64,000 nucleotides of DNA, taken from NCBI RefSeq assembly GCF_011290685.1, contig NZ_JAANYN010000002.1, forward strand, positions 799,347 through 863,346, given 5' to 3'. Positions within the stretch are counted from its first letter, which is position 1. Every line of letters starts with the position of its first letter. The position numbers and the translations under genes are program-made. Under the pieces are notes generated by a model. That model was not told the DNA's origin. It was given only the letters and a program-made list of their open reading frames with translations, and did no database searches. This DNA is from Cyclobacterium plantarum. Lineage in GTDB: Bacteria > Bacteroidota > Bacteroidia > Cytophagales > Cyclobacteriaceae. This document shows positions 1-64,000 of the stretch, one piece after another.

Positions 1-889
1 AAATACTCTCTCCCATAACGATACCTATCCCATTCGAGATATTGGAATAAACCTGCACCGGCTGGGCAAAAGGATCACCATCGTTCCACCATTGCAGGCC
101 GTAGGTAGAATGAAACAGGTAATAATTCCTCGTCACCGCTTTCAGGGTAAATGACACTTCGCCATCCATTTCTTCAGTAAAATAGGAGCCATTGATAAAC
201 AAATCGATTTTCGCCTCAGCGCCATCAAATAATTTGTCATCAATCAACAACTCCCCATCCGTATTGAAATCTTTTTCATAACTTGGATTTTTAGGCTCTA
301 GGTAAAGGGGATAATTTTCTTCGTAATATACCAAATTGCCCTCCTGATCGGTGTAAGTATATGTTCTGTAATAGTGCGCTGAAATTTCATAGTAGTTTTC
401 CCCTGCAGGATCATCAAAAATCAATTGAATATCATCTCTTGAGGACCAGGAATCCACCTGTACCTGACCTTGATAAACGAGGTTTTTGATGGGAACGATA
501 GTCGGAATAATTTCAGTGGCAGTGACCGGCTCATATCCCGCTACCAGCACTTCGATCTTGTATTCATTCCCCTCAGAAATCATGTGGTCAAGACTGATAT
601 ACTCTCCGGTCGCTTCATCAAAACTGAGCGGGTAAGTTTCCCCCTGATGGATCAGCTTTACCTCAGCATCCCTGATGGGTTCAAACTCCCAATTGTTATC
701 CAGAATGTGTTTGCTGTAGGTTACCCGCACTTTAGGAAAGGTATTGTTTGCCAGGCTGGAATTAACCGTAACCTGGGGCTTCTCAAACGGAATATCAATA
801 TCCACCGTGGTCTCACAGGAGGAATAGACAAAAACCACCCCAAGGATCATCAGGAATCGGGAAATATTTAATTTATTTGGAACGGCCAT
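1..889 (-). CDS. DUF4249 family lipoprotein (3' end outside window)
   Basis: The reading frame runs from ATG at 889 to the window edge without a stop (about 296 codons), so the C-terminus is missing. The protein starts MAVPNKLNISRFLMILGVV and continues to a lipobox-like VYSSC, which suggests an outer-membrane-anchored lipoprotein. The body is beta-rich, with DAEVKLIHQGETYPL near residue 85 and GYEPVTATEIIPTI near residue 125. This matches the DUF4249 family, whose members commonly follow a TonB-dependent receptor in Bacteroidota. It begins 3 bp after the receptor stop codon, so the two are cotranscribed and probably form a receptor/surface-lipoprotein pair. Substrate unknown. Family call from remembered pattern, fairly secure. 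Confidence 0.75.
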   Translation of the reverse strand, partial: MAVPNKLNISRFLMILGVVFVYSSCETTVDIDIPFEKPQVTVNSSLANNTFPKVRVTYSKHILDNNWEFEPIRDAEVKLIHQGETYPLSFDEATGEYISLDHMISEGNEYKIEVLVAGYEPVTATEIIPTIVPIKNLVYQGQVQVDSWSSRDDIQLIFDDPAGENYYEISAHYYRTYTYTDQEGNLVYYEENYPLYLEPKNPSYEKDFNTDGELLIDDKLFDGAEAKIDLFINGSYFTEEMDGEVSFTLKAVTRNYYLFHSTYGLQWWNDGDPFAQPVQVYSNISNGIGIVMGESI

Positions 890-892
890 ATA

Positions 893-3241
893 TTAGAATT
901 TAAAACTATAGGAAAAAGAAGGAATCACGGGAAAAAGGCTGTATTGCATCACTTTCCGGTTGCCCTGATTGTCACTGCCCAGGTCCATAAAGAATGGGTT
1001 CATGCGGTTGTATACATTATAAATGCCCAGGGTCCATTTTCTTTCCCCCCATCTCTTGGTTTTCCACCAGCTAAAACTCAAATCCAAACGGTGGTAATCC
1101 CTGTTTCTGAAATTATTTCTGCTTTCGTAATATTCCACATTGGGCCTGGAAAACCCTCCATACCTGCTTATCTCCAATCCCTCGTACCGCTGCGTCGGGA
1201 GAGAAACCGCATTGCCGGTACCATAGACCCAGGCCAGGGAAAAATCCTTGTTGTCCTTCCACTCATGGGTAAGGGCAAAACTCACATCATGCCTGCGGTC
1301 ATACTTGTAAGGAAACCATTCCCCAAAATTAACCTCATCAAATCTCCTCTCCGTATTGGAAAGGGTATATCCCAACCATCCGGAAATCCTTCCTACTTTA
1401 CGCTGAACCAGGAATTCCGCCCCATAGCTCCTTCCCTCTCCTACGGCTACCTTGTCCTGCCAATCCTCATCCAGGTTGAGGTAGGTGGCTCCATCCTTGT
1501 ACTCAATCAGTCCATCCATGGTCTTGTAGTAAGCTTCCAGCGTTATTTCAAAGCCCTTGAAATTACGTACCCCACCCAAAGCTACCTGCATGGCTTCCTG
1601 GGGGCCGATATTTGGGGTGGCGGGCACCCACAAATCTGTTGGCAAGCCCAGTCCCGCATTGGTCAACAGGTGAATAAACTGGGTCATGGTCACAAAGGAA
1701 GCCTTCAAAGATGTACTGGAATTGACCAGGTATCGGGCAGCAATCCTGGGCTGCAGGCTATTGTAGTGTTGGTCTTCGGTAAGGAAACCGGAATAATGAA
1801 GCCCCAGGTTGGCCTTTAACCTGGAACTGAGATTGATATCATCCTCTGCATACAAGGCATACTCCATGGAGTTGAGTTCATCCGCACCCAAGCGCAGGTC
1901 ATTTTCCGCTTCGGTGCTTTTGCTGGCATACACTCCCGGAGAAAATTTATGGAAAATCACATTGGTACCAAATCGGAAATAATGGTCTGGGTTGGGGATA
2001 TAGTCGAAATCAGATTTGACTGCCCAATCCCGGATGCCTGAGAAATATCGATCTGAATAAAAATTGGTTTCGTTTACCCCGGCACCTGTGATTTTCTCCT
2101 CGTAATTACTGAAAAGGTCAAACTTATACCTGCTATGGGTAAAGGTGTGGTTACTGAACAAACGGCTGTTGATCACATTATTCCAGCGCAGTGCGGTGAT
2201 AAAATTGCCCCATTTCAGGCCAAACTCTTCATCGTAATCCGTCCTTTCATTGTTATTGACATAGAAGTCCTTGTATTTGGAATACGCCTTGTCATCTCCG
2301 GAATAAACGCTCAGGTACAGCCTGTTTTTATCGTTGACAATATGGTTGATCTTGCCGTTCAGGTCATAAAAATAATAACCCACATTTTCATTGCCCGAGG
2401 TAGCGGCCTTGATGATGGGCCTGGCCAAAAGATCCAGGTAAGTCCTTCTGGCCGAAAATATAAAGGAAGTCTGGTCTTTTTTGATAGGGCCTTCCACGGT
2501 CACTTTGGAGGCTATCAATCCAATGGAGCCCTCTCCTTTGAATTCCTGCATATTGCCTTCCTTCATGCTCACGTCAATCACAGAAGACAATCTGCCTCCA
2601 TACCTGGAAGGAAAGCCTCCCTTGATCAACTCCACATTGTTGATGGCATCGGCATTGAAGATAGAGAAGAAACCAAACAGGTGGGAGGCATTGTACACCG
2701 GCACTCCATCCAGCAGGATCAGGTTTTGGTCCGGCCCTCCACCCCTGACATACAGGCCGCTTCCCCCTTCGGTGCCCGACTGTACTCCGGGCAGCAGCTG
2801 CAATACTTTAAACACATCTACCTCTCCCATCAGGGCCGGCAATTCCTTGATCTGTTTGATGGGAACGTTAATGGAACTCATCCGGCTCACTTCCTGGATC
2901 TGGTCCATTTCCGAGGCAGAGACCACCACTTCCTGCAGGTTGCCATCTGGCATCAAGTCTACATTGATCACTGTATCTTTGATTGCCTTTATGCTGATAT
3001 GCTGCGTTTGAAAGCCAACAAAACTAAAAAACAAATCCAGACTGTCACTGGAAGTCGTGTAGCTGTAGAAACCAAAGTGGTTGGCTACGGTACCTTTTTG
3101 CGAGATTTTATCATAAATATTCGCACCTATCAGGTGTTCGCCAGTACCTTCTTCTGTGATGGTGCCGCTTATAGTTATTTTCTGAGCCAGACCAGGTAGG
3201 TTCAAACCAAAAAGGAAAAGTATAAAAATTAAATTCTTCAT
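893..3241 (-). CDS. TonB-dependent receptor with CarboxypepD_reg domain
   Basis: This 782-residue outer-membrane receptor has a signal peptide MKNLIFILFLFGLNLPGLAQ. A CarboxypepD_reg-like beta-sandwich follows at about 22-105 (TISGTITEEGTGEHLIGANI). A plug domain at about 110-225 contains EVDVFKVLQLLPGVQSG and GLYVRGGGPDQNLILLDGVP. A long beta-barrel ends in ...PSFSYSFKF, with the C-terminal Phe typical of barrels. It lacks the size (about 1000 residues) and SusD partner of SusC proteins and is paired with DUF4249. Such receptors import ligands with TonB energy. The ligand cannot be read from the sequence. A good promoter lies about 45 bp upstream. Confidence 0.9.
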   Translation of the reverse strand: MKNLIFILFLFGLNLPGLAQKITISGTITEEGTGEHLIGANIYDKISQKGTVANHFGFYSYTTSSDSLDLFFSFVGFQTQHISIKAIKDTVINVDLMPDGNLQEVVVSASEMDQIQEVSRMSSINVPIKQIKELPALMGEVDVFKVLQLLPGVQSGTEGGSGLYVRGGGPDQNLILLDGVPVYNASHLFGFFSIFNADAINNVELIKGGFPSRYGGRLSSVIDVSMKEGNMQEFKGEGSIGLIASKVTVEGPIKKDQTSFIFSARRTYLDLLARPIIKAATSGNENVGYYFYDLNGKINHIVNDKNRLYLSVYSGDDKAYSKYKDFYVNNNERTDYDEEFGLKWGNFITALRWNNVINSRLFSNHTFTHSRYKFDLFSNYEEKITGAGVNETNFYSDRYFSGIRDWAVKSDFDYIPNPDHYFRFGTNVIFHKFSPGVYASKSTEAENDLRLGADELNSMEYALYAEDDINLSSRLKANLGLHYSGFLTEDQHYNSLQPRIAARYLVNSSTSLKASFVTMTQFIHLLTNAGLGLPTDLWVPATPNIGPQEAMQVALGGVRNFKGFEITLEAYYKTMDGLIEYKDGATYLNLDEDWQDKVAVGEGRSYGAEFLVQRKVGRISGWLGYTLSNTERRFDEVNFGEWFPYKYDRRHDVSFALTHEWKDNKDFSLAWVYGTGNAVSLPTQRYEGLEISRYGGFSRPNVEYYESRNNFRNRDYHRLDLSFSWWKTKRWGERKWTLGIYNVYNRMNPFFMDLGSDNQGNRKVMQYSLFPVIPSFSYSFKF

Positions 3242-3287
3242 GTGATCAACACCCTAAATTAACAAAACAATAACCTGAAAATTTTTG

Positions 3288-3316
3288 CAAATTTAATTGA
3301 ATTAACTAAAATCAAA
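3288..3316 (-). promoter_or_regulatory. Bacteroidetes-type promoter of the TonB receptor
   Basis: On the minus strand TTTG (3316-3313) is followed after 17 nt by TAAATTTG (3295-3288). This matches the Bacteroidota housekeeping consensus TTTG-N17-23-TAnnTTTG. It leaves a leader of about 40 nt before the ATG at 3241. The rest of the 331-bp gap (3242-3572) holds no gene I can support. Confidence 0.55.
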
Positions 3317-3572
3317 TTAATCTTTGAAAATAATTAATTTTCCCCCACTCATCTACAGCAGGACACTTTCCTTCAATGAAATGCTTTACCGTTGACGGGC
3401 AAGTCACCCTTGGATCATTTTCGAATCCGTACCAGATGTAACCCCTCTCTATATTGGACGAAGGGAAAAGTTATTGTGCTACAAGACTTTCAATTTTTCA
3501 GTAAATAATATGGGTGCAGCATATCTTTACCGGAACATCGACGCTCACTTACCTTTTTGCATCCATTTGGCA

Positions 3573-5351
3573 CTATTGAAACCTTTTCCTCAGGAAGAAC
3601 ACCGCACCGAAACCCAGGCCGGCGAGCAGCATCAACGCCAAGCCCTGCCCCGGATTTCCCAACAAAAAACTACCGGTGCCAAACAAAAAGGCATAAACGC
3701 CGGTAATACCTGCAGCAAAGGCCAATACCGCCGCCTGAAAGTCAAAATACCCAAAAGCAGCTGCCTGCTCCTCCTTTTCCTTCATCCATCCGTAAACCCT
3801 CTTCCATCCCGGACCAGGGGCATTTGTTTTGCGGACAAAGGCCTTCAACACCCCTCTATCCGTAGCAGGTGTCAGAAGTGCTACCAGGATCCAGCTGGCT
3901 GTGGTAATCAGGATACCTGTGATCAACTCCGCCGAATTGGATAGGGGAACAAAAAAATAATCGTGAATAAAAGCAAAATACAGGGCTATCAGAAAGGAAA
4001 CGGCCATGGCCACAATCTCACTGAGGGCATTGATCCGCCACCAATACCACCTCAAGATATAAATCAATCCAGTACCTGCTCCAATCTGTAACAAAATACC
4101 AAAAGTCTGCAGAGCATTTTCCAACTGCAGGGCCACATAACCTCCCAATACCATGATCAGTACCGTAGAAAGCCGGCCTATAGCAATCAGGTGTTTTTGT
4201 GAAGCTGTGGGACGAATAAACCTCAGGTAAAAATCATTGACCACATAAGAAGAACCCAGGTTGAGCATGGTAGACAGGGTGGACATGTAGGCGGCCACCA
4301 AAGAAGTCACCACCAGGCCCATAATCCCCACAGGCATAAAGGACAGCATGGCCGGATAAGCCAGATCATCCTGAACTATCGAAGGATCGACAAGGGGAAA
4401 AGCCAACTGTAAGGCCTCCAAATCAGGGAAAACAATGATGCTGCACAAAGCCACAATGATCCAGGGCCAGGGCCTGATGGCATAATGGACAATAGTAAAT
4501 AACATGACCGAAGAAAGGGCATTTTTCTCGTCCTTCGCAGCCAGCATCCGCTGCACGATAAAGCCGCCTCCTCCCGGCTCCGATCCAGGATACCAAACCG
4601 ACCACCATTGGATAAACAGGGGGATCAAAAATGCCGCCAGGAATACATCCTTATTGGAAAAATCAGGTATAAAGTCCAGCTTTGGCATTACCATTTCATG
4701 ATTGACCAAATTTTCCAAACCCCCGACTGCAGGATGATTGACCGCTACCCAGGCTGCGGCAATAGCTCCTCCCAAAGAAAGCATAAATTGTATAAAATCC
4801 GTAAACACCACTCCCCTTAGCCCTCCCAGGGAACTGTAAATTACCGTGACAAGGCCCGAAACCATCAGCGTGGCCATTGGGCTGATACCCAGCAATACCG
4901 TCCCGATTTTGATTGCAGCCAGGGATACTCCTGAAATGATGACGATATTAAAGAATACACCCAGGTAGATGGCACGGAATCCCCTGAGAAAAGAAGCTGC
5001 CTTTCCGCTGTACCTCAATTCATAAAATTCAATATCCGTCAAAACGCCCGACCGTTTCCAGAGTTTGGCAAAGAAAAATACGGTGAGCATGCCCGTCAGC
5101 AAAAAACTCCACCATACCCAGTTGCCTGAAATGCCATTCTTCCGGACAATATCGGTTACCAGATTAGGGGTATCCGTGGAAAAGGTGGTGGCCACCATGG
5201 AAGTACCCAAAACCCACCAGGGCAAGTTGCCTCCGGCTTTAAAAAACTCATTGATGTTTTTGGCGGACTTCCTGGAACTATACAAGCCTATCCCCAAAGA
5301 AAGGATGAAAAACGAAACCAGGATCAGCCAATCTACCCCTTGTAATAACAT
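3573..5351 (-). CDS. Sodium:solute symporter (SSS family)
   Basis: The protein has 592 residues and a dozen or more hydrophobic segments. The opening is typical of the family: VDWLILVSFFILSLGIGLY, then SAKNINEFFKAGGNLPWWVLG, the conserved region before TM2. TM3 (STDTPNLVTDIVRKNG) and the later LVTSLVAAYMSTLSTMLNLG fit the Na+-binding region of SSS carriers. It lies 328 bp downstream of the DHDPS/NAL-family gene on the same strand. The pairing resembles sialic-acid or keto-sugar-acid uptake sets, where an SSS carrier feeds an aldolase, but the substrate is only inferred. Cytoplasmic membrane. Confidence 0.88.
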   Translation of the reverse strand: MLLQGVDWLILVSFFILSLGIGLYSSRKSAKNINEFFKAGGNLPWWVLGTSMVATTFSTDTPNLVTDIVRKNGISGNWVWWSFLLTGMLTVFFFAKLWKRSGVLTDIEFYELRYSGKAASFLRGFRAIYLGVFFNIVIISGVSLAAIKIGTVLLGISPMATLMVSGLVTVIYSSLGGLRGVVFTDFIQFMLSLGGAIAAAWVAVNHPAVGGLENLVNHEMVMPKLDFIPDFSNKDVFLAAFLIPLFIQWWSVWYPGSEPGGGGFIVQRMLAAKDEKNALSSVMLFTIVHYAIRPWPWIIVALCSIIVFPDLEALQLAFPLVDPSIVQDDLAYPAMLSFMPVGIMGLVVTSLVAAYMSTLSTMLNLGSSYVVNDFYLRFIRPTASQKHLIAIGRLSTVLIMVLGGYVALQLENALQTFGILLQIGAGTGLIYILRWYWWRINALSEIVAMAVSFLIALYFAFIHDYFFVPLSNSAELITGILITTASWILVALLTPATDRGVLKAFVRKTNAPGPGWKRVYGWMKEKEEQAAAFGYFDFQAAVLAFAAGITGVYAFLFGTGSFLLGNPGQGLALMLLAGLGFGAVFFLRKRFQ

Positions 5352-5683
5352 GATGGAAAGTTAAGGGTTAATGGTTAAAAAAATATCAGGAAGAACCATA
5401 AAACAACCATATTTGCTGATGTGCTGATTTGAAGATCTGCTGATTTGAAGATTTGAGGATGTGCCGATGTGGGGATATGCTGATGTACTGATGCTGGATG
5501 TGAGGATGATTTGATTTCCTTGGTATATTCCTTATTGGATTCCCTTTTCAAAACCATGAACGACATATAAAGGATTATAAGGTTTGGGTTAGAGCCATTA
5601 AAATAATCTGTAACAATCCGTGGACATCTGTGGTAAATTAATAATGCCCACTTATATGTTCTTATATCCCTTATATGGTTCAC
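5352..5683. repeat. Intergenic repeats: short tandem-like motif and diverged copy A
   Basis: From about 5410 to 5515 the sequence is built from degenerate units resembling GATGTGCTGATTTGAAGAT, repeated with substitutions. From about 5549 to 5683 lies a second element (core ATATAAAGGATTATAAGGTTTGGGTTA, then AATCTGTAACAATCCGTGG, then CTTATATGGTTCACC). A diverged copy in the same orientation lies at about 6789-6945, on the other side of the aldolase-like gene. An open frame across this stretch (102 codons, minus) is low-complexity and I do not call it a gene. Confidence 0.6.
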
Positions 5684-6606
5684 CTCTTTTTCGCCCTAAT
5701 TCCTTCTTCGAGTTTAATTACTCGCTGGATTAACCCTTCTGCTGTTTTTTGATGGTAGCTGTCAAAAGTAATGCGGGAATGGCGTATATGAGTTGTAGGG
5801 TAAATTCCCTGATGGTGAAGCAGCCGTTTGAAAAAATGAATGGAAATCTCCAGGTGCTGATTGGAAAAAGCCAGGACCGGAAGGATGTTTTCGAAAAGCT
5901 CCACCGCCTCATTGGTTTTCCCTTGCGTCCAAAGTTGGAAAATCTCCGTATAGATCCAATGCATGCCAGTGGGCATAAAAGCATGAACTCCCCTTTCCAA
6001 ACCTTCGATCAGCTGGGTTACAGCCCATCCCCCGCTGACATTCAAAAGCCCATTGGTCAAAGAAAGCATCCTGGAATATTTGTACCCGGCCGGAACGGTT
6101 TCGATCTTCAGGCATCGGAATGCCTCCACGCTGTCGAATAATTCGCAAATAAGGCTTTCAGGCAGCCCATAACCAGTGGCATCCCAATCCTGCAACATGA
6201 TCATTTCTGCGTCGGTCGCGGCCAGTCGAAAAAAATCAGCTTTAAATTGCAACTCGTTTTGATAGGGGATTTGAAAAAGCACCTGCCTACAGCCCAGATC
6301 AATGTAAGATTTTAACAAGGATTTCGCTTTTACCAGGTCTGTTTCACCTGCACCGGCAATCACAGGAACGGCCTGATTGACTACTTCCAAAACGGTTTCT
6401 ACCATTTTGATCCGTTCTGGATGGGAAAGAGCGTATACTTCTGCAGCCAAGGCAGGCAGCAGAAACCCGGCCACACCCGCATTCATTGCCTGCTGTACAT
6501 TCTTTCTTAGGGCCACAAAATCAATGGTTCCATCGGTTTTGAAGGGCGTATTTAAAACCGTTACGATGCCAAAAAGCGGATACAGTGTTTTGTTCATGTT
6601 GTCCAT
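5680..6606 (-). CDS. DHDPS/N-acetylneuraminate lyase family protein
   Basis: This is a 308-residue TIM-barrel protein, close to the usual 290-310 of the family. The fold is visible in GIVTVLNTPFKTDGTIDF near the N-terminus and in the Schiff-base region FRCLKIET, placing the catalytic Lys at residue 167. The usual GTTGE loop is replaced by PALAAEVYAL (residues 51-60), keeping only the Glu. The usual YNxP tyrosine region reads MLQDWDATGYGLP (137-149), so substrate chemistry differs from true DapA and from classical NanA. A start at residue 4 (MNKTLYP) is equally possible. Cytoplasmic. Likely cleaves or dehydrates a keto-sugar acid brought in by the adjacent symporter (inference). Confidence 0.75.
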   Translation of the reverse strand: MDNMNKTLYPLFGIVTVLNTPFKTDGTIDFVALRKNVQQAMNAGVAGFLLPALAAEVYALSHPERIKMVETVLEVVNQAVPVIAGAGETDLVKAKSLLKSYIDLGCRQVLFQIPYQNELQFKADFFRLAATDAEMIMLQDWDATGYGLPESLICELFDSVEAFRCLKIETVPAGYKYSRMLSLTNGLLNVSGGWAVTQLIEGLERGVHAFMPTGMHWIYTEIFQLWTQGKTNEAVELFENILPVLAFSNQHLEISIHFFKRLLHHQGIYPTTHIRHSRITFDSYHQKTAEGLIQRVIKLEEGIRAKKR

Positions 6607-6944
6607 ATTTAAAAGCAGGAAATATAAGGTGTATTAGAGCTTTACATTATTTTTCCCAAGTTAAAGGTTAACGGTATGGAAATGAAGAAAATATCACGCC
6701 CCTACAGGGCTCAGGACGAGTCAAATTGCAGATAAATCTACCCTTACGCCTCTTATATGCCCTTCTATTCCTTATATGGTTCCTTTTTTTAAACCATATA
6801 AGGCATGTAAGGGAATATAAGGTTTGGGTTAGGTCCTGAAAAAAATCTGTGAAAATCTGTGTCCATCTGTGGTGAATAAAAAATGCCTCCCCTGATTATT
6901 CCCATCCTTATAGCTCTTATATGCCCTTATATGATTCACTCTAT
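6607..6944. repeat. Intergenic repeat copy B with perfect 12-bp hairpin
   Basis: This 338-bp gap holds no gene. A perfect inverted repeat CCTTATATGGTT (6770-6781) / AACCATATAAGG (6792-6803) has a 10-nt loop. It is followed by the second copy of the element seen at 5549-5683: ATATAAGGTTTGGGTTAGG at about 6815-6833, AATCTGTG units to about 6872, and CTTATATGCCCTTATATG at about 6917-6934. A short palindrome-like GCCCCTACAGGGCT lies near 6697-6710 and recurs inverted near 30080. The hairpin could end transcription from the sulfatase, but no T-run follows it on the minus strand. Confidence 0.55.
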
Positions 6945-8393
6945 TCATAAAAACCCCTCCTCGAATTCACCCGCCAAATGATCATCGGTTCGTTTCATTT
7001 CCCGGAGAAGTTGGGCTTTCAAACCGTTGGCGATTTCCTGATAAGCAGGATCATCCATCAGGTTATTAAGTCCATCGGGGTCCTTTGAAAAATCATAGAG
7101 CTCTTCAGGAACCCGGTACTCGTACATCTTCAGGCGATCGGCCACGGCTTCATCCCTTGGTGCCGCTTCCACCATGGCGGAATAGGTCCTGCCGCTGGCA
7201 GCATCTCCACGGATTTTGTGCTCCCCATCGCTCCAGAAATTTACAATGTACCCATAGTCCCCCTCCTGTACGCAGCGCATGGAATAATCAATGCCCGCAA
7301 AAATCCGGTGAAATTCTGTAAATACCCGGGTCCTGCTTTTCTGGGTTTTGCCCTTTAATACAGGAAGAAAAGAGGATCCATCCATATCCGGCACTACCGG
7401 TAAGTGAAGTGCGTGAAGCACAGTAGGCATAAAATCTATTCCTGAAATAAAATGGGTACTGTCCACTTTTTCTTCAGGGACCACCCCCGGCCATCGTACA
7501 ATCCAGGGGGTTTTGTTGCTGTTCAGGTAACAATTAGACTTGGCAAAGGGCAGTGCCATGCCATTATCACTGATAAACATGACCATGGTATTTTCTGCCA
7601 TGCCGGAATCATCAAGCGCCTGCATCAAAGCGCCAACGGTCTGGTCCAGGCGGTAAACCGAGGTGTAATACTCCGCTATTTCCCGCCTGATCTCGGGCAG
7701 GTCTGGCAGAAATTCCGGCACCCTGACCTCCTCCGGGTGGATGGTTCGGGTAACAACCGGCAAGTCATCTCCCCACAACCTTTCTTCCTGCTCACTACCC
7801 GCAAAGGGTCGGTGGGGGTCATGGCTATTGGCCATTAGAAAAAAGGGCTTGTCTTCCTTTTTGGATTTGCTGAAAAATTCCATGGCATGCTGGTAATACA
7901 GATCCGGATCCCTGCCGATTCCAAGTCCCGAGGAAAGGTCTCCCTCCCGGATATAATAATCCCAATTGAATTTGTCGGTGGGCTTCAGGTGTATTTCCTT
8001 ACCCAAAATCCCATTCAGGTACCCTGCTTTGGTAAGCTGTTCCTGCAGGGTAGGAACAGCCCTGTCTATGGGATTGAAGGCCAGTGCACCATTGGTATGG
8101 GGATACCTGCCTGTCATGATGGATTGGCGGGAGGGTTGGCAAACGGCGATATTCACAAATGCATTGGTAAAACGCATGCCCTCTCCGGCCAGCTTGTCCA
8201 GGTTTGGGGTAATGTCTGGTACCGTACAACCGTAAACTCCCACTGAATTGTAATTCAGGTCATCTGCTGTGATCAACAAAACGTTGGTTGGATTGTAATC
8301 CGTTTGTTTTTTTTCAACAGGGTCACCGCAGGAAAAAATCACCCAACTTAGTAATACAACCAAGGGAAAATTGATAGTTGATTTTTTAGGCAT
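6945..8393 (-). CDS. Lipoprotein sulfatase (FGly type, CQPSR)
   Basis: The protein has 482 residues. The signal MPKKSTINFPLVVLLSWV ends in a lipobox with Cys22, so the enzyme is predicted to be membrane-anchored in the periplasm or on the outer membrane. The metal-binding ITADDLNYNS lies at 41-50. The sulfatase signature is CQPSRQSIMTGR, with the FGly-precursor Cys at 85. ISDNGMALPFAKSN supplies later active-site residues. The C-terminal part (PEELYDFSKDPDGLNNL) is the usual sulfatase tail. It most resembles the heparan-N-sulfatase-like branch, but substrate cannot be assigned. It lies downstream of GH78 with a 265-bp gap containing a hairpin, so it may have its own promoter. It needs the anaerobic or FGE maturation enzyme encoded elsewhere. 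Confidence 0.88.
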   Translation of the reverse strand: MPKKSTINFPLVVLLSWVIFSCGDPVEKKQTDYNPTNVLLITADDLNYNSVGVYGCTVPDITPNLDKLAGEGMRFTNAFVNIAVCQPSRQSIMTGRYPHTNGALAFNPIDRAVPTLQEQLTKAGYLNGILGKEIHLKPTDKFNWDYYIREGDLSSGLGIGRDPDLYYQHAMEFFSKSKKEDKPFFLMANSHDPHRPFAGSEQEERLWGDDLPVVTRTIHPEEVRVPEFLPDLPEIRREIAEYYTSVYRLDQTVGALMQALDDSGMAENTMVMFISDNGMALPFAKSNCYLNSNKTPWIVRWPGVVPEEKVDSTHFISGIDFMPTVLHALHLPVVPDMDGSSFLPVLKGKTQKSRTRVFTEFHRIFAGIDYSMRCVQEGDYGYIVNFWSDGEHKIRGDAASGRTYSAMVEAAPRDEAVADRLKMYEYRVPEELYDFSKDPDGLNNLMDDPAYQEIANGLKAQLLREMKRTDDHLAGEFEEGFL

Positions 8394-8431
8394 ATTTGTA
8401 GATTTTTAATGTTTGATATATTTTACGAAAT

Positions 8432-8463
8432 AAATCCCCCTTGCCCCCTTTTAAGGGGGATTT
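8432..8463 (-). terminator. G/C-rich hairpin downstream of GH78
   Basis: A perfect 11-bp inverted repeat AAATCCCCCTT (8432-8442) / AAGGGGGATTT (8453-8463) with a 10-nt loop lies 196 bp beyond the GH78 stop codon. On the minus strand it is followed by ATTTCG only, so termination would be weak. Hairpins of this type recur between genes in Bacteroidota and may simply be a repeat. Confidence 0.45.
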
Positions 8464-8658
8464 TGGTTTCGTTATCCTTTCAATGACCATTTCAGCCGAA
8501 ATACTGTTTGGCCGAACCAAGGCCAAAGAACCAGTCCTAGTACCCTATTTCAGCAATTCTCCCTTGAAGCCTAAATTCTTCTTGACCACATGACCATTTT
8601 CTCTAACACACTTAAACCGAACTCAAGTAGCCAGAAATGACAATATCATTATAATCCA

Positions 8659-11100
8659 TTAGCTGGAAATGCGAATGGTGTATTCGCCTTCTTCCAGTTC
8701 AAAATTGCCGCTTGCCAGACCTTTCACGTTTTCCGGATTAAAATCCCCCACTCTTTTCTCAATTGACAAATTTTGATCAATTCCCATCAACAAAGAGACT
8801 TTTGCCTTACTGCCATTGGGGATTTTTATTTCATAGGTGATGGACCCATCAAGCCCTTTTTTCCAATTAGATTTGATTTCACCATGGGGTGAATGGTAGT
8901 TGCTGGCCATGGAATCCAGCTCATCCGGCACGCTGGGTGCCAGTACAAATACCTTAAATCCGGGATTTTCGGGGTCCGGTCGGATTCCACCAAGCCAGCG
9001 ATAAAACCACTCGGTCACCGTACCAAACATGGGATGACTATTGGTAAAGGTATTGTCACTTTCCTTCCAGGTTTCCCAAATGCTGGTCGCTCCTCTATCG
9101 ATCATATGGCCCCAACCCGGATATTGGGTACTGTTTACGATAGCATAAACCTCATTGATTGAAGCATGCTTTGAGAGGGTTTCCAAAACGTATTTGGTCC
9201 CAAAAATACCCGTATTGAAATGGCCAGAAGGTCCGTTTTGAACTGCCTGCACCAGAGAATCCCTGGCAGCCTCCAGGTCCTCTTCAGGAATTATATCGTG
9301 GTAAAGCAAGGTAGCAAACAGGGTTTGCTTATTAATTTCTTCTGTTACCGGCTGCTCCCAAAAGGCCGCCCTGATCTGATTTTTCAGGTTTTCTGCCAAT
9401 GCTCCGAAACGCTCCTCATTTTGCTTATCCCCCATCTTTGCGGCAAATGTTTTCATAATACGGGCACATTGCAGGTAATGTGTGGTACCGGTCAATTGTA
9501 CCGGCACGGGCTCCAGGGACTCATGGTCACTCAGTCCACTTTCTGCCAGACCATCAGGATGGATCCTGGCCACTTTTTCCATCCATTGAAGGTTTCGCTC
9601 ATACAACTCTTCCACCAGATCCGTATCATTGTAATACAAATACAGGTAATACTGGGTGATCAGGTAGGCTGATTCCCAGCTGATACCACAATATTTGATC
9701 CCGGCATAGGGAGCCGTATCCACAAAAGTTGAATCATTCATCGCATCCACCCAATCATATACCGTTTTTGTGTAAAATTCCTGCATGTCAAAATTGTAAA
9801 TAAAGGATTCATTGGTAGCATTGAGGTCTCCCCCATAGCCAAATTTCTCCCTGACGGCACAGTCAGATTGCACACTTACCAAATTGGAAAGAAAGGTCCT
9901 TTTTACGGCATCCTGAATATCATTGAGCAGGGCATTGGAACTGGTAAAACTATTTTTGTCCGGAACGTCTGAATAGATGAACAAGCCCTGCACATCAGAG
10001 AGGGCGGGCTGCTCTTTCAAGCCGTCTATCTCCATGTAGCGGTAAGTTCTATAAACAAAATCCGGTGTAAAAAAGGCTTCTTTATTAGCTGAAACATAAC
10101 TATCCGTTTGCCAGGCTATGGGAGGGGCACCCGGGCCTCCTATGCCCTCCCGCTTGATTTGCCCTACCACAGTGGTCATCGGATTCAATGTTCCATCGTC
10201 GTATATCCGTTCTCCAAACCTGAAGGTAATGGTATCCCCCGCATGTGGCGGAATTCTTATCCTGTAGGTCCCCGTAAAATTTACCCCCATGTCCACCATG
10301 TGTTTCCCATTGGAAAGGGTAGAAACGGCTTTGGGTTGGATTTCCTCCATGATCCTGACTGGAGGAAAAAAGGCGGGTTGTAGTTCGCCTCCCGGGCCTT
10401 CTCCCACCTGGGCAGCTTGCCAGGATGCATCTATAAAGCCGGGCCGATCCCATCCTTCCTTTTGCTTTCCCTGGTCGTACATGGCACCGATGTAAACACT
10501 GTTTTTCACAAGCGGGCCATAGCCGTAAGTCCAGGAAGCGTCCGTTTTTATTTCATTTGTTTCCCCGTTTGGATAATAGATTACAAGTCTGGCCGTAAAA
10601 GTAGGCTTGCCAACCGTAAGGTCTACCCGGGGGTTTCTCCTTCCCCATTTCCTCAAGGGTAGCGGATTATAAAACCCATTCCCCAGGATGACTCCCAGGC
10701 AATTATTTCCTTCCGTTAGTTGTGAGGTTAAGTCGTAGGTGGTATAGTAAATCCTCTTGCTATAATCGGTCCATGCGGGATCCAGAACGTTTTTCCCGAT
10801 GGGCTGCCCATTCAGCGAAGCCTTGTAGTAGCCCGCTGCGGTAATGAACAGGCGGGCACTATCAATTTTTTCCGCCAGGGTAAATTCCCTGCGGAAAAGT
10901 GGTGCGGGGCGGGGCAAATAAAAAAGGGAGTCCTCCTCAGGCAGTTTTTCTGCTACCTGTATCCATTCAGCCGCAGAATCCTCGCAAAGTCCACAGTCCT
11001 GCATGTCTTTTTGGGATTCCTGACAGGATATCGCAAGGAAAGGCAACATGAACCAAGAACGGCCAATTGTTTTAGTTATCATCGATTGTATCTCCTTCAT
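8659..11100 (-). CDS. GH78 family alpha-L-rhamnosidase, lipoprotein
   Basis: This protein of 813 residues has a signal peptide and lipobox (PFLAISC). The N-terminal beta domains contain FRREFTLAEKIDSARLFITA and YKASLNGQPIGKNVLDPAWT, typical of bacterial rhamnosidase N-domains. An (alpha/alpha)6 barrel follows. DCAVREKFGYGGD at about 410-425 corresponds to the GH78 acid-catalyst region (D-x-x-x-R-E-x-x-x-x-G-D). GWGHMIDRGATSIWETW near 640 is the second conserved stretch. It should release terminal alpha-L-rhamnose from glycans or glycosides, probably at the cell surface. A start at residue 7 (11082) is possible. Its promoter carries the element shared with the peptidase operon, SusCD and TauE. 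Confidence 0.9.
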   Translation of the reverse strand: MKEIQSMITKTIGRSWFMLPFLAISCQESQKDMQDCGLCEDSAAEWIQVAEKLPEEDSLFYLPRPAPLFRREFTLAEKIDSARLFITAAGYYKASLNGQPIGKNVLDPAWTDYSKRIYYTTYDLTSQLTEGNNCLGVILGNGFYNPLPLRKWGRRNPRVDLTVGKPTFTARLVIYYPNGETNEIKTDASWTYGYGPLVKNSVYIGAMYDQGKQKEGWDRPGFIDASWQAAQVGEGPGGELQPAFFPPVRIMEEIQPKAVSTLSNGKHMVDMGVNFTGTYRIRIPPHAGDTITFRFGERIYDDGTLNPMTTVVGQIKREGIGGPGAPPIAWQTDSYVSANKEAFFTPDFVYRTYRYMEIDGLKEQPALSDVQGLFIYSDVPDKNSFTSSNALLNDIQDAVKRTFLSNLVSVQSDCAVREKFGYGGDLNATNESFIYNFDMQEFYTKTVYDWVDAMNDSTFVDTAPYAGIKYCGISWESAYLITQYYLYLYYNDTDLVEELYERNLQWMEKVARIHPDGLAESGLSDHESLEPVPVQLTGTTHYLQCARIMKTFAAKMGDKQNEERFGALAENLKNQIRAAFWEQPVTEEINKQTLFATLLYHDIIPEEDLEAARDSLVQAVQNGPSGHFNTGIFGTKYVLETLSKHASINEVYAIVNSTQYPGWGHMIDRGATSIWETWKESDNTFTNSHPMFGTVTEWFYRWLGGIRPDPENPGFKVFVLAPSVPDELDSMASNYHSPHGEIKSNWKKGLDGSITYEIKIPNGSKAKVSLLMGIDQNLSIEKRVGDFNPENVKGLASGNFELEEGEYTIRISS

Positions 11101-11164
11101 TGTTCTCTTTTTTTATCCTTCAGAATACTTTTTTTGGATGGGCAGTCCAGATGCAATAAGGGAA

Positions 11165-11230
11165 TAAAGTTACAGTCTTTGCACGAGTTACTACTCAAGC
11201 ATCTTAGCCAAAAAATATGATATGTTAACG
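11165..11230 (-). promoter_or_regulatory. Shared regulon promoter, copy 1 (GH78)
   Basis: Reading the minus strand: GTTAACATATCATA (about 11229-11216), then TTTTTTGGCTAAGATGC (TAAGAT at 11206-11201), exactly 28 nt (11200-11173), then TAACTTTA (11172-11165), a -7-type box. The GH78 start codon is 65 bp further on. The same layout with the same 28-nt spacing occurs at 29601, 37709 and 39240. The conserved upstream half is probably an activator or operator site; which one is not known. Confidence 0.7.
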
Positions 11231-11444
11231 ATGACTACGCTGGGTTCAAGAATTTTCCTCAGCTGTCAATAAAATGCATATTTCGCGTAAAAACCTTGTA
11301 GTTATGTTTACGGTTTATGCCAGAAAGTATGCTTTCATGGGCAAGGGGTTAATTCCGAACAAGATAAACTTCAAAACAATCAGACCAATATTCTTGCACA
11401 ACTCCCTCAGTATGCCGTTTCTGGTCAAAACAGCATGGCACATG

Positions 11445-11614
11445 CAGATGAAATCGAGCCTGCCTGAGGCAGACAGGCATGAGGAGAGTGTCACACATGG
11501 GGATGATCATCCATCATGCGAAGATTCCCGGTCCGACTGGCATCAACCGGGCGGGCACCCCGATAAACCGGGGCAAGTTATGATCATTAAAAATCAAATT
11601 ATAAACAGATAAAA
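11445..11614 (+). repeat. Palindrome-rich repeat element, left inverted copy
   Basis: The first 43 bp (11445-11487, containing AAATCGAGCCTGCCTGAGGC) are perfectly identical to the reverse complement of 16026-16068. About 70 bp later CCCCGATAAACCGGGG (11558-11573) and a following stretch to 11612 match the reverse complement of about 16063-16117 with few differences. The element contains the palindromes CTGCC-TGA-GGCAG and CCCCG-N6-CGGGG. The remainder of the 791-bp gap 11101-11891 holds the promoter above and no gene I can support. Confidence 0.75.
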
Positions 11615-11891
11615 TGCTTCATCGGCTTGTGTTTCTTGAAATGGGGTTCGGTACCTGCCTGTTCAACAACGCTTTTTGAAAATTTCCTTCCGGACCAGGG
11701 ATAAAAGTTGGGCGATAGATAGGATGTCCGGACAAAAAATTATTCCTAACTTACTTTCGATTGCGATTCTTGGTAGAAACAACACCAGAGAAAAGAGGGG
11801 AGAGCTCCGAACAGCTTCCTATCTTTACTTTTGCCATTTTCTTTGATTGGATTATTTCTGGTCTTTTCGATCTTGAACGACATGATATCAA

Positions 11892-13655
11892 ATGACTGAA
11901 ATGAAAAAAAATACATTGTACAAGGATCTTTCCGAATTGTTGCCCATGACGTTTTTTAAAATGGCCAGGTCTTTTTTTTGGTTGAAGCGTACGGAAGATT
12001 TCAGAATAACATCCTTAATAGCCTGTTCTCTCCTCTTCTTAGTTGCTACTGTTGCAAGCGCACAGGATGCTGAGTATAGCACTAAAGAAGGCACGATCCG
12101 AAAGGCAAATGTTGGCGGTTACATGATTACTCAAAGGGAAAAGGTTGATGAATCATACAATGCAGGCTACTCCATGTATGCAGCGGCCTGGCCGTTATTA
12201 AGGGAATATCCAGGAAGGAGTTTTCAATCAGGCTTGTTTGGTACCTGGATGCACCCGCAGTATGACGGGCCCTTGCCGGTAGAAAAGTTGTATACGGATA
12301 TTGAAGGAGGCCTGGGATGGTGGCGTGATACAGAGTATGCTACAACAACGCCTAAATTTATAATGGGCGGCGTGCAACTCAATTTTGCCGGATGGGCTAA
12401 CGGTCCCGGGGCTGGTAGAGGAAGGGACTGGAGCGACCCGAAAGGGAAATACGGCGTAGCTCAACTGAGTCCATGGCTACTGTGGCCTCCGGATGGCCTG
12501 AACCTCAAACAAGGCACCAGTGGTGAGTTGTTTGGCAGTGGATACCTGCCTTTGCCACTCACAGAGCCAAAAACTACCACAGCAGGTGAAGCTGTTTCTA
12601 CCGGCAATCAATGCTGGACCTTATTTCTAAACACCGGTAATTTTAAAGGCCCCGTGGCATTCTTCACCCCTTATTTCTGGACTCAGGCATCGGTTGAAGA
12701 TCCCCGTCTGAATGGACTATTTTTAGATCAACGTCCCTCTGAACCTAATAAGGCTTTTCAAATGGAAACCCAGCATATTCACTCCTATGAAGCCACTGAT
12801 TCCAACGGCCAAACGTATGCCCGTATGGCTCCGACGCAATATCCGGTAGGGCCAGATGGTAACTCGGATCTCCTTCACCGCCTGATGGTCTATAAAAAGG
12901 AGGCCCTTTGGGACGCTGTAGAAGCATGGTTTGCCGGAGGCGATCCTGTTGATGGTATAATAAACGTGGAGCATGCAACCATGCAAAAGTTTAACAAAGG
13001 TGTCAGATCAAACTGGAAGTTTTACGGAGAGCATATTCCCAAGAACAAACGTGCCTTAATGAATATTACTTCCTACATGGACGCAAATGTCACTGATTCG
13101 GCTACCTTACGGGTTCGCTGGGAAGGAGACCTGATTACAAAAAGAAAAACAAATGGCCATATCCTGATCACACTTCCCGAATACTATAAAATGGAGAACT
13201 CCAGCGAGGACGATATTGGGCAATGGGTGGCAGTGGCTCCGAAAGAAGTCCCTTCTGAAACCGGACTCCATGAGGTCAGCTTTAACAGGGCTGAAGATGA
13301 CAGGTCCTCCCTTACCTATGTTACACCTGAGGAGGAAGAAAGCAGCTGGAAAAATCCGGGCCCGGCAGCAGGGCCTTTCAAGACGAAGCTGGGAGATGGC
13401 AGTACCCTTACCTATTATTGGTATAGATTTGCCGACCAACCTGCTTTGCTTAATGCCGACATGAGTAAAGCAGCACGTGAAGAAATGCAAAGAAGGGTAG
13501 AACTACTGCACAAGCATTGGAAAAAAGACCAGGAATACCTGCCTCCACCGTTGATAGGAGAGCTGGCTGATATCGATCCGGCTTTGATCGTCAGTCCACC
13601 GGCGGGTATGGAGGTAGGCTATGTGCCTATAGTCACCAGACAGGGATTGGAATAA
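11892..13655 (+). CDS. Secreted protein of unknown family
   Basis: 587 residues. I do not recognise the family. The N-terminus is long; the hydrophobic stretch ITSLIACSLLFLVATVASAQ at about 39-58 is a signal peptide with cleavage after ASA-Q, so an internal start (Met19 or Met24) is likely. The mature part is Trp- and Tyr-rich (GGLGWWRDTEYATTTPKF, LSPWLLWPPDGLNLKQG, FFTPYFWTQASVEDPRLNG) with no membrane segment. It reads like a globular extracellular enzyme or sugar-binding protein. A middle section resembles a beta-sandwich (SATLRVRWEGDLITKRKTNG). It is the first gene of the plus-strand block between the inverted repeats. An S9 peptidase remnant begins 2 bp after its stop. Confidence 0.6.
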   Translation: MTEMKKNTLYKDLSELLPMTFFKMARSFFWLKRTEDFRITSLIACSLLFLVATVASAQDAEYSTKEGTIRKANVGGYMITQREKVDESYNAGYSMYAAAWPLLREYPGRSFQSGLFGTWMHPQYDGPLPVEKLYTDIEGGLGWWRDTEYATTTPKFIMGGVQLNFAGWANGPGAGRGRDWSDPKGKYGVAQLSPWLLWPPDGLNLKQGTSGELFGSGYLPLPLTEPKTTTAGEAVSTGNQCWTLFLNTGNFKGPVAFFTPYFWTQASVEDPRLNGLFLDQRPSEPNKAFQMETQHIHSYEATDSNGQTYARMAPTQYPVGPDGNSDLLHRLMVYKKEALWDAVEAWFAGGDPVDGIINVEHATMQKFNKGVRSNWKFYGEHIPKNKRALMNITSYMDANVTDSATLRVRWEGDLITKRKTNGHILITLPEYYKMENSSEDDIGQWVAVAPKEVPSETGLHEVSFNRAEDDRSSLTYVTPEEEESSWKNPGPAAGPFKTKLGDGSTLTYYWYRFADQPALLNADMSKAAREEMQRRVELLHKHWKKDQEYLPPPLIGELADIDPALIVSPPAGMEVGYVPIVTRQGLE

Positions 13656-13657
13656 TC

Positions 13658-13855
13658 GGTCCATTCGAAACCAACACCCACCTTGAAATTACCGAAGGAT
13701 TGGTAGATCGCCTGATCGAATTGGGTAAGCCATTTGATTACATGGCCTATCCCAATCGGAACAATGGTCTGAGTTAGGGTAAGGGTACTTCGTTACATTT
13801 GAGGCTTTATATGGTAATGTACTTGCTAAACCATTTACCTGCAGGGCCCCAATAA
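13658..13855 (+). pseudogene. Remnant of S9 (DPP-IV/prolyl oligopeptidase) C-terminus
   Basis: The frame from 13658 reads GPFETNTHLEITEGLVDRL, IELGKPFDYMAYPNRNNGLS, a TAG stop, then GKGTSLHLRLYMVMYLLNHL, PAGPQ and TAA. This is the C-terminal end of an S9-type serine peptidase, where the consensus is YPNRNHGL followed by a helix. The catalytic His is replaced by Asn, and a Glu codon appears to have become TAG. Nothing of the rest of the gene is present. Confidence 0.7.
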
Positions 13856-13992
13856 ACTTCATTCAGACCAATTGGGTAGGGTACAATTTTTAAAAAAGCA
13901 GCTTGGGGAATTTGATCCGCCACATATTTCCAAACTGAATGCATATGAATTCAGGTAACGATACAATCAATAAACGCTACTCTTATTAGATA

Positions 13993-14994
13993 ATGGAAAA
14001 ACATCTGGCAAATATTCTGAGAATTGGTCTATTCGGGTCCATAATTAGCCTATTACTTTTCACAGCATTTAAGCCGAAAAGCCCTGCGCCTCTAAAAGTG
14101 TTTATTCTTGCAGGACAATCCAATATGGTAGGTCATGGGGAGCTTGAAAAGGGAGATCGGGGAAATCTTAACAACCTGGTTGAAAATGATGAAAAGGAAG
14201 AATACCAACATCTGGTAAATGAAAAAGGGGATTGGAAGGTACGGGAGGATGTATTTATTTACTTTAACCATCAGGAAAAAATTCATACGGGTGGATTGAC
14301 AGTTGGCTACGGAGCCAATGAAAATACAATCGGCCCTGAATTGGAGTTTGGGAATGTTGTGGGGGATCATTTCGATGAAGATGTCTTGATTATTAAAACA
14401 GCCTGGGGTGGTAAAAGCCTTGCCGTTGATTTTTTCCCTCCCGGTGACCCTATGAATATAAAACCGCCTCTAGCTGCCGGAGATACCGGATACTTTTATG
14501 TTCAGATGATTTCAATAGTAAATGAAGTTTTAGGCCAATTGGAAGATCGTGTGCCCTCGTACAAAGGCCAGGGGTATGAAATTATGGGCTTTGGCTGGCA
14601 TCAGGGATGGAATGACAGAATCAACCAGGAGGCCAATGATGCCTACCGGGAGAATATGATCCGGTTTATAAAGGAGGTTCGAAAAGACCTTGGCGTACCA
14701 AAACTTCCCTTTGTTATGGCTACGACAGGAATGTCAGGTTGGGATGAAACCCACCCAAGGGCTTTATCCTTGATGGAGGCCCAACTGGCCGTAGCCGATT
14801 TACCCGAATTTATGGGCAATGTGAAAGTTGTGGACACAAGAGATTTCTGGCGTGATGTTCATGACTCGCCGGCAAATCAGTCCTATCACTGGAACCGAAA
14901 CGCCGAATCTTATTTTCTGATTGGGAAATCAATGGGTGAATCAATGATTGATATTCTTAAACCCTGTTTCATGATCAGGGCTGAAAACACATAA
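13993..14994 (+). CDS. SASA/DUF303 family carbohydrate acetylesterase
   Basis: 333 residues. An N-terminal hydrophobic segment (LFGSIISLLLFTAF) serves as signal or anchor. Block I is FILAGQSNMVGHGE with nucleophile Ser43. The central GFGWHQGWND near 200 is the second SGNH-like block. SYHWNRNAE near 302-310 supplies the His region. The length suits the family (CE6-like sialate or acetyl-xylan esterases). It should remove acetyl groups from sugars in the periplasm; the exact substrate is unknown. A 57-bp fragment of a second copy lies at 18428. Confidence 0.85.
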   Translation: MEKHLANILRIGLFGSIISLLLFTAFKPKSPAPLKVFILAGQSNMVGHGELEKGDRGNLNNLVENDEKEEYQHLVNEKGDWKVREDVFIYFNHQEKIHTGGLTVGYGANENTIGPELEFGNVVGDHFDEDVLIIKTAWGGKSLAVDFFPPGDPMNIKPPLAAGDTGYFYVQMISIVNEVLGQLEDRVPSYKGQGYEIMGFGWHQGWNDRINQEANDAYRENMIRFIKEVRKDLGVPKLPFVMATTGMSGWDETHPRALSLMEAQLAVADLPEFMGNVKVVDTRDFWRDVHDSPANQSYHWNRNAESYFLIGKSMGESMIDILKPCFMIRAENT

Positions 14995-15274
14995 AATCAG
15001 GGCGATAGAAATGTGTAATTGCAAATTTCACCCAAGTGAACGTATTTTTTCTGTATCAAACTTTTTTGAATCGTATTTCTTGGTTAAAAGACAAGCAAAT
15101 AGGCACTAGCAAACAACACCTTTACCATTTGTTTCGTATAAATAAACACCATATTTTTGTTAAAAGCCTTTATTTCAAGTTTCTTATCGTACCTTTTTAT
15201 AACTTTCGGAGAATATAGTGTAGCTCAGCGTTATTACAAAACCATACAGGCTTTTGCCACTAAATAATTGAGGA

Positions 15275-15481
15275 ATGAAATCGATCACTATTGATATTAT
15301 CAACGAAAAGGCCATCCATCTTTTACAGGATTTAGAATTGCTTAAATTGATTCGAATAAGGAAAGAAAAGGCTGGTAAAAAAGATGCTACAGACTGGGGC
15401 CGATACAAGGGAGCCATGTCCAAACAACCTATCGGCGAGGTTGACCAACAACTAAATGAGTTACGCAGCGAATGGGAATAA
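15275..15481 (+). CDS. Antitoxin of a VapBC-type pair
   Basis: 68 residues, MKSITIDIINEKAIHLLQDL, then a basic linker and IGEVDQQLNELRSEWE. It has the size and position of the short antitoxins that precede PIN toxins in Bacteroidota. No ribbon-helix-helix or AbrB motif is plain, so the DNA-binding class is unassigned. It overlaps the toxin gene by 10 bp, which indicates translational coupling. The start has an AGGA spaced closely before the ATG. Confidence 0.75.
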   Translation: MKSITIDIINEKAIHLLQDLELLKLIRIRKEKAGKKDATDWGRYKGAMSKQPIGEVDQQLNELRSEWE

Positions 15482-15864
15482 AATACCTCTGGGATACCAA
15501 CACAGCGATCTATTACCTTCAGCAGCAATTCCCACCTTCTGCTGAAGAATTCATTGACAGCACTTTATCCGATTCCACCCCTGCTATTTCTGCCATTACC
15601 GAAATTGAACTACTCTGTTGGAAAACTGCCACCGAAAAGGACTTGGAAATTCTTCATGATTTCATCAATGATGCCTTGGTCCTGGAACTGGAAAAGGATG
15701 TCAAACTCAAAACGGCTGAAATACGTAAAACTCACAAGATTAAACTCCCGGATGCCATCATTGCCGCTACTGCTTTAGTTCATAACCTGACCCTGATAAC
15801 CAGAAACGAGAACGACTTCAAAAATATCGATGGACTTGAATTGGTCAATCCCCATGAAAAGTAA
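15472..15864 (+). CDS. vapC: PIN-domain ribonuclease toxin (VapC type)
   Basis: 130 residues with the complete set of PIN acidic residues: Asp8 in KYLWDTN, Glu44 in ISAITEIELL, Asp94 in KLPDAIIAATA and the final acidic position in TRNENDFKNI (Asp115). The family cleaves RNA, often tRNA or rRNA, with Mg2+, and is inhibited by the cognate antitoxin. The gene is translationally coupled to the upstream antitoxin. It lies inside the inverted-repeat-bounded block. The catalytic set is intact, so it is probably active. Confidence 0.88.
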   Translation: MGIKYLWDTNTAIYYLQQQFPPSAEEFIDSTLSDSTPAISAITEIELLCWKTATEKDLEILHDFINDALVLELEKDVKLKTAEIRKTHKIKLPDAIIAATALVHNLTLITRNENDFKNIDGLELVNPHEK

Positions 15865-15983
15865 ACGCCCCACCTATCATTTGCAATTTACAATTGGAAA
15901 TGGACGGAATTGCCAAAAATCTACGGCTTTCAAACCATTTAATCCAGCGTATTTTCATGTGTTTATAATTGTCATTTAGTGGT

Positions 15984-16150
15984 CACATGGAATCTCGCAA
16001 TTAAAATCATCCCTCTATGTGAGGTTCTCCTCATGCCTGTCTGCCTCAGGCAGGCTCGATTTCATCTGTTTATAGTTGTTTTTTAATGGTCATAACTTGC
16101 CCCGGTTTATCGGGGTGCCTGCCTTCGGTAGGCAGGCTCGATTTAATGAT
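15984..16150 (-). repeat. Palindrome-rich repeat element, right inverted copy
   Basis: 16026-16068 is the exact reverse complement of 11445-11487. The minus-strand order here is the CCCCG...CGGGG segment (about 16117-16063) followed directly by the 43-bp segment. At 11.4 kb that order is reversed, with a spacer between, so the unit is circularly permuted, as if cut from a longer tandem array. A second palindrome GCCTGCC-N7-GGCAGGC lies at about 16118-16138. The rest of the 617-bp gap 15865-16481 shows no supportable gene. Confidence 0.75.
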
Positions 16151-16481
16151 CTATAATCTGATAAGCCTATCCCCTAGCTAAAAATAGGTTATTCGCAAAG
16201 AAATCGCAAATGAAATAAAGGACTGTAATTTGTTAACGAGTGTTAGGCTAGCATATCTTTTCAAAACTATGCCAGACCGAGTTCGAAATTGCGAACTTTT
16301 GTTTACGAAGACGTTCCTTAGTAAGCTAGTTCAAATGGCCTAGAAGGGATTTCGACTTTGAAGGAGTTTAGAAATAGTAGGGTGTTGAGGTTTCTTCACC
16401 CAGTCAGGGAAAGTCGGGAATAAATAGGGTGTTAGGGATCCTATACCTAGTAAAGGTACTGGGGCAGCCCTGTGGGATGAG

Positions 16482-16769
16482 CTATTGCCATTTCTCAGGG
16501 TCTTCCCGAGTGCCTAATACGGCTAAAACTATTACGTACTTATCTTCTACAATAAAATGAATGGCATACGGAAAATGCTTTATCAGAGAAAATCGGGTAG
16601 TGTTGTACCTAATCTGATAATGAAGTGGGTTACTAGTGATCAAATCCAGCTTTTCTTCAACTTCATCCAAAAATCGCAATCCTAAATCTTGCTGCTTCTT
16701 CTCGTACCATTTTGCAGACTTTAAAATGTCTAGCTCAGCTTCTGGCTTGACAATAAGAGAATAATTCAT
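16482..16769 (-). CDS. ParE/RelE-family toxin
   Basis: 95 residues. MNYSLIVKPEAELDILKSAK with WYEKKQQDLGLRFLDEVEEK is the classic ParE/RelE N-terminal helix hairpin. HYQIRYNTTRFSLIKHFPYA and VIVLAVLGTREDPEKW form the beta-sheet core. Members inhibit gyrase (ParE) or cleave mRNA on ribosomes (RelE); this sequence is closer to the ParE type. Its start overlaps the upstream antitoxin stop by 4 bp, the standard antitoxin-first order. Confidence 0.85.
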   Translation of the reverse strand: MNYSLIVKPEAELDILKSAKWYEKKQQDLGLRFLDEVEEKLDLITSNPLHYQIRYNTTRFSLIKHFPYAIHFIVEDKYVIVLAVLGTREDPEKWQ

Positions 16770-16996
16770 AGCTGGCTTTTAATACGGGCTTTTACTTCAT
16801 CCCAGCTTGACCCTGATGATTGATTAGCCTTATGTGCTGCTATTCTTTCATCTAATATTTTTTTATGTGTAGCACTCAGCTCATAATCATCTTCTTTCAT
16901 GTCTGCCTGTACCATAGCATACATTAAGTTTATGAAGCGATCATCTGCTTTATTAATGTATTCGTGAAGTAATTCTCTGATTTGTGCTGCTCCCAT
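16766..16996 (-). CDS. Antitoxin of the ParE-type pair
   Basis: Starting from ATG at 16996 (MGAAQIRELLHEYINKADDR) the protein has 76 residues. A longer GTG start at 17014 exists, but the ATG is preceded by AAAAGGAAATAATC, a better ribosome-binding context. The C-terminal half (SSGSSWDEVKARIKSQL) is the usual toxin-binding tail of addiction-module antitoxins. The gene pair lies in the accessory patch between the repeat element and the GNAT cassette. Confidence 0.75.
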   Translation of the reverse strand: MGAAQIRELLHEYINKADDRFINLMYAMVQADMKEDDYELSATHKKILDERIAAHKANQSSGSSWDEVKARIKSQL

Positions 16997-17261
16997 GATT
17001 ATTTCCTTTTCCACAAAATAACGATTATTTTACATTTTTAGGTTCATTTTAATGAATGATATTGATCCAGCGACTTTCTCAGGTTTTGCATCCTTACTCT
17101 TTTGTAGCGTTCTGTGTTGGTGATACATCCGAATGAGTGCACTTTATTGGTGTATACTTTAATCAACGGGCGGTATGATGCATCGAAGATTTTTACCCAT
17201 GGCGACATGGTGTCTTCAAAAGCTGTTGAGGGATTTGTATTAAATTTGGAGGAGCTGTTTT

Positions 17262-17447
17262 CTGATTGCGTATGAGGAATAGGTGGTAAATGGGTTTGCG
17301 CTGGATGTGAATGATTACCTGATAAAGCCTGTTTCTTTTGAGCGGTTTAGAAAACCCATCGACAAGAAGGTTGACTATCTTTCTGCACAGGTGACCGGCG
17401 AAGAATTTGCTGACAAACCCAATTCCTTTTTTATCAAAACACCGTAA
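17262..17447 (+). pseudogene. LytTR-type response regulator fragment
   Basis: In frame the stretch reads LIAYEE, TAG, VVNGFALDVNDYLIKPVSFE, RFRKPIDK... and ends ...DKPNSFFIKTP-TAA. This is the end of a receiver domain (consensus TAYEEYALxGFELDVxDYLxKP), including the conserved Lys-Pro. Only the first residues of the LytTR domain (FFIKT) remain. A Tyr codon has become TAG and both gene ends are missing. It is decayed and not functional. Confidence 0.65.
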
Positions 17448-17535
17448 TTGGATGCTGTTATCTGCTTTCGCTGGACTAGGGGAAAAATTTTAAGTTAGCT
17501 ATCGGCAGGAATACCAAAAAATTGGTTTTTGAGAT

Positions 17536-17673
17536 GTTATATAGCGGTTTGGAGCTTGGCGCAGTGGCGGTTTTCGGAGAACCTTCCTGTCCACCGAGAC
17601 CAAATTTACTTAAAAGCAAAACGCTCGAATTTACCACTTTCCCCGCCATAAGTTATATACGCTGTTGGCAACA
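17536..17673. repeat. Structured element flanking the GNAT cassette
   Basis: Two related 17-mers in direct orientation, GTTATATAGCGGTTTGG (17536-17552) and GTTATATACGCTGTTGG (17652-17668), bound about 100 bp containing GGCGCAGTGGCGG and CCCCGCCAT. The right end carries TGTTGGCAACA (17663-17673). Its reverse complement TGTTGCCAACA occurs at 18161-18171, on the far side of the GNAT gene. The arrangement recalls recombination sites of gene cassettes, but no integrase is present here. That reading is inference. Confidence 0.45.
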
Positions 17674-17679
17674 GGCTTT

Positions 17680-18137
17680 TTATTCAAAGTGTATTTTCAT
17701 TCCTTCGTGAGTTGCTTTAAACCCTAAGTCCTCATAGAATTTAATCGCTTTCGGTCGTTTTTTGTCAGTCGTTAATTGTAGTAAATGAGCATTCCGTTCT
17801 TTTGCTCTATTTATAGCCCATTTAAGCATTGCTTTTCCAATTCCGTGTCCTCTTTGGTCTTTCTTTATTCTTACGGCTTCTATCTGCGCTCCAATTCCAC
17901 CCCGATAAGCCAGATACTGTATAAAGGACAATTGTAAAGTTCCGATAATTTCAGCATTTTCGTTTTCAACAATAATTAGTTCTTGATTTCCGTCAGAACT
18001 TATTTTTTTTCAAAAGCGTTAAGGTATTCGGCTGGTAATGGTACCTGAAAATTTTCCCTGGTTTTTCCAACCTCATCATCAGCAATCATTTCCACAATTA
18101 TTGAAATATCATTTTTTGTCGCTTTTCTAAATTTCAT
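17680..18137 (-). pseudogene. GNAT N-acetyltransferase with homopolymer frameshift
   Basis: The frame from ATG at 18137 reads MKFRKATKNDISIIVEMIAD and continues to YLNAFEKK, then a stop right after an A8 run (T run at 18003-18010 on the plus strand). One more A would give ISSDGNQELIIVENENAEII continuing into the second frame. That frame has IEAVRIKKDQRGHGIGKAML, the acetyl-CoA-binding R/QxxGxG/A motif, and KAIKFYEDLGFK. The joined protein would have about 152 residues, a normal GNAT. The shift may be real decay, slippage-based switching or a sequencing error. Confidence 0.75.
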
Positions 18138-18427
18138 CTTTTTATTTAGTTTTTTCAGCTTGTTGCCAACAACCGGATACAGCTAAATTTTGAATCAAGT
18201 TGCGTGTATTTGGACCATGTCCGCCAGCCCACTCCCTGTTTTCATGGGTCAAATTAAGGATTTCGTATTTGGAATCAAGCGTGACCGGTTACTTTTTTTT
18301 GATATCAGGAAGCCTCTAGGGCTATCTGGTATCGATACCTATTGGTTACCCCGATAGTAAAAATCGATTCACAGGCCTTTTTTTCAAGGAAAGGTATTTT
18401 AGGTAAGGAATTCAGGCCAAGACCGAA

Positions 18428-18484
18428 CCAAGACATTTCTGGCGTGACGGTGAAGACTCACCAATAAACCAGTCTTATCAATGA
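18428..18484 (+). pseudogene. Short remnant of a second SASA esterase
   Basis: The frame ending at 18484 reads RHFWRDGEDSPINQSYQ followed by TGA. This aligns with RDFWRDVHDSPANQSYHW near the C-terminus of the intact SASA protein at 13993-14994, at both DNA and protein level. The remainder of that gene is absent. The rest of the 357-bp gap 18138-18494 contains only the TGTTGCCAACA repeat noted above. Confidence 0.65.
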
Positions 18485-18494
18485 ACAGGCTACA

Positions 18495-20000
18495 TCAATA
18501 CTTTGCCGCTTCACCCTTCAGGGGGATTGATTGTTGAATAAACTCCCGGAGATCATTGGTAGACGTTACCAAATCTTCCTCCCTCACATACATCATGTGA
18601 CCACTTTCATACACGTTAAAATGTAAACGGTCTTTCATTTTACCGCTTGGATCAAGCTTCCACATGCCATTCATTTGTCTGAAATAATTGACCAACATAT
18701 CGTAATATCCTGCTTGAAATAATACGTGTAGATGGGGGTTCTGCATCAGGGCATTGCGCAATTTCTCTCCGGTCCCATCCGTAAATCTATCCCAGGGCCA
18801 TGGGAATACAGAGCCAGAAACATGGTATTGCAGGTCTGTTTTAAAGTTTAAATCATCTCGAAGATATGCATTAATTGCAGGAGTGAAGGCATTATCCCAG
18901 GCAGCTGACTCCGGTGGCGTACTTCCGGTAAAGGTATCGCCCCCATCCATTTTATCTATACCCTTATACCGTGCATCCGAAAGACCCAGGAAATATCCTT
19001 CATCCCTTAATAACTCTTTTCTGAAAGCTTTAGTGGGCACTGTCAGATTGTGGTCCAATATGAATTCCTTTTTGAGACCTGTGTACCGGGCTAATTTTTC
19101 CGCAACGGCTTGTTTCTGATCTTCATCAATAAATCCGCCTCTTTCGACTGCTGGTAAATATTCCTCTATGGCATACGTTTCAACTTCTGAGAGAACATCC
19201 GTAAGACTTTTTTTCTGTAAATCTTCAGGTAGCTTTTTATGATACCAGGCTACCGCAGCGTAGTTGGGCAACTGAAGCACTTCATTGCTTGCGATAGGAA
19301 GTTCCATTTTAGTCCCGGAAACAATAACTACTCCGTTAAGGTAAATCCCATGGTGGTCTTGCAGTTCAGCAGATAAGCCCGCTACGCGTGTTGCCGAATA
19401 ACTCTCCCCAATCAGGTACTTTGGGGATCTCCAACGTTCTTGTCGTGATAAAAAATTATCAATCCAGTCAGCCAGGTAGGTAATGTCTTGATACACCCCA
19501 AAAAAATCTTCCCGCTTGCCATCATTTAATATGCGGGAAAAACCCGTGTTGACGGGATCAACATTTACGATGTCTGCCACATCTATAATGGAATGGGGAT
19601 TGTCGACGACACCATAGGGTTGTATGGGATATCCCTCATCACTTATTTCCAGCCGTTTCGGACTTGTATAACCCAAATGCATCCACAACGATGCAGCTCC
19701 CGGCCCTCCATTGAATGAGAACGCAATGGGTCGATGCTCATCCTGATCCACATCACTTCGTTTGTAATAGGTATAAAACAACGCAGCATCAGGTGCTCCA
19801 TCTTCACCGTATACCGGCTGAGTACCTACCGTAACCTGATAGGGTATTCTTTTCCCATTAACCGTTACTTCATTGGAAGAGACAAAGGAAGTATCGGCCG
19901 GTAATTTATTGTTTTGGGCATGCAAAGAAGTAAGGCAACCAATTAATAAAAGTAAAGGGAAGATTATTTGATGGAGAAATTTACTGGTTTTACTACACAT
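18495..20000 (-). CDS. S10 family serine carboxypeptidase
   Basis: 501 residues with a signal peptide ending TSLHAQ. The oxyanion-hole motif FSFNGGPGAASLWMHLG lies at about 90-107. The nucleophile is in LIGESYSATRVAG near residue 200. The acid and base regions are VLFQAGYYDMLVNYF (Asp) and YESGHMMYVREED (His). These four blocks define S10 carboxypeptidases, which remove C-terminal residues at acidic pH. It is exported to the periplasm or outside. It is the last gene of the six-gene operon starting at 29501, with a 71-bp gap after the M3-like gene. Confidence 0.9.
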   Translation of the reverse strand: MCSKTSKFLHQIIFPLLLLIGCLTSLHAQNNKLPADTSFVSSNEVTVNGKRIPYQVTVGTQPVYGEDGAPDAALFYTYYKRSDVDQDEHRPIAFSFNGGPGAASLWMHLGYTSPKRLEISDEGYPIQPYGVVDNPHSIIDVADIVNVDPVNTGFSRILNDGKREDFFGVYQDITYLADWIDNFLSRQERWRSPKYLIGESYSATRVAGLSAELQDHHGIYLNGVVIVSGTKMELPIASNEVLQLPNYAAVAWYHKKLPEDLQKKSLTDVLSEVETYAIEEYLPAVERGGFIDEDQKQAVAEKLARYTGLKKEFILDHNLTVPTKAFRKELLRDEGYFLGLSDARYKGIDKMDGGDTFTGSTPPESAAWDNAFTPAINAYLRDDLNFKTDLQYHVSGSVFPWPWDRFTDGTGEKLRNALMQNPHLHVLFQAGYYDMLVNYFRQMNGMWKLDPSGKMKDRLHFNVYESGHMMYVREEDLVTSTNDLREFIQQSIPLKGEAAKY

Positions 20001-20071
20001 AATAACGTATTTATTTAAGGGTTAAAGTTTTTACAATTTTTCCGGAGATGCCGTAAAGCCTTGCACAAAAG

Positions 20072-22105
20072 TTATTTATAGGCTTCAAGCGCATTTCGCA
20101 TCGCCCTCAATAGTGGCCTGGAACTTAAAGGTTCACCTGTTGCTTGAATCATCCACAGATCGGGTGTAAGCTTACCGATTTTGCATGTTCGTATCATCTC
20201 CGTTGCAAAATCCTTTCCTTCGAACTGCTCTTCCAATTGCATGACGACAATATTACCAATAGGATAGCTGTGCAAATAGAGCGCCCCGGAAATGAAATGG
20301 TTATAGATGGCTAAGATAGGGACATCCCTTACACCGAAGATCTCTGCAAAATACTGGTTCCAGATATCCTTCGCAATAGCAATGGTTGCTGCCTTAAGCT
20401 CTTCAACAGTAGCATCCGGATGATCATACAGCCAATGCCACACCCTGATCTCGTGAAGCGCTTCCGATCCCATTTCACAAACAAACCAAAACGCGGCCAG
20501 GGCATTGTCCTGCTTTTCCCGGGCACTGTATTCCTCATTTATTCCTAAGGCAATCAAGTTGCGGTAAGCAATAAGATCTGCCATGGCTTCTGTATAAGGG
20601 CTGCCTGGGATGCCTTTCAATAAATAATAATCAGACATGTAGGTACCTACATTCTGCTGAATGGTATGGCCGATTTCATGCATCCCTACCCTGTAATTTT
20701 TGTAATCCAGGCCATCCTTTTCAAAACGGATACGCAAATGTGCTTTAGCGCCTTTCATTTGTGGCGCATTGGCATGTCCTCCGGAGGGAATTGGATCAAC
20801 AACAACGTGATTGCCTAAAAATTCCGCTTCAAAATCCGGGAAACCAATCCTTTTGAGGATGTTGGGTAGATCTTGCTGAAATGCCATTGGGGTGGGATAT
20901 TTTTCTTTGATCAGCTGATCCAGTTCATCCATTTTATAATTCGTATTGTCGCTGAAACCGGTGTACCAAATATCGAAGGGTTCTAACTTTCTGCCGATCT
21001 TTTTTTCAATCAAGGCCGCTACGGCTTTCTTTTCTGTAGCGCTTAAAACTGATTCCAGCAATGAAACAATTTTTTCTTCACTCAGCTGACCATTTTTAAA
21101 GGTTCGGGTCAAATACGTTGATCCTTCGGGATGGATGGCATCCTGTCGCATCTTGGATAACATGTTGTGATGCAACACTTTGTATCTATTATCGGGTTCA
21201 GCCTTAAAAGCTGTTTCGACAAGTTTTTCTCCCTCTTTCAGATAAACCTTATTGGCTATGGGTTCCCAATAATAAGCCGTTTCTCCTACCATGCATTCCG
21301 GTATGGTTTGATAGATGATATGCATCACTATGGTACTTATGACGCGCTGCTTTTCCAGAGGATTATCCCTGTAATAAAGCCCTTTGATTTCATCCCTTAG
21401 TCCATTGTGACTGTTTAACCGGGTTCCTTCAGGAAAAAGAACTTTAAGTTCGGGTGATAACACATGGTCCATTGATAGAATGTAGCGGGTGGTGTAATCA
21501 CGAAGCTCATCAGGAATCGGCATGGGGTCGGGCTCCTTATCCGGATCGGACCTGAAATCAAATTTATCTCCCAATCTGACCATTGCCCACTTTTTTCGAC
21601 TCCATTTAGCCCCAAATGCTTCCTTTTCTTCATTGGTATAATAGGGGAAATTGAGGGCGATGGCGAGGGCAAGTTTGCTTTTGAAAAAATCAATCGTAAT
21701 TTTTGAATCGCTAAAAAACCTGTCGAGCTCGGTGATAGGTCGCGTCATGGTCACCAATGGGAAATCGAGTGCCAGAGAGAGTTCTCGTTGGTACCCATTG
21801 ATGGCACTAAATTGTTGTTCAGCAATATCCAGCGCATTATCAAGCTCCGGACCGGAAGGGATAAACTGCTTCAGGCAAAACTCCTGAAATTCGGAACCAC
21901 TACCATTTTCTTCAAACCAAAGATTAGAAAGGTGCCTGACACCACGAACGATGCGTTCTGAATTTTCATCTCCATATTTCGTTATCAGTTTCTCAGTAAC
22001 CTGATTTACACCGTCCTGTAAACTGTCTTTGAAAATCTCCTGTCCGAAACTACTATGTGAGACAAAAACCAAGGAGATAATAACTAAGTAATAAATGTTT
22101 TTCAT
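20072..22105 (-). CDS. Secreted zinc metallopeptidase, M3-like
   Basis: 677 residues with signal MKNIYYLVIISLVFVSHSSFGQ. The zinc motif HEIGHTIQQ lies near residue 472 and the likely third ligand is in SPYTEAMADL about 30 residues later. This is a gluzincin arrangement. The mostly helical body and the length fit M3-like or M32-like oligopeptidases, but the M3 signature HExGHxxH is not complete, so I name it M3-like only. It probably cleaves oligopeptides in the periplasm. It lies within the peptidase/sulfatase operon, 62 bp after the sulfatase gene. Confidence 0.7.
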   Translation of the reverse strand: MKNIYYLVIISLVFVSHSSFGQEIFKDSLQDGVNQVTEKLITKYGDENSERIVRGVRHLSNLWFEENGSGSEFQEFCLKQFIPSGPELDNALDIAEQQFSAINGYQRELSLALDFPLVTMTRPITELDRFFSDSKITIDFFKSKLALAIALNFPYYTNEEKEAFGAKWSRKKWAMVRLGDKFDFRSDPDKEPDPMPIPDELRDYTTRYILSMDHVLSPELKVLFPEGTRLNSHNGLRDEIKGLYYRDNPLEKQRVISTIVMHIIYQTIPECMVGETAYYWEPIANKVYLKEGEKLVETAFKAEPDNRYKVLHHNMLSKMRQDAIHPEGSTYLTRTFKNGQLSEEKIVSLLESVLSATEKKAVAALIEKKIGRKLEPFDIWYTGFSDNTNYKMDELDQLIKEKYPTPMAFQQDLPNILKRIGFPDFEAEFLGNHVVVDPIPSGGHANAPQMKGAKAHLRIRFEKDGLDYKNYRVGMHEIGHTIQQNVGTYMSDYYLLKGIPGSPYTEAMADLIAYRNLIALGINEEYSAREKQDNALAAFWFVCEMGSEALHEIRVWHWLYDHPDATVEELKAATIAIAKDIWNQYFAEIFGVRDVPILAIYNHFISGALYLHSYPIGNIVVMQLEEQFEGKDFATEMIRTCKIGKLTPDLWMIQATGEPLSSRPLLRAMRNALEAYK

Positions 22106-22167
22106 TTTGATATTTACAATTAGATTAAAGGCTTTTAAAAATCCTATTCAGGTTAAAATGATAACCA

Positions 22168-23604
22168 TTACTTCCCTTTCACCTTTCCTACATATTCCGG
22201 ATTGATTTCCCGGGGAATGGGCGCATCAATCTCCTCTTGCCACTTTATAAGATCATCAAGCAACTCATCCCGTTTATCAACCTGCACAGCTGCAAGGTTC
22301 GTTGTTTCGCCAATATCATCCGCAAGATTATACAATTCAACTGCATTGCTCTCTGCTAAATTTTTACGACCGCCGTCGAGTACCCACTCTTCGTGAAATT
22401 GCAATAACTTCCAATCCCCTTTCCTGATGACACTCACCGGCCTTGATCTGAAAAGCGTATCCCGTGACTCCTTTTTCATTCCCTCATAGGATTGCAGGTA
22501 GGCAGGAAAATGCCAAAAAAGAGCGTCCCGGTCCAGGGTTTTTTCTCCGTTTAGCAAGGGTACAAGACTCCGGCCGTCCAACACATAATCGGTTGGTTTT
22601 TCTACACCGGAAAGCTCCAGAAAAGTCGGGTAAAAATCAATCCCGATAACGGGCTCCTCGCATACTGTCCCCGCTTTTATTTTACCTGGCCAGTAAGCAA
22701 ACATAGGTTCCCGAACACCTCCCTCATAATACATTCCTTTTCCCCCACGCAAAGGTTTTTGGCTCGTATAGGTTCCATGTCCTCCGTTGTCTGAAAAGAA
22801 GATCAGTAATGTATTTTCAATTAGTCCAAGATCCTCCAGTATCCCATTTATTCTGGCCACACTTTGATCGACACTTTCTATCATTGCGGCGTAGGTGGTA
22901 TTATTGTGTTCCTGGGATCCCTCTTTTTGCTCGTATTTATGGATTAAGCTGTCTTTTGCCTGAATGGGGGTATGAACGGCATAATGGGCCAGATAGAGAA
23001 AAAAAGGATCCCCTGTTTTTTCCGGATTATTGTCCTGGATGAATGTCACCGCCTTTTCGGTCAAATGATCCGTAAGGTATTCTCCCCCATCATTGAAATG
23101 ACCTTGAAATCCTGAGCCCGGGATGCCCAGATCAAAACCTTGCTTTTCGGGAGAATTACCTACATTCCATTTTCCTATGGCCGCAGACCGGTAACCTGCA
23201 GGTTTTAAGGCCTCTGCAATCATCACATGCTCAAGGGGCACCGTTCTGGAATTGGGTATGGGGATCAACCTCCTGTCCTTCGGATCTCCACGATCTGATC
23301 GGGCAACGGTGTAGACACCATGCCGGGGTGAATACTGACCACTGAGCAAACAGGCGCGGGTTGGGGCACAATTAGCCGCATTCGCATAGGCCTGGGTGAA
23401 TACCATACCCTTTTTTGCCAATTGATCGATATGGGGTGTTTCGTAAAATTCCGAACCCATAAACCCTACATCTTTCCATCCCATATCATCAATAAAAATA
23501 AAAACAATATTAGGCTTTGCTTTATTCTCGCCTACCTTGTTAGAGGAAAAAGCTCCTGCTGCGAGCAGCAAAAGAATTAAAATAAAAGGATACAATGGTC
23601 TCAT
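22168..23604 (-). CDS. Secreted sulfatase (FGly type, CAPTR)
   Basis: From Met at 23604 (MRPLYPFILILLLLAAGAFS) the protein has 478 residues and a clean signal peptide. An extension to 23664 adds 20 polar residues and is unlikely. Metal ligands are in FIFIDDMGWKD. The signature is CAPTRACLLSGQYSPRHGV, with the FGly Cys near residue 80; Thr in place of Ser at the fourth position is tolerated in the family. FFSDNGGHGTY and the C-terminal VELYNLADDIGETTNLA complete the fold. It begins 66 bp after M60 (the longer start would leave 6 bp), so it is embedded in the peptidase operon. That suggests its substrate is a sulfated glycan attached to peptide. Confidence 0.88.
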   Translation of the reverse strand: MRPLYPFILILLLLAAGAFSSNKVGENKAKPNIVFIFIDDMGWKDVGFMGSEFYETPHIDQLAKKGMVFTQAYANAANCAPTRACLLSGQYSPRHGVYTVARSDRGDPKDRRLIPIPNSRTVPLEHVMIAEALKPAGYRSAAIGKWNVGNSPEKQGFDLGIPGSGFQGHFNDGGEYLTDHLTEKAVTFIQDNNPEKTGDPFFLYLAHYAVHTPIQAKDSLIHKYEQKEGSQEHNNTTYAAMIESVDQSVARINGILEDLGLIENTLLIFFSDNGGHGTYTSQKPLRGGKGMYYEGGVREPMFAYWPGKIKAGTVCEEPVIGIDFYPTFLELSGVEKPTDYVLDGRSLVPLLNGEKTLDRDALFWHFPAYLQSYEGMKKESRDTLFRSRPVSVIRKGDWKLLQFHEEWVLDGGRKNLAESNAVELYNLADDIGETTNLAAVQVDKRDELLDDLIKWQEEIDAPIPREINPEYVGKVKGK

Positions 23605-23670
23605 GGTATTTTTATTATATGCCCGCTCCTGTTTTTGATTTTTTTTGCCTACACACTTTTTCATTGTTCA

Positions 23671-25863
23671 TCAATCCTTTAACCAGTTTTCCGGAAAATA
23701 AAGCCTCTGGATTCTTTCAATCTGCTTATTCGACTCCGCTGCGTATGCTTCATTCCATTCCGAATAAATAAAGGCCATGTCCCGCTCCAGGTCGTGACCA
23801 TCGGATGAAGGATGGCCGTCTTTTGGAAACATTAGCTTTGCATGGGCCTTGGCCTCGGATTGTGTTTTGGGAAGGATGGATTTATAATGCTCCAATGTTT
23901 CAAAAATTTCCCTGGATGGAGATAATCCGGCTGCCTCCAGGCTGTCAGACAAGGCCTTGTTATTTTCAGGTGGCCTGCCCCAAAAATGAAGCAATGGGCG
24001 GAGGTCTGCCCCTGCTGCAGCTGACATGCGCAAAATCCGATCGTCGGTAGGATGGTGCGTTTTTTTAATGACAAGGCCCCGGTTATAATCCTCATTCACT
24101 TTCCTAAACATATCCCCCAGGGCATCCCATCCGAATAAGCGCACCACATCAACATATTTGCCATGTCCCCTGTGCTGGTAGGACATGCGGTCCCGGTTTA
24201 GTGGCCGGTTGTTTCTGAAGGGTTCCGTTACCATTAAATTGATTGCTGCCATGTCCAGGTCTACATCCAGTCGATTACTTATCGACCAGCCGAAGGCAGA
24301 ATCCAGCTCCATTCCAAATCCATGATTGGCAACCGCCACATGCAGTAGGTTGACAATAGATTCTGTTTCATTTTCAAAAAACGAGGGAACGTGTGAATGT
24401 CCCATTTCGTGGAAAATGACCCAGGGCTGCTTTACTGGTGACTGCAGCATGATATGATTTCCTTTTCCGTCCGATTCTTCCGTAGGGTCATACCTAACGT
24501 TGATCTCCGGATATCCCGGGGCATGAACCCCTGCACGCATGATCGCATCTACCTGCCGAAACATAAAATGGGTACCCTGCGGCAATGGCTTGCCCAAGAG
24601 ATCGGCAACGGCATCCATAGCCCTATCGTAATTGTCGAGCATGATCTTAGGATTATCATAATCATTAATCCAGTTTGTGGGCACCTGCATGAGAAATTTT
24701 TCGGTTTCAAAATCCGCCCAGGCACCCGGATAATGACGCTCGGTTTTTTTCCACTCCTCCAGGCTGGTTCTGTTTTCTTCTCTGGTCGAAAAATAGGGAG
24801 ACCGCACGGCTCCGGTAATTTCCAATTCTACGATGCCGTCCTCATTTCCTTCCGGGACTTCAAAATAGATGTTCCCGCCAAGGGGAGAACCCACCGTGAT
24901 GGTTTCGTCTACCACAGGATAGATGATCGTTGCCCTATCAAGTCTTGCTATTCTGTTCCGGTAGCGCAAATCCCAGAAATGCGTTCCAACCCGGATGGTA
25001 TATCCTTTGTTTACCACTTCCGGAGGGACTTTAATTTTAACAATCGTACCTGGTGCTACGTAAGCTCCTGTAGGACGTCGGGAATAGGCATCCTGGTGAA
25101 AATAGATGGGCGTTCCCCAATTTGGCGCCTGTGATGCGTCTACCTTAACCCGGTAAACATTATCCGGATCCTTTGGTGGATTAACCTCTCCCGGAAAATA
25201 CGCCGCCGACTTGAACATGGCTCCATGGTATACCTGAGGGAATTCTTCCAACTTTACAGCACTATAACTGCGGGTAATGGCGTCCATGATATAAAAAAGT
25301 GCGTAATGAATCTCCATACCGGGCTGTACCTCCCGAAGTAACATTATTTTTTCCCCTTGGATATCGAATAAGGGTCCGGCCGTCTCCTCGTAGGTACTTA
25401 CCAGATCAAAAGCCTGCTCGATAATTTCCTTTTTGATGCCAATCGCTGAAATGTTGGCCTGAATAATGGCGTCCTGCTCCATTATCTGATCCGATGTAAG
25501 CACTGATTCCCCTGTCAAATACTTCTTCAGTTTTGAAAATGCTTGTTTAAGATTTGAGGAAGGGGTCTCCACATCCATTTCACTGATGGTTTGATACCAT
25601 GCTTTTTCCACTTTTGCCGAACTCGGGCCTCCAAAAAACTGTCCCCGCGAAAAAACCAACGGTCCAACCTGATTGAACAGGTATTTGTAATTCCCATCGC
25701 TGCCAAAAGCAACATTGGTTGGCTCCACAAAATACTGTTCCGGTTCACATTCCAGGTAGCCTGCCGGCCCCTGAGCCAATGTACTTATGGCGATTGAAAA
25801 AATCGGAAGAATGAGTATCATGCCCTTTAGGGATCGTTGCGGGATAAGTAATTTAAATTTCAT
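23671..25863 (-). CDS. M60-like (enhancin-type) metallopeptidase
   Basis: 730 residues with signal ...FSIAISTLAQ. The beta-rich N-terminal half includes YTIRVGTHFWDLRYRNRIAR and SPLGGNIYFEVPEG, the accessory domain preceding M60 catalytic domains. The catalytic motif is PWVIFHEMGHSHVPSFF with HExxH near residue 484, and Glu in the following ENETESIVNLL region. M60 enzymes cut glycoproteins near O-glycans (mucin-type). It therefore probably opens a glycosylated protein for the exopeptidases encoded beside it. Exported. It is the third gene of the operon. Family assignment is good; glycoprotein specificity is inferred. Confidence 0.82.
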   Translation of the reverse strand: MKFKLLIPQRSLKGMILILPIFSIAISTLAQGPAGYLECEPEQYFVEPTNVAFGSDGNYKYLFNQVGPLVFSRGQFFGGPSSAKVEKAWYQTISEMDVETPSSNLKQAFSKLKKYLTGESVLTSDQIMEQDAIIQANISAIGIKKEIIEQAFDLVSTYEETAGPLFDIQGEKIMLLREVQPGMEIHYALFYIMDAITRSYSAVKLEEFPQVYHGAMFKSAAYFPGEVNPPKDPDNVYRVKVDASQAPNWGTPIYFHQDAYSRRPTGAYVAPGTIVKIKVPPEVVNKGYTIRVGTHFWDLRYRNRIARLDRATIIYPVVDETITVGSPLGGNIYFEVPEGNEDGIVELEITGAVRSPYFSTREENRTSLEEWKKTERHYPGAWADFETEKFLMQVPTNWINDYDNPKIMLDNYDRAMDAVADLLGKPLPQGTHFMFRQVDAIMRAGVHAPGYPEINVRYDPTEESDGKGNHIMLQSPVKQPWVIFHEMGHSHVPSFFENETESIVNLLHVAVANHGFGMELDSAFGWSISNRLDVDLDMAAINLMVTEPFRNNRPLNRDRMSYQHRGHGKYVDVVRLFGWDALGDMFRKVNEDYNRGLVIKKTHHPTDDRILRMSAAAGADLRPLLHFWGRPPENNKALSDSLEAAGLSPSREIFETLEHYKSILPKTQSEAKAHAKLMFPKDGHPSSDGHDLERDMAFIYSEWNEAYAAESNKQIERIQRLYFPENWLKD

Positions 25864-25987
25864 GTGGTTACTATTTGCTTTTCAAGGACTATAACTCGTC
25901 TATACTGAAAGTTCCCGACCTTCGAGGGCATCCTCCCTCTGTGGGAATAGCCCTCATCATACCCGGTTTTTAGAAAATTTCAGACCA

Positions 25988-28123
25988 TTATTGGTTCGAA
26001 TTACGAATAAGTTCAATCGCCTTCTCAGCAGCATTTTTTAAGGTATTGCGGGGCGACCTGACTTTTGCGGCTTCATTGAGAAATCTCAGGTGTGATGCAT
26101 TGCCATTTGCCCCGATGGCCATAAGTGCCTCCGCTCTAACCAGGAAACTGTCATCCGTTTCGTAAATGCGCTTGAAATCACCTATCATAGAAGGGTCTTT
26201 TAGTTGTCCCAGGGCCTTTATAGCTGCAGCCCTTACTTTTGAATGGCTATCGCTGACAGCATCTAAGAAAACTTCTTTACTATTGCTTGCATGGAATTCA
26301 GACAAGTGCTGAACAGCCGCTTCCCTGAGGGCCCAGAAATTATCCCCCCTGGCAAGCTCAGTCCATTTCTGAATCGTTTTCGGAGAGCTGCTAAAGGCCT
26401 TAAGCTGATCAATAGCCCATAATCTGCCGGGTACATCATCGTTTTCAACCTGAAACAAAAGTTCATCCTCGGTTTTGATAAATGTCCATTCCTTGAGCAG
26501 GTGGTTGCCTTCATCAAAACGGACCATCATGGGCGCTTCATCGAGTTTGAATTCAAATTTTTCGATAGGATCCTTCAACCAGATCTTTTCAACCCGCTTT
26601 CCATCCTTATGGTAAAATCCGATATTAACGGGAATGGTGTAAATGGGCACATCCTCCCACTTATCCTGCGTTTGTTTTATTTCCAACCCAAGCGTCTTAG
26701 TGGATTCATCCCAGTTTTTGCTGACCTCAAATACGGCATGTCCCGGACGAAACAGAAACTGTTCGAAGAACAAATCCATGTTCAGGCCACTGACCTCTTT
26801 CACACATCGCATAAAATCCTGGGTGCTTACTGCCTGAAATTCGAATTGATGCAGAAACTGATTGATAACTCTGAAAAACGTGTCATCACCCAAAACAAAC
26901 CGAAGCATGTGCAAGACATTGGCTCCCTTGGGATAGGCATGGCTGTCAAAATTCTGTCCCGGATTTTCATAACGGTTAAAGACAATGGGGCGCATATACC
27001 GGTTATTCGCTTCGCGCAGGTAGGCGTTCTTTTTCCGCAGCAGGTCATATGCCGCTTCATCCTCACCCCAATCAAATCGTTTATACAAGTAATCGGAATA
27101 GGTAGCAAAACTTTCATTGATCCAGTTATGCTCCCAGCTTCTGCATGTAACCAGGTCTCCCCACCACTGATGCGCAACCTCATGGGCGAGAATCCCTTCA
27201 AAAGAAAAGTCGATTGCTTCGGCTACAGTTGTTACGGCCCCTTCTCCAAGAAGGGTTGCCGATGTGGCTTCGGCTCCCCCACCCTGATGCGCAGAGACCA
27301 CCTGATCATATTTTTCCCAGGGATAGGGATAGCCATATAGACTGGTAAAAAAATCAATCATATAAGGTGTCTTGGCAAATGATCTTTTTGCGTCCTTCTC
27401 ATGTCTTTCATATACCCAATAATTTACAGGCAATGCGTCCAGAGAATCTTCGATGACCGTATAATTTGCAATGCTAAGATTTGTGAGATAGGTGGAGTGC
27501 GGCAGGCTTTGTTTCCAATGGTAAGTGTGTTTACCATTTTCCTGATTTTCCGTAATGCTCAGTAGCTTACCATTTGACAATACCTTGTAGGCACTGTCAA
27601 CAGTAACAATCATTTCCTGTGTTACTTTGTCATGGGGATAGTCGTAACAGGGAATCCATTGCCTGGCTTTGTTGGGCCAGCAATCGGAAGAAACCTGCAT
27701 GGGATTGGTTTCGGTTTCATCTATAAACTTCAGGCCTTCTACCTGCTGGGAGAGGTTGTACTTTATGGTAAAAGTCAGGGTGTCTGCGTAGGAATACCTG
27801 CGGGAGAGGTTAATATGGACTTTGTCTTCGCCCTGAGTAAAAGAAAGCGGAAAACCCTTGCTGTCAAGCACATCGCTTACAAGCAGTGATACCGCATCCA
27901 GGCTGACCCTGTTCAGATCACTTCTGAGCGGTGTGAGGGTAACCGTGTTTTGTCCCGTCAATTGCTTCCCCTCTATATCGATATCCAGCTTTATGCGGTA
28001 ATGTAAGGCATCAAAATCCCTGTCCGGCTCGAAGGTCACGGGCCTTTGATAAACGTCAATCTGTTGGGCAAACAGTTCGTAATGAGCCAATAAGAGCATT
28101 AGAAAACCAAAAATATACTTCAT
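25988..28123 (-). CDS. M1 family aminopeptidase with C-terminal HEAT-like repeats
   Basis: 711 residues, signal ending YELFAQ. The N-terminal beta domain contains RYSYADTLTFTIKYNL. The zinc motif is LAHEVAHQWWGDLVTCRSWE, with the third ligand Glu in NESFATY. The usual GxMEN substrate motif is replaced by HQGGGAEATSATLLGEG, so N-terminal-amine recognition is altered or lost. The last about 130 residues carry alpha-helical repeats (VRAAAIKALGQLKDPSMIGD) in place of the usual ERAP1-like domain. It would remove N-terminal residues from peptides in the periplasm. It starts 25 bp after the M24 gene. Confidence 0.87.
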   Translation of the reverse strand: MKYIFGFLMLLLAHYELFAQQIDVYQRPVTFEPDRDFDALHYRIKLDIDIEGKQLTGQNTVTLTPLRSDLNRVSLDAVSLLVSDVLDSKGFPLSFTQGEDKVHINLSRRYSYADTLTFTIKYNLSQQVEGLKFIDETETNPMQVSSDCWPNKARQWIPCYDYPHDKVTQEMIVTVDSAYKVLSNGKLLSITENQENGKHTYHWKQSLPHSTYLTNLSIANYTVIEDSLDALPVNYWVYERHEKDAKRSFAKTPYMIDFFTSLYGYPYPWEKYDQVVSAHQGGGAEATSATLLGEGAVTTVAEAIDFSFEGILAHEVAHQWWGDLVTCRSWEHNWINESFATYSDYLYKRFDWGEDEAAYDLLRKKNAYLREANNRYMRPIVFNRYENPGQNFDSHAYPKGANVLHMLRFVLGDDTFFRVINQFLHQFEFQAVSTQDFMRCVKEVSGLNMDLFFEQFLFRPGHAVFEVSKNWDESTKTLGLEIKQTQDKWEDVPIYTIPVNIGFYHKDGKRVEKIWLKDPIEKFEFKLDEAPMMVRFDEGNHLLKEWTFIKTEDELLFQVENDDVPGRLWAIDQLKAFSSSPKTIQKWTELARGDNFWALREAAVQHLSEFHASNSKEVFLDAVSDSHSKVRAAAIKALGQLKDPSMIGDFKRIYETDDSFLVRAEALMAIGANGNASHLRFLNEAAKVRSPRNTLKNAAEKAIELIRNSNQ

Positions 28124-28148
28124 GTTTCTTTGAATTAATTTAGGTTTC

Positions 28149-29501
28149 TTATTGATTATTTTTCATAAATGCCTCTATTTCAGCTACCGTCCGGGGCAGC
28201 CCTGCTGACAGGATTTCAAAGCCATCTTCGGTGATCACCACAGTGTCTTCGATCCGTATACCGGTTACCTCGTCCGCTTTTCCCATGATGTCGCAGGCAA
28301 AGACAAAACCGGGTTTCAACGGTTCTCCACGGTCAAAGTCAAGCATCCGGTCATGCACGGCCATGCCTATGCTATGGTTGAATCCGCCGTCCCGAATCCA
28401 TAACTTGAACCGGGGATCGGTGGTGTCAAATCCCAATTTTTCAAGCTCTCCTTTAACGACCGCACCGATCTCTGTCAGAGAAATCCCCGGCCGGTAAAGA
28501 CTCTGGCATATTTCCCTAACAAAAAGACCCAGCTCGTATATCTCCCGCTGCGTTTCGGAGAATTTTCCACTGGCCGGAAAGGTGGTTGAAACGTCTGACG
28601 CATAGTACCCCACATTGGCACCACCATCCAGGATGATAAAGTCTTCTTCCTGCAATGTGCGGTCATATTGCATGTAATGCCCGTAGGCATGGTTTTTATC
28701 CGACATGATAATGGTCCCGAACGCCAATCCTTTTGCCCCGCCGGACATACAAACCTGCTGAAAAAGGGCGGCCAATTTTACCTCTGCTACCCCCGGCCTG
28801 GTATTTTTTATGACCGCTTTGTGTGCTTCAACAGAAAGCTGGGCTGCCTGACGAAGCACATCAATTTCAGCTTTAGACTTGATCTTTCGCAGTTCCCAGA
28901 TAAATGGCGTACAATTCACTACCTGGTTTTCAGGAAATCGCTGGTTTAAAACCTCCACGAATTGCATTTCTCGGGTAAGTCTGCCATCCCATTCATTCTC
29001 GGTTACGGAGCGTCTGAATTTGTTGTATTTTTCCATGGAATTTTCGCCTATATGTTCTTCCGGACTGAAGGGCGTATAAATTACCGTACTGCGCTTTAAC
29101 CTGTCCTTTAGCGTTTCAGAAAAATCCTCATAGGGAAGATAGTTTTCAATTCCGGTAACTTTTTCAGGCTCCCTGACCAGGTCCAGCGGTATGTTTTCAC
29201 CATCAGCATGCTGCTCACTGATGGTAAAAAATAGTGTACTTTCCCGTCTTTCACCATCCACGATAAGAATGGCATTGGGAATTTCAACCCCCGCAAAATA
29301 CATCATGTTGTTGTATTGGCTGAAAGGTGTATCTCCCAAAGGTTCTGATGCACCCCGGATGATGGCAATGCCATCAGGAATACTATCCATGAGCTTCTGC
29401 CTGCGGTTGGCGTATTCATCTTTCTCAAAAATTAGCTGTGCATTTACCTCAATTACCGTGAAGCTAAGCAGCAGCGTTAGAAATAAAGCAGATTTTATCA
29501 T
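28149..29501 (-). CDS. M24 family Xaa-Pro aminopeptidase, exported
   Basis: 450 residues with a signal peptide ending TVIEVNAQ. It has an AMP_N-type N-domain (RRQKLMDSIPDGIAIIRGAS). The pita-bread catalytic domain has its dinuclear metal ligands in LDGGANVGYYASDVSTTFP (two Asp), GFNHSIGMAVHD (His) and GIRIEDTVVIT (Glu). It releases N-terminal residues preceding proline. Proline specificity fits Hyp/Pro-rich glycoproteins, which is inference. This is the promoter-proximal gene of the six-gene operon; the shared regulon promoter lies 100 bp upstream. Confidence 0.87.
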   Translation of the reverse strand: MIKSALFLTLLLSFTVIEVNAQLIFEKDEYANRRQKLMDSIPDGIAIIRGASEPLGDTPFSQYNNMMYFAGVEIPNAILIVDGERRESTLFFTISEQHADGENIPLDLVREPEKVTGIENYLPYEDFSETLKDRLKRSTVIYTPFSPEEHIGENSMEKYNKFRRSVTENEWDGRLTREMQFVEVLNQRFPENQVVNCTPFIWELRKIKSKAEIDVLRQAAQLSVEAHKAVIKNTRPGVAEVKLAALFQQVCMSGGAKGLAFGTIIMSDKNHAYGHYMQYDRTLQEEDFIILDGGANVGYYASDVSTTFPASGKFSETQREIYELGLFVREICQSLYRPGISLTEIGAVVKGELEKLGFDTTDPRFKLWIRDGGFNHSIGMAVHDRMLDFDRGEPLKPGFVFACDIMGKADEVTGIRIEDTVVITEDGFEILSAGLPRTVAEIEAFMKNNQ

Positions 29502-29600
29502 TCCTGGATTATTGTTTTTATTTAATCAAAAGAAAAAAGGGAGCCATTTGATACCATTTTATCAGTTGGTTTGAGGCGGAGCCTGATTGCCATTATTCTC

Positions 29601-29668
29601 TAAAATTACAAGGTTTGCGCTGGTTAATCCTCAAGCATCTTAGCCAAAAAATGTGGTATGTTAACACT
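29601..29668 (-). promoter_or_regulatory. Shared regulon promoter, copy 2 (peptidase operon)
   Basis: Minus strand: GTTAACATACCACAT (about 29664-29650), TTTTTTGGCTAAGATGC (TAAGAT at 29642-29637), 28 nt, then TAATTTTA (29608-29601). About 40 bp of the upstream half are nearly identical to copy 1 at 11.2 kb, and similarity continues through the 28-nt spacer (shared TAAC and GCAAA). It drives the M24-M1-M60-sulfatase-M3-S10 gene set. Confidence 0.7.
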
Positions 29669-29821
29669 GACCGGGCTGAGCTAAAGCATCTTCGTTGCCT
29701 TTCATGAAGACTTAAATGTGATACTCGAAAAAAATTTCCCAAAGCAACAATGTGTTCAGAGTACTGTAAACCTGGGATTCGATGCTAAATGAAGTTTATT
29801 TTACTACGCGGCTTGTTATTT

Positions 29822-29986
29822 TCAAGCTTGCGGTTCGAAGGTGGGGCGTAAGACATTTTTTCCTGAAAATTTCACCATTCTGGCAGCTCGTTTGGGTTCA
29901 AAGACGATCCCAGGCGGAAAAATCCGACTGTCATCCCGGTCGTATTCCATCACATTCTCCACAAAAGAAAGGGTGCCGTCACTCAT
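29822..29986 (-). pseudogene. Unassigned 54-codon open frame, probable gene remnant
   Basis: The frame MSDGTLSFVENVMEYDRDDS continues with RIFPPGIVFEPKRAARMVKF and ends SGKNVLRPTFEPQA. Its composition is protein-like (charged and hydrophobic in register, no low complexity), unlike the surrounding spacer. I do not recognise it. Upstream in-frame codons stay readable for a few residues (VPK) without a clear start. It probably is the tail of a lost gene. The rest of the 600-bp gap 29502-30101 holds promoter copy 2 and a short inverted GCCCTGTAGGGGCG near 30082. Confidence 0.4.
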
Positions 29987-30101
29987 TTTGGGTACCGTCT
30001 GCTACTCGGAAGGCCTAAGGGCGTTTATGTATGGACCCAGTGTAGTTTTCAGGGTTGGCAAAGCACTAACGGAACCCAAGCCCTGTAGGGGCGAAATATA
30101 T

Positions 30102-31613
30102 TTATTTAATACTCAGCGGATGCCCTTCCTCAAACAAAACCGGATATCTCTTTTTGATCATTTTCTGTTCTTCAGGGTAAAGTGCTTCTATTTCCATGGG
30201 CACATCCTGCGGTCGGGTACCCTTTTGGTTCAGGCGGTTCATCAGACTCCAGTTCCGGATCGGTTTGCCAGGTTCGGGATTACCAGGTTCCTGAGCTTTC
30301 AGATCATATCGGGTAAAATCGATCACTTTTTCAGGAGTTTGGGCAATCCAGTCCCTCAGCGTAGCCATCCTGAAATCTTTGTTCATGAACCAGCGGATCT
30401 CCAGTTCCGGTTCCGATCCGCAGATGCCGGAGCCCCGATGAACAAAGCGATAATCCAATTCATCATTGCTTTTGAAATGCTCCCGCCAAAGCATCCCGAA
30501 TTCTCCATGCGTGATGGCCTTTGCATCCGGCCAGCGCCGGCGTATTTCACTGAGCCAGATATCAAGCCCTTCCATGCCATTTCTTCCCTGGTAGCCAGGC
30601 CAGAGCTTACGGGCTTCTACAAGACTCAGTTCCCAGATAGAGGTTACCCATGCGAAACCATTCAATTCGAATCCCTTGTCAAAGTGGCTGGCAGTGGTGG
30701 CAAGCATTTGTCTTACTCCTTGTTCTGTACCCAGCCGGATCACTGTTTCGATGGGGCCTACTCCCATCCGGCTACCACAATTGACGCCGTCTATGCGCCT
30801 GGCACCAGGATACCTGGCATTCAAAAAGTCTACCGTCCAGCCATCAAGGTTGACACAATCAATGAAATCCGCTTCTCCCTGAGCCGGCTTGTTGAAATGT
30901 TCGGTAGATGGATAATATGGGTACACAATGGATCCGTCTCCATCTCCATTGTCTACCGCATACTGGCTCCATATGGTGCCCTGGCTGACGTGTATGCCTT
31001 CTTCTTCTGACAGGTACCGGAGGTTATCGGCAGATAAAAAGCCACCGATCACGGCAAGGGGCCGGTATCCGTTGCCCACCATCTCAGAGACCATTTGCAA
31101 GCCTTCATGCAGGTCACGGTTAGTTTGCTCGCGGGAATTGTACATGGGTGAAAAGTAGGCACCAGGTATAAAGGTGATTTCATCTCCGTATTTTTTGTGG
31201 TAAGAGACGATGAGCTCCCTTAAGTCCTGATAATTCTGACGTTCGTCCTGAAGGGCAAGCCAACTGAAGGCCCAAGTCATTCTTGCTCCGGGCCAGGCTT
31301 TTTCGATGGCTTCCCGGAAGATGCGGGCCTCGCGGGGACTGTGCACGGCCGACTCATCCACACCATGAAATTCGGTACGGGTGGTTTCTATTTGGTTTAC
31401 ACGAACTACGGAAGCAAAAGTCAGGAACCGATTACCCATTAGTTCTTCTTCCTCCACCTCAGATTCGGAATAATCGGTGGGTCCATTGATTTTTGAAATA
31501 AAGTTTTCCGTCTGCCCGATCCCTGTTCCGTAAGTAAGCAGTATCAAGACCAAGCCACTAATTAGCGGGACAACGACGGACTGCATTTTTCTTTTTATGA
31601 TGCTTCGATTCAT
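30102..31613 (-). CDS. DUF3863/DUF3864-like secreted protein
   Basis: 503 residues. An N-terminal hydrophobic segment (VVVPLISGLVLILLTYGTGI) ends GQ, consistent with export. The sequence RFLTFASVVRVNQIETTRTE and HSPREARIFREAIEKAWPGA resembles the DUF3863 family found beside Bacteroidota glycan loci. DAKAITHGEFGMLWREHFKS lies in the second half. ITFIPGAYFSPMYNSREQTN and GYRPLAVIGGFLSADNL suggest a TIM-barrel-like, polysaccharide-deacetylase-like fold. Function unknown. It follows the DUF1080 gene by 34 bp on the same strand and probably shares its transcript. Confidence 0.55.
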   Translation of the reverse strand: MNRSIIKRKMQSVVVPLISGLVLILLTYGTGIGQTENFISKINGPTDYSESEVEEEELMGNRFLTFASVVRVNQIETTRTEFHGVDESAVHSPREARIFREAIEKAWPGARMTWAFSWLALQDERQNYQDLRELIVSYHKKYGDEITFIPGAYFSPMYNSREQTNRDLHEGLQMVSEMVGNGYRPLAVIGGFLSADNLRYLSEEEGIHVSQGTIWSQYAVDNGDGDGSIVYPYYPSTEHFNKPAQGEADFIDCVNLDGWTVDFLNARYPGARRIDGVNCGSRMGVGPIETVIRLGTEQGVRQMLATTASHFDKGFELNGFAWVTSIWELSLVEARKLWPGYQGRNGMEGLDIWLSEIRRRWPDAKAITHGEFGMLWREHFKSNDELDYRFVHRGSGICGSEPELEIRWFMNKDFRMATLRDWIAQTPEKVIDFTRYDLKAQEPGNPEPGKPIRNWSLMNRLNQKGTRPQDVPMEIEALYPEEQKMIKKRYPVLFEEGHPLSIK

Positions 31614-31647
31614 TCGGTATGTTTACTTTTCAAATGACGGGTTTTAA

Positions 31648-32341
31648 TCAACGTTTCGTTATGACTATGTTGCGGTAGGCTACGGGTCCATGGTCACCTT
31701 GTAGCATTAGGGGCCCCAAGGGTTCTTCTATTTCATCTAAGGAAGATGCGGTAGGCCCCGTTACCGCTGCATTTTCGTGTACGGTGATGCCATTAAGCTT
31801 CACCTTTTTAAACATCGCATGCTTTGTTTTTTCCCCATTGGCGTTAAACCGGGGGGCGTTAAATTCTATTTCCAGGTGCTGCCATTCCCCTGGTGCTTTG
31901 CAGGCATTTGTCAATGGAGCAATGCCTTCATAGGTTTTAGTACCATCGTATCTGGCATAGATACCTCCACAATCCCAGGAAACCGGGTTTTCTTTTCCCC
32001 AGCTATCAAAAATCTGGATTTCATACCTTCCCTGTAAATAAACTCCGGAATTGGATCCCTGAGATACCATAAATTCCAGTGTTAGATGAACATCTTGAAA
32101 ATTTTCTTTGCTAATAAGATTGATGATCCGGCCAGCCTTTCCATTAACAAATACTCCCTCCCCTCTAAGGCTTGTTAATCGTTTAGCGTCTACCGAATTT
32201 AATTTTACCTCCCCACATTCAAACCATTCTCCTATTGGTGCTTCAAAATCATCCAAAGTCATTTTTTTTTTGCTGACTCAAGGCTTGGTTGAACATGAGT
32301 AGCGGCCATATGATAACTAAAAGAAATTGCTTCTTACTCAT
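31648..32341 (-). pseudogene. DUF1080 (3-keto-disaccharide hydrolase) protein, signal peptide out of frame
   Basis: The main frame (ATG at 32262, 204 residues) is a DUF1080 beta-sandwich: FQDVHLTLEFMVSQGSNSGV, YLQGRYEIQIFDSWG, and WQHLEIEFNAPRFNANG. It lacks a signal peptide. Immediately upstream, ATG at 32341 starts MSKKQFLLVIIWPLLMFNQA, ALSQ, a clear signal peptide, which reaches an A10 run (T run 32262-32271 on plus) in the other frame. An A9 run would join the two into one normal secreted protein. The product could be restored by polymerase slippage on the run. Otherwise it is inactive for export or a sequencing artefact. Confidence 0.72.
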
Positions 32342-32486
32342 ACTTAACTGGTTTCAATGATTGCTTGTCATGGTTGCAGCAGCTTAGCGCCAGTATTATT
32401 TTGTGGAGAAATAGGTTCATCAATGGTTCAATCCCTTACGATTCATGAAAATGAGCACAATCCCTGATCTAGTTGGGGAATAAACT

Positions 32487-32534
32487 GGAAAAATCAATCC
32501 AGGTCGCAGGTCGGAAGACCTTTGACCTGGATTG
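32487..32534 (-). terminator. Rho-independent terminator of susCD
   Basis: On the minus strand, CAATCCAGGTC (32534-32524) pairs perfectly with GACCTGGATTG (32505-32495), with a nested AGGTC/GACCT hairpin inside. It is followed by ATTTTTCC. It lies 43 bp past the SusD stop codon. The nested palindrome also resembles a common Bacteroidota intergenic repeat. Confidence 0.65.
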
Positions 32535-32576
32535 TTGAAATGATGGCTTTTCCGCTAGGTAGAAAAAGGCATGTTC

Positions 32577-34304
32577 TTACCAGCCCGGATTCTGGTCCAG
32601 GTTGGTATTTAACGTCAGTTCATTGGTGGGGAGGGGCATGAGGTAGTCTCGCTCCGGGTCAAATCCATATCCTCCATCCGGTCCACTTAACCTGTTCTGA
32701 AAGGGATCAAAGAATCCGTCGGCATTGACCGGAACATTAGATAAAGCCCTTAATTCGGGAGTAGCAAATGTGCCTACGAATCGTTCGCCCATCCAGTACT
32801 CATGTGCTCTCCAACGCATCAAATCATCAAACCGAAACCCTTCTGCAAACAATTCTACTACACGTTCTCTTCTGATTTCTTGTAAAACGTCGGTCAATGG
32901 ATAACCGTAATCAGGCCAGTTGGGGTCGGAGGTGATGTTACCGATAGTAAGGTGTGGCATTCCCACCCTGTCTCTTAACTGATTGATGGTCATGTCAACA
33001 TCCGCTTGTGTCAATGTACCCAATTCGGCTTTTGCTTCGGCATAAATCAACAATGCTTCGGCGTAGCGCATGAAAATATAATCCACATTTCCATTGTTAA
33101 TGCCTTGTGCAGGATCTACCACAATGTGCCGGAATTTTTGTGACTCTATACCTGTACCACTATTGTCTACATCTGGATTTACATAAAGAAGTGTATCCGT
33201 TCCTTCTATCCTTCGGATATCACCCGGAACCATAAATGTCTGGGCAAGTCGTGGGTCCCGGTTCACTTCAAGGATATCTAAAGTTTCATCCCCAACAAAA
33301 TTAGGGCTAACAGCTATGGGCAAGCCATCGTTGCTCAGATAAAATCTTGACGCATCGTAGGTATATCCATAACCATTTGGCCAATTCCACAATTGATTGC
33401 TAAAGCTATCTCCTACTGCCCTATCGAAATGTTGGTAAAAAATCACTTCCCGGTTGCCGGCATAGTCTACCTGGTTAAAGAGTTCAAAATAGACGCTGCT
33501 GCTATCTCCTGTTATGAGAGAGAAATTCCCATCATCCATGAGCTGCTTTGCTGCATCAGCGGCTTCCTGCAAATAGGCGGAACCATCGGTTTGTCCTTCA
33601 AAAACAGAGCCCTGATGGTATTTCTCCCAGGTACCTGCATAGAGTGCTGCTCTTGCTTTAAACAATAAGGCAATATCTTTACTCAAGCGGGTTCCTGGTG
33701 TTGCCAGTTGGTGGCTATGATCCATCAGGGAGATGGCCATATCAATATCACTTAGAATAAAATCAAAAACCTCTGTTCTGTTGGCACGGCTGCCATAAAG
33801 GATGTCCTCATCTTCAGCCGTAACCGGAACTGTAATGATTGGTAAAGCTCCAAAATCCTTAAACAAGTCAAAGTAAAACCATGCCCTGAAAAAATGTCCC
33901 TCACCAACATAATGGTCTCTCATGTTTCCACCTTCGGGAACACGATCAACATTAGCAAGAAAATAGTTGATGTTTCGGATATTTCCCCAATTCCAGCCAC
34001 CTCCAGAGCCCGGAACATTTACAACACCGTCCATACGTTGTGTGAAAGTGCCTCCAAAAGCATTGAGCCCTTCTAAAGCAAAGTCAGTTCCTTCGTCCTT
34101 GGTCGGTGCCTTACCACCTCCGGAGGCCGGCCATCCCTGAAAGGAGTCATAAAACGAGTTAAGAAATAATTCCAGATCGGATTGACTGTTCCAGAATTCC
34201 GGATCGGATATCTGATCGAGGGGTGATCTCTCCAGAAAATCATCCTGACAGGAATACATTGTTATTCCCATAACCCCTATAAGTATATAAAATATTTTTT
34301 TCAT
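32577..34304 (-). CDS. SusD/RagB-family nutrient-binding lipoprotein
   Basis: 575 residues. The signal MKKIFYILIGVMGITMYSC gives a lipidated Cys19, then QDDFLERSPLDQISDPEFWN, the canonical SusD start. The TPR-like helical core is followed by the typical C-terminal block LTDVLQEIRRERVVELFAEG, FRFDDLMRWRAHEY and ending DYLMPLPTNELTLNTNLDQN. It forms the lid of the SusC channel at the cell surface. It is 11 bp after the susC stop codon. Shared regulation with peptidases makes a peptide or glycopeptide ligand (RagB-like) plausible; this is inference. Confidence 0.93.
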   Translation of the reverse strand: MKKIFYILIGVMGITMYSCQDDFLERSPLDQISDPEFWNSQSDLELFLNSFYDSFQGWPASGGGKAPTKDEGTDFALEGLNAFGGTFTQRMDGVVNVPGSGGGWNWGNIRNINYFLANVDRVPEGGNMRDHYVGEGHFFRAWFYFDLFKDFGALPIITVPVTAEDEDILYGSRANRTEVFDFILSDIDMAISLMDHSHQLATPGTRLSKDIALLFKARAALYAGTWEKYHQGSVFEGQTDGSAYLQEAADAAKQLMDDGNFSLITGDSSSVYFELFNQVDYAGNREVIFYQHFDRAVGDSFSNQLWNWPNGYGYTYDASRFYLSNDGLPIAVSPNFVGDETLDILEVNRDPRLAQTFMVPGDIRRIEGTDTLLYVNPDVDNSGTGIESQKFRHIVVDPAQGINNGNVDYIFMRYAEALLIYAEAKAELGTLTQADVDMTINQLRDRVGMPHLTIGNITSDPNWPDYGYPLTDVLQEIRRERVVELFAEGFRFDDLMRWRAHEYWMGERFVGTFATPELRALSNVPVNADGFFDPFQNRLSGPDGGYGFDPERDYLMPLPTNELTLNTNLDQNPGW

Positions 34305-34315
34305 GACGTTGTATT

Positions 34316-37300
34316 TTAGAAGTTAAGGTTTAAGCCTGCAGACATGGTCGTGCTCAATGGATAAGCATCACCAGCCCCGTACCATCTTCCGGCAAGTGCC
34401 TCCGGGTCAAAAAACATCAAATCGGTAAAGGTCAAAAGATTCTCACCGGACACAAAGATTCTGGCATTGGTCAGTAACACTTTTTCCGCAATTTTTTGAG
34501 GAAGTGAATACCCGATTTGCAGGTTTTTAAGCCTTAAATAGGCCGCATTTTGAATAAGGTGATCAGTGGGAGTTCCGTAATTTTTTGCATTTTCACCAAA
34601 AAACTGGGCATAGGGTCTGGGGAAATAGGCGTCTGGATTGGCACCCAAAGCACTAGTCTCATCACGCCAATAGTCCATATGATCCTCTAAGACATTATTG
34701 TGCATGGGTCCTGCGGCAGGCCCCCTGAATACGGAACTGTTTCCAAATGTCCAATCTCGTTTTGCCACTCCCTGGAAAAACACAGAAACATCAAAATTCT
34801 TATATTGTGCGTTCAAGTTAAAACCATAAGTGTATCGCGGTGTGGTATTTCCTATTATTTCAAGGTCTCCGGGATCTCCTACTGTATTGTTGCCTATATC
34901 AATTTTACCATCTCCATTCAGATCCTTATACCTGAAATCCCCCGTTCTCCACAAGCCGGAATAAATAAAGCTTTGGTCTACGCCTTCATTAATTTCAGCC
35001 TCTGTTTGAAAATGTCCGTCGTACCGGTATCCCCAAATCTCATTAAGGTCCTGTCCGGGGTAAAAAGTATTTAATAATCCGGTCGGATTATTATAGTCCA
35101 CCACGGTGCTTCTGTAATCGGCCAATTGGCCTCTGATTTCATAGCGGAAATCCGGGCTTACCTGATTTTTCCAGGAAAGCTCAAGCTCCCATCCACGTGT
35201 TTTTATTTCTCCTTCGTTCCTTTTTGGCACTGTTGATCCCAATACAGCTGGAAGGGGCTGTCCTGGGCCTACAAGGTCTGAGGTCCTTGTTTCATATACA
35301 CCAAAAGAAACGCCCAATCGATTATTCATTAAGGAGGCATCAATGCCCAAATCTAATGTGGATACAGTTTCCCATGATAAATTCACACTATTCAGATTGG
35401 GTGCACGAACGGTCCAGGCCCGTTGATTGCCAAATAGCCAGTTGTTGGTTTGATTAATCGGCATGGTGGGGATGAATAAATAATTGGCCACATCCTGATT
35501 ACCCAATGTTCCGTAGGAGCCTCTTAATTTTAACAGGTCGAATAAACCAGATGATGACATGAAGTTCTCTTCCGAAAGAATCCATCCGGCCGATACCGAT
35601 GGGAAAAATCCCCATCTTTCATCTTCTTCAAACCTGGATGATCCATCCGTCCTCATGTTTACTTCAAGCAGGTACTTTTCGTCAAAAATATAATTAAATC
35701 TGCCAAAAAAGCTTCTTGTAGACCAGTGTCCTATGCCGTCATTAACCAACTGATCCCCGACTGCGGTACTGATCGATGGAATGGCATCACTCAGTAAGAA
35801 GAAACTTCTTGCACCTAAATTACTAAAGGTATATTCCTCTTGTTGATAGCCTACCATCAATTGAAGGTCATGATTTCCCAATATCCTTGAGTAAGAGGAA
35901 TAAATGTTTGGGGAGAGATAGGTATTTCTTCTCAGTTCATTGTGGTATTCTGTTGATTCCCGGTTTTGCGGTATAAACTCAACATCTCCACCGGCGAAAT
36001 TAGTACCATCACCAGGTCTGACCCATGGATATTGTAACGAAGTCCTTGTGTCTTCAACCTGGGTGGACGTATAATTCAGCTGTACAGTCGTCACCCAACC
36101 CTCTATGGGTTTTATTTCTATTTTGGGTGAAAGGACCAGCTGGTTATCTGTGATTGTTTGCCGAACTCTTCTCCAGGCCTCCACATTGGTCTGTTGGGTC
36201 CAAATATCTGTCCCGGGATATTTGGCAGGTGTGCCAAATTTTATTTTCCCAATCCAGTTCATGTACCAGGCACGGCCAAAGTTTTGATTCCAGGGAAAAT
36301 CTTCATTTTCAGATTTGTATTTTACAAAAAGATCAAGGTTCATCCAATCGGTGACCTTGGCCCCGATCTTGGCGTCCACATTAAATCGACTAAATGACTC
36401 ATCACCAAATCTCAATAACCCCTCTTCATCATACATGCCGCCGGACAAATAATAATTCATGGTTTCGTTACCCCCAGAAATAGATAAGTTGTGTTTCACT
36501 CTGAAGGAGTTGTTCTTCATGATCAAATCTCTGATCCCATCATTCGCTACACCCATGGTACCGGTGTTCAATATGTCCCAATTATCGCCTGATGCATTGG
36601 GCAACATCCCGGGAGCACTTCCCGGATTGGCCAGATTCTGCTCCAAACGGGCTATGGCCTCTTCCGGATAAAATGGAGAAGCACCAAAATTGGTCCTTGC
36701 ATCATTCAGTGCATGTGCCCAGGCAGTACCTCCCTGTAACTCCGGCCATATGGTAGGCGAACTAAACCCGGCATTCGTGGAATAGGAAATCCTAGATCCT
36801 TTACTTCCCTTTTTCGTGGTAATCAGGATAACCCCGTAAGCTGCCCTTGCCCCATAGATAGAAGTTGAGGCGGCATCCTTCAATACAGAAACCGATTCAA
36901 TATCATTAGGGTCAATGTCGTTGATACCCATAGGAACCCCATCCACAAGGACAAAGGGTGCGGTGTTTCCTTCAAAGGATGCTAAACCACGGATGGTCAT
37001 GGCCATATCCGCTCCAGGCTCTCCTCCTGCCGTATTCGGCTGAATGACCAGGTTACTTACCAGCCCCTGCATGGCCTGCTGCACGTTGGTTACCGGACGA
37101 TTTGCCATGTCCTCGCCTCTTGCCGTAGACACCGCCCCGGTCAAATTGATCTTCTTTTTGGTACCGTAGCCAACAACGACGACTTCATTCAGGGAGGATA
37201 AATTGGCCTGCAGGGTGATATCTATTTGTGATTGGTTGCCAACAGCCACCTCCTGAGGTTCGAAACCTATAAAAGAAAAAATCAATGTGGCATTTTCGTC

Positions 37301-37684
37301 CACTTCAAGCGTATATTTCCCATCAATATCCGTTACCGTACCAAGGGTGGTACCGGCCACTGTAACGGATGCACCGGGCAGGGGATCGCCGCTATCATCT
37401 TTTACAGTTCCTGAAACCTGGATATCCGCTAAGAGCGCAGATAAATTTTCATCGAATTTACCGTAGGAGGCATTTCCAAGGGTAAGTTGAGATGCACCAT
37501 TTTCTTTCCTGATAATATCACTGCCTGCGTCCGTTAAACCGAAAGAAGCCACCGGAAAGATAAATACCAGTGACAAACAATAAACTGCCCAGGCCCGTAA
37601 ATTGGGGATGGTTCTTTGCTCAATCCGGTCATGTTCAAAACAGCGACCAAATCTTTCGCTTTCTATAGTATAATTTGTTTTCAT
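34316..37684 (-). CDS. SusC/RagA-family TonB-linked outer-membrane transporter
   Basis: From ATG at 37684 (MKTNYTIESERFGRCFEHDR) the protein has 1122 residues. The longer frame to 37735 would run into the shared promoter and is rejected. A hydrophobic signal segment (AWAVYCLSLVFIFPVASFG) follows. Then come the CarboxypepD_reg domain (VSGTVKDDSGDPLPGASVTV), the SusC motif LNEVVVVGYGTKKKINLTGA, and a plug (GLASFEGNTAPFVLVDGVPM). A barrel ends ...MSAGLNLNF. It imports ligand with TonB/ExbBD. The promoter copy 3 lies 25-90 bp upstream. No anti-sigma or HTCS regulator gene is adjacent. Confidence 0.93.
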   Translation of the reverse strand: MKTNYTIESERFGRCFEHDRIEQRTIPNLRAWAVYCLSLVFIFPVASFGLTDAGSDIIRKENGASQLTLGNASYGKFDENLSALLADIQVSGTVKDDSGDPLPGASVTVAGTTLGTVTDIDGKYTLEVDENATLIFSFIGFEPQEVAVGNQSQIDITLQANLSSLNEVVVVGYGTKKKINLTGAVSTARGEDMANRPVTNVQQAMQGLVSNLVIQPNTAGGEPGADMAMTIRGLASFEGNTAPFVLVDGVPMGINDIDPNDIESVSVLKDAASTSIYGARAAYGVILITTKKGSKGSRISYSTNAGFSSPTIWPELQGGTAWAHALNDARTNFGASPFYPEEAIARLEQNLANPGSAPGMLPNASGDNWDILNTGTMGVANDGIRDLIMKNNSFRVKHNLSISGGNETMNYYLSGGMYDEEGLLRFGDESFSRFNVDAKIGAKVTDWMNLDLFVKYKSENEDFPWNQNFGRAWYMNWIGKIKFGTPAKYPGTDIWTQQTNVEAWRRVRQTITDNQLVLSPKIEIKPIEGWVTTVQLNYTSTQVEDTRTSLQYPWVRPGDGTNFAGGDVEFIPQNRESTEYHNELRRNTYLSPNIYSSYSRILGNHDLQLMVGYQQEEYTFSNLGARSFFLLSDAIPSISTAVGDQLVNDGIGHWSTRSFFGRFNYIFDEKYLLEVNMRTDGSSRFEEDERWGFFPSVSAGWILSEENFMSSSGLFDLLKLRGSYGTLGNQDVANYLFIPTMPINQTNNWLFGNQRAWTVRAPNLNSVNLSWETVSTLDLGIDASLMNNRLGVSFGVYETRTSDLVGPGQPLPAVLGSTVPKRNEGEIKTRGWELELSWKNQVSPDFRYEIRGQLADYRSTVVDYNNPTGLLNTFYPGQDLNEIWGYRYDGHFQTEAEINEGVDQSFIYSGLWRTGDFRYKDLNGDGKIDIGNNTVGDPGDLEIIGNTTPRYTYGFNLNAQYKNFDVSVFFQGVAKRDWTFGNSSVFRGPAAGPMHNNVLEDHMDYWRDETSALGANPDAYFPRPYAQFFGENAKNYGTPTDHLIQNAAYLRLKNLQIGYSLPQKIAEKVLLTNARIFVSGENLLTFTDLMFFDPEALAGRWYGAGDAYPLSTTMSAGLNLNF

Positions 37685-37708
37685 AACAATATGTTTTATT
37701 GATGAGGA

Positions 37709-37771
37709 TAAAGCTATTAAGATGGCTCTCTCCATGCATCCAATATCTTAACCATATTGTGTGGTATTTTG
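37709..37771 (-). promoter_or_regulatory. Shared regulon promoter, copy 3 (susCD)
   Basis: Minus strand: AATACCACACAATATGGTTAAGAT (TAAGAT at 37750-37745), exactly 28 nt, then TAGCTTTA (37716-37709), 24 bp before the ATG at 37684. The upstream half matches copy 2 in roughly 21 of 29 positions and lacks the GTTAAC end. The conserved spacing is what makes this copy convincing. Confidence 0.65.
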
Positions 37772-37935
37772 CCTTTTACCACAATAATGCTTGAATTATG
37801 AAATTAGTAAACTACCAGATTTTCAAAAAGATACCGGGTTTAGGTGCCTATTACATTACATTGTAAGCCTGTTTTTGTGTATATAATAAATAAGCATCAG
37901 GTGGGTGCTCAAACTTACACCTTTCTTTGCTAGAG

Positions 37936-38284
37936 CTAATCGAAAAGGTATTTGGGATTTTCTATTAAAAGCGCTTTTCGGACCTCCGGCCCGTACTGTT
38001 CGTACTGTCCAAGTGCCTTTCTTTCTGCCTGGGCCATTGCAAACAAGCGGTCCACGATTTCAAGGTGATCATCAGAGACATCCAAACTTTCCCCGGATCT
38101 TCTTTTAAGTTGTACAATTCAATATTTTCCGGAAAGCGGGTCAAATTATAGGTGCTCTTCATGATATTCTCCCGTTCTTGAGCAGAAAATCAGGATGATG
38201 TTTGGGGGGATTGGCTTTTTCCCGGGCAAGTGTTTTACTGGTACACAACTAGACAAGAATAGAAGATAGGAGTATAAATTTCAT
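37936..38284 (-). pseudogene. Decayed sulfatase gene downstream of TauE
   Basis: The 5' part reads MKFILLSSILV, TAG, LCTSKTLAREKANPP, then after a frame change NIILIF, which is a signal peptide plus the first strand of a sulfatase. It is fused directly to a sulfatase C-terminus: MKSTYNLTRFPENIELYNLK, EDPG, a frameshift, then DVSDDHLEIVDRLFAMAQAE and ...LLIENPKYLFD-TAG. About 1 kb including the catalytic signature is deleted. The start codon lies 5 bp past the TauE stop, so TauE and this sulfatase were one operon. Confidence 0.75.
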
Positions 38285-38289
38285 CCGTA

Positions 38290-39177
38290 TCACAATACCT
38301 GGACTTTCGACTCCCCTTCTTTTCGGATGGCGGAAAGAAACATCCATACCGATGTATAGAGAATGATACACAAGACCACCCATTTGAGCATTAACAGGGG
38401 TAACGATTTGACAACAAAAGCGGCCAGAAACACGCCCATAATTCCGGCAATCGATAGCGAAAAGGAAACTTTCCTGTCATAGGCTCCTTTTTTGACAAAC
38501 TGAGCCCCGCCAGCTGACATTAACATGGCAGTTGCAGTCATCATTATTGGAAAGGCGGTGAGCGGATGCATGCCAAGCGCATAGACCATCGCCATGCAGG
38601 GTGCATAAAACCCGACCCCTACGGTTTGGAGGGCACCAAAAATAAAGCTCATCCCAACTATAAGTGCCAGTTTCCAACCTGTCAATCCTATGGCCTCCCC
38701 ACCTACGGGCATCAAATTTAAAAATCCAGCTATCATAATCAGGGCCACCGCCAACAGGCCGAAACCAAGTCCCATCTGTATACCGCGGCGTGACATCCTG
38801 GAAACAATATCCGCACCAAGCAATGCGCCCAAAGGTGCGGCTGTTGCCATGCTGACCAGGGTAATGGGGTCCACCTGAACTACTGTCATGAATATAAAGG
38901 CCTGCGTTACTGTAGGAATTGTATTTCCAACATTCATTGTACCGGGGATCAGCCGGTCATCGACAAGCTTAAAAAACTTAAAAATAGCGGTCTGCTGCGC
39001 AAAACTCCCAATCCCCAAGGTGTCGAAAAAATTGGTAACAAATCCGGTTGCTAAAAGACCTGACCATGGTTTGCCGGAAAACACCTTTCTATTTCTAAAA
39101 ACATCCCTAATATAGTAGAACCCAAACGTTCCCGTCATGATCCCCAAAATTACTTTTAGAATGATACTCATAACCAA
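38290..39177 (-). CDS. TauE/SafE-family sulfite/organosulfonate exporter
   Basis: 295 residues with about eight hydrophobic segments (MSIILKVILGIMTGTFGFYY, MGLGFGLLAVALIMIAGF, LALIVGMSFIFGALQTVGVG). Two internally similar halves carry the GxxxGxxGxG-like glycine patterns of the TauE/SafE/DUF81 family. Members export sulfite, sulfonates or related anions across the inner membrane. It was in one operon with a now-dead sulfatase and shares a promoter type with a sulfatase operon, so a role in handling sulfur anions or sulfated sugar catabolites is plausible. Substrate not shown. Confidence 0.8.
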   Translation of the reverse strand: MVMSIILKVILGIMTGTFGFYYIRDVFRNRKVFSGKPWSGLLATGFVTNFFDTLGIGSFAQQTAIFKFFKLVDDRLIPGTMNVGNTIPTVTQAFIFMTVVQVDPITLVSMATAAPLGALLGADIVSRMSRRGIQMGLGFGLLAVALIMIAGFLNLMPVGGEAIGLTGWKLALIVGMSFIFGALQTVGVGFYAPCMAMVYALGMHPLTAFPIMMTATAMLMSAGGAQFVKKGAYDRKVSFSLSIAGIMGVFLAAFVVKSLPLLMLKWVVLCIILYTSVWMFLSAIRKEGESKVQVL

Positions 39178-39239
39178 TCGCTTTGGAAGGTAATGGCATG
39201 CCCAATTGATACCATTTTGTTATCGAACTTATTTATGGA

Positions 39240-39305
39240 TAAAAGTATCAAGACCACCTGTGTTAATTATCCTGTTTTTTAACTAAAATGTGTTGTATGT
39301 TAACA
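39240..39305 (-). promoter_or_regulatory. Shared regulon promoter, copy 4 (TauE)
   Basis: Minus strand: TTGTTAACATACAACACATT (39305-39286), TTAGTTAAAAA (TAAAAA at 39281-39276 replacing TAAGAT), exactly 28 nt, then TACTTTTA (39247-39240). The start codon of TauE is 62 bp downstream. One extra base separates GTTAACATAC from the inner half compared with copies 1 and 2. Confidence 0.6.
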
Positions 39306-39463
39306 AGGGATGCTTTTATAAATACCGGTGGAAATCGTTTCTTTCCGATTTTCTAAAAATCATAGTCTGCCGGAGCAAGTAGAAATGGTCGATAATTCCA
39401 AATCTGCTTCTAATGGAGGCCATTCGTCGAGGAAAGGTCGCCTGACTCGCCAAAGGCCGCCTT

Positions 39464-39877
39464 TCATTCCGATCGTGCCCATACCTGCATCTTCCCGCTT
39501 GCTCGGTTAGCCCATCGGTGATAGGGTACGTAGGTTAGGTCCAGGTATTCGTTTTTGGCGTTTGAAGCACAAGTTGTAAGGGCGACCACCCCTCCGAGAA
39601 GGTCGCTCTCAAACGCACTTTCCAGGGTTTTGTAATGGATACGGTGATTTTCCTTGTCCCGAAAATAGTCCGGATTGTCCACCTCTTCCATGCAATAAAC
39701 GAGTGGCCCGCGGACCAACGCTACCTTGCCGTTTGTGTCTTCGATCTCCGGATGGCCGATCACAGCCCTCGCCTTCATGGGAAAAGAAAGGGTTACCCGA
39801 TCTCCCGGCTGCCAGGTACGCTGGATTAGCAGGTAGCCATTGGTAAGGATAGCGTCCTTAAATGGCGCATCGTTCAA
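39464..39877 (-). pseudogene. C-terminal remnant of a GH127 (DUF1680) beta-L-arabinofuranosidase
   Basis: The 137-codon frame opens with a TTG and no plausible start. It reads NGYLLIQRTWQPGDRVTLSF, PMKARAVIGHPEIEDTNGKV, ALVRGPLVYCMEEVDNPDYF and VPYHRWANRASGKMQVW. The RGPLVYC and YxxWANRxxGxMxVW blocks are the C-terminal beta domain of GH127 enzymes, which are normally about 600-800 residues long. An in-frame TAA at about 39925 and lack of the catalytic barrel show that the gene is truncated. Confidence 0.7.
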
Positions 39878-40053
39878 AGCGATCGAAGGATATATCCGGT
39901 CAAGAGCCAGTGTATCTGAGTAGTCTTACAAATCGCTGCCAGGAAGGAAATTTCCCCTGCTCCAACCCGGAATACGGATACGAAGCTCAAATAAAGCGGT
40001 TTATTTCGGTTTCACAAACAGGGATACGTTTCCCTCCCAGGGAAAAATACAGG

Positions 40054-42183
40054 CTATTCTACTGAATAACTTACAGTAAAATACCCACTATTATCAATTT
40101 CTACGTCATCATTGATACGCAAATGGAGAACTCCGGAAGCTGGTGCTGTGAAGGTTTTATTCCTACCGATATAAAACCACTCTCCGTCGTTACCGATTTT
40201 TCCAATCAGACAACCATGATTAAAACGTTGGTCCACGTTATTGTACCGAAAGCCATTTATTCCTTCCGGGTAACAATCCACGGAAAACACTCCCAACTTA
40301 ATGGATCCCGAAGCTTCAATCTCGACAAGTTGACCTTCCCGAACCGAGATATCGGTGAAATTTGAAAAGGAATCAACTTTGATCGTATTCGTGCTAATCC
40401 GTTCTGCCATAATGGGCCAAATTGCATCGGTATTCTTTCGTACCTCAATGACCAATTCGCCGTCTTTATCAATTTCGTACTCGTACACAGTTTTGCCACT
40501 ATCCACATATAAATCCCCCGCTTCGGCGTCTTCGTAGGGATTCATGCCAGACCGAAAGGTATTTCGGTAGTTTGAAACCAGCTCTAATTTGTACATCCGA
40601 ATCATTTCTTTGGACGGATTTGGAATTTCTAATGAAACATTTGTAAACTTTGCTGCATTCTTCGCACCGTAAGCGGCTGCCCTTAAAGTAAAACCTCTAC
40701 TATTTTCAAAAGTCTCAACAGCATAGGAAATATTGTTCATCCCCCTACGCATAAAACCTTTTCGTTCGACCAGGTTGACAAAATATTCGCCATCGCTGAC
40801 AAAATACTCCCCATCATCGTTTATTAATTTGATATAGGCTTGGAGAATGGCCTGTAGTTCTTCAAAAGTGGGGAAATTTGACTCAAATTCAATCCGTAAG
40901 TCTCTTCTTAGCCTGTCCACTACGGCATTATTTTGTGAAATAACTCTTCTTTTTGCTTCCTCCTCTTTTCTGATTTGGTCTCTGCGTTCTTGCTCTGCCC
41001 GCTGTTTTGCGAGCTCACGCCTTTTTTCTTCCTCAATAATCTCCTGCTTCCGGGCTACTATTCTCTCATTTAGTGAAGCAATAAGACTATTTCCTGTATC
41101 GACGTGAGAAAGGTAGGTACTATTGATGGTTTCGAGCTGATTGACACTTTGTGCATTGTCGATTTCAAGACGTATTTCTCTTGCAATAGCTGTTAGCATC
41201 GAGCTTTTCTTGGCTTCAACTAGCATCTTTAACTCCTTAACCTCTTCGTAAGCAAGCAGATTCCCATATTTTTGCGTAAACAATTGATAAAACGTATTGA
41301 TGGGACCAATCCCTTCTTTTCCAGATTCGATCGATGCCAATTTATTTTTTTCTTCAGGTAAAATTTGGTTGAAAATATCAGTAATTCTTGTAAATATGAT
41401 ATCGTTAGCCCTCCGTTGAGTTAGGGCATCGGCTTTGGCGTAAAGAAGCGCATTGGTACCGCTAAACGCATTTAACACGTTAACGGAATTCAAATCCGAT
41501 TTCAAGGATTGTAGCTGCTGGGCTTTTGCTAGAAGGTCGATATTGGCTACTTTGGTTTCATTGGTCGAGATCAACAGGGATAAATCGCTAATTTCAGACG
41601 AAGGCAGCACGGAGTACTCCCTTTGTAAGTTTCCTTTCCAACTTTGAAGTTCATCAAAACCTATCGTTGGTGTGGCCTGGTTCAAGTCATTTCGGAGTAC
41701 TTGTGCCTGCTGTCGTAGCTCTCGGATTTTCTCTTCCGGCACAAGAACCAAGGTATTGTTTAACTCTTTTTGACTAATCACATAATTGATTCCGGTAGTT
41801 GAATTAAAACTCTTTACCCATTTGTCACTTTGTGACAATTCAAACGTTTGCTTCCGTCTCGCCGCATATTTCGGAAAAAGTATTCCATTTACCATTGCTC
41901 CCGCAAGCAGACCTACACCTCCCCATATAGCTGCATTTTCGGCTTCTCTAAAAGTCTGACCGTCGTAGGTAAATTCGGTTTGGTATCCATAAGCCCCCCC
42001 GATGCTTAATCCGATTAGGGGTGCTATCCATTTTTTTCCTTTTGGCTTTTTGTAGGTCCATTCTGGATATACGCGTATGGCACTGTAGTTTAATTCATCG
42101 TGTTTTGTTACTGTGGCCTGGTAGGTGGTGCAGGAGGTTGCAAACAAGACCAGAATCAGGAGACCAGAGAATACCTTCATCAA
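40054..42183 (-). CDS. Large lipoprotein with coiled coil and LecA-like C-terminal domain
   Basis: 709 residues, family not recognised as a whole. The lipobox LVLFATSC makes it a lipoprotein. Residues about 50-115 carry two glycine-rich hydrophobic segments (IAPLIGLSIGGAYGYQ, WGGVGLLAGAMVNGILF). A helical, Glu/Arg/Lys-rich coiled coil follows (IEEEKRRELAKQRAEQERRD). A short duplication reads DGEYFVSDGEYFV. The final about 130 residues (FTDISVREGQLVEIEASGSI ... GCLIGKIGNDGEWFYIGRNK ... LHLRINDDVEIDNSGYFTVS) resemble PA-I galactose lectins (LecA), including the N-D-D...DNSG calcium/sugar loop. It may bind galactosides at the cell surface (inference). Confidence 0.6.
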   Translation of the reverse strand: MMKVFSGLLILVLFATSCTTYQATVTKHDELNYSAIRVYPEWTYKKPKGKKWIAPLIGLSIGGAYGYQTEFTYDGQTFREAENAAIWGGVGLLAGAMVNGILFPKYAARRKQTFELSQSDKWVKSFNSTTGINYVISQKELNNTLVLVPEEKIRELRQQAQVLRNDLNQATPTIGFDELQSWKGNLQREYSVLPSSEISDLSLLISTNETKVANIDLLAKAQQLQSLKSDLNSVNVLNAFSGTNALLYAKADALTQRRANDIIFTRITDIFNQILPEEKNKLASIESGKEGIGPINTFYQLFTQKYGNLLAYEEVKELKMLVEAKKSSMLTAIAREIRLEIDNAQSVNQLETINSTYLSHVDTGNSLIASLNERIVARKQEIIEEEKRRELAKQRAEQERRDQIRKEEEAKRRVISQNNAVVDRLRRDLRIEFESNFPTFEELQAILQAYIKLINDDGEYFVSDGEYFVNLVERKGFMRRGMNNISYAVETFENSRGFTLRAAAYGAKNAAKFTNVSLEIPNPSKEMIRMYKLELVSNYRNTFRSGMNPYEDAEAGDLYVDSGKTVYEYEIDKDGELVIEVRKNTDAIWPIMAERISTNTIKVDSFSNFTDISVREGQLVEIEASGSIKLGVFSVDCYPEGINGFRYNNVDQRFNHGCLIGKIGNDGEWFYIGRNKTFTAPASGVLHLRINDDVEIDNSGYFTVSYSVE

Positions 42184-42793
42184 TTTCTATTTTGGTGGTT
42201 GAACGTTATCATTTATATCCGCTGGGACTCATTTTATTAATAGCTCTTCAAAAACCAATTTGCTTTAATATAAACAGCACGCTCCCAAATTGGCTCAATT
42301 CACCAGCCCAGCAAGTTTTTAATCATTTATTAAGTAAAAATTCTTTGGTTCCCTGTCCACCCTCCTCACTTGTGTGAATCTCATTTATTTAAGAAAAACC
42401 TGAATAAAAAGTACTTTGCTTAATAAAATTTTCTTCTAACTACGAAAAATAAAATTAATTTCCAAAAAATTAAATGAATTTAAATGGTATCATCCCTATC
42501 CTCTCTAATGCCGCCGCAGGTAATCACATACCACCGTTGTGACTTCGGCCACATTGAGGGATTCGGCACCACTTAAATTCGTAAAAGTCAACTTCTGATT
42601 TACTAGTTTTCCAAGTCGTAGGAGATTCTGTGGGCTTAGTTACCTGTCAGCAGAATTCATTCCGTCTGATCTGGGTTTGATAGTATGGGCAAACATTCCA
42701 GGAAATTCTCAAATATCGCCCCCCTCCCGAGGCTTTTCCAAAAACAAAAATCAAATGTATATCTTGAATTTTATCCATTTGGTAACCAGCAAG
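42184..42793. other. 610-bp spacer with a possible coding remnant
   Basis: AT-rich sequence without a full gene. At 42505-42597 (minus) the frame KLTFTNLSGAESLNVAEVTT, VVCDYLRRH then TAG looks like the tail of a SpoU/TrmH-type RNA methyltransferase (ESLNV motif), but it is too short to be sure. No promoter of the shared type is present. Confidence 0.3.
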
Positions 42794-44440
42794 CTACCGG
42801 TTTCCCCAATCAACCACCCCTACCCGATTGGCCCATTCGCTGTACTTTCGAATCATGGCCGCTGTAATCTGGGGTCGTACCGTTGCCAAATCCTGCTGTT
42901 CCGTACGGTCAGCTTCTATGTCGTATAATTCCCATTCTGCCTCCGGACGGTTGGTTGCCACCAACTTCCATTTTCCATCCCTGAAACCACGGTTCCCTTC
43001 ATGCTCCCATCCTATGGCATGGTGATCAAAAGTTTGATTTCGAAATACCGGCACCAGACTTTGCCCTTCCATGGGCTTGATCCTCTCCCCTTTGTATTCT
43101 TCCGGATAACTGGCACCAGACACTTCTACAATGGTAGGCATGATGTCGGTGATATGCCCCAGTTGACCTGAATTCCGTGAGGCTTGCTGTATACCTTCCG
43201 GCCAATAGGCAATCAACGGAGTGGAAATGCCCCCTTCATGGATATAGTGTTTGTAAAGCCTGAAAGGCGTATTGCTGGCATTTGCCCATTCGGAAGAATA
43301 ACTCATATAGGTACTTTCCGGACCAGGCATCACAGTGACATCGTTGCCCCTGAGCAAGGGGCTGCCATCCCGCTGAAAGGCAGGGAAATGCAAGGACCTG
43401 GGCCAGTTATCTGTCAAAACCTCGTGACAAGCCCCGTTATCCTGCAAAAAGAATATCAAAGTATTGTCCAATTGGCCGGTTTCTTCCAATGCCTGTATGA
43501 TGCTTCCAATTCCCTGATCCATCCGGTCTACCATGGCCGCATAGACTTCCATGCAAGCCGCCCACCATTCCTTGTCTCCGGTTTCTTCCCAGGAAAGATT
43601 ATCCGGGTCCCGAACACTCAATTTCCATTCGGGATGAATCAAGCCCATGGCCTCCATCCTGGCCATTCGCTCTTCACGGATCTTATCCCAGCCCCTGTCA
43701 TACTTGCCTTTGTATTTTTCAATGTCCTCGGTCAAAGCATGTAAAGGCCAGTGGGGTGCCGTATAGGCAATATAACCAAAAAAGGGCTTTTCATCCGGGT
43801 CCCCTTTTCCAAATTTTCTGATGAACTCCGAAGCATGTTCACTAATGGCATCTGTATAATAAAAGCCCTCCCCTGCATCTACCGGCATATTGTTTTTGGT
43901 CAGGGTAGCCGGATTGTAGTAACTGCCGGCACCATGGATGGTACCGAAAAATTCCTCAAAACCCCGCTGCAGCGGCCAATTATCCTTGGATGTACGTATT
44001 TTCTGATCCTCCGTCAACCAGGTCCTCCAAATATCCACATGCTTGGTCACATGCCATTTTCCAGACATAAAGGTTCGGTAGCCACTCTCTTTTAGCGTTT
44101 CGGCTATGGTCACACATTGTTTGTTCAGGTCTCCCCTGTAAGCAGGAACGCCCCGGTCGTTGGTCATTCCGCCTATACCTGCCTGGTGGGGATACATTCC
44201 AGTGAGTAAGGATGCGCGGGTGGGACAACACCTGGCTGCGTTGTAAAACTGAGTAAATTTTATCCCCCCTTCAGCCAGCATGTCCAGGTTTGGGGTGGCG
44301 ATTTCTCCCCCAAAACTTCCCATATCGGAATAGCCCATATCGTCCGCCATGATGAGGAGTATATTCGGTCTTTTTTGAGCACATACTTCCGGAAAAAACC
44401 ATAGATTAAATACAAGTAAAATAAAAGCAATTTGTTTCAT
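42794..44440 (-). CDS. Secreted arylsulfatase (FGly type, CCPTR)
   Basis: From ATG at 44440 (MKQIAFILLVFNLWFFPEVC) the protein has 548 residues with signal cleavage before QKRPN. The upstream extension to 44533 is not signal-like and is rejected. ILLIMADDMGYSDMG holds metal ligands. CCPTRASLLTGMYPHQAG has the FGly Cys at 71. GKWHVTKHVD and FLQDNGACHEV complete the active site. The length and AtsA-like features (a long insertion, WELYDIEADRTEQQDL) place it with arylsulfatase-A-like enzymes. It lies downstream of the VOC gene with a 141-bp gap. Substrate unknown. Confidence 0.9.
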   Translation of the reverse strand: MKQIAFILLVFNLWFFPEVCAQKRPNILLIMADDMGYSDMGSFGGEIATPNLDMLAEGGIKFTQFYNAARCCPTRASLLTGMYPHQAGIGGMTNDRGVPAYRGDLNKQCVTIAETLKESGYRTFMSGKWHVTKHVDIWRTWLTEDQKIRTSKDNWPLQRGFEEFFGTIHGAGSYYNPATLTKNNMPVDAGEGFYYTDAISEHASEFIRKFGKGDPDEKPFFGYIAYTAPHWPLHALTEDIEKYKGKYDRGWDKIREERMARMEAMGLIHPEWKLSVRDPDNLSWEETGDKEWWAACMEVYAAMVDRMDQGIGSIIQALEETGQLDNTLIFFLQDNGACHEVLTDNWPRSLHFPAFQRDGSPLLRGNDVTVMPGPESTYMSYSSEWANASNTPFRLYKHYIHEGGISTPLIAYWPEGIQQASRNSGQLGHITDIMPTIVEVSGASYPEEYKGERIKPMEGQSLVPVFRNQTFDHHAIGWEHEGNRGFRDGKWKLVATNRPEAEWELYDIEADRTEQQDLATVRPQITAAMIRKYSEWANRVGVVDWGNR

Positions 44441-44581
44441 GATAAATTGATTATGGTTTATGGAATGGGCCGTAGAAAGGAAAACCTGGTATTTTCGGAG
44501 CAATTTCCGTCTCACCGTAACCAAGATGGCCACGATGATAGCTGCCGTTTCTTGTTTTCATAGGGGCCTCCCTCCTGCGTT

Positions 44582-44974
44582 TTACTTATTGTCGAAATTT
44601 GGCATGGGAGAAGAAACATCTACCAATGTTCCATTTGGGTCTTTAAGCAATAATCTCCTTTGTCCGTAAAATGTGTCCGTCGGTTCACTTAGGATGTCAA
44701 GACCTTCCTCTATTGCCAGTTTAAATACCTGATCAGTATTTTCGACGACAAAGGTCAGATAAAATCCTTTCGGATTATTTTGGTAGCCTTCAGGGATCAT
44801 TTCACTGGTTCGTTTAATAATTCCCAGTTCAAGTTGTTTATCTTTTGAAATCAGGTGCACAAACCAATCGTTATCATAATCCACATGAAAGTCGAACAGT
44901 TTGGTATAGAATTCTCTGCTCTCAGCCAAGTTGTCCGAGCAGATGTTTGTCATCGTCCTGTTAATTGTGTTCAT
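44582..44974 (-). CDS. VOC (glyoxalase/bleomycin-resistance fold) protein
   Basis: 130 residues. It shows the paired beta-alpha-beta-beta-beta pattern: ICSDNLAESREFYTKLFDFH in the first half, GFYLTFVVENTDQVFKLAIE and RRLLLKDPNGTLVDVSSPMP in the second. The usual metal ligands are incomplete (His at the first position is not obvious), so the chemistry cannot be assigned. It is cytoplasmic. It lies 59 bp after the upstream sulfatase and may be cotranscribed with it without sharing its pathway. Confidence 0.85.
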   Translation of the reverse strand: MNTINRTMTNICSDNLAESREFYTKLFDFHVDYDNDWFVHLISKDKQLELGIIKRTSEMIPEGYQNNPKGFYLTFVVENTDQVFKLAIEEGLDILSEPTDTFYGQRRLLLKDPNGTLVDVSSPMPNFDNK

Positions 44975-45033
44975 CTTCGTCTTCTCTCTATTTTGCAGTG
45001 TACAACAATGAATGCTATGCGATCATCCTATTT

Positions 45034-46458
45034 TTAATGACCTTCAAACCAGGATTCCTCAAACTCAGTCTGGATCTTTTCCAACTCCTCCCTATATGCC
45101 GGATCATGGGTAAAATGAGTGGTCTCATAAGGATCCTTCCTCAGATCCATCAGCCGCTCTTCAAACCCGGCGGCATCATAGCGGATGTATTTCAGACCGT
45201 CATCCCGGATCACCGCCCTGCTGATCTCTCCTTCAATGCCCAGGGAGGTTCTCCAATCAATCTCCCTGCCCTCAAATAAGGGCCTTAAACTTCTCCCCCG
45301 GGGATCCGCTTCCGCTGTTATCCCGGCATAATCCGCCACTGTCGGCAAAAGGTCCAATCCCACGGAAACCAGATGTCGCACATCTACCTGACCGGCCGGT
45401 ATTTTCCCTTTCCACATGGCGGTAAATGGCACTTTTACCGATTCCTCATACAATACGTTTTTGTGTTCCAGCTTATGAGATCCATCCATGTCCCCGTGTT
45501 CGCTGCTGAAAATAACCAGGGTTTCCTCCTCGGTTCCACTCTCTGTAAGCGCATCCAGGATTACCTGAACATGGGCATCGGCCATTTCTGTCAATCGGGC
45601 ATAGGCCCAGCGGTGCATGCGCCACTGCTCTTCGGTATATTCTTCCCGGGCCCCAGTCCGAAACGAACGGGGATCACGTTTCAGAAACAACTCAATGGCT
45701 TTTGCCTCGTCTTCCTGGGGTTCAAAATTGGGAGGTAGAGGAGGACAATAGTGCTCAAAAAATTCCTCCCGACTTACGCCTTCCGGCATCTCCAGGGCTT
45801 TGTCAAGCAGCGTTAACTCCGTTTGAAAATTTCGTTGCAACTGCTGCAGGTAAGTGGAATCTGCAAAATCCCTTATGGCCATAAAGCAAATGTCATGCGG
45901 GTTGATCAGGGATACGGTCATAAAATAGGGGTTATCGTGATCTTCTCTGATGTAGTCGGCAGCCTTGCTTGCCAATTCCCCTCTTGCATCTTCTGTAAGC
46001 ACCTCAAAGCCTGTCAGGTCCGGATCCACGAACGCCGGCAGGTGCTGTTTGCCCCCATACACCAAATCGTACCCTGCCTTTTTTAAGTATCCGGCTAAAT
46101 TTTCATGGGATGCCTCCGGGCTGTTTGCTGGAATATCCATAGCGCCGGCATTATTTCTTACCTGATTGCCATTGGAGTCTTTGTAAAAGCCAGGGAACCT
46201 TCCCGTCATCAAACTTACCCGGGAGGGAGAACATACCGGATTGGTCACATAGGCACGGGTAAAGCGAATGCCATTGTTGGCAATATAATCCATGGCAGGG
46301 GTTTGCAGGTATTCATTGCCGGAACTGCTCATCATGCTTTCACTTTGCTGGTCTGTAAGGATAAATATAATATTAGGGCGGCTTGCTTGTTCCTTACAAG
46401 AAAAGAGAAACAACGTTCCGGCAAAGGCAACAACAAACAGTTTGATCGGAGTTTTCAT
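45034..46458 (-). CDS. Lipoprotein sulfatase (FGly type, CSPSR)
   Basis: 474 residues. The lipobox TLFLFSC gives a lipidated Cys21. RPNIIFILTDQQSESMMS supplies metal ligands (Asp, Gln instead of a second Asp). The signature is VCSPSRVSLMTGRFPGF with the FGly Cys at 76. IFSSEHGDMDGSHKLEHKNV is the choline-sulfatase/iduronate-sulfatase-type second block, where Glu-His replaces the Asp-Asn of the other sulfatases here. That places it in a different S1 subfamily from its neighbours. It is cell-envelope anchored. The VOC gene follows by 59 bp. Confidence 0.9.
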   Translation of the reverse strand: MKTPIKLFVVAFAGTLFLFSCKEQASRPNIIFILTDQQSESMMSSSGNEYLQTPAMDYIANNGIRFTRAYVTNPVCSPSRVSLMTGRFPGFYKDSNGNQVRNNAGAMDIPANSPEASHENLAGYLKKAGYDLVYGGKQHLPAFVDPDLTGFEVLTEDARGELASKAADYIREDHDNPYFMTVSLINPHDICFMAIRDFADSTYLQQLQRNFQTELTLLDKALEMPEGVSREEFFEHYCPPLPPNFEPQEDEAKAIELFLKRDPRSFRTGAREEYTEEQWRMHRWAYARLTEMADAHVQVILDALTESGTEEETLVIFSSEHGDMDGSHKLEHKNVLYEESVKVPFTAMWKGKIPAGQVDVRHLVSVGLDLLPTVADYAGITAEADPRGRSLRPLFEGREIDWRTSLGIEGEISRAVIRDDGLKYIRYDAAGFEERLMDLRKDPYETTHFTHDPAYREELEKIQTEFEESWFEGH

Positions 46459-46538
46459 GTGGATTTCTTGAATAAAGCTGAATAAAACAAAATTTACCGT
46501 TCAATCACAACTATTTTATGACAAGCCAATGATCATGG

Positions 46539-47252
46539 TTAATTTCCCTTTCTTTTATTGATTGCGTCCTCAGCATATTTTCTATACCATTCAATCGGGC
46601 AATGCTTCCTGAAATTTTTATAGTCCTTTTTTATTTGATTCGTATCTTCTATTTGCGCACGTGAAATGGCAAGTTCACTTAGTTTGTGGTTCCAGACATG
46701 ATTGGCATCACGCATGGCAATTATCGTTTCGATGGGATCGGTTAACTTTTGTGGAAAACCCAAATCGGAAATTATATACTCAATTATTGGTTCATAATCC
46801 TTGTTAAAGGGTTTGTTGGCATCGGTCAAAACATCCAAGTATTCTTTTAAAATATTTAATTTCTCAAAGGAGGATGCTGTGGCCCTAAGGTTATTGAAGG
46901 CCATTTCGATCCAGTAAAAGGATTCTTTAAATTCCGAAAGCAAGCGATTGCACCGGATCAGTAGGCCTATTACCTGAAAATAAAGAGAAGGGTAGTGATG
47001 AGCTGATAAATTTTCGATTACTATTTTAAAATGTTCAATCGCCTGAGGGTAAACATCTGATTGCCAATAGCAGAAACCGAGTTGATGGTGAAGTTTTACA
47101 GCAAACACATCAGGATCCACGCTTGCTTTTATGGTCTCTGCGTAGCTGCTTACCAGATCGATTTGCTGTTGATAGTCCCCAACGGGGATTTTGTACAATT
47201 TGAATACAAGTTCTTTTGGTAAAAAATCGGTGGTTAACTGGTCTACGTTCAT
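46539..47252 (-). CDS. Hypothetical protein with TPR-like helices
   Basis: 237 residues, no signal peptide. FAVKLHHQLGFCYWQSDVYP, QAIEHFKIVIENL and similar helices suggest two to three TPR-like repeats in the first half. The second half (EPIIEYIISDLGFPQKL ... FRKHCPIEWYRKYAEDAINK) is helical without a known motif. It is probably a cytoplasmic scaffolding protein. No operon partner: the sulfatase at 46458 follows after 80 bp on the same strand, but the two look unrelated. Confidence 0.6.
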   Translation of the reverse strand: MNVDQLTTDFLPKELVFKLYKIPVGDYQQQIDLVSSYAETIKASVDPDVFAVKLHHQLGFCYWQSDVYPQAIEHFKIVIENLSAHHYPSLYFQVIGLLIRCNRLLSEFKESFYWIEMAFNNLRATASSFEKLNILKEYLDVLTDANKPFNKDYEPIIEYIISDLGFPQKLTDPIETIIAMRDANHVWNHKLSELAISRAQIEDTNQIKKDYKNFRKHCPIEWYRKYAEDAINKRKGN

Positions 47253-48131
47253 TGAATGAAGGTTAGTAATAAAGGCAGTGGCAGCATAATTCTTTTTGAT
47301 GAATCAATTGCTTATTCCGGTTTTATCAAAAATGGTCATTTTTTTAATACCTATCAAATTGAACCAACTCCTAAGCTGTAAAATGATATAGACCTGGCAG
47401 ATTTTCAAAAAACTGCCAGGTCTATGCCATTAATAGTAAACCAAAGTCCGCACACACTGAAAAACCGAATAGGGAAATATAAAACAGAAGACTGACCAAT
47501 TAACCTAATTCAATCGAAATAAATCCATGTATTTTATGCTGTACCCATTCAGCCTTCGGCATGCCCGGAACCTTGGTTGTTCCTTTTCAGCTAACTAATG
47601 TTGTAATTTTTATTTATATCAAAACTTTATAAGAACATCCAATTAAATAATACCTGTCAAAATTACATGATCGGCTAAAAATTACAGTCCTATATTTTAT
47701 CAAAAAGGTATGGTATTTTAGCCAGTTTAACCCGGAACTCCCAATGACAATCGTGCCAACGGCTAAGGTATCCGTCCTGCTCTTTAATGAATTACTAAAA
47801 AACCAACTTATCAATTCACCGCTCAGAAATAGGTTTCTGATTACGCCTTAAGTATCACAGAAAATTTCGTAATCTAAAAATAAAAAATATTTAATTTGTA
47901 AAACACTTGAATTTATGCCGGTAAATGGATTATTGTGTTCCAAAGTTGAAACAGAACTACCCTTGAGTAAAGTGCGGTACAAGTCCTGATTTTTTGAAAG
48001 CCAACATTTTTAACATCTTCCAATCCCCGTGTTCCGGAATAATTTCCGACAAGCTCTTCCTTCCAATGGGTGTAATTCTCCTTTTTAAACCCGGTTGTTT
48101 TTTTCTTATATTTAAACAAACTTTCCAGAAG
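47253..48131. other. 879-bp divergent spacer with a perfect hairpin
   Basis: It separates the minus-strand TPR gene from the plus-strand aminotransferase and is AT-rich. GACCTGGCAG (47391-47400) and CTGCCAGGTC (47413-47422) form a perfect 10-bp stem with a 12-nt loop and no T-run. The GACCTGG core matches the susD terminator palindrome. The TTTCTTATATTTAAACA region near 48103-48119 may belong to the aminotransferase promoter but does not match the -7 consensus well. Confidence 0.5.
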
Positions 48132-49397
48132 ATGAGAAAAAGAACCTTCCTGAAAAACCTTTTGGCACTGGGTGCTACGGCCAGCCCCGGCGTCAATTCC
48201 TTTGGCCAGCTCCTGTCCCGTTTTGAGCATATACCCCCCTCCCAACTTGCCTCCAACGAAGACTTCTGGGCGGGGATAAGGGCTGGATACAAGCTCAAAC
48301 CCGATTATATCAACCTGGAAAACGGCTTTTATTGTTTTGTCCCGCAGGAAACCCTTGAAAATTTAATTGGGCATGTGCGGGAGGTAAATTACCAGGGATC
48401 ATGGTACATGCGAAACGAGCGCAAGGGAAACAAAGCGGCCACCACTGCCCGTTTGGCGGAATTGGGCGGCTGTAGCCCCGAGGAGGTGGTCATCACCCGA
48501 AACGCCACCGAGTCCCTGGATTTGATCATTACCGGTATTCATTGGAAGGAAGGAGACGAGGCCGTTATGGCCGAGCAGGACTACGGCGCCATGTTGAATC
48601 AGTTCAAACTGGCCGCCAAACGGTACGGTGTGGTAAATAAGGTGGTATCCGTTCCGAACCTGCCCCAATCCGACGAAGAAATTGTGGAGCTCTATGCGGC
48701 TGCCATCACACCCAGGACACGGCTATTAATGATTTCGCACATGATCAACATCACCGGGCAGATCCTGCCGGTGCGGAAAATTTGTGACATGGCCCATAGC
48801 AAAGGGGTGCAGGTGTTGGTGGACGGGGCGCATGCCTTTGCCCATTTCCAGTTTAACCTACCCGATCTGAACTGCGACTATTACGGGACCAGCCTTCACA
48901 AATGGCTGAGCACGCCGCTTGGTGCGGGCCTCTTGTACGTAAAGAAAGGGAATGCGGAGCATGTCTGGCCCTTGCTTGCCGAAGGGGAGCGAGACCCCAA
49001 CGACATTCACCGCCTGAACCATATTGGCACCTACCCGGCCTATACCGACCTGGCCATTAGCGATGCCATTGATTACCATCAGGCCATTGGGGGAAAAAGA
49101 AAAGAAGAACGTCTCCGGTATTTACAAACTTACTGGACCAGCCAAGTCAGGGATATCCCGGGGGTAATTATAAATACGCCCGAGGATCCTGCGCGACATT
49201 GCGGCATAGGAAATGTAGGCATTGATGGCCTGAAACCAGCTGATTTTGCGAAAATCCTGATGGAAAAATACAAGATTTTCACCGTTGCCATCGACGGTTC
49301 TAATGTCCATGGCTGTAGGATTAGTCCAAATCTCTATACGACGCTGGATGAGCTGGACGTACTGGTAAAAGCCTGTAAGGAGCTGGCAAAGGCTTAG
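48132..49397 (+). CDS. Class V aminotransferase-fold PLP enzyme, exported-looking
   Basis: From ATG at 48132 (MRKRTFLKNLLALGATASPG) the protein has 421 residues. The KRTFLK start followed by a short hydrophobic stretch resembles a Tat-type signal, as seen for homologues named isopenicillin-N epimerase-like. An upstream extension to 47994 is not protein-like. ITRNATESLDLIITGI is the cofactor-phosphate region. VLVDGAHAFAHFQFNL holds the pyridine-binding Asp. GTSLHKWLSTPLGAGLLYVK has the Schiff-base Lys near 256. It resembles cysteine desulfurase/CefD-type enzymes. The substrate is unknown. Confidence 0.82.
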   Translation: MRKRTFLKNLLALGATASPGVNSFGQLLSRFEHIPPSQLASNEDFWAGIRAGYKLKPDYINLENGFYCFVPQETLENLIGHVREVNYQGSWYMRNERKGNKAATTARLAELGGCSPEEVVITRNATESLDLIITGIHWKEGDEAVMAEQDYGAMLNQFKLAAKRYGVVNKVVSVPNLPQSDEEIVELYAAAITPRTRLLMISHMINITGQILPVRKICDMAHSKGVQVLVDGAHAFAHFQFNLPDLNCDYYGTSLHKWLSTPLGAGLLYVKKGNAEHVWPLLAEGERDPNDIHRLNHIGTYPAYTDLAISDAIDYHQAIGGKRKEERLRYLQTYWTSQVRDIPGVIINTPEDPARHCGIGNVGIDGLKPADFAKILMEKYKIFTVAIDGSNVHGCRISPNLYTTLDELDVLVKACKELAKA

Positions 49398-49745
49398 GTA
49401 ATTGCCCCGAACCCCTTCCAGGTAAAATGTAGGACCTGCCACAGGCGCAATACAGCACCCCCCTAGAGCGAGTATTTTTTAGGCAGTATTATTGCCCATT
49501 AAAAAAGGTAAAAGATCCCCTATAAACCCTTCCTATCACCTATTTTCCTTATCATTAGTCAAACTCAGGTTGGCATGATGGTCAAAGGAACTTTATTGAT
49601 TTGTGATAAAAAGTGGATTTCTTAGTTCTATCATAAGTCTACTATTACCAGTGATAAGCCTGTTTTTTAAAAGCATCGAATAACTTTATACCAGATGAAG
49701 TGGTTGAACAAGGGCCTAATACCAATTTAACGCACAGAAATATAT
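49398..49745. other. 348-bp spacer, nothing found
   Basis: AT-rich region between two plus-strand genes. TAACTTTA at about 49681-49688 could be a -7 box for the FNT gene, but no matching upstream element or repeat is visible. No reading frame is worth calling. Confidence 0.4.
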
Positions 49746-50597
49746 ATGAAAGCTGAAAATAAAGAACAAAAAGAGCACCAACAGGATCTGGAGAAAAAAT
49801 CGAATGAGGTAGAAGGCTCTAAAAAGTACACTGAAATCCTAAGCCGGGTCATTCATGAGGGAGAGGAAATATTTAAAATAAAAAAAAGAGCCATCTTTCT
49901 GAGTGCCTGCATTGCAGGGCTCGAAATAGGCTTTAGCTATTTATTAATCTGCACCTTATATTTTCTTTTGATTGGTAAATTGGATGAAAACCTGATTTAC
50001 AAAATGTTTGCCCTTGTTTATCCCCTGGGATTTATCATGGTGATTCTGGGCAAATCAGTGCTTTATACCGAGCAAACCTCTGTTTTAGCACTGCCTGTAT
50101 TAAACGGACAAAGAACTATTCTTGAATTATTGAGCATCTGGGGAGTAGTAATTATTGGAAACACAATGGGCGGGATTTTATTTATTTTTTTTATCGAAGG
50201 TTTAGCTTCCCAACTCCATCTTTTCGAAAATGACACCATGATTACCATCGGAACGCATATCCTGGACCATAGTTATTGGGTGCTTTTTTTAAGTGCGATC
50301 TTTGCAGGATGGTTAATGGGACTTTTGACCTGGTTATTGAACAGCACCACCGAAGCATTCACACGTATATTTTTAATAGTGATGATAACAGGCACCATCG
50401 GTTTCGTAGGCTTTCATCACAGCATTGTCGGAAACATAGAAGTTTTTGGTGCCTTCTTACATTCTCCATCTATTTCATTTTCAAATTATATCCTTTTCCT
50501 TCTCATTACCTTACTCGGCAACGGTGTTGGCGGATCTATTGTAGTTGCATTGTTTAAATACCGGATATTTGAATCACACTATGCTGCAAAAAAATAA
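49746..50597 (+). CDS. FNT (formate/nitrite transporter) family channel
   Basis: 283 residues. A charged N-terminal about 45 residues (KEQKEHQQDLEKKSNEVEGS) precedes six hydrophobic segments. GFVGFHHSIVGNIEVFGAF near residue 219 contains the conserved FNT pore His (usual GxEHSVANM). LLTWLLNSTTEAFTRIFLIV corresponds to the broken helix. Family members pass formate, nitrite or hydrosulfide. This belongs to the YfdC-like branch with an extended N-terminus. Inner membrane. Substrate not decidable. Confidence 0.82.
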   Translation: MKAENKEQKEHQQDLEKKSNEVEGSKKYTEILSRVIHEGEEIFKIKKRAIFLSACIAGLEIGFSYLLICTLYFLLIGKLDENLIYKMFALVYPLGFIMVILGKSVLYTEQTSVLALPVLNGQRTILELLSIWGVVIIGNTMGGILFIFFIEGLASQLHLFENDTMITIGTHILDHSYWVLFLSAIFAGWLMGLLTWLLNSTTEAFTRIFLIVMITGTIGFVGFHHSIVGNIEVFGAFLHSPSISFSNYILFLLITLLGNGVGGSIVVALFKYRIFESHYAAKK

Positions 50598-50626
50598 CCA
50601 CAAAGCAGAATAAAGGGAACATCCAT

Positions 50627-50932
50627 TTATTGACCGACCACCGTTTCAATAGAATTTGCCACCTCCTTTTTATATTTCGTCCGTTCTTCTTCCGAAATGT
50701 CTTCCAATAGATCAACTTTGCTTTCAAAATTGGTATAGAGAATATTAGAAGTAACCGCATTCAGTTTTGCTGTTGTTTGCTCTAAACTATCTGTTTTAAG
50801 GCCAACAAATCCCTTCATTTCATTAAGTAAAATGGTATTGATAAATTTCGGAGGTATGATTTCTTTAGATTCTCTTATTTTGAGACTTTCTATGAGTTGA
50901 GAAAATTTAGTATCAAATTTCGATAAACGCAA
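50627..50932 (-). CDS. Hypothetical partner of UPF0175 protein
   Basis: 101 residues, no recognised family. MRLSKFDTKFSQLIESLKIR is followed by an acidic, helical C-terminus (VDLLEDISEEERTKYKKEVA). Its first 43 bp overlap the 3' end of the UPF0175 frame, so translation is likely coupled. UPF0175 proteins usually accompany DUF3368 PIN nucleases, but this protein has none of the PIN acidic residues. It may be an unusual second component or the altered tail of a broken gene. Confidence 0.45.
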   Translation of the reverse strand: MRLSKFDTKFSQLIESLKIRESKEIIPPKFINTILLNEMKGFVGLKTDSLEQTTAKLNAVTSNILYTNFESKVDLLEDISEEERTKYKKEVANSIETVVGQ

Positions 50933-51114
50933 GATTTTGAAATATGGAATTCCACTTTTTCTAAATCTTCCTCAAGCTCTTCATCGTTATATCCAAAAAC
51001 GGAAACATTATATTCTCCTAGTAATTCAATAAACGTTCTTTTGGATACTCCAACGCTTTCAGCAGCCTGTCCGGTACTTAATTTTCCATCTTTAAATAAT
51101 TTGACTGCGATCAA
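50890..51114 (-). CDS. UPF0175 family helix-turn-helix protein, N-terminally shortened
   Basis: 74 residues from an ATT/ATG-like start. IAVKLFKDGKLSTGQAAESV, GVSKRTFIELLGEYNVSVFG then YNDEELEEDLEKV is the UPF0175 core, with a predicted helix-turn-helix. Typical members have about 10-20 more N-terminal residues. Upstream codons remain coding-like (TIFSEAAL) up to a hairpin at 51137-51159, so the 5' end seems cut or uses a non-ATG start. Probably an antitoxin-like regulator. Confidence 0.55.
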   Translation of the reverse strand: MIAVKLFKDGKLSTGQAAESVGVSKRTFIELLGEYNVSVFGYNDEELEEDLEKVEFHISKSCVYRNLILNFLNS

Positions 51115-51136
51115 TGCGGCTTCCGAAAAAATAGTT

Positions 51137-51159
51137 GGGTGTAGAAAAATGCTACACCC
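51137..51159 (-). repeat. Perfect 8-bp hairpin at the UPF0175 5' end
   Basis: GGGTGTAG (51137-51144) and CTACACCC (51152-51159) flank a 7-nt loop. It lies where the N-terminal codons of UPF0175 would be expected and is followed by CTGCAGGGGGTATCTAAGAAC, of a type seen in Bacteroidota intergenic repeats. It may mark a small insertion that truncated the gene. Confidence 0.45.
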
Positions 51160-51279
51160 TGCAGGGGGTATCTAAGAACATATTCCCACGCCTGACCCAT
51201 CGGAAACTGGATTGCATCATTTCATAGTGGACTCTCAATTAACGTTTTGTCTGTTAAGGCTTAGGATTGGAAATCCGGT

Positions 51280-54200
51280 TCAGTCGTCCAGCTCCGGAGC
51301 GGTCCAGGGTTTGGTTCGTCCGGAGTACTCCGCCCGGGTTTTCGCGACCGTTTCGGGAGCTACTGCGGGTGATCCGTTACCAAATTCCTTGCGGATGTAG
51401 GTAAGGACATCTGCGATCTCCTGATCGCTCATTCCACCCATGGGAGGCATGGGAATGGACTGGGTTCCGGCACCGTATTGTTCTCCCGCTACGTCGAGGG
51501 GACCGGTAAGCCCATTGAGTACGATTTTGATGAGCTTTGTTTCCTCTCCTTTGACCCGCTTCGAGCCCAGCAGGGGTGGATACACCTTTGGTAGCCCCTT
51601 ACCACCAGGCTGATGGCATGACAGGCAGGCCTTTTCGTACACGGCTTCGCCGCTTGAAACGATAGCCGGTCCCTGATCCAGCAGCTCGCGCAGAAAGTTT
51701 TCCTGAATCCTGGACGCTGGCCTAAGTTCTCCCTCCTGAAATGGAGTCTCCCAGAGCATCTGAAGGGATCGTGCACTCTGCCTCAAAGCGTACTGTAGAA
51801 AGGGGTCCATTTCATGTTCGAGTGCTGCAGTTACCACTTCGATCGCAGGGATCTCCCGCAGGTAGCTAGCGGCTATCACTGCCTCCAACCGGACCCGGGC
51901 GTGGGTATCATTAACCAGTTGCCTTAGCCGACCAAGGGCTCCACCTTCCAGCCGGGAGGCCCAGTCTCCCAGCACACGGGCACCATAGGCCCGAATCCGG
52001 AAATCCTTCGAGCGCAACAGGCGATCGAGCAACTCCGGTCGGACAGTTTCATGCGCCTGGTAGACCCCGATCAATTCGAGGAGAAACTGGTCTTTTCGAT
52101 CTTGAAGTTCCAAAGCATCTGCTGCGGCCACAACCGTTTCTGTTGGCTGGTAGTAAAGTAATCGCTTCGCCTGGTAGCGCAACCAGCGCTCCTGAGAATC
52201 CAAAAGTTCTAGCAGTTGGCCCTCATCCATTACAGATAGATCGGGATAGTTAAAGGACGGCCTGGAGTCTGCTGTAATCCTCCAGATACGGCCATGTGAC
52301 TTGTCCCGTTGTGGATCAGCATAGCTCGCCTGGTAGTGACCAATGATCGGGTTGAACCAATCGGCCACATACATAGCCCCATCAGGCCCCACAGAGACAT
52401 CCACCGGGCGAAACGAGTTATCGGAGGAGCTGATCAATCGGGGAAGCTGTTTGGTAGCAAATCCGGAACCCGCATCTTCGAATTGGTGCAATTCCACCAC
52501 AGACCCGAAGTATCCGGCGATCAGTGCCGCTCCTTGCAGCTCTTCGGGCATGGCTGATGTTCCAATGATTTCCAGAGAGGTTGTTTTAGGCGAGGTCTCA
52601 AACAGAGGACCTACATCATGATACTGCTCCGGATTGTTCTTCTCGTAGGCCGTATTCGGATCTTCTTTGTAGCGGGAGTTGTCTTGTTCCGGAAAAGGAA
52701 CCAATCCGGGCACGGTCCAATAGCCTTCCGGGCGGTCTCCGGTCTTGTGAAAGACCTGGCCGTAGTCGTCAAAAGCGACGCCCCAGCAATTGGCGCCCGC
52801 CATTCCCCCTCCGAAGAAACTCTCCAATTTCAGGCGGCGTGGACGATATCGCCAAACCCCAGCCCGGTCCAGACGGGCAACTCCATGCGGGGTTTCCACC
52901 CGGGAAATGGCGTGCAGTCCCTGGGTGAACCACAGTGTCCCATCCGGTCCATGCGTAATACTATTTACCATTTGATGCGTATCGCCTACGCCGAAACCGG
53001 AGAATATTACCTCCCGCTCATCGGCCTTTTTGTCCCCGTCGGTGTCACGGAGATAGAGAATTCGATCGAAATCGCAGACGTAGACCCCATCTCCACCAGG
53101 TTCTATGCCTTGAACCATGCTCAGGTTTTCGGCAAACCGCCACGAACTATCTGCTACCCCGTCACGGTCATGATCTTCCAGGACCTGAATGTAATCCTTC
53201 GCAGGCATCCCGGCCAGCGTCTGTGGGTAGGAAGGTGAACAGGCCACATAGAGTCGTCCCTGCTCGTCCCATGCGAATTGCACGGGATTCACTACTCCTT
53301 CCAGCTCTGAAGCAAAAAGATTGACCGAATACCCTTCTGCGGTCGTGAACCCGGCCAGTTGTTCTTCTGGCGTCAAGGCATCGATCTCACTGTACACCAC
53401 CGGAGCAACCGAGACTTTTGGTGCTTCGTTACCTGCTATCCGATCGTAAATGACGTCATCTGCTTTTTCCACTAGGGGCAACTGCTGCTCAAAAGCGACC
53501 TGCAGCGAGGGCTCAGCCCCCGCCCCCTGCCCATACATCTGATTCACGCGGTCTCCATAGACAAAGGACCAGTTTGCCGGCCGCCAAAAATCGAACCAAA
53601 GGCGGTTTTTCTGAACGATGGCCTGACGGACCGCATCCGAAGGTATTTCCTCGATTTCAACATCCAACTGCCTGGCAATTTCTGCGCTCACCCGGCGAAG
53701 CCCCTCCGGTGTCAGATGGATTCCATTCTCAGTGAGCCGATTCCCGGAACGCATCCTGGTCAGATCCACGAATAGCGCATTGCGTTGAGCTGCGATCTTT
53801 TCCATCGATTGCACATACAACTGAAGATCGTCATTCCTTTCCCTAAGATCGGGTGCATGGGAAGCAAGCGGTTTTTCAAAACGGATGGGTGACACCAGCA
53901 CCAACTTATGGGTTCGGCGGGTAAATTGATCCAGCAACTGGTTGTAGGCTGCTTCGAAATCCGCCAGTCGGCCTGGTCCATCCAGTGCTTCCATCTGACC
54001 GAATTGGGCCAGGATCACCGTAGCGCCCACAGCATCCAATTGATCGCCCCAATCCCCGAAGTTCAGGTCACGCCATTGCTCATAGACCACATCTCCTTCC
54101 CAGGCCATCGAACGAAAGCGGGGCCGTTTCCTGGCAAAACCTGTCGCCAACAGCGACTCCAATTCACCCGACCTTTGCTCACGCACAAAGTTTTCCTGAC

Positions 54201-55098
54201 CTACAAACACGACAACATCTTCTTCTTCCAACTGGAAGTTGCCCTCTTCGAAGGCAGGAACCGGCAACCGGTTCTGTAAGGTCCCGAAACGACTCAGGAT
54301 AGCCCCATTGGGAGGAACGACGGTATCATCCAACTCCTCAATATGCAGGTTCCGGAAAGAGATTTCAGCCTTGCTGTCGCCATGGATCTGCAAGGCGATG
54401 TGTCCTTCCAGCGGAATATCTTCCTCCTGCTCCTGGTAGGTAATCGTCCTTTGACCGTTGAGAATGATCGTCACCTGCTTGCCACGGGCAATGACTTCGT
54501 ATCGGTTCCATTGGCCCACCCGCTCAATCGAAGCAACGAAATCAGCGTCTGCTTCCGCCAGGAAACGTTTGCGCCGCGACTCATCATAGAGGTAGCCCGT
54601 ATAGCCTGCGCCGATGTCTGCCTGGTAACCCGCCATCTCATTCGCCGGATTGGTGGTTCGCCGGCTGCGAAACTGCACGCCACCATTCACGAATCCTTCT
54701 GTGCCAACAAGGCGGTATTCGAGCCGCAGGTGAAAGTTTTTGTAGACCTTGTCCGTCGCCAGGAATTCGTTTTGCGGATTCCCCTTTAAACTGCCACCCG
54801 TAATGACGCCATCCTTGATCCGCCAAACTGATTCTGTGTGGGCATTCCAACCCCTGAATGACCGGCCGTCGAAAAATGTATCAGAAGGGATTTTGGACGG
54901 AGAACATGTCCACAGCAAGGATGCAAAGAAAACGAGCAGTAAGCACTCAACCGTCCGGTAAATAAACGGGCAATGGTTTAATGGAAAATTAACCCGCGCC
55001 TGACAGGTTAAAACGGTCATCCGGGATTTGGCGCTTTCGATAACAGGAATGCGCCGGGGTTGGCATTTTCTGCCGGATAAGCTATTATTTTTTGGCAT
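51280..55098 (-). CDS. Four-part fusion: DUF1080, SGNH-like, PVC-type dehydrogenase with HEAT repeats, cytochrome c
   Basis: 1272 residues. A lipobox (ASLLWTC, Cys65) indicates a lipoprotein; a start at Met27 (55020) is also possible. Domains in order: DUF1080 at about 70-268 (FFDGRSFRGWNAHTESVWRI); an SGNH-like domain at about 285-490, with VVVFVGQENFV where the nucleophile Ser should be and ENGIHLTPEGLR for the His block; a PVC-type membrane-bound dehydrogenase beta-propeller at about 580-980 (GYSVNLFASELEGVVNPVQF); HEAT repeats; and a class I cytochrome c with CLSCH and a distal Met in SIPMPPMGGMSDQEIADVLT. It would oxidise a sugar derivative and pass electrons to heme. The G+C of the gene is visibly higher than its neighbours, which suggests transfer from Planctomycetes- or Verrucomicrobia-type bacteria. 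Confidence 0.85.
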   Translation of the reverse strand: MPKNNSLSGRKCQPRRIPVIESAKSRMTVLTCQARVNFPLNHCPFIYRTVECLLLVFFASLLWTCSPSKIPSDTFFDGRSFRGWNAHTESVWRIKDGVITGGSLKGNPQNEFLATDKVYKNFHLRLEYRLVGTEGFVNGGVQFRSRRTTNPANEMAGYQADIGAGYTGYLYDESRRKRFLAEADADFVASIERVGQWNRYEVIARGKQVTIILNGQRTITYQEQEEDIPLEGHIALQIHGDSKAEISFRNLHIEELDDTVVPPNGAILSRFGTLQNRLPVPAFEEGNFQLEEEDVVVFVGQENFVREQRSGELESLLATGFARKRPRFRSMAWEGDVVYEQWRDLNFGDWGDQLDAVGATVILAQFGQMEALDGPGRLADFEAAYNQLLDQFTRRTHKLVLVSPIRFEKPLASHAPDLRERNDDLQLYVQSMEKIAAQRNALFVDLTRMRSGNRLTENGIHLTPEGLRRVSAEIARQLDVEIEEIPSDAVRQAIVQKNRLWFDFWRPANWSFVYGDRVNQMYGQGAGAEPSLQVAFEQQLPLVEKADDVIYDRIAGNEAPKVSVAPVVYSEIDALTPEEQLAGFTTAEGYSVNLFASELEGVVNPVQFAWDEQGRLYVACSPSYPQTLAGMPAKDYIQVLEDHDRDGVADSSWRFAENLSMVQGIEPGGDGVYVCDFDRILYLRDTDGDKKADEREVIFSGFGVGDTHQMVNSITHGPDGTLWFTQGLHAISRVETPHGVARLDRAGVWRYRPRRLKLESFFGGGMAGANCWGVAFDDYGQVFHKTGDRPEGYWTVPGLVPFPEQDNSRYKEDPNTAYEKNNPEQYHDVGPLFETSPKTTSLEIIGTSAMPEELQGAALIAGYFGSVVELHQFEDAGSGFATKQLPRLISSSDNSFRPVDVSVGPDGAMYVADWFNPIIGHYQASYADPQRDKSHGRIWRITADSRPSFNYPDLSVMDEGQLLELLDSQERWLRYQAKRLLYYQPTETVVAAADALELQDRKDQFLLELIGVYQAHETVRPELLDRLLRSKDFRIRAYGARVLGDWASRLEGGALGRLRQLVNDTHARVRLEAVIAASYLREIPAIEVVTAALEHEMDPFLQYALRQSARSLQMLWETPFQEGELRPASRIQENFLRELLDQGPAIVSSGEAVYEKACLSCHQPGGKGLPKVYPPLLGSKRVKGEETKLIKIVLNGLTGPLDVAGEQYGAGTQSIPMPPMGGMSDQEIADVLTYIRKEFGNGSPAVAPETVAKTRAEYSGRTKPWTAPELDD

Positions 55099-55891
55099 TA
55101 TACTGTCAGTTAACTGGATCCTTTGTACAAAGTGCTAATCATAAACCTTATCAAGCGCGTAACTTAGGTAGCTCCTTGCTGCTCGGTTAGAGGTATTTTG
55201 CAAAACCTTTAGGCTTAACCCAAACACGCCATCTTGATGTGACAATAAATAGAGTAGGTCTAACTATTACAAGTCTTCTTACTGATTTTTTCAAACTGAT
55301 CAAATATAAGCGTATTGAAGGATTTCGAAGCACTTCACTATCCGCCTGCACCAAATTTTTATTGATGCAAAATACCTGACTTTAGCTCATGGCCCGTATT
55401 ACGCTTACACAATCTTAGCGGTAGGTTTTGATTCTTTTTTATCACCAAGATTCATGTTTTAAAACACTTAACTTTTCTATCCAAGACCTATTTTTTTTTG
55501 ACTACCATTTCGCCATTATTCGTAATATTTCCCTTATGGCCTGAAAAGGAATTCCCGCTAAATATAGGAAAATTACTAAAACCTTCAACTAGCGTTTTCA
55601 TTTTCATTGGCCGGAAAGTTGCCAGGCCTTAGGTAAGATCGAAATGACTGTTTACAGTCTCTTTTATCTTTAGAAACGGAAAAAAGTCCTGGAAAATGAT
55701 TGCGACAAAACTCCCGAACGGCTGCATTCAGACTAGCAGGGGACTCGCATATAAGGTTGGCACCATTTTTAAACCCTGGGATCATCCGGGGTAGCAAATC
55801 CATTTCTTGGGCTGGAAGGAATACGCCTTGTCTGGCTTTGATCTGCGGTCTGCTTTGAGCAGCCAGCCAATTTGTGTGAATGGTCTAAAGG
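55099..55891. other. 793-bp spacer with one doubtful small frame
   Basis: AT-rich in its first 450 bp. A 72-codon minus frame at 55585-55803 (MDLLPRMIPGFKNGANLICE ...) has a faint likeness to MoaD/ThiS-type proteins but lacks the Gly-Gly end, so I do not call it a gene. I see no promoter or repeat with confidence. Confidence 0.3.
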
Positions 55892-56782
55892 CTATCCTTC
55901 ATCCATTTTACAGGTATTTTTATTTAACTCTACTTGTATAGTATGATGGGCGAAATCATACTTATCTAAGGCCTCCAGAACCATTTCCCGCACTTCGTCT
56001 ATTTGATTGTATGCTGTAATATTTTCCAGTACCAGATGGGTTGTGAGTACATGATTTTGGCCATCGAGAGACCAAACGTGCGTATGGTGGATGGATTGTA
56101 CATGCTTTACGCTCTGCAACTTCCTTTTTACTTCCTCCAGATCAAGACCTACAGGAACCCCTTGCAGAAGTAAATAAACCGTGTCCCACAACCTCCGGCC
56201 AACTCCATATAGAATAAAAAGAGTAATGGCAATGGAAAGGGCGGGGTCTAAAAAATACCAGTCTTTAAACTGTAGAATGATCGAAACAATCAGCACAACC
56301 ACCCATCCCAGAACATCTTCAAGCAAGTGCCAGCTAATCACCTTTTCATTGAGGGAAGTGGAACCTTTGGTACGCCAGGCAGCATATCCATTGGCGGCAA
56401 CTCCGATGATGGCCAATACAAACATCCAGCCCGACTTTACTGCTTCGGGGTTCTGAAGGCGGCTTACCGCTTCAAGGATGATATAAACGGAACCGCCAAT
56501 CAAAACCAATGCGTTCACCAGTGCACCGAGCAGTCGAAACCGGGCATAACCAAAGCTAAAGCGATTGGTGGCGCCTTTCCGGGAAGCCTTTTTTTCCAGA
56601 TACCAGGCAAGGCCAAGCGAAAGGCTATCGCCCATATCATGTAGCGCATCAGACATTATGGCGATACTATTGGTTAAAATACCTCCGACTATCTCCAGGC
56701 AAGTAAAACTAATATTTATGAAGAAGGCGATCTTCAGATTTTTGGTGCCGCCCCCATGCTGATGTGAATGATCATGAGCCAT
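55892..56782 (-). CDS. Cation diffusion facilitator (CzcD-type) metal exporter
   Basis: 296 residues. The N-terminus is His-rich (MAHDHSHQHGGGTKNLK). Six transmembrane segments carry the metal site in SIAIMSDALHDMGDSLSLGL and the second site in SWHLLEDVLGWVVVLI (His and Asp). A cytoplasmic C-terminal domain contains HVQSIHHTHVWSLDG. CDF proteins export Zn2+, Co2+ or Cd2+ from the cytoplasm. It is the last gene of the efflux operon and overlaps the DUF3703 stop by 11 bp. Confidence 0.9.
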   Translation of the reverse strand: MAHDHSHQHGGGTKNLKIAFFINISFTCLEIVGGILTNSIAIMSDALHDMGDSLSLGLAWYLEKKASRKGATNRFSFGYARFRLLGALVNALVLIGGSVYIILEAVSRLQNPEAVKSGWMFVLAIIGVAANGYAAWRTKGSTSLNEKVISWHLLEDVLGWVVVLIVSIILQFKDWYFLDPALSIAITLFILYGVGRRLWDTVYLLLQGVPVGLDLEEVKRKLQSVKHVQSIHHTHVWSLDGQNHVLTTHLVLENITAYNQIDEVREMVLEALDKYDFAHHTIQVELNKNTCKMDEG

Positions 56783-57155
56783 AATTGCGCATTCCTGCTT
56801 TGGTGAAAATTTCGAGAATTTCTTTGTCGATTGGCAAGGGTTTTAAAGGTGGTACATTGGCCCCGCCTGTATTGCCAACCGGAATTCTACCCACAAAGGA
56901 TTTCACTCCACCTACCAGCAGTCTCGGTATCTGCCCGATCACCTCTCGAAAGCTTTTGATTTTGATACCGAAAATCAGCATCTTCCAGTGGACATAAGTG
57001 TGTTGCCAGGGAAAAGCTTGTCCTAAAATATGGGCACGTTCCAAATGCTCCCATGCTTTTTGAAGATTACCATATTGAAGATTTTCCCGGTAATCGCTAA
57101 TTTCCTTTTGGAAAAAGGGCTTCAGTTTTTGGGGCATCGAAGTGTTAATATTCAT
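56772..57155 (-). CDS. DUF3703 family protein
   Basis: 127 residues. KLKPFFQKEISDYRENLQYG, NLQKAWEHLERAHILGQAFP and WQHTYVHWKMLIFGI match DUF3703, a small family that occurs beside metal-efflux genes. Its function is unknown. The conserved His residues (HLERAH, WQHTYVHW) could bind metal. Cytoplasmic, no signal. It overlaps the CDF gene by 11 bp, so the two are translationally coupled; the adaptor gene lies 45 bp upstream. Confidence 0.8.
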   Translation of the reverse strand: MNINTSMPQKLKPFFQKEISDYRENLQYGNLQKAWEHLERAHILGQAFPWQHTYVHWKMLIFGIKIKSFREVIGQIPRLLVGGVKSFVGRIPVGNTGGANVPPLKPLPIDKEILEIFTKAGMRNYGS

Positions 57156-57200
57156 TTATCTCTCAGATTTGGACTATTGTCTTTTTAGGTCCTTTTTCTA

Positions 57201-58403
57201 TTAATGATGGTGTCCCCCTTCTCCTTTTTTCATTTCCGCTATCAAATAGTAGGCATTGTTGAGGGCAAACTGTGCGTTCTCTGGTACTGCATCCAAAAAT
57301 TTCACAGCCACCCAACCATTGCTTTTGGTTCCGGTGCTTACTCTCAGGGGTGTAAACATCCACTCTTCCCCTTCTTCTGTAGCCGTAAAAGTAAGGTAAT
57401 CGTCACCTTCACGGGTGATCGCACTTTCTGGTAAAGCAAGCGAGGTTACGCTGTCGGTAAGTATCTCTCCGCGCACATACATACCGGGGATCAATTTACC
57501 CAACACATTCTCTATTTCGGCATGGACGTGAACGGCTTTAGGATCTTGCTCAAACTTTTTCCCCACAGAATAAATCTCAGCATAAAGCTCCTTACCGGGC
57601 ATAGTCTCAACCGTAAATCGGACGCGTTGTCCTTCGTTCACTTTGTACACATCGTTCTCAAACACCATCAGGTCGGCATGGATGTTATCAATATTTACAA
57701 TCTCAAACAGGTTTTTCTCTGGCTGGACGTACTGACCTGTTTTTACTTCCACCTTGGTGATAGATCCCTTAATCGGACTTAAAACCGGAATGCGGTTGTA
57801 AAAGTCGCCTTTCTGTATTTTTTCAGGAAGGATTCGCAACTGCCGAAGTTGTGCTTCATAACTCTTTACTGTGGCCTCTGCTGAACGATAATCAGCTGAA
57901 ATTTGCTGAAAAGCCTTTCCGGAACCCACCTCTTCCTCATACAGCTTTTGCTGACGATTATACTCCTGTTCAAGAAATATTTTGCGGTTAAATGATTCCA
58001 GATAACTTCCCTGTAGTTCAATGATATTCGGGTGGGAAAGATAAGCCAGTACCTGTCCTTTCTGAACATCATCTCCTTCAATAACTTCGATGCTCGATAT
58101 ATTGGCACCTAAAATAGCGGTCACCGCTGCCTCATTTTTAGGTGGAACCTCAAGTTCTCCATTAGCTTCCACTATATTGGAGAGATTTTTTCGGGGAATC
58201 GCACCTACCTGCATATCCAGGGCTTTAAATTGCGCCAGGGAAAGATGAACGTTTTCGCTTTCGTTTTCATTGTGATCGTGCCCTTCTTCAAGCCCCTCCT
58301 TTTCCTCTACTTGATCCTGAGAATTAGATGACTTACTATTACAAGCCGCTACAAGAAAGGTAGTGCACAATACAATGATGATTTGATTTATTATGAATTT
58401 CAT
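57201..58403 (-). CDS. RND efflux periplasmic adaptor (CusB/CzcB type), lipoprotein
   Basis: 400 residues. The lipobox TTFLVAAC gives Cys21, then an acidic, His-containing linker (EEGHDHNENESENVH). The barrel-sandwich/lipoyl-like domain contains IEVIEGDDVQKGQVLAYLSH. An alpha-hairpin follows (LESFNRKIFLEQEYNRQQKL), then PIKGSITKVEVKTGQYVQPE and a beta-barrel. The C-terminus ends KKGEGGHHH, likely a metal-sensing tail. It links the inner-membrane pump with the outer-membrane part. It starts 12 bp after the RND gene. Confidence 0.9.
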   Translation of the reverse strand: MKFIINQIIIVLCTTFLVAACNSKSSNSQDQVEEKEGLEEGHDHNENESENVHLSLAQFKALDMQVGAIPRKNLSNIVEANGELEVPPKNEAAVTAILGANISSIEVIEGDDVQKGQVLAYLSHPNIIELQGSYLESFNRKIFLEQEYNRQQKLYEEEVGSGKAFQQISADYRSAEATVKSYEAQLRQLRILPEKIQKGDFYNRIPVLSPIKGSITKVEVKTGQYVQPEKNLFEIVNIDNIHADLMVFENDVYKVNEGQRVRFTVETMPGKELYAEIYSVGKKFEQDPKAVHVHAEIENVLGKLIPGMYVRGEILTDSVTSLALPESAITREGDDYLTFTATEEGEEWMFTPLRVSTGTKSNGWVAVKFLDAVPENAQFALNNAYYLIAEMKKGEGGHHH

Positions 58404-58415
58404 TTTTTTTTCTTT

Positions 58416-61400
58416 TTACAGGTTTGATGCATTGAGGTAATATTCCAATTGGAAACGGGCTTGCAGGTACTCTTGTAATGCTTCCCGCGCTTTTATTTCC
58501 ACCTGCAGGCTTTCCTTCAGGTTTTGAATAAATGATACGTAATCAATATTTCCTTCCTCATAGGCTAAAATTGCCCCTTCACGCTGTTCACGGGCCAGGG
58601 GAAGCGCTTCCTGTTCATAGAACAGCCATGAAGCATGCCATTTTTCATAGTCCTGTAATAGTGAAAGGTATCCCGTCTTCAGTTCAAATTGAGTTTGCCT
58701 CAAATTTTGCTCAGCAATTTCCTGCCGGATACGGGAAGCCTGAGCCCGGCCTTGCTCCTTCATAAAAAATAACGGAATGGTGAGACCAACCTGGTATTGA
58801 TAAAAACCACTATGCCCACTTATTTCCTGAATGCCATATTGTGCATTCAGTTTTGGAAGGAAGTCGGCATTAGCAGCTTTTCGTTCTGCATTAGCTACCT
58901 TCACCTGTTGCGTTGCCATACTGAGCCTAGGGTGTGAGCTGAGCGAATCAGGCGGCAGAATTTGGTTGGTCCAATTTTGGGGTAGGGAATCCACTACTGT
59001 AAACAGGGAGTCGCTAACCATCCAAAGGTTGAGCCTGTAGAGGGAGGTCTGATAATCAAACGCGGTCTGCTCTTTTTGCAGGGTCATTTGTTTCACCTGG
59101 TTCGAAGCCGCTAAAAAGGCGAGTTTAGAAGTTTCTTCTACCTCATATCTGAGCCTGACACCTCGAAGAAAATTCTGATAAATGGAATCAAGCCTTTGAT
59201 ATAGCTGGTAATTCTGCCGGGCAATCCATGCATTGGCATAAGCCTCTTTCACCTGTTGCTGCAATTCCAATTCGCTCAAGTTTAGTGCCGCTTCTGCAAG
59301 AGCCACCTGCCTATTTCGAACTTTTAGCTTTGGGGCAATGGCAAAGATGTCCATTTGTTGCTGCTGCACACCAATGGTGGTATAAACTCCCATTCCTTCG
59401 GCATCAATTTCCTCACCTGCGGAAAAAATTTGTGTTTTCCCCAAATCCCAGGCGGTTTTCTTCAATTCCTCCTGTTGCTCAACTTCCAGTTTGGCTGCCT
59501 GTAACTTGGGATAAGAGGAAAAAGCACGGCTCAGGGCTTCTTCCAAGGATATTTTGGGAAGTTCTTCAGCATTCTGAGCACTGACTGAAGTAGGCCCGAA
59601 TACAGTGAAGCCTAGCATTACAACAACCGTGGCTATACCCGCACCGGAAGGTTTGAGAGATCTTTTTTCCGTCCAACGATATAGTATGGGCAAAATGAAC
59701 AAAGTTAAAAGGGTAGAAGTAATCATTCCCCCAATCACCACTGTAGCCAGTGGTTGTTGTACTTCCGCACCTGCCGATACTGAAATGGCCATGGGCAAGA
59801 AGCCAAGAATATCTGTAAGAGCAGTAAGCAAAATGGGACGCACCCTTCGTTTTGCTCCTCTTCTGATTCTTTTATTTAAGTCCATTTCCCCTTCTTCTTT
59901 AAGTTCATTCCAGCCACTGATCAAAACCAATCCGTTTAATACCGCCACCCCAAACAGCACAATAAATCCAACACCTGCGGAAATACTAAAAGGCATATCC
60001 CTTAACCAAAGGGCGAATATTCCGCCAATGGCGGCAAGGGGAATAGCCATATATATCATAATGCTTTGTTTGAAGCTCTGAAGTGCGAAGAAGATGATAA
60101 TAAAAATCAAGGCCATTGCCAGGGGAACTACAACCTGCAATCGGTTTGTAGCGCGTTCCAGGTTTTCAAAGGCACCTCCATAACGGATGTAGTAACCTGC
60201 AGGAAGATCCAGTTGATCCTTTAATTTTTGCTGGATTTCTTCTACGAGTGATTTTACATCACGACCACGCACATTCACTCCTACATAGGTCCTGCGATTG
60301 GTATTGTCGCGGCTGATCTGCATCGGCCCGGGTTCATAACTGACATTGGCTACTTCATTGAGTGGTATTTGAGCACCCGAAGGGGTGTTGACATAAAGAT
60401 TTTTCAGGTCATCAATACTGCTCCTGTGAGCAGAATCGAGACGAACCACCAGGTCAAATCTTTTTTCACCTTCAAAGATCACCCCGGCTTTTCCGCCCGC
60501 AAAGGCAGATTGGATTACCTGATTAACATCATTGATATTCAGCCCATATTGAGCCAGGTCAGCCCGATTATATTTTACAGTCATTTGGGGCAAGCCGCTG
60601 GTTGCTTCAACACGCATATCGGCAACACCCTCCACTGTAGAAATGATTTTCCCCATTTCCCCGGCCTTATCCGCTAATACCTGCAAGTCTTCACCATAAA
60701 GTTTTATGGCAATATCCTCACGTACTCCAGTGAGTAGCTCATTAAAGCGCATTTCGATGGGTTGGGTAAACTCATAATTCACCCCAGGCACAATACTAAT
60801 TGCTTCCTTAATCTTGGCGATTAATTCTTCTTTAGTCTCCGCTGATACCCATTGGTCTTTAGGTTTGAGGATGAGAATACAATCACCGAGATCCATTGGC
60901 ATTGGGTCAGTAGGCACTTCAGATACTCCAAAACGAGACATCGCATGTTCCACTTCCGGGAACTCTTCCAGAATGATATTTTCAATGCGGGTAGAGGTTT
61001 TTATACTTTCAGAAAGTGAACTTCCAGGCTTCAATATAATGTGGAATGCGATATTACCCTCATCTAACTGCGGAATGAACTCGCCACCCATTCTGGAGAA
61101 CGTAAATATAGCAAGGATCAATAGCACTACAGCCGAACCTATCACTAAGCCCGCTTTTCGAAGGGTGCTTCCCAAAGCCCGCTCATATTTTTCTTCCAGC
61201 CAAATTACAATGTAGTCTCCCCACGATTTTTTTTCTTCCGGCTTCACCCTAATAAAAAGTGAGGAAACCATCGGCACATAGGTAAGGCAAAGTATCATGG
61301 CACCGATCATGGCAAACATAAAGGTGAGCGCCATCGGTTGGAACATCTTTCCTTCTACCCCCTCAAGAAAGAGAATAGGCAGGAAAACGATCAAAATGAT

Positions 61401-62765
61401 TAGCTGGCCGAAGAAGGCAGCGTTCATCATTTTGGAAGAAGCCTTAATGGTCGATTCATCACGTTCTTGCTGAGTAATACGCTTTTTACCTGTTCCCATC
61501 CTCTGCACCAGGAAGAACACAGTACCTTCTACAATTATCACGGCACCATCTACTATAATCCCGAAGTCAATGGCTCCGAGGCTCATAAGATTGGCCCATA
61601 CACCAAGTACATGCATCAGAATAAAAGCAAAGAGCAATGCAAGAGGGATTGTAGAGGCTACAATTAAACCTCCGCGCCAGTTTCCGAGCAGAAACACAAG
61701 TACAAATATTACGATCAGAGCCCCTTCCAGCAGGTTGCTTGTTACTGTGCTGGTAGTTTTGCTGATCAGTTCGCTGCGATCGAGAAAAGGCTCAATGGTC
61801 ACACCCTCCGGAAGCGACTCCTGGATGAGTGCTACACGCTCCTTAACATTTTCAATTACTTCATTAGAATTAGCTCCCTTCAACATGAGGGTCATGCCAC
61901 CTACAGCTTCACCCTTTCCATCCTTGGTAAAGGCTCCGTAGCGCACAGCATTTCCAAACTGCACCTTAGCCACATCCTTAATACGGATCGGAATACCATC
62001 TACTGTTTTCACCACAATATGCTGCAAGTCCTCAAGACTTCTGGCAAGTCCTTCCCCACGGATAAAGTTTGCGTAGTGATCTTTTTCTATGTAGGCACCA
62101 CCAGTGTTCTGGTTATTCAGCTGCAGGGCTTCAAATACATCGGTAATAGTCAGGTCAATCGCCCGAAGCTCATCGGGATCTACTGCCACCTCGTATTGCT
62201 TGATCTTTCCACCAAAGCCATTCACTTCCACAACGCCCGACACCATGGCCATTTGTCTGCGCACAATCCAATCCTGCATGGTACGTAAATCGGTAGCAGA
62301 ATATTGACCTTCATAAGACTCATCTACCTGAAGGGTGTACTGGTAGATTTCTCCGAGACCGGTGGAAATTGGACCCATGGAAGGATCGCCAAAGCCTTCC
62401 GGTATTTCCCCTTCTATCTCCTGTAGTTTTTCGTTTACAAGCTGCCGTGGCAGATAGGTGCCCATATCGTCTTCAAAAACAATTGTGACTACAGATAGGC
62501 CAAAGCGCGAAACCGAACGAATCTCTGTTACTCCCGGCAGGTTGGACATAGCAACCTCCACCGGATAGGTTACAAATTGCTCGATGTCCTCTGTACCGAG
62601 ATTAGGTGCCTGGGTGATTACCTGAACCTGATTGTTGGTAATATCCGGTACGGCATCAATAGGTACTTTGGTCATGCTCCAAATCCCTGCAACAATAAGA
62701 ACCAGGGTGAGCAGACCGATAATGAACTTGTTCCTTACGGAAAAAGCAATGATTTTATCTATCAT
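58416..62765 (-). CDS. Heavy-metal efflux RND pump fused to TolC-like outer-membrane factor
   Basis: 1449 residues. Residues 1-1040 are a CusA/CzcA-type HME-RND pump: NKFIIGLLTLVLIVAGIWSM at TM1, GAIDFGIIVDGAVIIVEGTV in TM4 (proton-relay Asp) and GVGFIVLFGVAVLNGLVLIS. A hydrophobic segment ending SVSAQ at about 1065 looks like a retained signal peptide. It is followed by an OEP domain to 1449 (EELPKISLEEALSRAFSSYP, helical hairpins such as LKTGYLSLLQDYEKWHASWL). Such CzcA-CzcC fusions occur in Bacteroidota. Processing at SAQ would release the outer-membrane factor. Exports Cu+/Ag+ or Zn2+/Co2+/Cd2+. Confidence 0.92.
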   Translation of the reverse strand: MIDKIIAFSVRNKFIIGLLTLVLIVAGIWSMTKVPIDAVPDITNNQVQVITQAPNLGTEDIEQFVTYPVEVAMSNLPGVTEIRSVSRFGLSVVTIVFEDDMGTYLPRQLVNEKLQEIEGEIPEGFGDPSMGPISTGLGEIYQYTLQVDESYEGQYSATDLRTMQDWIVRRQMAMVSGVVEVNGFGGKIKQYEVAVDPDELRAIDLTITDVFEALQLNNQNTGGAYIEKDHYANFIRGEGLARSLEDLQHIVVKTVDGIPIRIKDVAKVQFGNAVRYGAFTKDGKGEAVGGMTLMLKGANSNEVIENVKERVALIQESLPEGVTIEPFLDRSELISKTTSTVTSNLLEGALIVIFVLVFLLGNWRGGLIVASTIPLALLFAFILMHVLGVWANLMSLGAIDFGIIVDGAVIIVEGTVFFLVQRMGTGKKRITQQERDESTIKASSKMMNAAFFGQLIILIVFLPILFLEGVEGKMFQPMALTFMFAMIGAMILCLTYVPMVSSLFIRVKPEEKKSWGDYIVIWLEEKYERALGSTLRKAGLVIGSAVVLLILAIFTFSRMGGEFIPQLDEGNIAFHIILKPGSSLSESIKTSTRIENIILEEFPEVEHAMSRFGVSEVPTDPMPMDLGDCILILKPKDQWVSAETKEELIAKIKEAISIVPGVNYEFTQPIEMRFNELLTGVREDIAIKLYGEDLQVLADKAGEMGKIISTVEGVADMRVEATSGLPQMTVKYNRADLAQYGLNINDVNQVIQSAFAGGKAGVIFEGEKRFDLVVRLDSAHRSSIDDLKNLYVNTPSGAQIPLNEVANVSYEPGPMQISRDNTNRRTYVGVNVRGRDVKSLVEEIQQKLKDQLDLPAGYYIRYGGAFENLERATNRLQVVVPLAMALIFIIIFFALQSFKQSIMIYMAIPLAAIGGIFALWLRDMPFSISAGVGFIVLFGVAVLNGLVLISGWNELKEEGEMDLNKRIRRGAKRRVRPILLTALTDILGFLPMAISVSAGAEVQQPLATVVIGGMITSTLLTLFILPILYRWTEKRSLKPSGAGIATVVVMLGFTVFGPTSVSAQNAEELPKISLEEALSRAFSSYPKLQAAKLEVEQQEELKKTAWDLGKTQIFSAGEEIDAEGMGVYTTIGVQQQQMDIFAIAPKLKVRNRQVALAEAALNLSELELQQQVKEAYANAWIARQNYQLYQRLDSIYQNFLRGVRLRYEVEETSKLAFLAASNQVKQMTLQKEQTAFDYQTSLYRLNLWMVSDSLFTVVDSLPQNWTNQILPPDSLSSHPRLSMATQQVKVANAERKAANADFLPKLNAQYGIQEISGHSGFYQYQVGLTIPLFFMKEQGRAQASRIRQEIAEQNLRQTQFELKTGYLSLLQDYEKWHASWLFYEQEALPLAREQREGAILAYEEGNIDYVSFIQNLKESLQVEIKAREALQEYLQARFQLEYYLNASNL

Positions 62766-62776
62766 GAAATTAAGTC

Positions 62777-62833
62777 TAATTCAACAATAAAATGGTTGCT
62801 GAGGACGGGCGTCCTCTATATTTTGTTGAATTA
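62777..62833 (-). promoter_or_regulatory. Nested inverted repeat between DUF6660 and the RND gene
   Basis: TAATTCAACAA (62777-62787) pairs perfectly with TTGTTGAATTA (62823-62833). Inside lie GAGGAC (62801-62806) and GTCCTC (62811-62816). The outer arm overlaps the DUF6660 stop codon and the inner structure lies 35-52 bp before the RND start. It could be a metal-regulator operator, an mRNA structure that sets relative expression, or an attenuator. Confidence 0.5.
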
Positions 62834-63181
62834 AACCTGGGGAGGGTCTAGCAGCGAAGCCGGATATGAAGAGGAAGGAAGTTCTGAATAGCGGGATGAA
62901 AGTGGTGTGTGCATTTTTGGGGTCTCACTCAAAACAAAAATGACACTTATGGTAATACTGGTATGGCAACATTGGCAAGCACAAAAAGGAGCGCAAAGAT
63001 CCTGCCCGGCATGGCGCTCGTGGGCAGAATGATCATATTCAGTCAGCATTTTCTGATGTACCTGTAACTCCACACAGTCAACGCCATCAGCACAAGGTAC
63101 AAAAGATAGCGACAAGAAGTAAATAGATAATATGGCCAATAGGACCCTACGCACGGGTGCAAAATTAATAAAAAAGAGCAT
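62831..63181 (-). CDS. DUF6660-like small Cys/His-rich protein
   Basis: 116 residues. A hydrophobic N-terminal segment (LLAILSIYFLSLSFVPCADG) acts as signal. A metal-binding-looking centre contains HSAHERHAGQDLCAPFCACQ, CC and H. This matches the DUF6660 family, short Bacteroidota proteins at the head of copper and metal efflux operons. Likely periplasmic metal sensing or binding. It is 65 bp upstream of the RND gene, and the pair are on one strand. Confidence 0.7.
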   Translation of the reverse strand: MLFFINFAPVRRVLLAILSIYFLSLSFVPCADGVDCVELQVHQKMLTEYDHSAHERHAGQDLCAPFCACQCCHTSITISVIFVLSETPKMHTPLSSRYSELPSSSYPASLLDPPQV

Positions 63182-63559
63182 TTTTAAAAACCAGAACGAA
63201 ATTAAGCTGGCGGAATTTTAGCAGGTTAATAGGTGTTTGGTAAAATTGAATGGATTCCGCAAACTTTGGCTTTCAGCTTTGGATCCACGGGGTTTGGGAG
63301 ATGTTTGTAATTTGCGCAGGCAGTCCTGAATCCATTCGGGATCAATAAGGCGAAGCGGGGACCTTTTCTTTTTTTTTCGTAACCATTTGTCTTAGACTTT
63401 GTCCAGTTGCGCTGCCGATCAAGTCGTCTCGGTTTGGCAATTAAGTCGGACTGTGTCATTTTATGTCTGATTGATTTATTTAAATATTTATTTGACTTCT
63501 AAGATAAATCAGCTGTGTTTAAGTTGGTATTTTGTATCCTCATTCTAACCCTATGCCAG
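63182..63559. other. 378-bp spacer, repeat-like
   Basis: It contains a 77-codon minus frame (63226-63459) with an improbable composition that I reject as a gene. The stretch near 63236-63300 (GGATTCCGCAAACTTTGGC and following) resembles multi-copy intergenic sequence of Bacteroidota as I recall it. It needs a genome-wide search to confirm. No promoter seen. Confidence 0.35.
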
Positions 63560-64000
63560 TTAGCTTCCGGTTTTAATGTACTCAATCGCTCTTTCCAAAA
63601 TTGGATCTTTTCCTTCAGCCACATCATCAGGGGTCATTTGCACCCGGATATCCACCGGCACTCCAGCCTCAAAATTAAGGCCATTCACGGTGTAACCGAT
63701 GGTGGAACTGTAATTGAAATACCAACCGTTGGGCAGTTCATATCCTGCTGGAACTCCAGAACCGCCTCCCGTATCATCTCCCATTAGGATTGCCCCTTCA
63801 ATAGCTTTGATATAAGCTGAAAAGTACGAACCTGCACTGTACACTTTCCGATTGGTTAAGACGACCACCCTTCCTTCGAAATGCGGGGATTCGGTATTTG
63901 GATTTAAAAAGACCTCCTTTTGTGGTGAATAATCATTCGGGCCAGGGCCATTTTTCGTTTGGTAGGAATATATTTTCGTGCGTTCTTCAATCAACCGGGC
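63560..64000 (-). CDS. S41 family peptidase, C-terminal part
   Basis: The frame is open to the window edge, so the N-terminus is missing; the TTG near 63994 is internal. HFEGRVVVLTNRKVYSAGSY has the S41 nucleophile region (Ser in YSAGSYF). AILMGDDTGGGSGVPAGYEL, PNGWYFNYSSTIGYTVNG, and GVPVDIRVQMTPDDVAEGKD are the conserved C-terminal blocks of tail-specific protease-like proteins. It is probably a secreted or lipoprotein S41 peptidase. Confidence 0.85.
   Translation of the reverse strand, partial: ARLIEERTKIYSYQTKNGPGPNDYSPQKEVFLNPNTESPHFEGRVVVLTNRKVYSAGSYFSAYIKAIEGAILMGDDTGGGSGVPAGYELPNGWYFNYSSTIGYTVNGLNFEAGVPVDIRVQMTPDDVAEGKDPILERAIEYIKTGS

Follow-up and report, generated by a model that had tools for sequence, protein, structure and literature searches.

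A conserved operator and promoter element before unlinked glycan- and peptide-use genes of Cyclobacterium plantarum, and its candidate AraC-family regulator

The window considered here is a stretch of 64,000 nt from Cyclobacterium plantarum (GCF_011290685.1, NZ_JAANYN010000002.1:799,347-863,346, forward strand). Its minus strand carries genes for a rhamnosidase, peptidases, sulfatases, a SusC/SusD pair and an exporter, together with five copies of a promoter element. The 6.17-Mb genome was also scanned, and sites and genes outside the window are cited by contig (C34, C22). AraC-domain genes are also found at C22:769514-772619, 27-30 kb to the left of the window. The features of the window are as follows.

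3573-5351, minus strand: SSF symporter gene, on the same strand as the GH78 gene (gene order)
5680-6606, minus strand: DHDPS-family gene, after the GH78 and sulfatase genes (gene order)
6945-8393, minus strand: sulfatase gene, after the GH78 gene (gene order)
8659-11100, minus strand: GH78-type alpha-L-rhamnosidase gene (Pfam)
11165-11228, minus strand: element 1, GH78 promoter (gapless alignment)
11165-11172, minus strand: -7 box TAACTTTA, 28 nt past operator 1
11201-11228, minus strand: operator 1, direct repeat with a 21-bp period (pattern and profile match)
18495-29501, minus strand: row of six genes behind operator 2 (Pfam, NCBIfam)
29601-29664, minus strand: element 2, promoter of the peptidase/sulfatase operon (gapless alignment)
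29601-29608, minus strand: -7 box TAATTTTA, 28 nt past operator 2
29637-29664, minus strand: operator 2 (pattern and profile match)
32577-34304, minus strand: SusD-type lipoprotein gene (Pfam)
34316-37684, minus strand: SusC-type TonB-dependent receptor gene (start as in orthologs)
37709-37772, minus strand: element 3, susCD promoter (gapless alignment)
37709-37716, minus strand: -7 box TAGCTTTA, 28 nt past operator 3
37745-37772, minus strand: operator 3 (pattern and profile match)
38290-39171, minus strand: TauE/SafE-type exporter gene (Pfam)
39240-39303, minus strand: element 4, TauE promoter (gapless alignment)
39240-39247, minus strand: -7 box TACTTTTA, 28 nt past operator 4
39276-39303, minus strand: operator 4 (pattern and profile match)
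47378-47653, minus strand: stretch downstream of promoter 5 that contains a conserved block, candidate structured RNA (sequence conservation)
47658-47721, minus strand: element 5
47658-47665, minus strand: -7 box TAATTTTG, 28 nt past operator 5
47694-47721, minus strand: operator 5 (profile match)

The GH78, sulfatase, DHDPS-family and SSF symporter genes perhaps form one operon, to judge from gene order only. The six-gene row encodes an M24 peptidase (aminopeptidase P type), an M1 peptidase with HEAT repeats, an M60-like peptidase, a sulfatase, a 677-aa protein without a Pfam match and an S10 carboxypeptidase. The SusC reading frame as called starts at ATG 37735, inside the spacer of element 3; the start shared by its orthologs is ATG 37684, which places the ATG 24 nt from the box. 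The element, with its operator, is kept at all six SusC orthologs.

At four of the promoters a 28-nt operator is followed by exactly 28 nt and then by a TAnnTTTA box, and the four copies align without gaps over 64 nt because the upstream part is also of fixed length. An earlier note had described these four elements, and its exact 28-nt spacers were confirmed on the minus strand (11173-11200, 29609-29636, 37717-37744 and 39248-39275). Its statement that no other minus-strand promoter in the window has the element was wrong, as a fifth copy, CTAAAATACCATACCTTTTTGATAAAAT-N28-TAATTTTG, is present at 47658-47721; the 21-bp direct repeat and the candidate regulator gene described below also go beyond that note. 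A degenerate operator pattern allowing up to three mismatches matched exactly the four sites in the window (mean 0.01 and maximum 1 in 100 shuffles), and a composite pattern of operator, spacing and box matched five times in the 6.17-Mb genome, its reversed form not at all. A loose TTAASAT-N14-TTAASAT pattern with three mismatches was uninformative, giving 24 matches versus 26.9 expected. A profile search of the genome returned nine matches at E≤3.3e-5, followed by a gap up to E=0.08.

The operator is a direct repeat with a 21-bp period. Self-similarity of its profile peaks at lag 21 (0.192), compared with 0.071 at the next direct lag and 0.131 for the best inverted arrangement. The half-sites, TTAA.ATACCA and TTAARATnnTGGA, are 21 bp apart, and the TTAACAT and TTAAGAT heptamers are separated by 14 nt. 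Two direct half-sites with this period are the geometry of an AraC-family operator; this geometry has been published for AraC-type regulators of Bacteroidota: AraC-family motifs show it (PMC3870299), and direct repeats averaging 21 bp apart are reported for HTCS motifs (PMC3878776). The operator also stands at a set distance from the core promoter, as AraC-family operators do: among 101 sites TAnnTTTR was found at 28 nt in 67, at 29 nt in 13 and at the 69 other offsets together in three, a preference that is partly built in because the search profile contains the box. The box stands at 28 or 29 nt in 80 of 102 sites, while 15 of the other 22 have TA at 28 nt with a poorer box and seven do not; at most DPP IV promoters the spacing is 29 nt. 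In the window the box reads TAnnTTTA at four sites and TAATTTTG at the fifth, and it probably represents the usual Bacteroidota -7 element, for which the housekeeping consensus is given as TAnnTTTG (PMC9723704).

The genes behind the element recur across genomes. Of 94 first downstream genes located in C. plantarum and its relatives, 87 resemble 15 reference proteins of C. plantarum, namely SusC (34), DPP IV (13), GH106 (12), M24 (10), sulfatase (6), TauE (5), GH78 (5), DUF6797 (1) and sdaA (1); in one relative GH127 is also among the targets. SusC/D importers and matching enzymes thus appear to stand under one control, as in a polysaccharide utilisation regulon, and their co-expression is predicted. 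Sites before SusCD, peptidases, sulfatases or a regulator gene are what the earlier note had predicted for a genome-wide search, and the candidate regulator gene is as follows.

C34:163288-164169, outside the window: AraC-family regulator gene, 293 aa

Its product matches HTH_18 (69.5 bits, cut-off 33.6) and AraC_binding (26.0, cut-off 21.1), with Cupin_2 at 22.9, below the cut-off of 27.2. These matches are consistent with the AraC/XylS family, which combines a C-terminal double HTH with an N-terminal ligand-binding domain. The protein matches only HTH_18/HTH_AraC, AraC_binding and Cupin_2, and it has no kinase or receiver domain of the kind that would mark an HTCS.

Regulator and element are distributed together. 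Eight of 12 Cyclobacterium genomes have the regulator (≥82% identity), and the same eight have the element; among 295 genomes of the family the element is found in all 15 that carry the regulator (≥71% identity) versus three of the 280 that do not (Fisher p = 1.4e-22, kinship ignored). The 15 genomes fall in six genera, and the 15/15 amounts to few independent events because kinship links genomes that have the pair as well as those that lack it; the search profile was itself built partly from six of the 15. In 13 of the 15 the regulator gene is followed after 81-259 bp by the element, which precedes a DPP IV peptidase gene; at a looser cut-off it follows the regulator gene in 14 of 16 named Cyclobacteriaceae loci. 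Algoriphagus lacus (L219) has the regulator with no element downstream of its gene, and A. boritolerans (L220) has none in the 470 bp after the gene, where the sequence looks like the beginning of a transposase. One genome (G055) has a convincing copy of the element ahead of a DUF6797 gene, with regulator homologs of at most 33% identity, and another (G173), with a homolog of 47% identity, gave no element match. At Flavobacteriaceae loci with 42-45% identical regulators, [CT]TAA..T-N28-TANTATTG follows the regulator gene in 8/8, which appears to be a diverged element in which the 28-nt spacing persists.

The earlier note's reading of a shared regulon is supported by the nine genome matches and the gap behind them, the conserved targets and the adjacency of the element to one AraC-family gene. 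The preferred interpretation, with a probability of about 0.8, is that the element is the operator and core promoter of an unlinked regulon under one free AraC-family activator encoded at C34:163288-164169. The regulator, free rather than membrane-bound and carrying an N-terminal cupin-type domain, would bind as a dimer, with the two direct half-sites lying on the same face of the DNA at a distance of 21 bp. The half-site nearer the promoter would end beside the -33 region, so that the bound protein could contact the polymerase holding the TAnnTTT(A/G) -7 box; such a contact would explain the fixed spacing of 28 nt, or of 29 nt at the majority of DPP IV promoters. The ligand is predicted to be a small product of the substrate, bound by the cupin domain. 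Activation rather than repression is likewise predicted, and the regulator would then jointly turn on SusC/D importers, sulfatases, GH78 and GH106 glycosidases, the TauE-type exporter, proline-directed and M60 peptidases and, in a relative, GH127. A sulfated Ser/Pro-rich glycoprotein that bears rhamnose and arabinose is a possible substrate.

Other readings of the element have been considered. It might be a dispersed repeat or mobile fragment that lies before genes by chance, and the copies at 11165-11228 and 29601-29664 are indeed alike in part of the spacer too. Mean pairwise identity over the nine sites of the genome, however, reaches 0.70 for the operator and 0.67 for the box, against 0.31 for the spacer and 0.30 and 0.29 for the upstream and downstream flanks. 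With flanks at background identity and first genes drawn from few recurrent families, this reading was rejected as having a negligible chance of being correct; the random or non-promoter placement that the earlier note had said would count against a regulon was not seen either, since the sites precede genes. SusC-type receptors are sometimes controlled by an ECF sigma/anti-sigma pair, and the 14 nt between the heptamers is close to the usual distance between promoter boxes, so the 28-nt part could be read as an ECF sigma promoter (TTAACAT as -35, TTAAGAT as -10), with the TAnnTTTA box as a second, ordinary promoter. This is very unlikely: the two heptamers form a repeat of 21-bp period, and two independent promoters would not need the constant box spacing kept at 80 of the 102 sites. 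It is also improbable, although less so, that the operator belongs to another AraC-type protein, most plausibly an HTCS, with the AraC gene beside DPP IV as a bystander. Published HTCS motifs have the same average 21-bp repeat distance (PMC3878776), the genome holds 29 AraC-domain matches including long HTCS-size frames, and one HTCS-size gene (C34:131459-135583) is on the contig that holds four of the sites. Distribution over genomes was examined for this gene and the C34 regulator out of the 29. The HTCS-size gene had no match in five of the 15 element-bearing genomes (G039, G074, G115, G125 and G157) at E≤1e-200, a cut-off that could miss a more diverged ortholog, and it was matched in the element-less G002, G009 and, partly, G007. 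No HTCS recurrently adjoins the element across genomes, whereas the free AraC gene does.

A further alternative keeps the regulator and changes the signal, which would be a proline or hydroxyproline peptide product; the core of the regulon would be the scavenging of (hydroxy)proline peptides, with polysaccharide loci added later. The gene order at the regulator, sdaA - araC - DPP IV - DHDPS family - Xaa-Pro peptidase, is in keeping with this, as is a weaker element match (E 3e-5 to 0.04) that points towards sdaA in 8/16 loci. In Algibacter lectus the cluster extends to a DHDPS-family gene (64% identical), an aldehyde dehydrogenase gene and a Pro_racemase-family gene. Hydroxyproline catabolism as the purpose of the regulon is nevertheless weakened because Pro_racemase (PF05544) had no match in 12/12 Cyclobacterium genomes; in Cecembia (G074) and A. 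boritolerans (G176) it is on a different contig from the regulator. SusC, glycosidases, sulfatases and TauE, moreover, make up 62 of the 87 classified targets. This alternative is doubtful, though it carries more weight than the others. A wider evolutionary account of the AraC-type regulon is offered tentatively. The free cupin-AraC activator and its operator architecture may have been conserved from Cyclobacteriaceae to Flavobacteriaceae beside DPP IV, and may have captured unlinked SusC/D, M60 and proline-directed peptidases, rhamnosidases, an arabinofuranosidase, sulfatases and a long-hairpin RNA; an ancestral peptide-use cluster would so have grown by operator gain into a multi-locus programme for a sulfated algal- or plant-type Ser/Pro-rich glycoprotein.

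E. coli AraC acts at tandem half-sites adjoining the -35 box. The Cyclobacterium operator likewise has two direct half-sites on one face of the DNA with the nearer one beside the core promoter, but it differs in its Bacteroidota polymerase and -7/-33 promoter, its many targets and the absence of any looping site seen. The AraC-like HTCS regulons of Bacteroides thetaiotaomicron, as described by Ravcheev et al. (2013, PMC3878776), share the repeats of about 21 bp before SusC/D, glycosidase and sulfatase genes and the AraC-type DNA-binding domain. The Cyclobacterium regulator, in contrast, is short, apparently cytoplasmic and of AraC_binding/Cupin_2 type, and its unlinked targets include proline-directed and M60 peptidases as well. 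RhaR-type AraC-family regulators, going by their description (PMC3870299), also have rhamnose-related targets; theirs are rhamnose catabolism operons, whereas here such targets are rhamnosidases, and no rhamnose kinase or isomerase gene was seen among the targets. A further parallel is CgrA of the carrageenan regulon in Zobellia galactanivorans, described as a free AraC-family regulator of a marine Bacteroidota with dispersed SusC/D, sulfatase and GH127-type targets (Ficko-Blean et al. 2017, PMC5698469). CgrA exerts positive control in that description, and activation by the Cyclobacterium regulator would be a further likeness; substrate and targets differ, and the CgrA side as described there is without peptidases and without a stated operator.

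No described regulon for Cyclobacterium was found in the literature searched. The predicted map of regulator, operators and targets is open to testing, and through it several vaguely annotated genes per genome become readable as a single programme, in which a shared on-switch would unite the genes that import and cut a sulfated, sugar-coated food source. By this map, one free AraC-type switch may govern both a cluster for peptide scavenging and several polysaccharide loci. The exact spacing from operator to box also offers a clean case for how activators meet the unusual Bacteroidota polymerase.

The target of promoter 5 may be an RNA. The 237-aa reading frame at 46539-47252 was rejected as a conserved target, as tblastn gave no match at the orthologous places in five relatives. 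A terminator scan of 47250-47800 found none, and Rfam gave nothing at gathering scores over the window, with sub-threshold matches only, at promoter 5. The block within 47378-47653 is conserved in five of the six Cyclobacterium genomes compared, and a long hairpin is located at about 47385-47425.

The four minus-strand elements of the earlier note are present in the window as claimed. They are more regular than first described: operator, spacer and TAnnTTTA-type box (-7) each have a constant length, which gives a gapless alignment of 64 nt. A degenerate operator pattern allowing three mismatches finds only these four copies in the window, against a mean of 0.01 in 100 shuffles. The composite pattern occurs at five places in the 6.17-Mb genome, four in the window and one on a second contig, C34, before a GH106-type rhamnosidase gene; when reversed, it has no match across the genome. 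The further claim that other minus-strand promoters in the window lack the element is wrong, because a fifth copy was found by a weight matrix of eight sites, scanned over the window, the neighbourhood and stretches of relatives. The features discussed are:

11165-11228, minus strand, element before GH78
29601-29664, minus strand, element before the peptidase/sulfatase operon
37709-37772, minus strand, element before susCD
39240-39303, minus strand, element before TauE
47658-47721, minus strand, fifth element, with the box TAATTTTG
C34:163288-164169, AraC-family gene (293 aa), adjoining one profile match

A sequence-only profile, built from 14 sites in six genomes, recovers nine genomic places at E<=3.3e-5, of which five are in the window and the other four on C34; the tenth-best match has E=0.08. 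The C34 sites precede GH106, two SusC-type receptors and a DPP IV-type peptidase. Together with the comparisons below, the well-supported reading is of a real regulon of a known kind, with the AraC-family protein encoded on C34 as its candidate regulator and putative activator. Its mixture of targets is unusual and possibly includes an RNA.

Among 12 Cyclobacterium genomes, eight have profile matches at E<=0.01 (G000, 9; G001, 8; G003, 10; G004, 8; G005, 5; G006, 11; G008, 3; G011, 10) and four have none (G002, G007, G009 and G010). The profile draws on six of the eight, and on neither G008 nor G011 nor any genome outside the genus. Six of 11 congeners carry an ortholog of the window's SusC gene (88-94% identity), and in all six the element precedes it. 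The AraC-family regulator is found at >=82% identity in the same eight congeners as the element, and at <=37% in the other four. A survey of 295 Cyclobacteriaceae genomes, sampled evenly from a larger group and spanning 84 genera, finds the regulator at >=71% identity in 15 genomes, which belong to six genera. Profile matches at E<=0.001 occur in all 15, compared with three of the 280 others, in a scan whose stricter filters lose weak matches. One exception, G055, combines a convincing site before a DUF6797 gene with regulator homologs of only <=33%; the site is read as orphan or horizontally gained. This element (L171 308-370) lies near a contig end, before a DUF6797/cytochrome c gene. In G063 the match precedes an ORF read as a URO-D/corrinoid-type protein, and in G263 a partial match falls at the junction of SusC-like and SusD-like frames. 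G173, with a regulator 47% identical, has no profile match.

In 13 of the 15 genomes a profile match follows the regulator gene at a distance of 81-259 bp. In named Cyclobacteriaceae loci, 14 of 16 have a match at E<=0.5 after this gene. None was found in the 195 bp between regulator gene and DPP IV in Algoriphagus lacus, nor in the 470 bp after the regulator gene in A. boritolerans, a stretch which reads as the start of a transposase. A weaker match in the opposite direction, towards sdaA, is seen in eight of the 16.

The self-similarity of the 36-nt operator profile (84 distinct site sequences, lags 4-29) peaks at lag 21 with 0.192, the runner-up being 0.071; the best inverted arrangement reaches 0.131, below the direct value. 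Both half-sites share TTAA.AT. The operator has the same 21-bp geometry as HTCS motifs, whose average distance is put at 21 bp in PMC3878776, and as motifs of some AraC-family rhamnose regulators, for which PMC3870299 describes a 21-bp periodicity. A gene of HTCS size, C34:131459-135583, is a rival candidate for the regulator of the element; however, five of the 15 element-bearing genomes lack a match to it at E<=1e-200, and the element-less G002, G009 and, partly, G007 have one. The regulator comparison took in two of the genome's 29 AraC-domain matches. Membership of a dispersed repeat family is excluded by mean pairwise identity among the nine own-genome sites, which is high only in operator (0.70) and box (0.67), compared with 0.31 for the spacer and 0.30 and 0.29 for the sequence on the upstream and downstream sides.

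The box agrees with the TAnnTTTG consensus, which PMC9723704 places between -12 and -5 for Flavobacterium psychrophilum. In that numbering the proximal half-site would have its core end near -41 and its TGGA extension near -35, adjoining the -33 region. Of the 101 sites with sufficient sequence, 67 have TAnnTTTR at 28 nt and 13 have it at 29 nt, with three more spread over the 69 other offsets. All 13 sites with 29-nt spacing precede DPP IV genes. No TAnnTTTR stands at 28/29 in 22 of 102 sites; 15 of these retain TA at 28 in a poorer box, and seven lack it. The search profile includes the box, so that all these counts are partly built in. A matrix of the four operators alone gave 80 matches above 24 bits, against none in decoys, in 1.7 Mb of retrieved DNA (overlaps counted), most of whose loci were originally picked by the full profile, box included; the box follows at 28/29 in 63 and elsewhere in one. 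A short inverted repeat, GGATGC...GCATC, is kept between operator and box in several SusC-ortholog spacers (e.g. 37717-37744).

At eight Flavobacteriaceae loci (five Arenibacter, Flavivirga, Algibacter, Cellulophaga; loci only), with regulators 42-45% identical, DPP IV is in every case preceded by [CT]TAA..T, 28 nt and TANTATTG, a box one base away from TAnnTTTG. The first half-site, CTAAAAT, is complete in four and weakened or gone in four; the profile gives a single weak match (L233, E=0.04). The regulator cluster of Algibacter lectus (L245 6009-19226) includes as many as three AraC genes together with DPP IV, a prolidase-like M24, a DHDPS family member, an aldehyde dehydrogenase and a Pro_racemase-family gene, and looks like one for (hydroxy)proline use.

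Each target was classed by whichever of 15 proteins from this genome it matched best in BLAST. From 104 matches (64 in Cyclobacterium, 40 outside), G263 was omitted to leave 103, and a first downstream ORF was found for 94; six had none near and three no usable locus. Classes were assigned to 87 of 94 (SusC 34, DPP IV 13, GH106 12, M24 10, sulfatase 6, TauE 5, GH78 5, DUF6797 1, sdaA 1), a measure of recurrence, not of unbiased enrichment, since the references are the own genome's targets and their neighbours. Among the seven unclassified, Pfam identifies one (G006) as GH127, and another, in G005, resembles it. Upstream of TauE, the window carries a GH127-type remnant (39464-39877, minus) that matches only the middle and C-terminal domains; G006 has an intact GH127 gene, preceded by an element of its own, some 2 kb upstream of the TauE site.

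The units in the window bring together peptidases of the M24 (Xaa-Pro type), M1, M60-like and S10 families, sulfatases, GH78 and SusC/D, while DPP IV, a second Xaa-Pro peptidase and a serine dehydratase lie beside the regulator. From these gene families and the relative's GH127, our preferred guess at the substrate is a sulfated, rhamnose- and arabinose-bearing Ser/Pro-rich glycoprotein. Gut-bacterial M60 enzymes include O-glycopeptidases, according to publication abstracts. A pure hydroxyproline pathway is disfavoured, because PF05544 is unmatched in all 12 Cyclobacterium genomes. No description of the regulon was found among the papers listed, most subscription papers lying outside the search; the nearest published systems are HTCS regulons (PMC3878776), RhaR regulons (PMC3870299) and the Zobellia CgrA carrageenan regulon (PMC5698469).

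Comparison with five relatives found no conserved protein downstream of the fifth element. The window shares a block after it with four of the five relatives that have the site (blastn 73.6-81% identity to the window, 85-191 nt); the block is missing in G001. Window 47378-47653 (minus) forms a long hairpin when folded (z=-5.65), with a second one after it in the window; substitutions on both sides affect three of 49 consensus pairs, and covariation scores as slightly unfavourable (+0.32). From sequence, this stretch is a possible small RNA of the regulon.

Elsewhere in the window, two small gene pairs at 15275-17014, among many short or broken frames, read as VapBC-like and RelE/ParE-like toxin-antitoxin modules. 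A 1272-aa protein (51280-55098, minus) joins 3-keto-disaccharide hydrolase, GDSL-like, DUF7133, HEAT and cytochrome c domains, and a single frame of 1449 aa (58416-62765, minus) joins an AcrB-type RND pump to an outer membrane efflux protein (OEP) domain.
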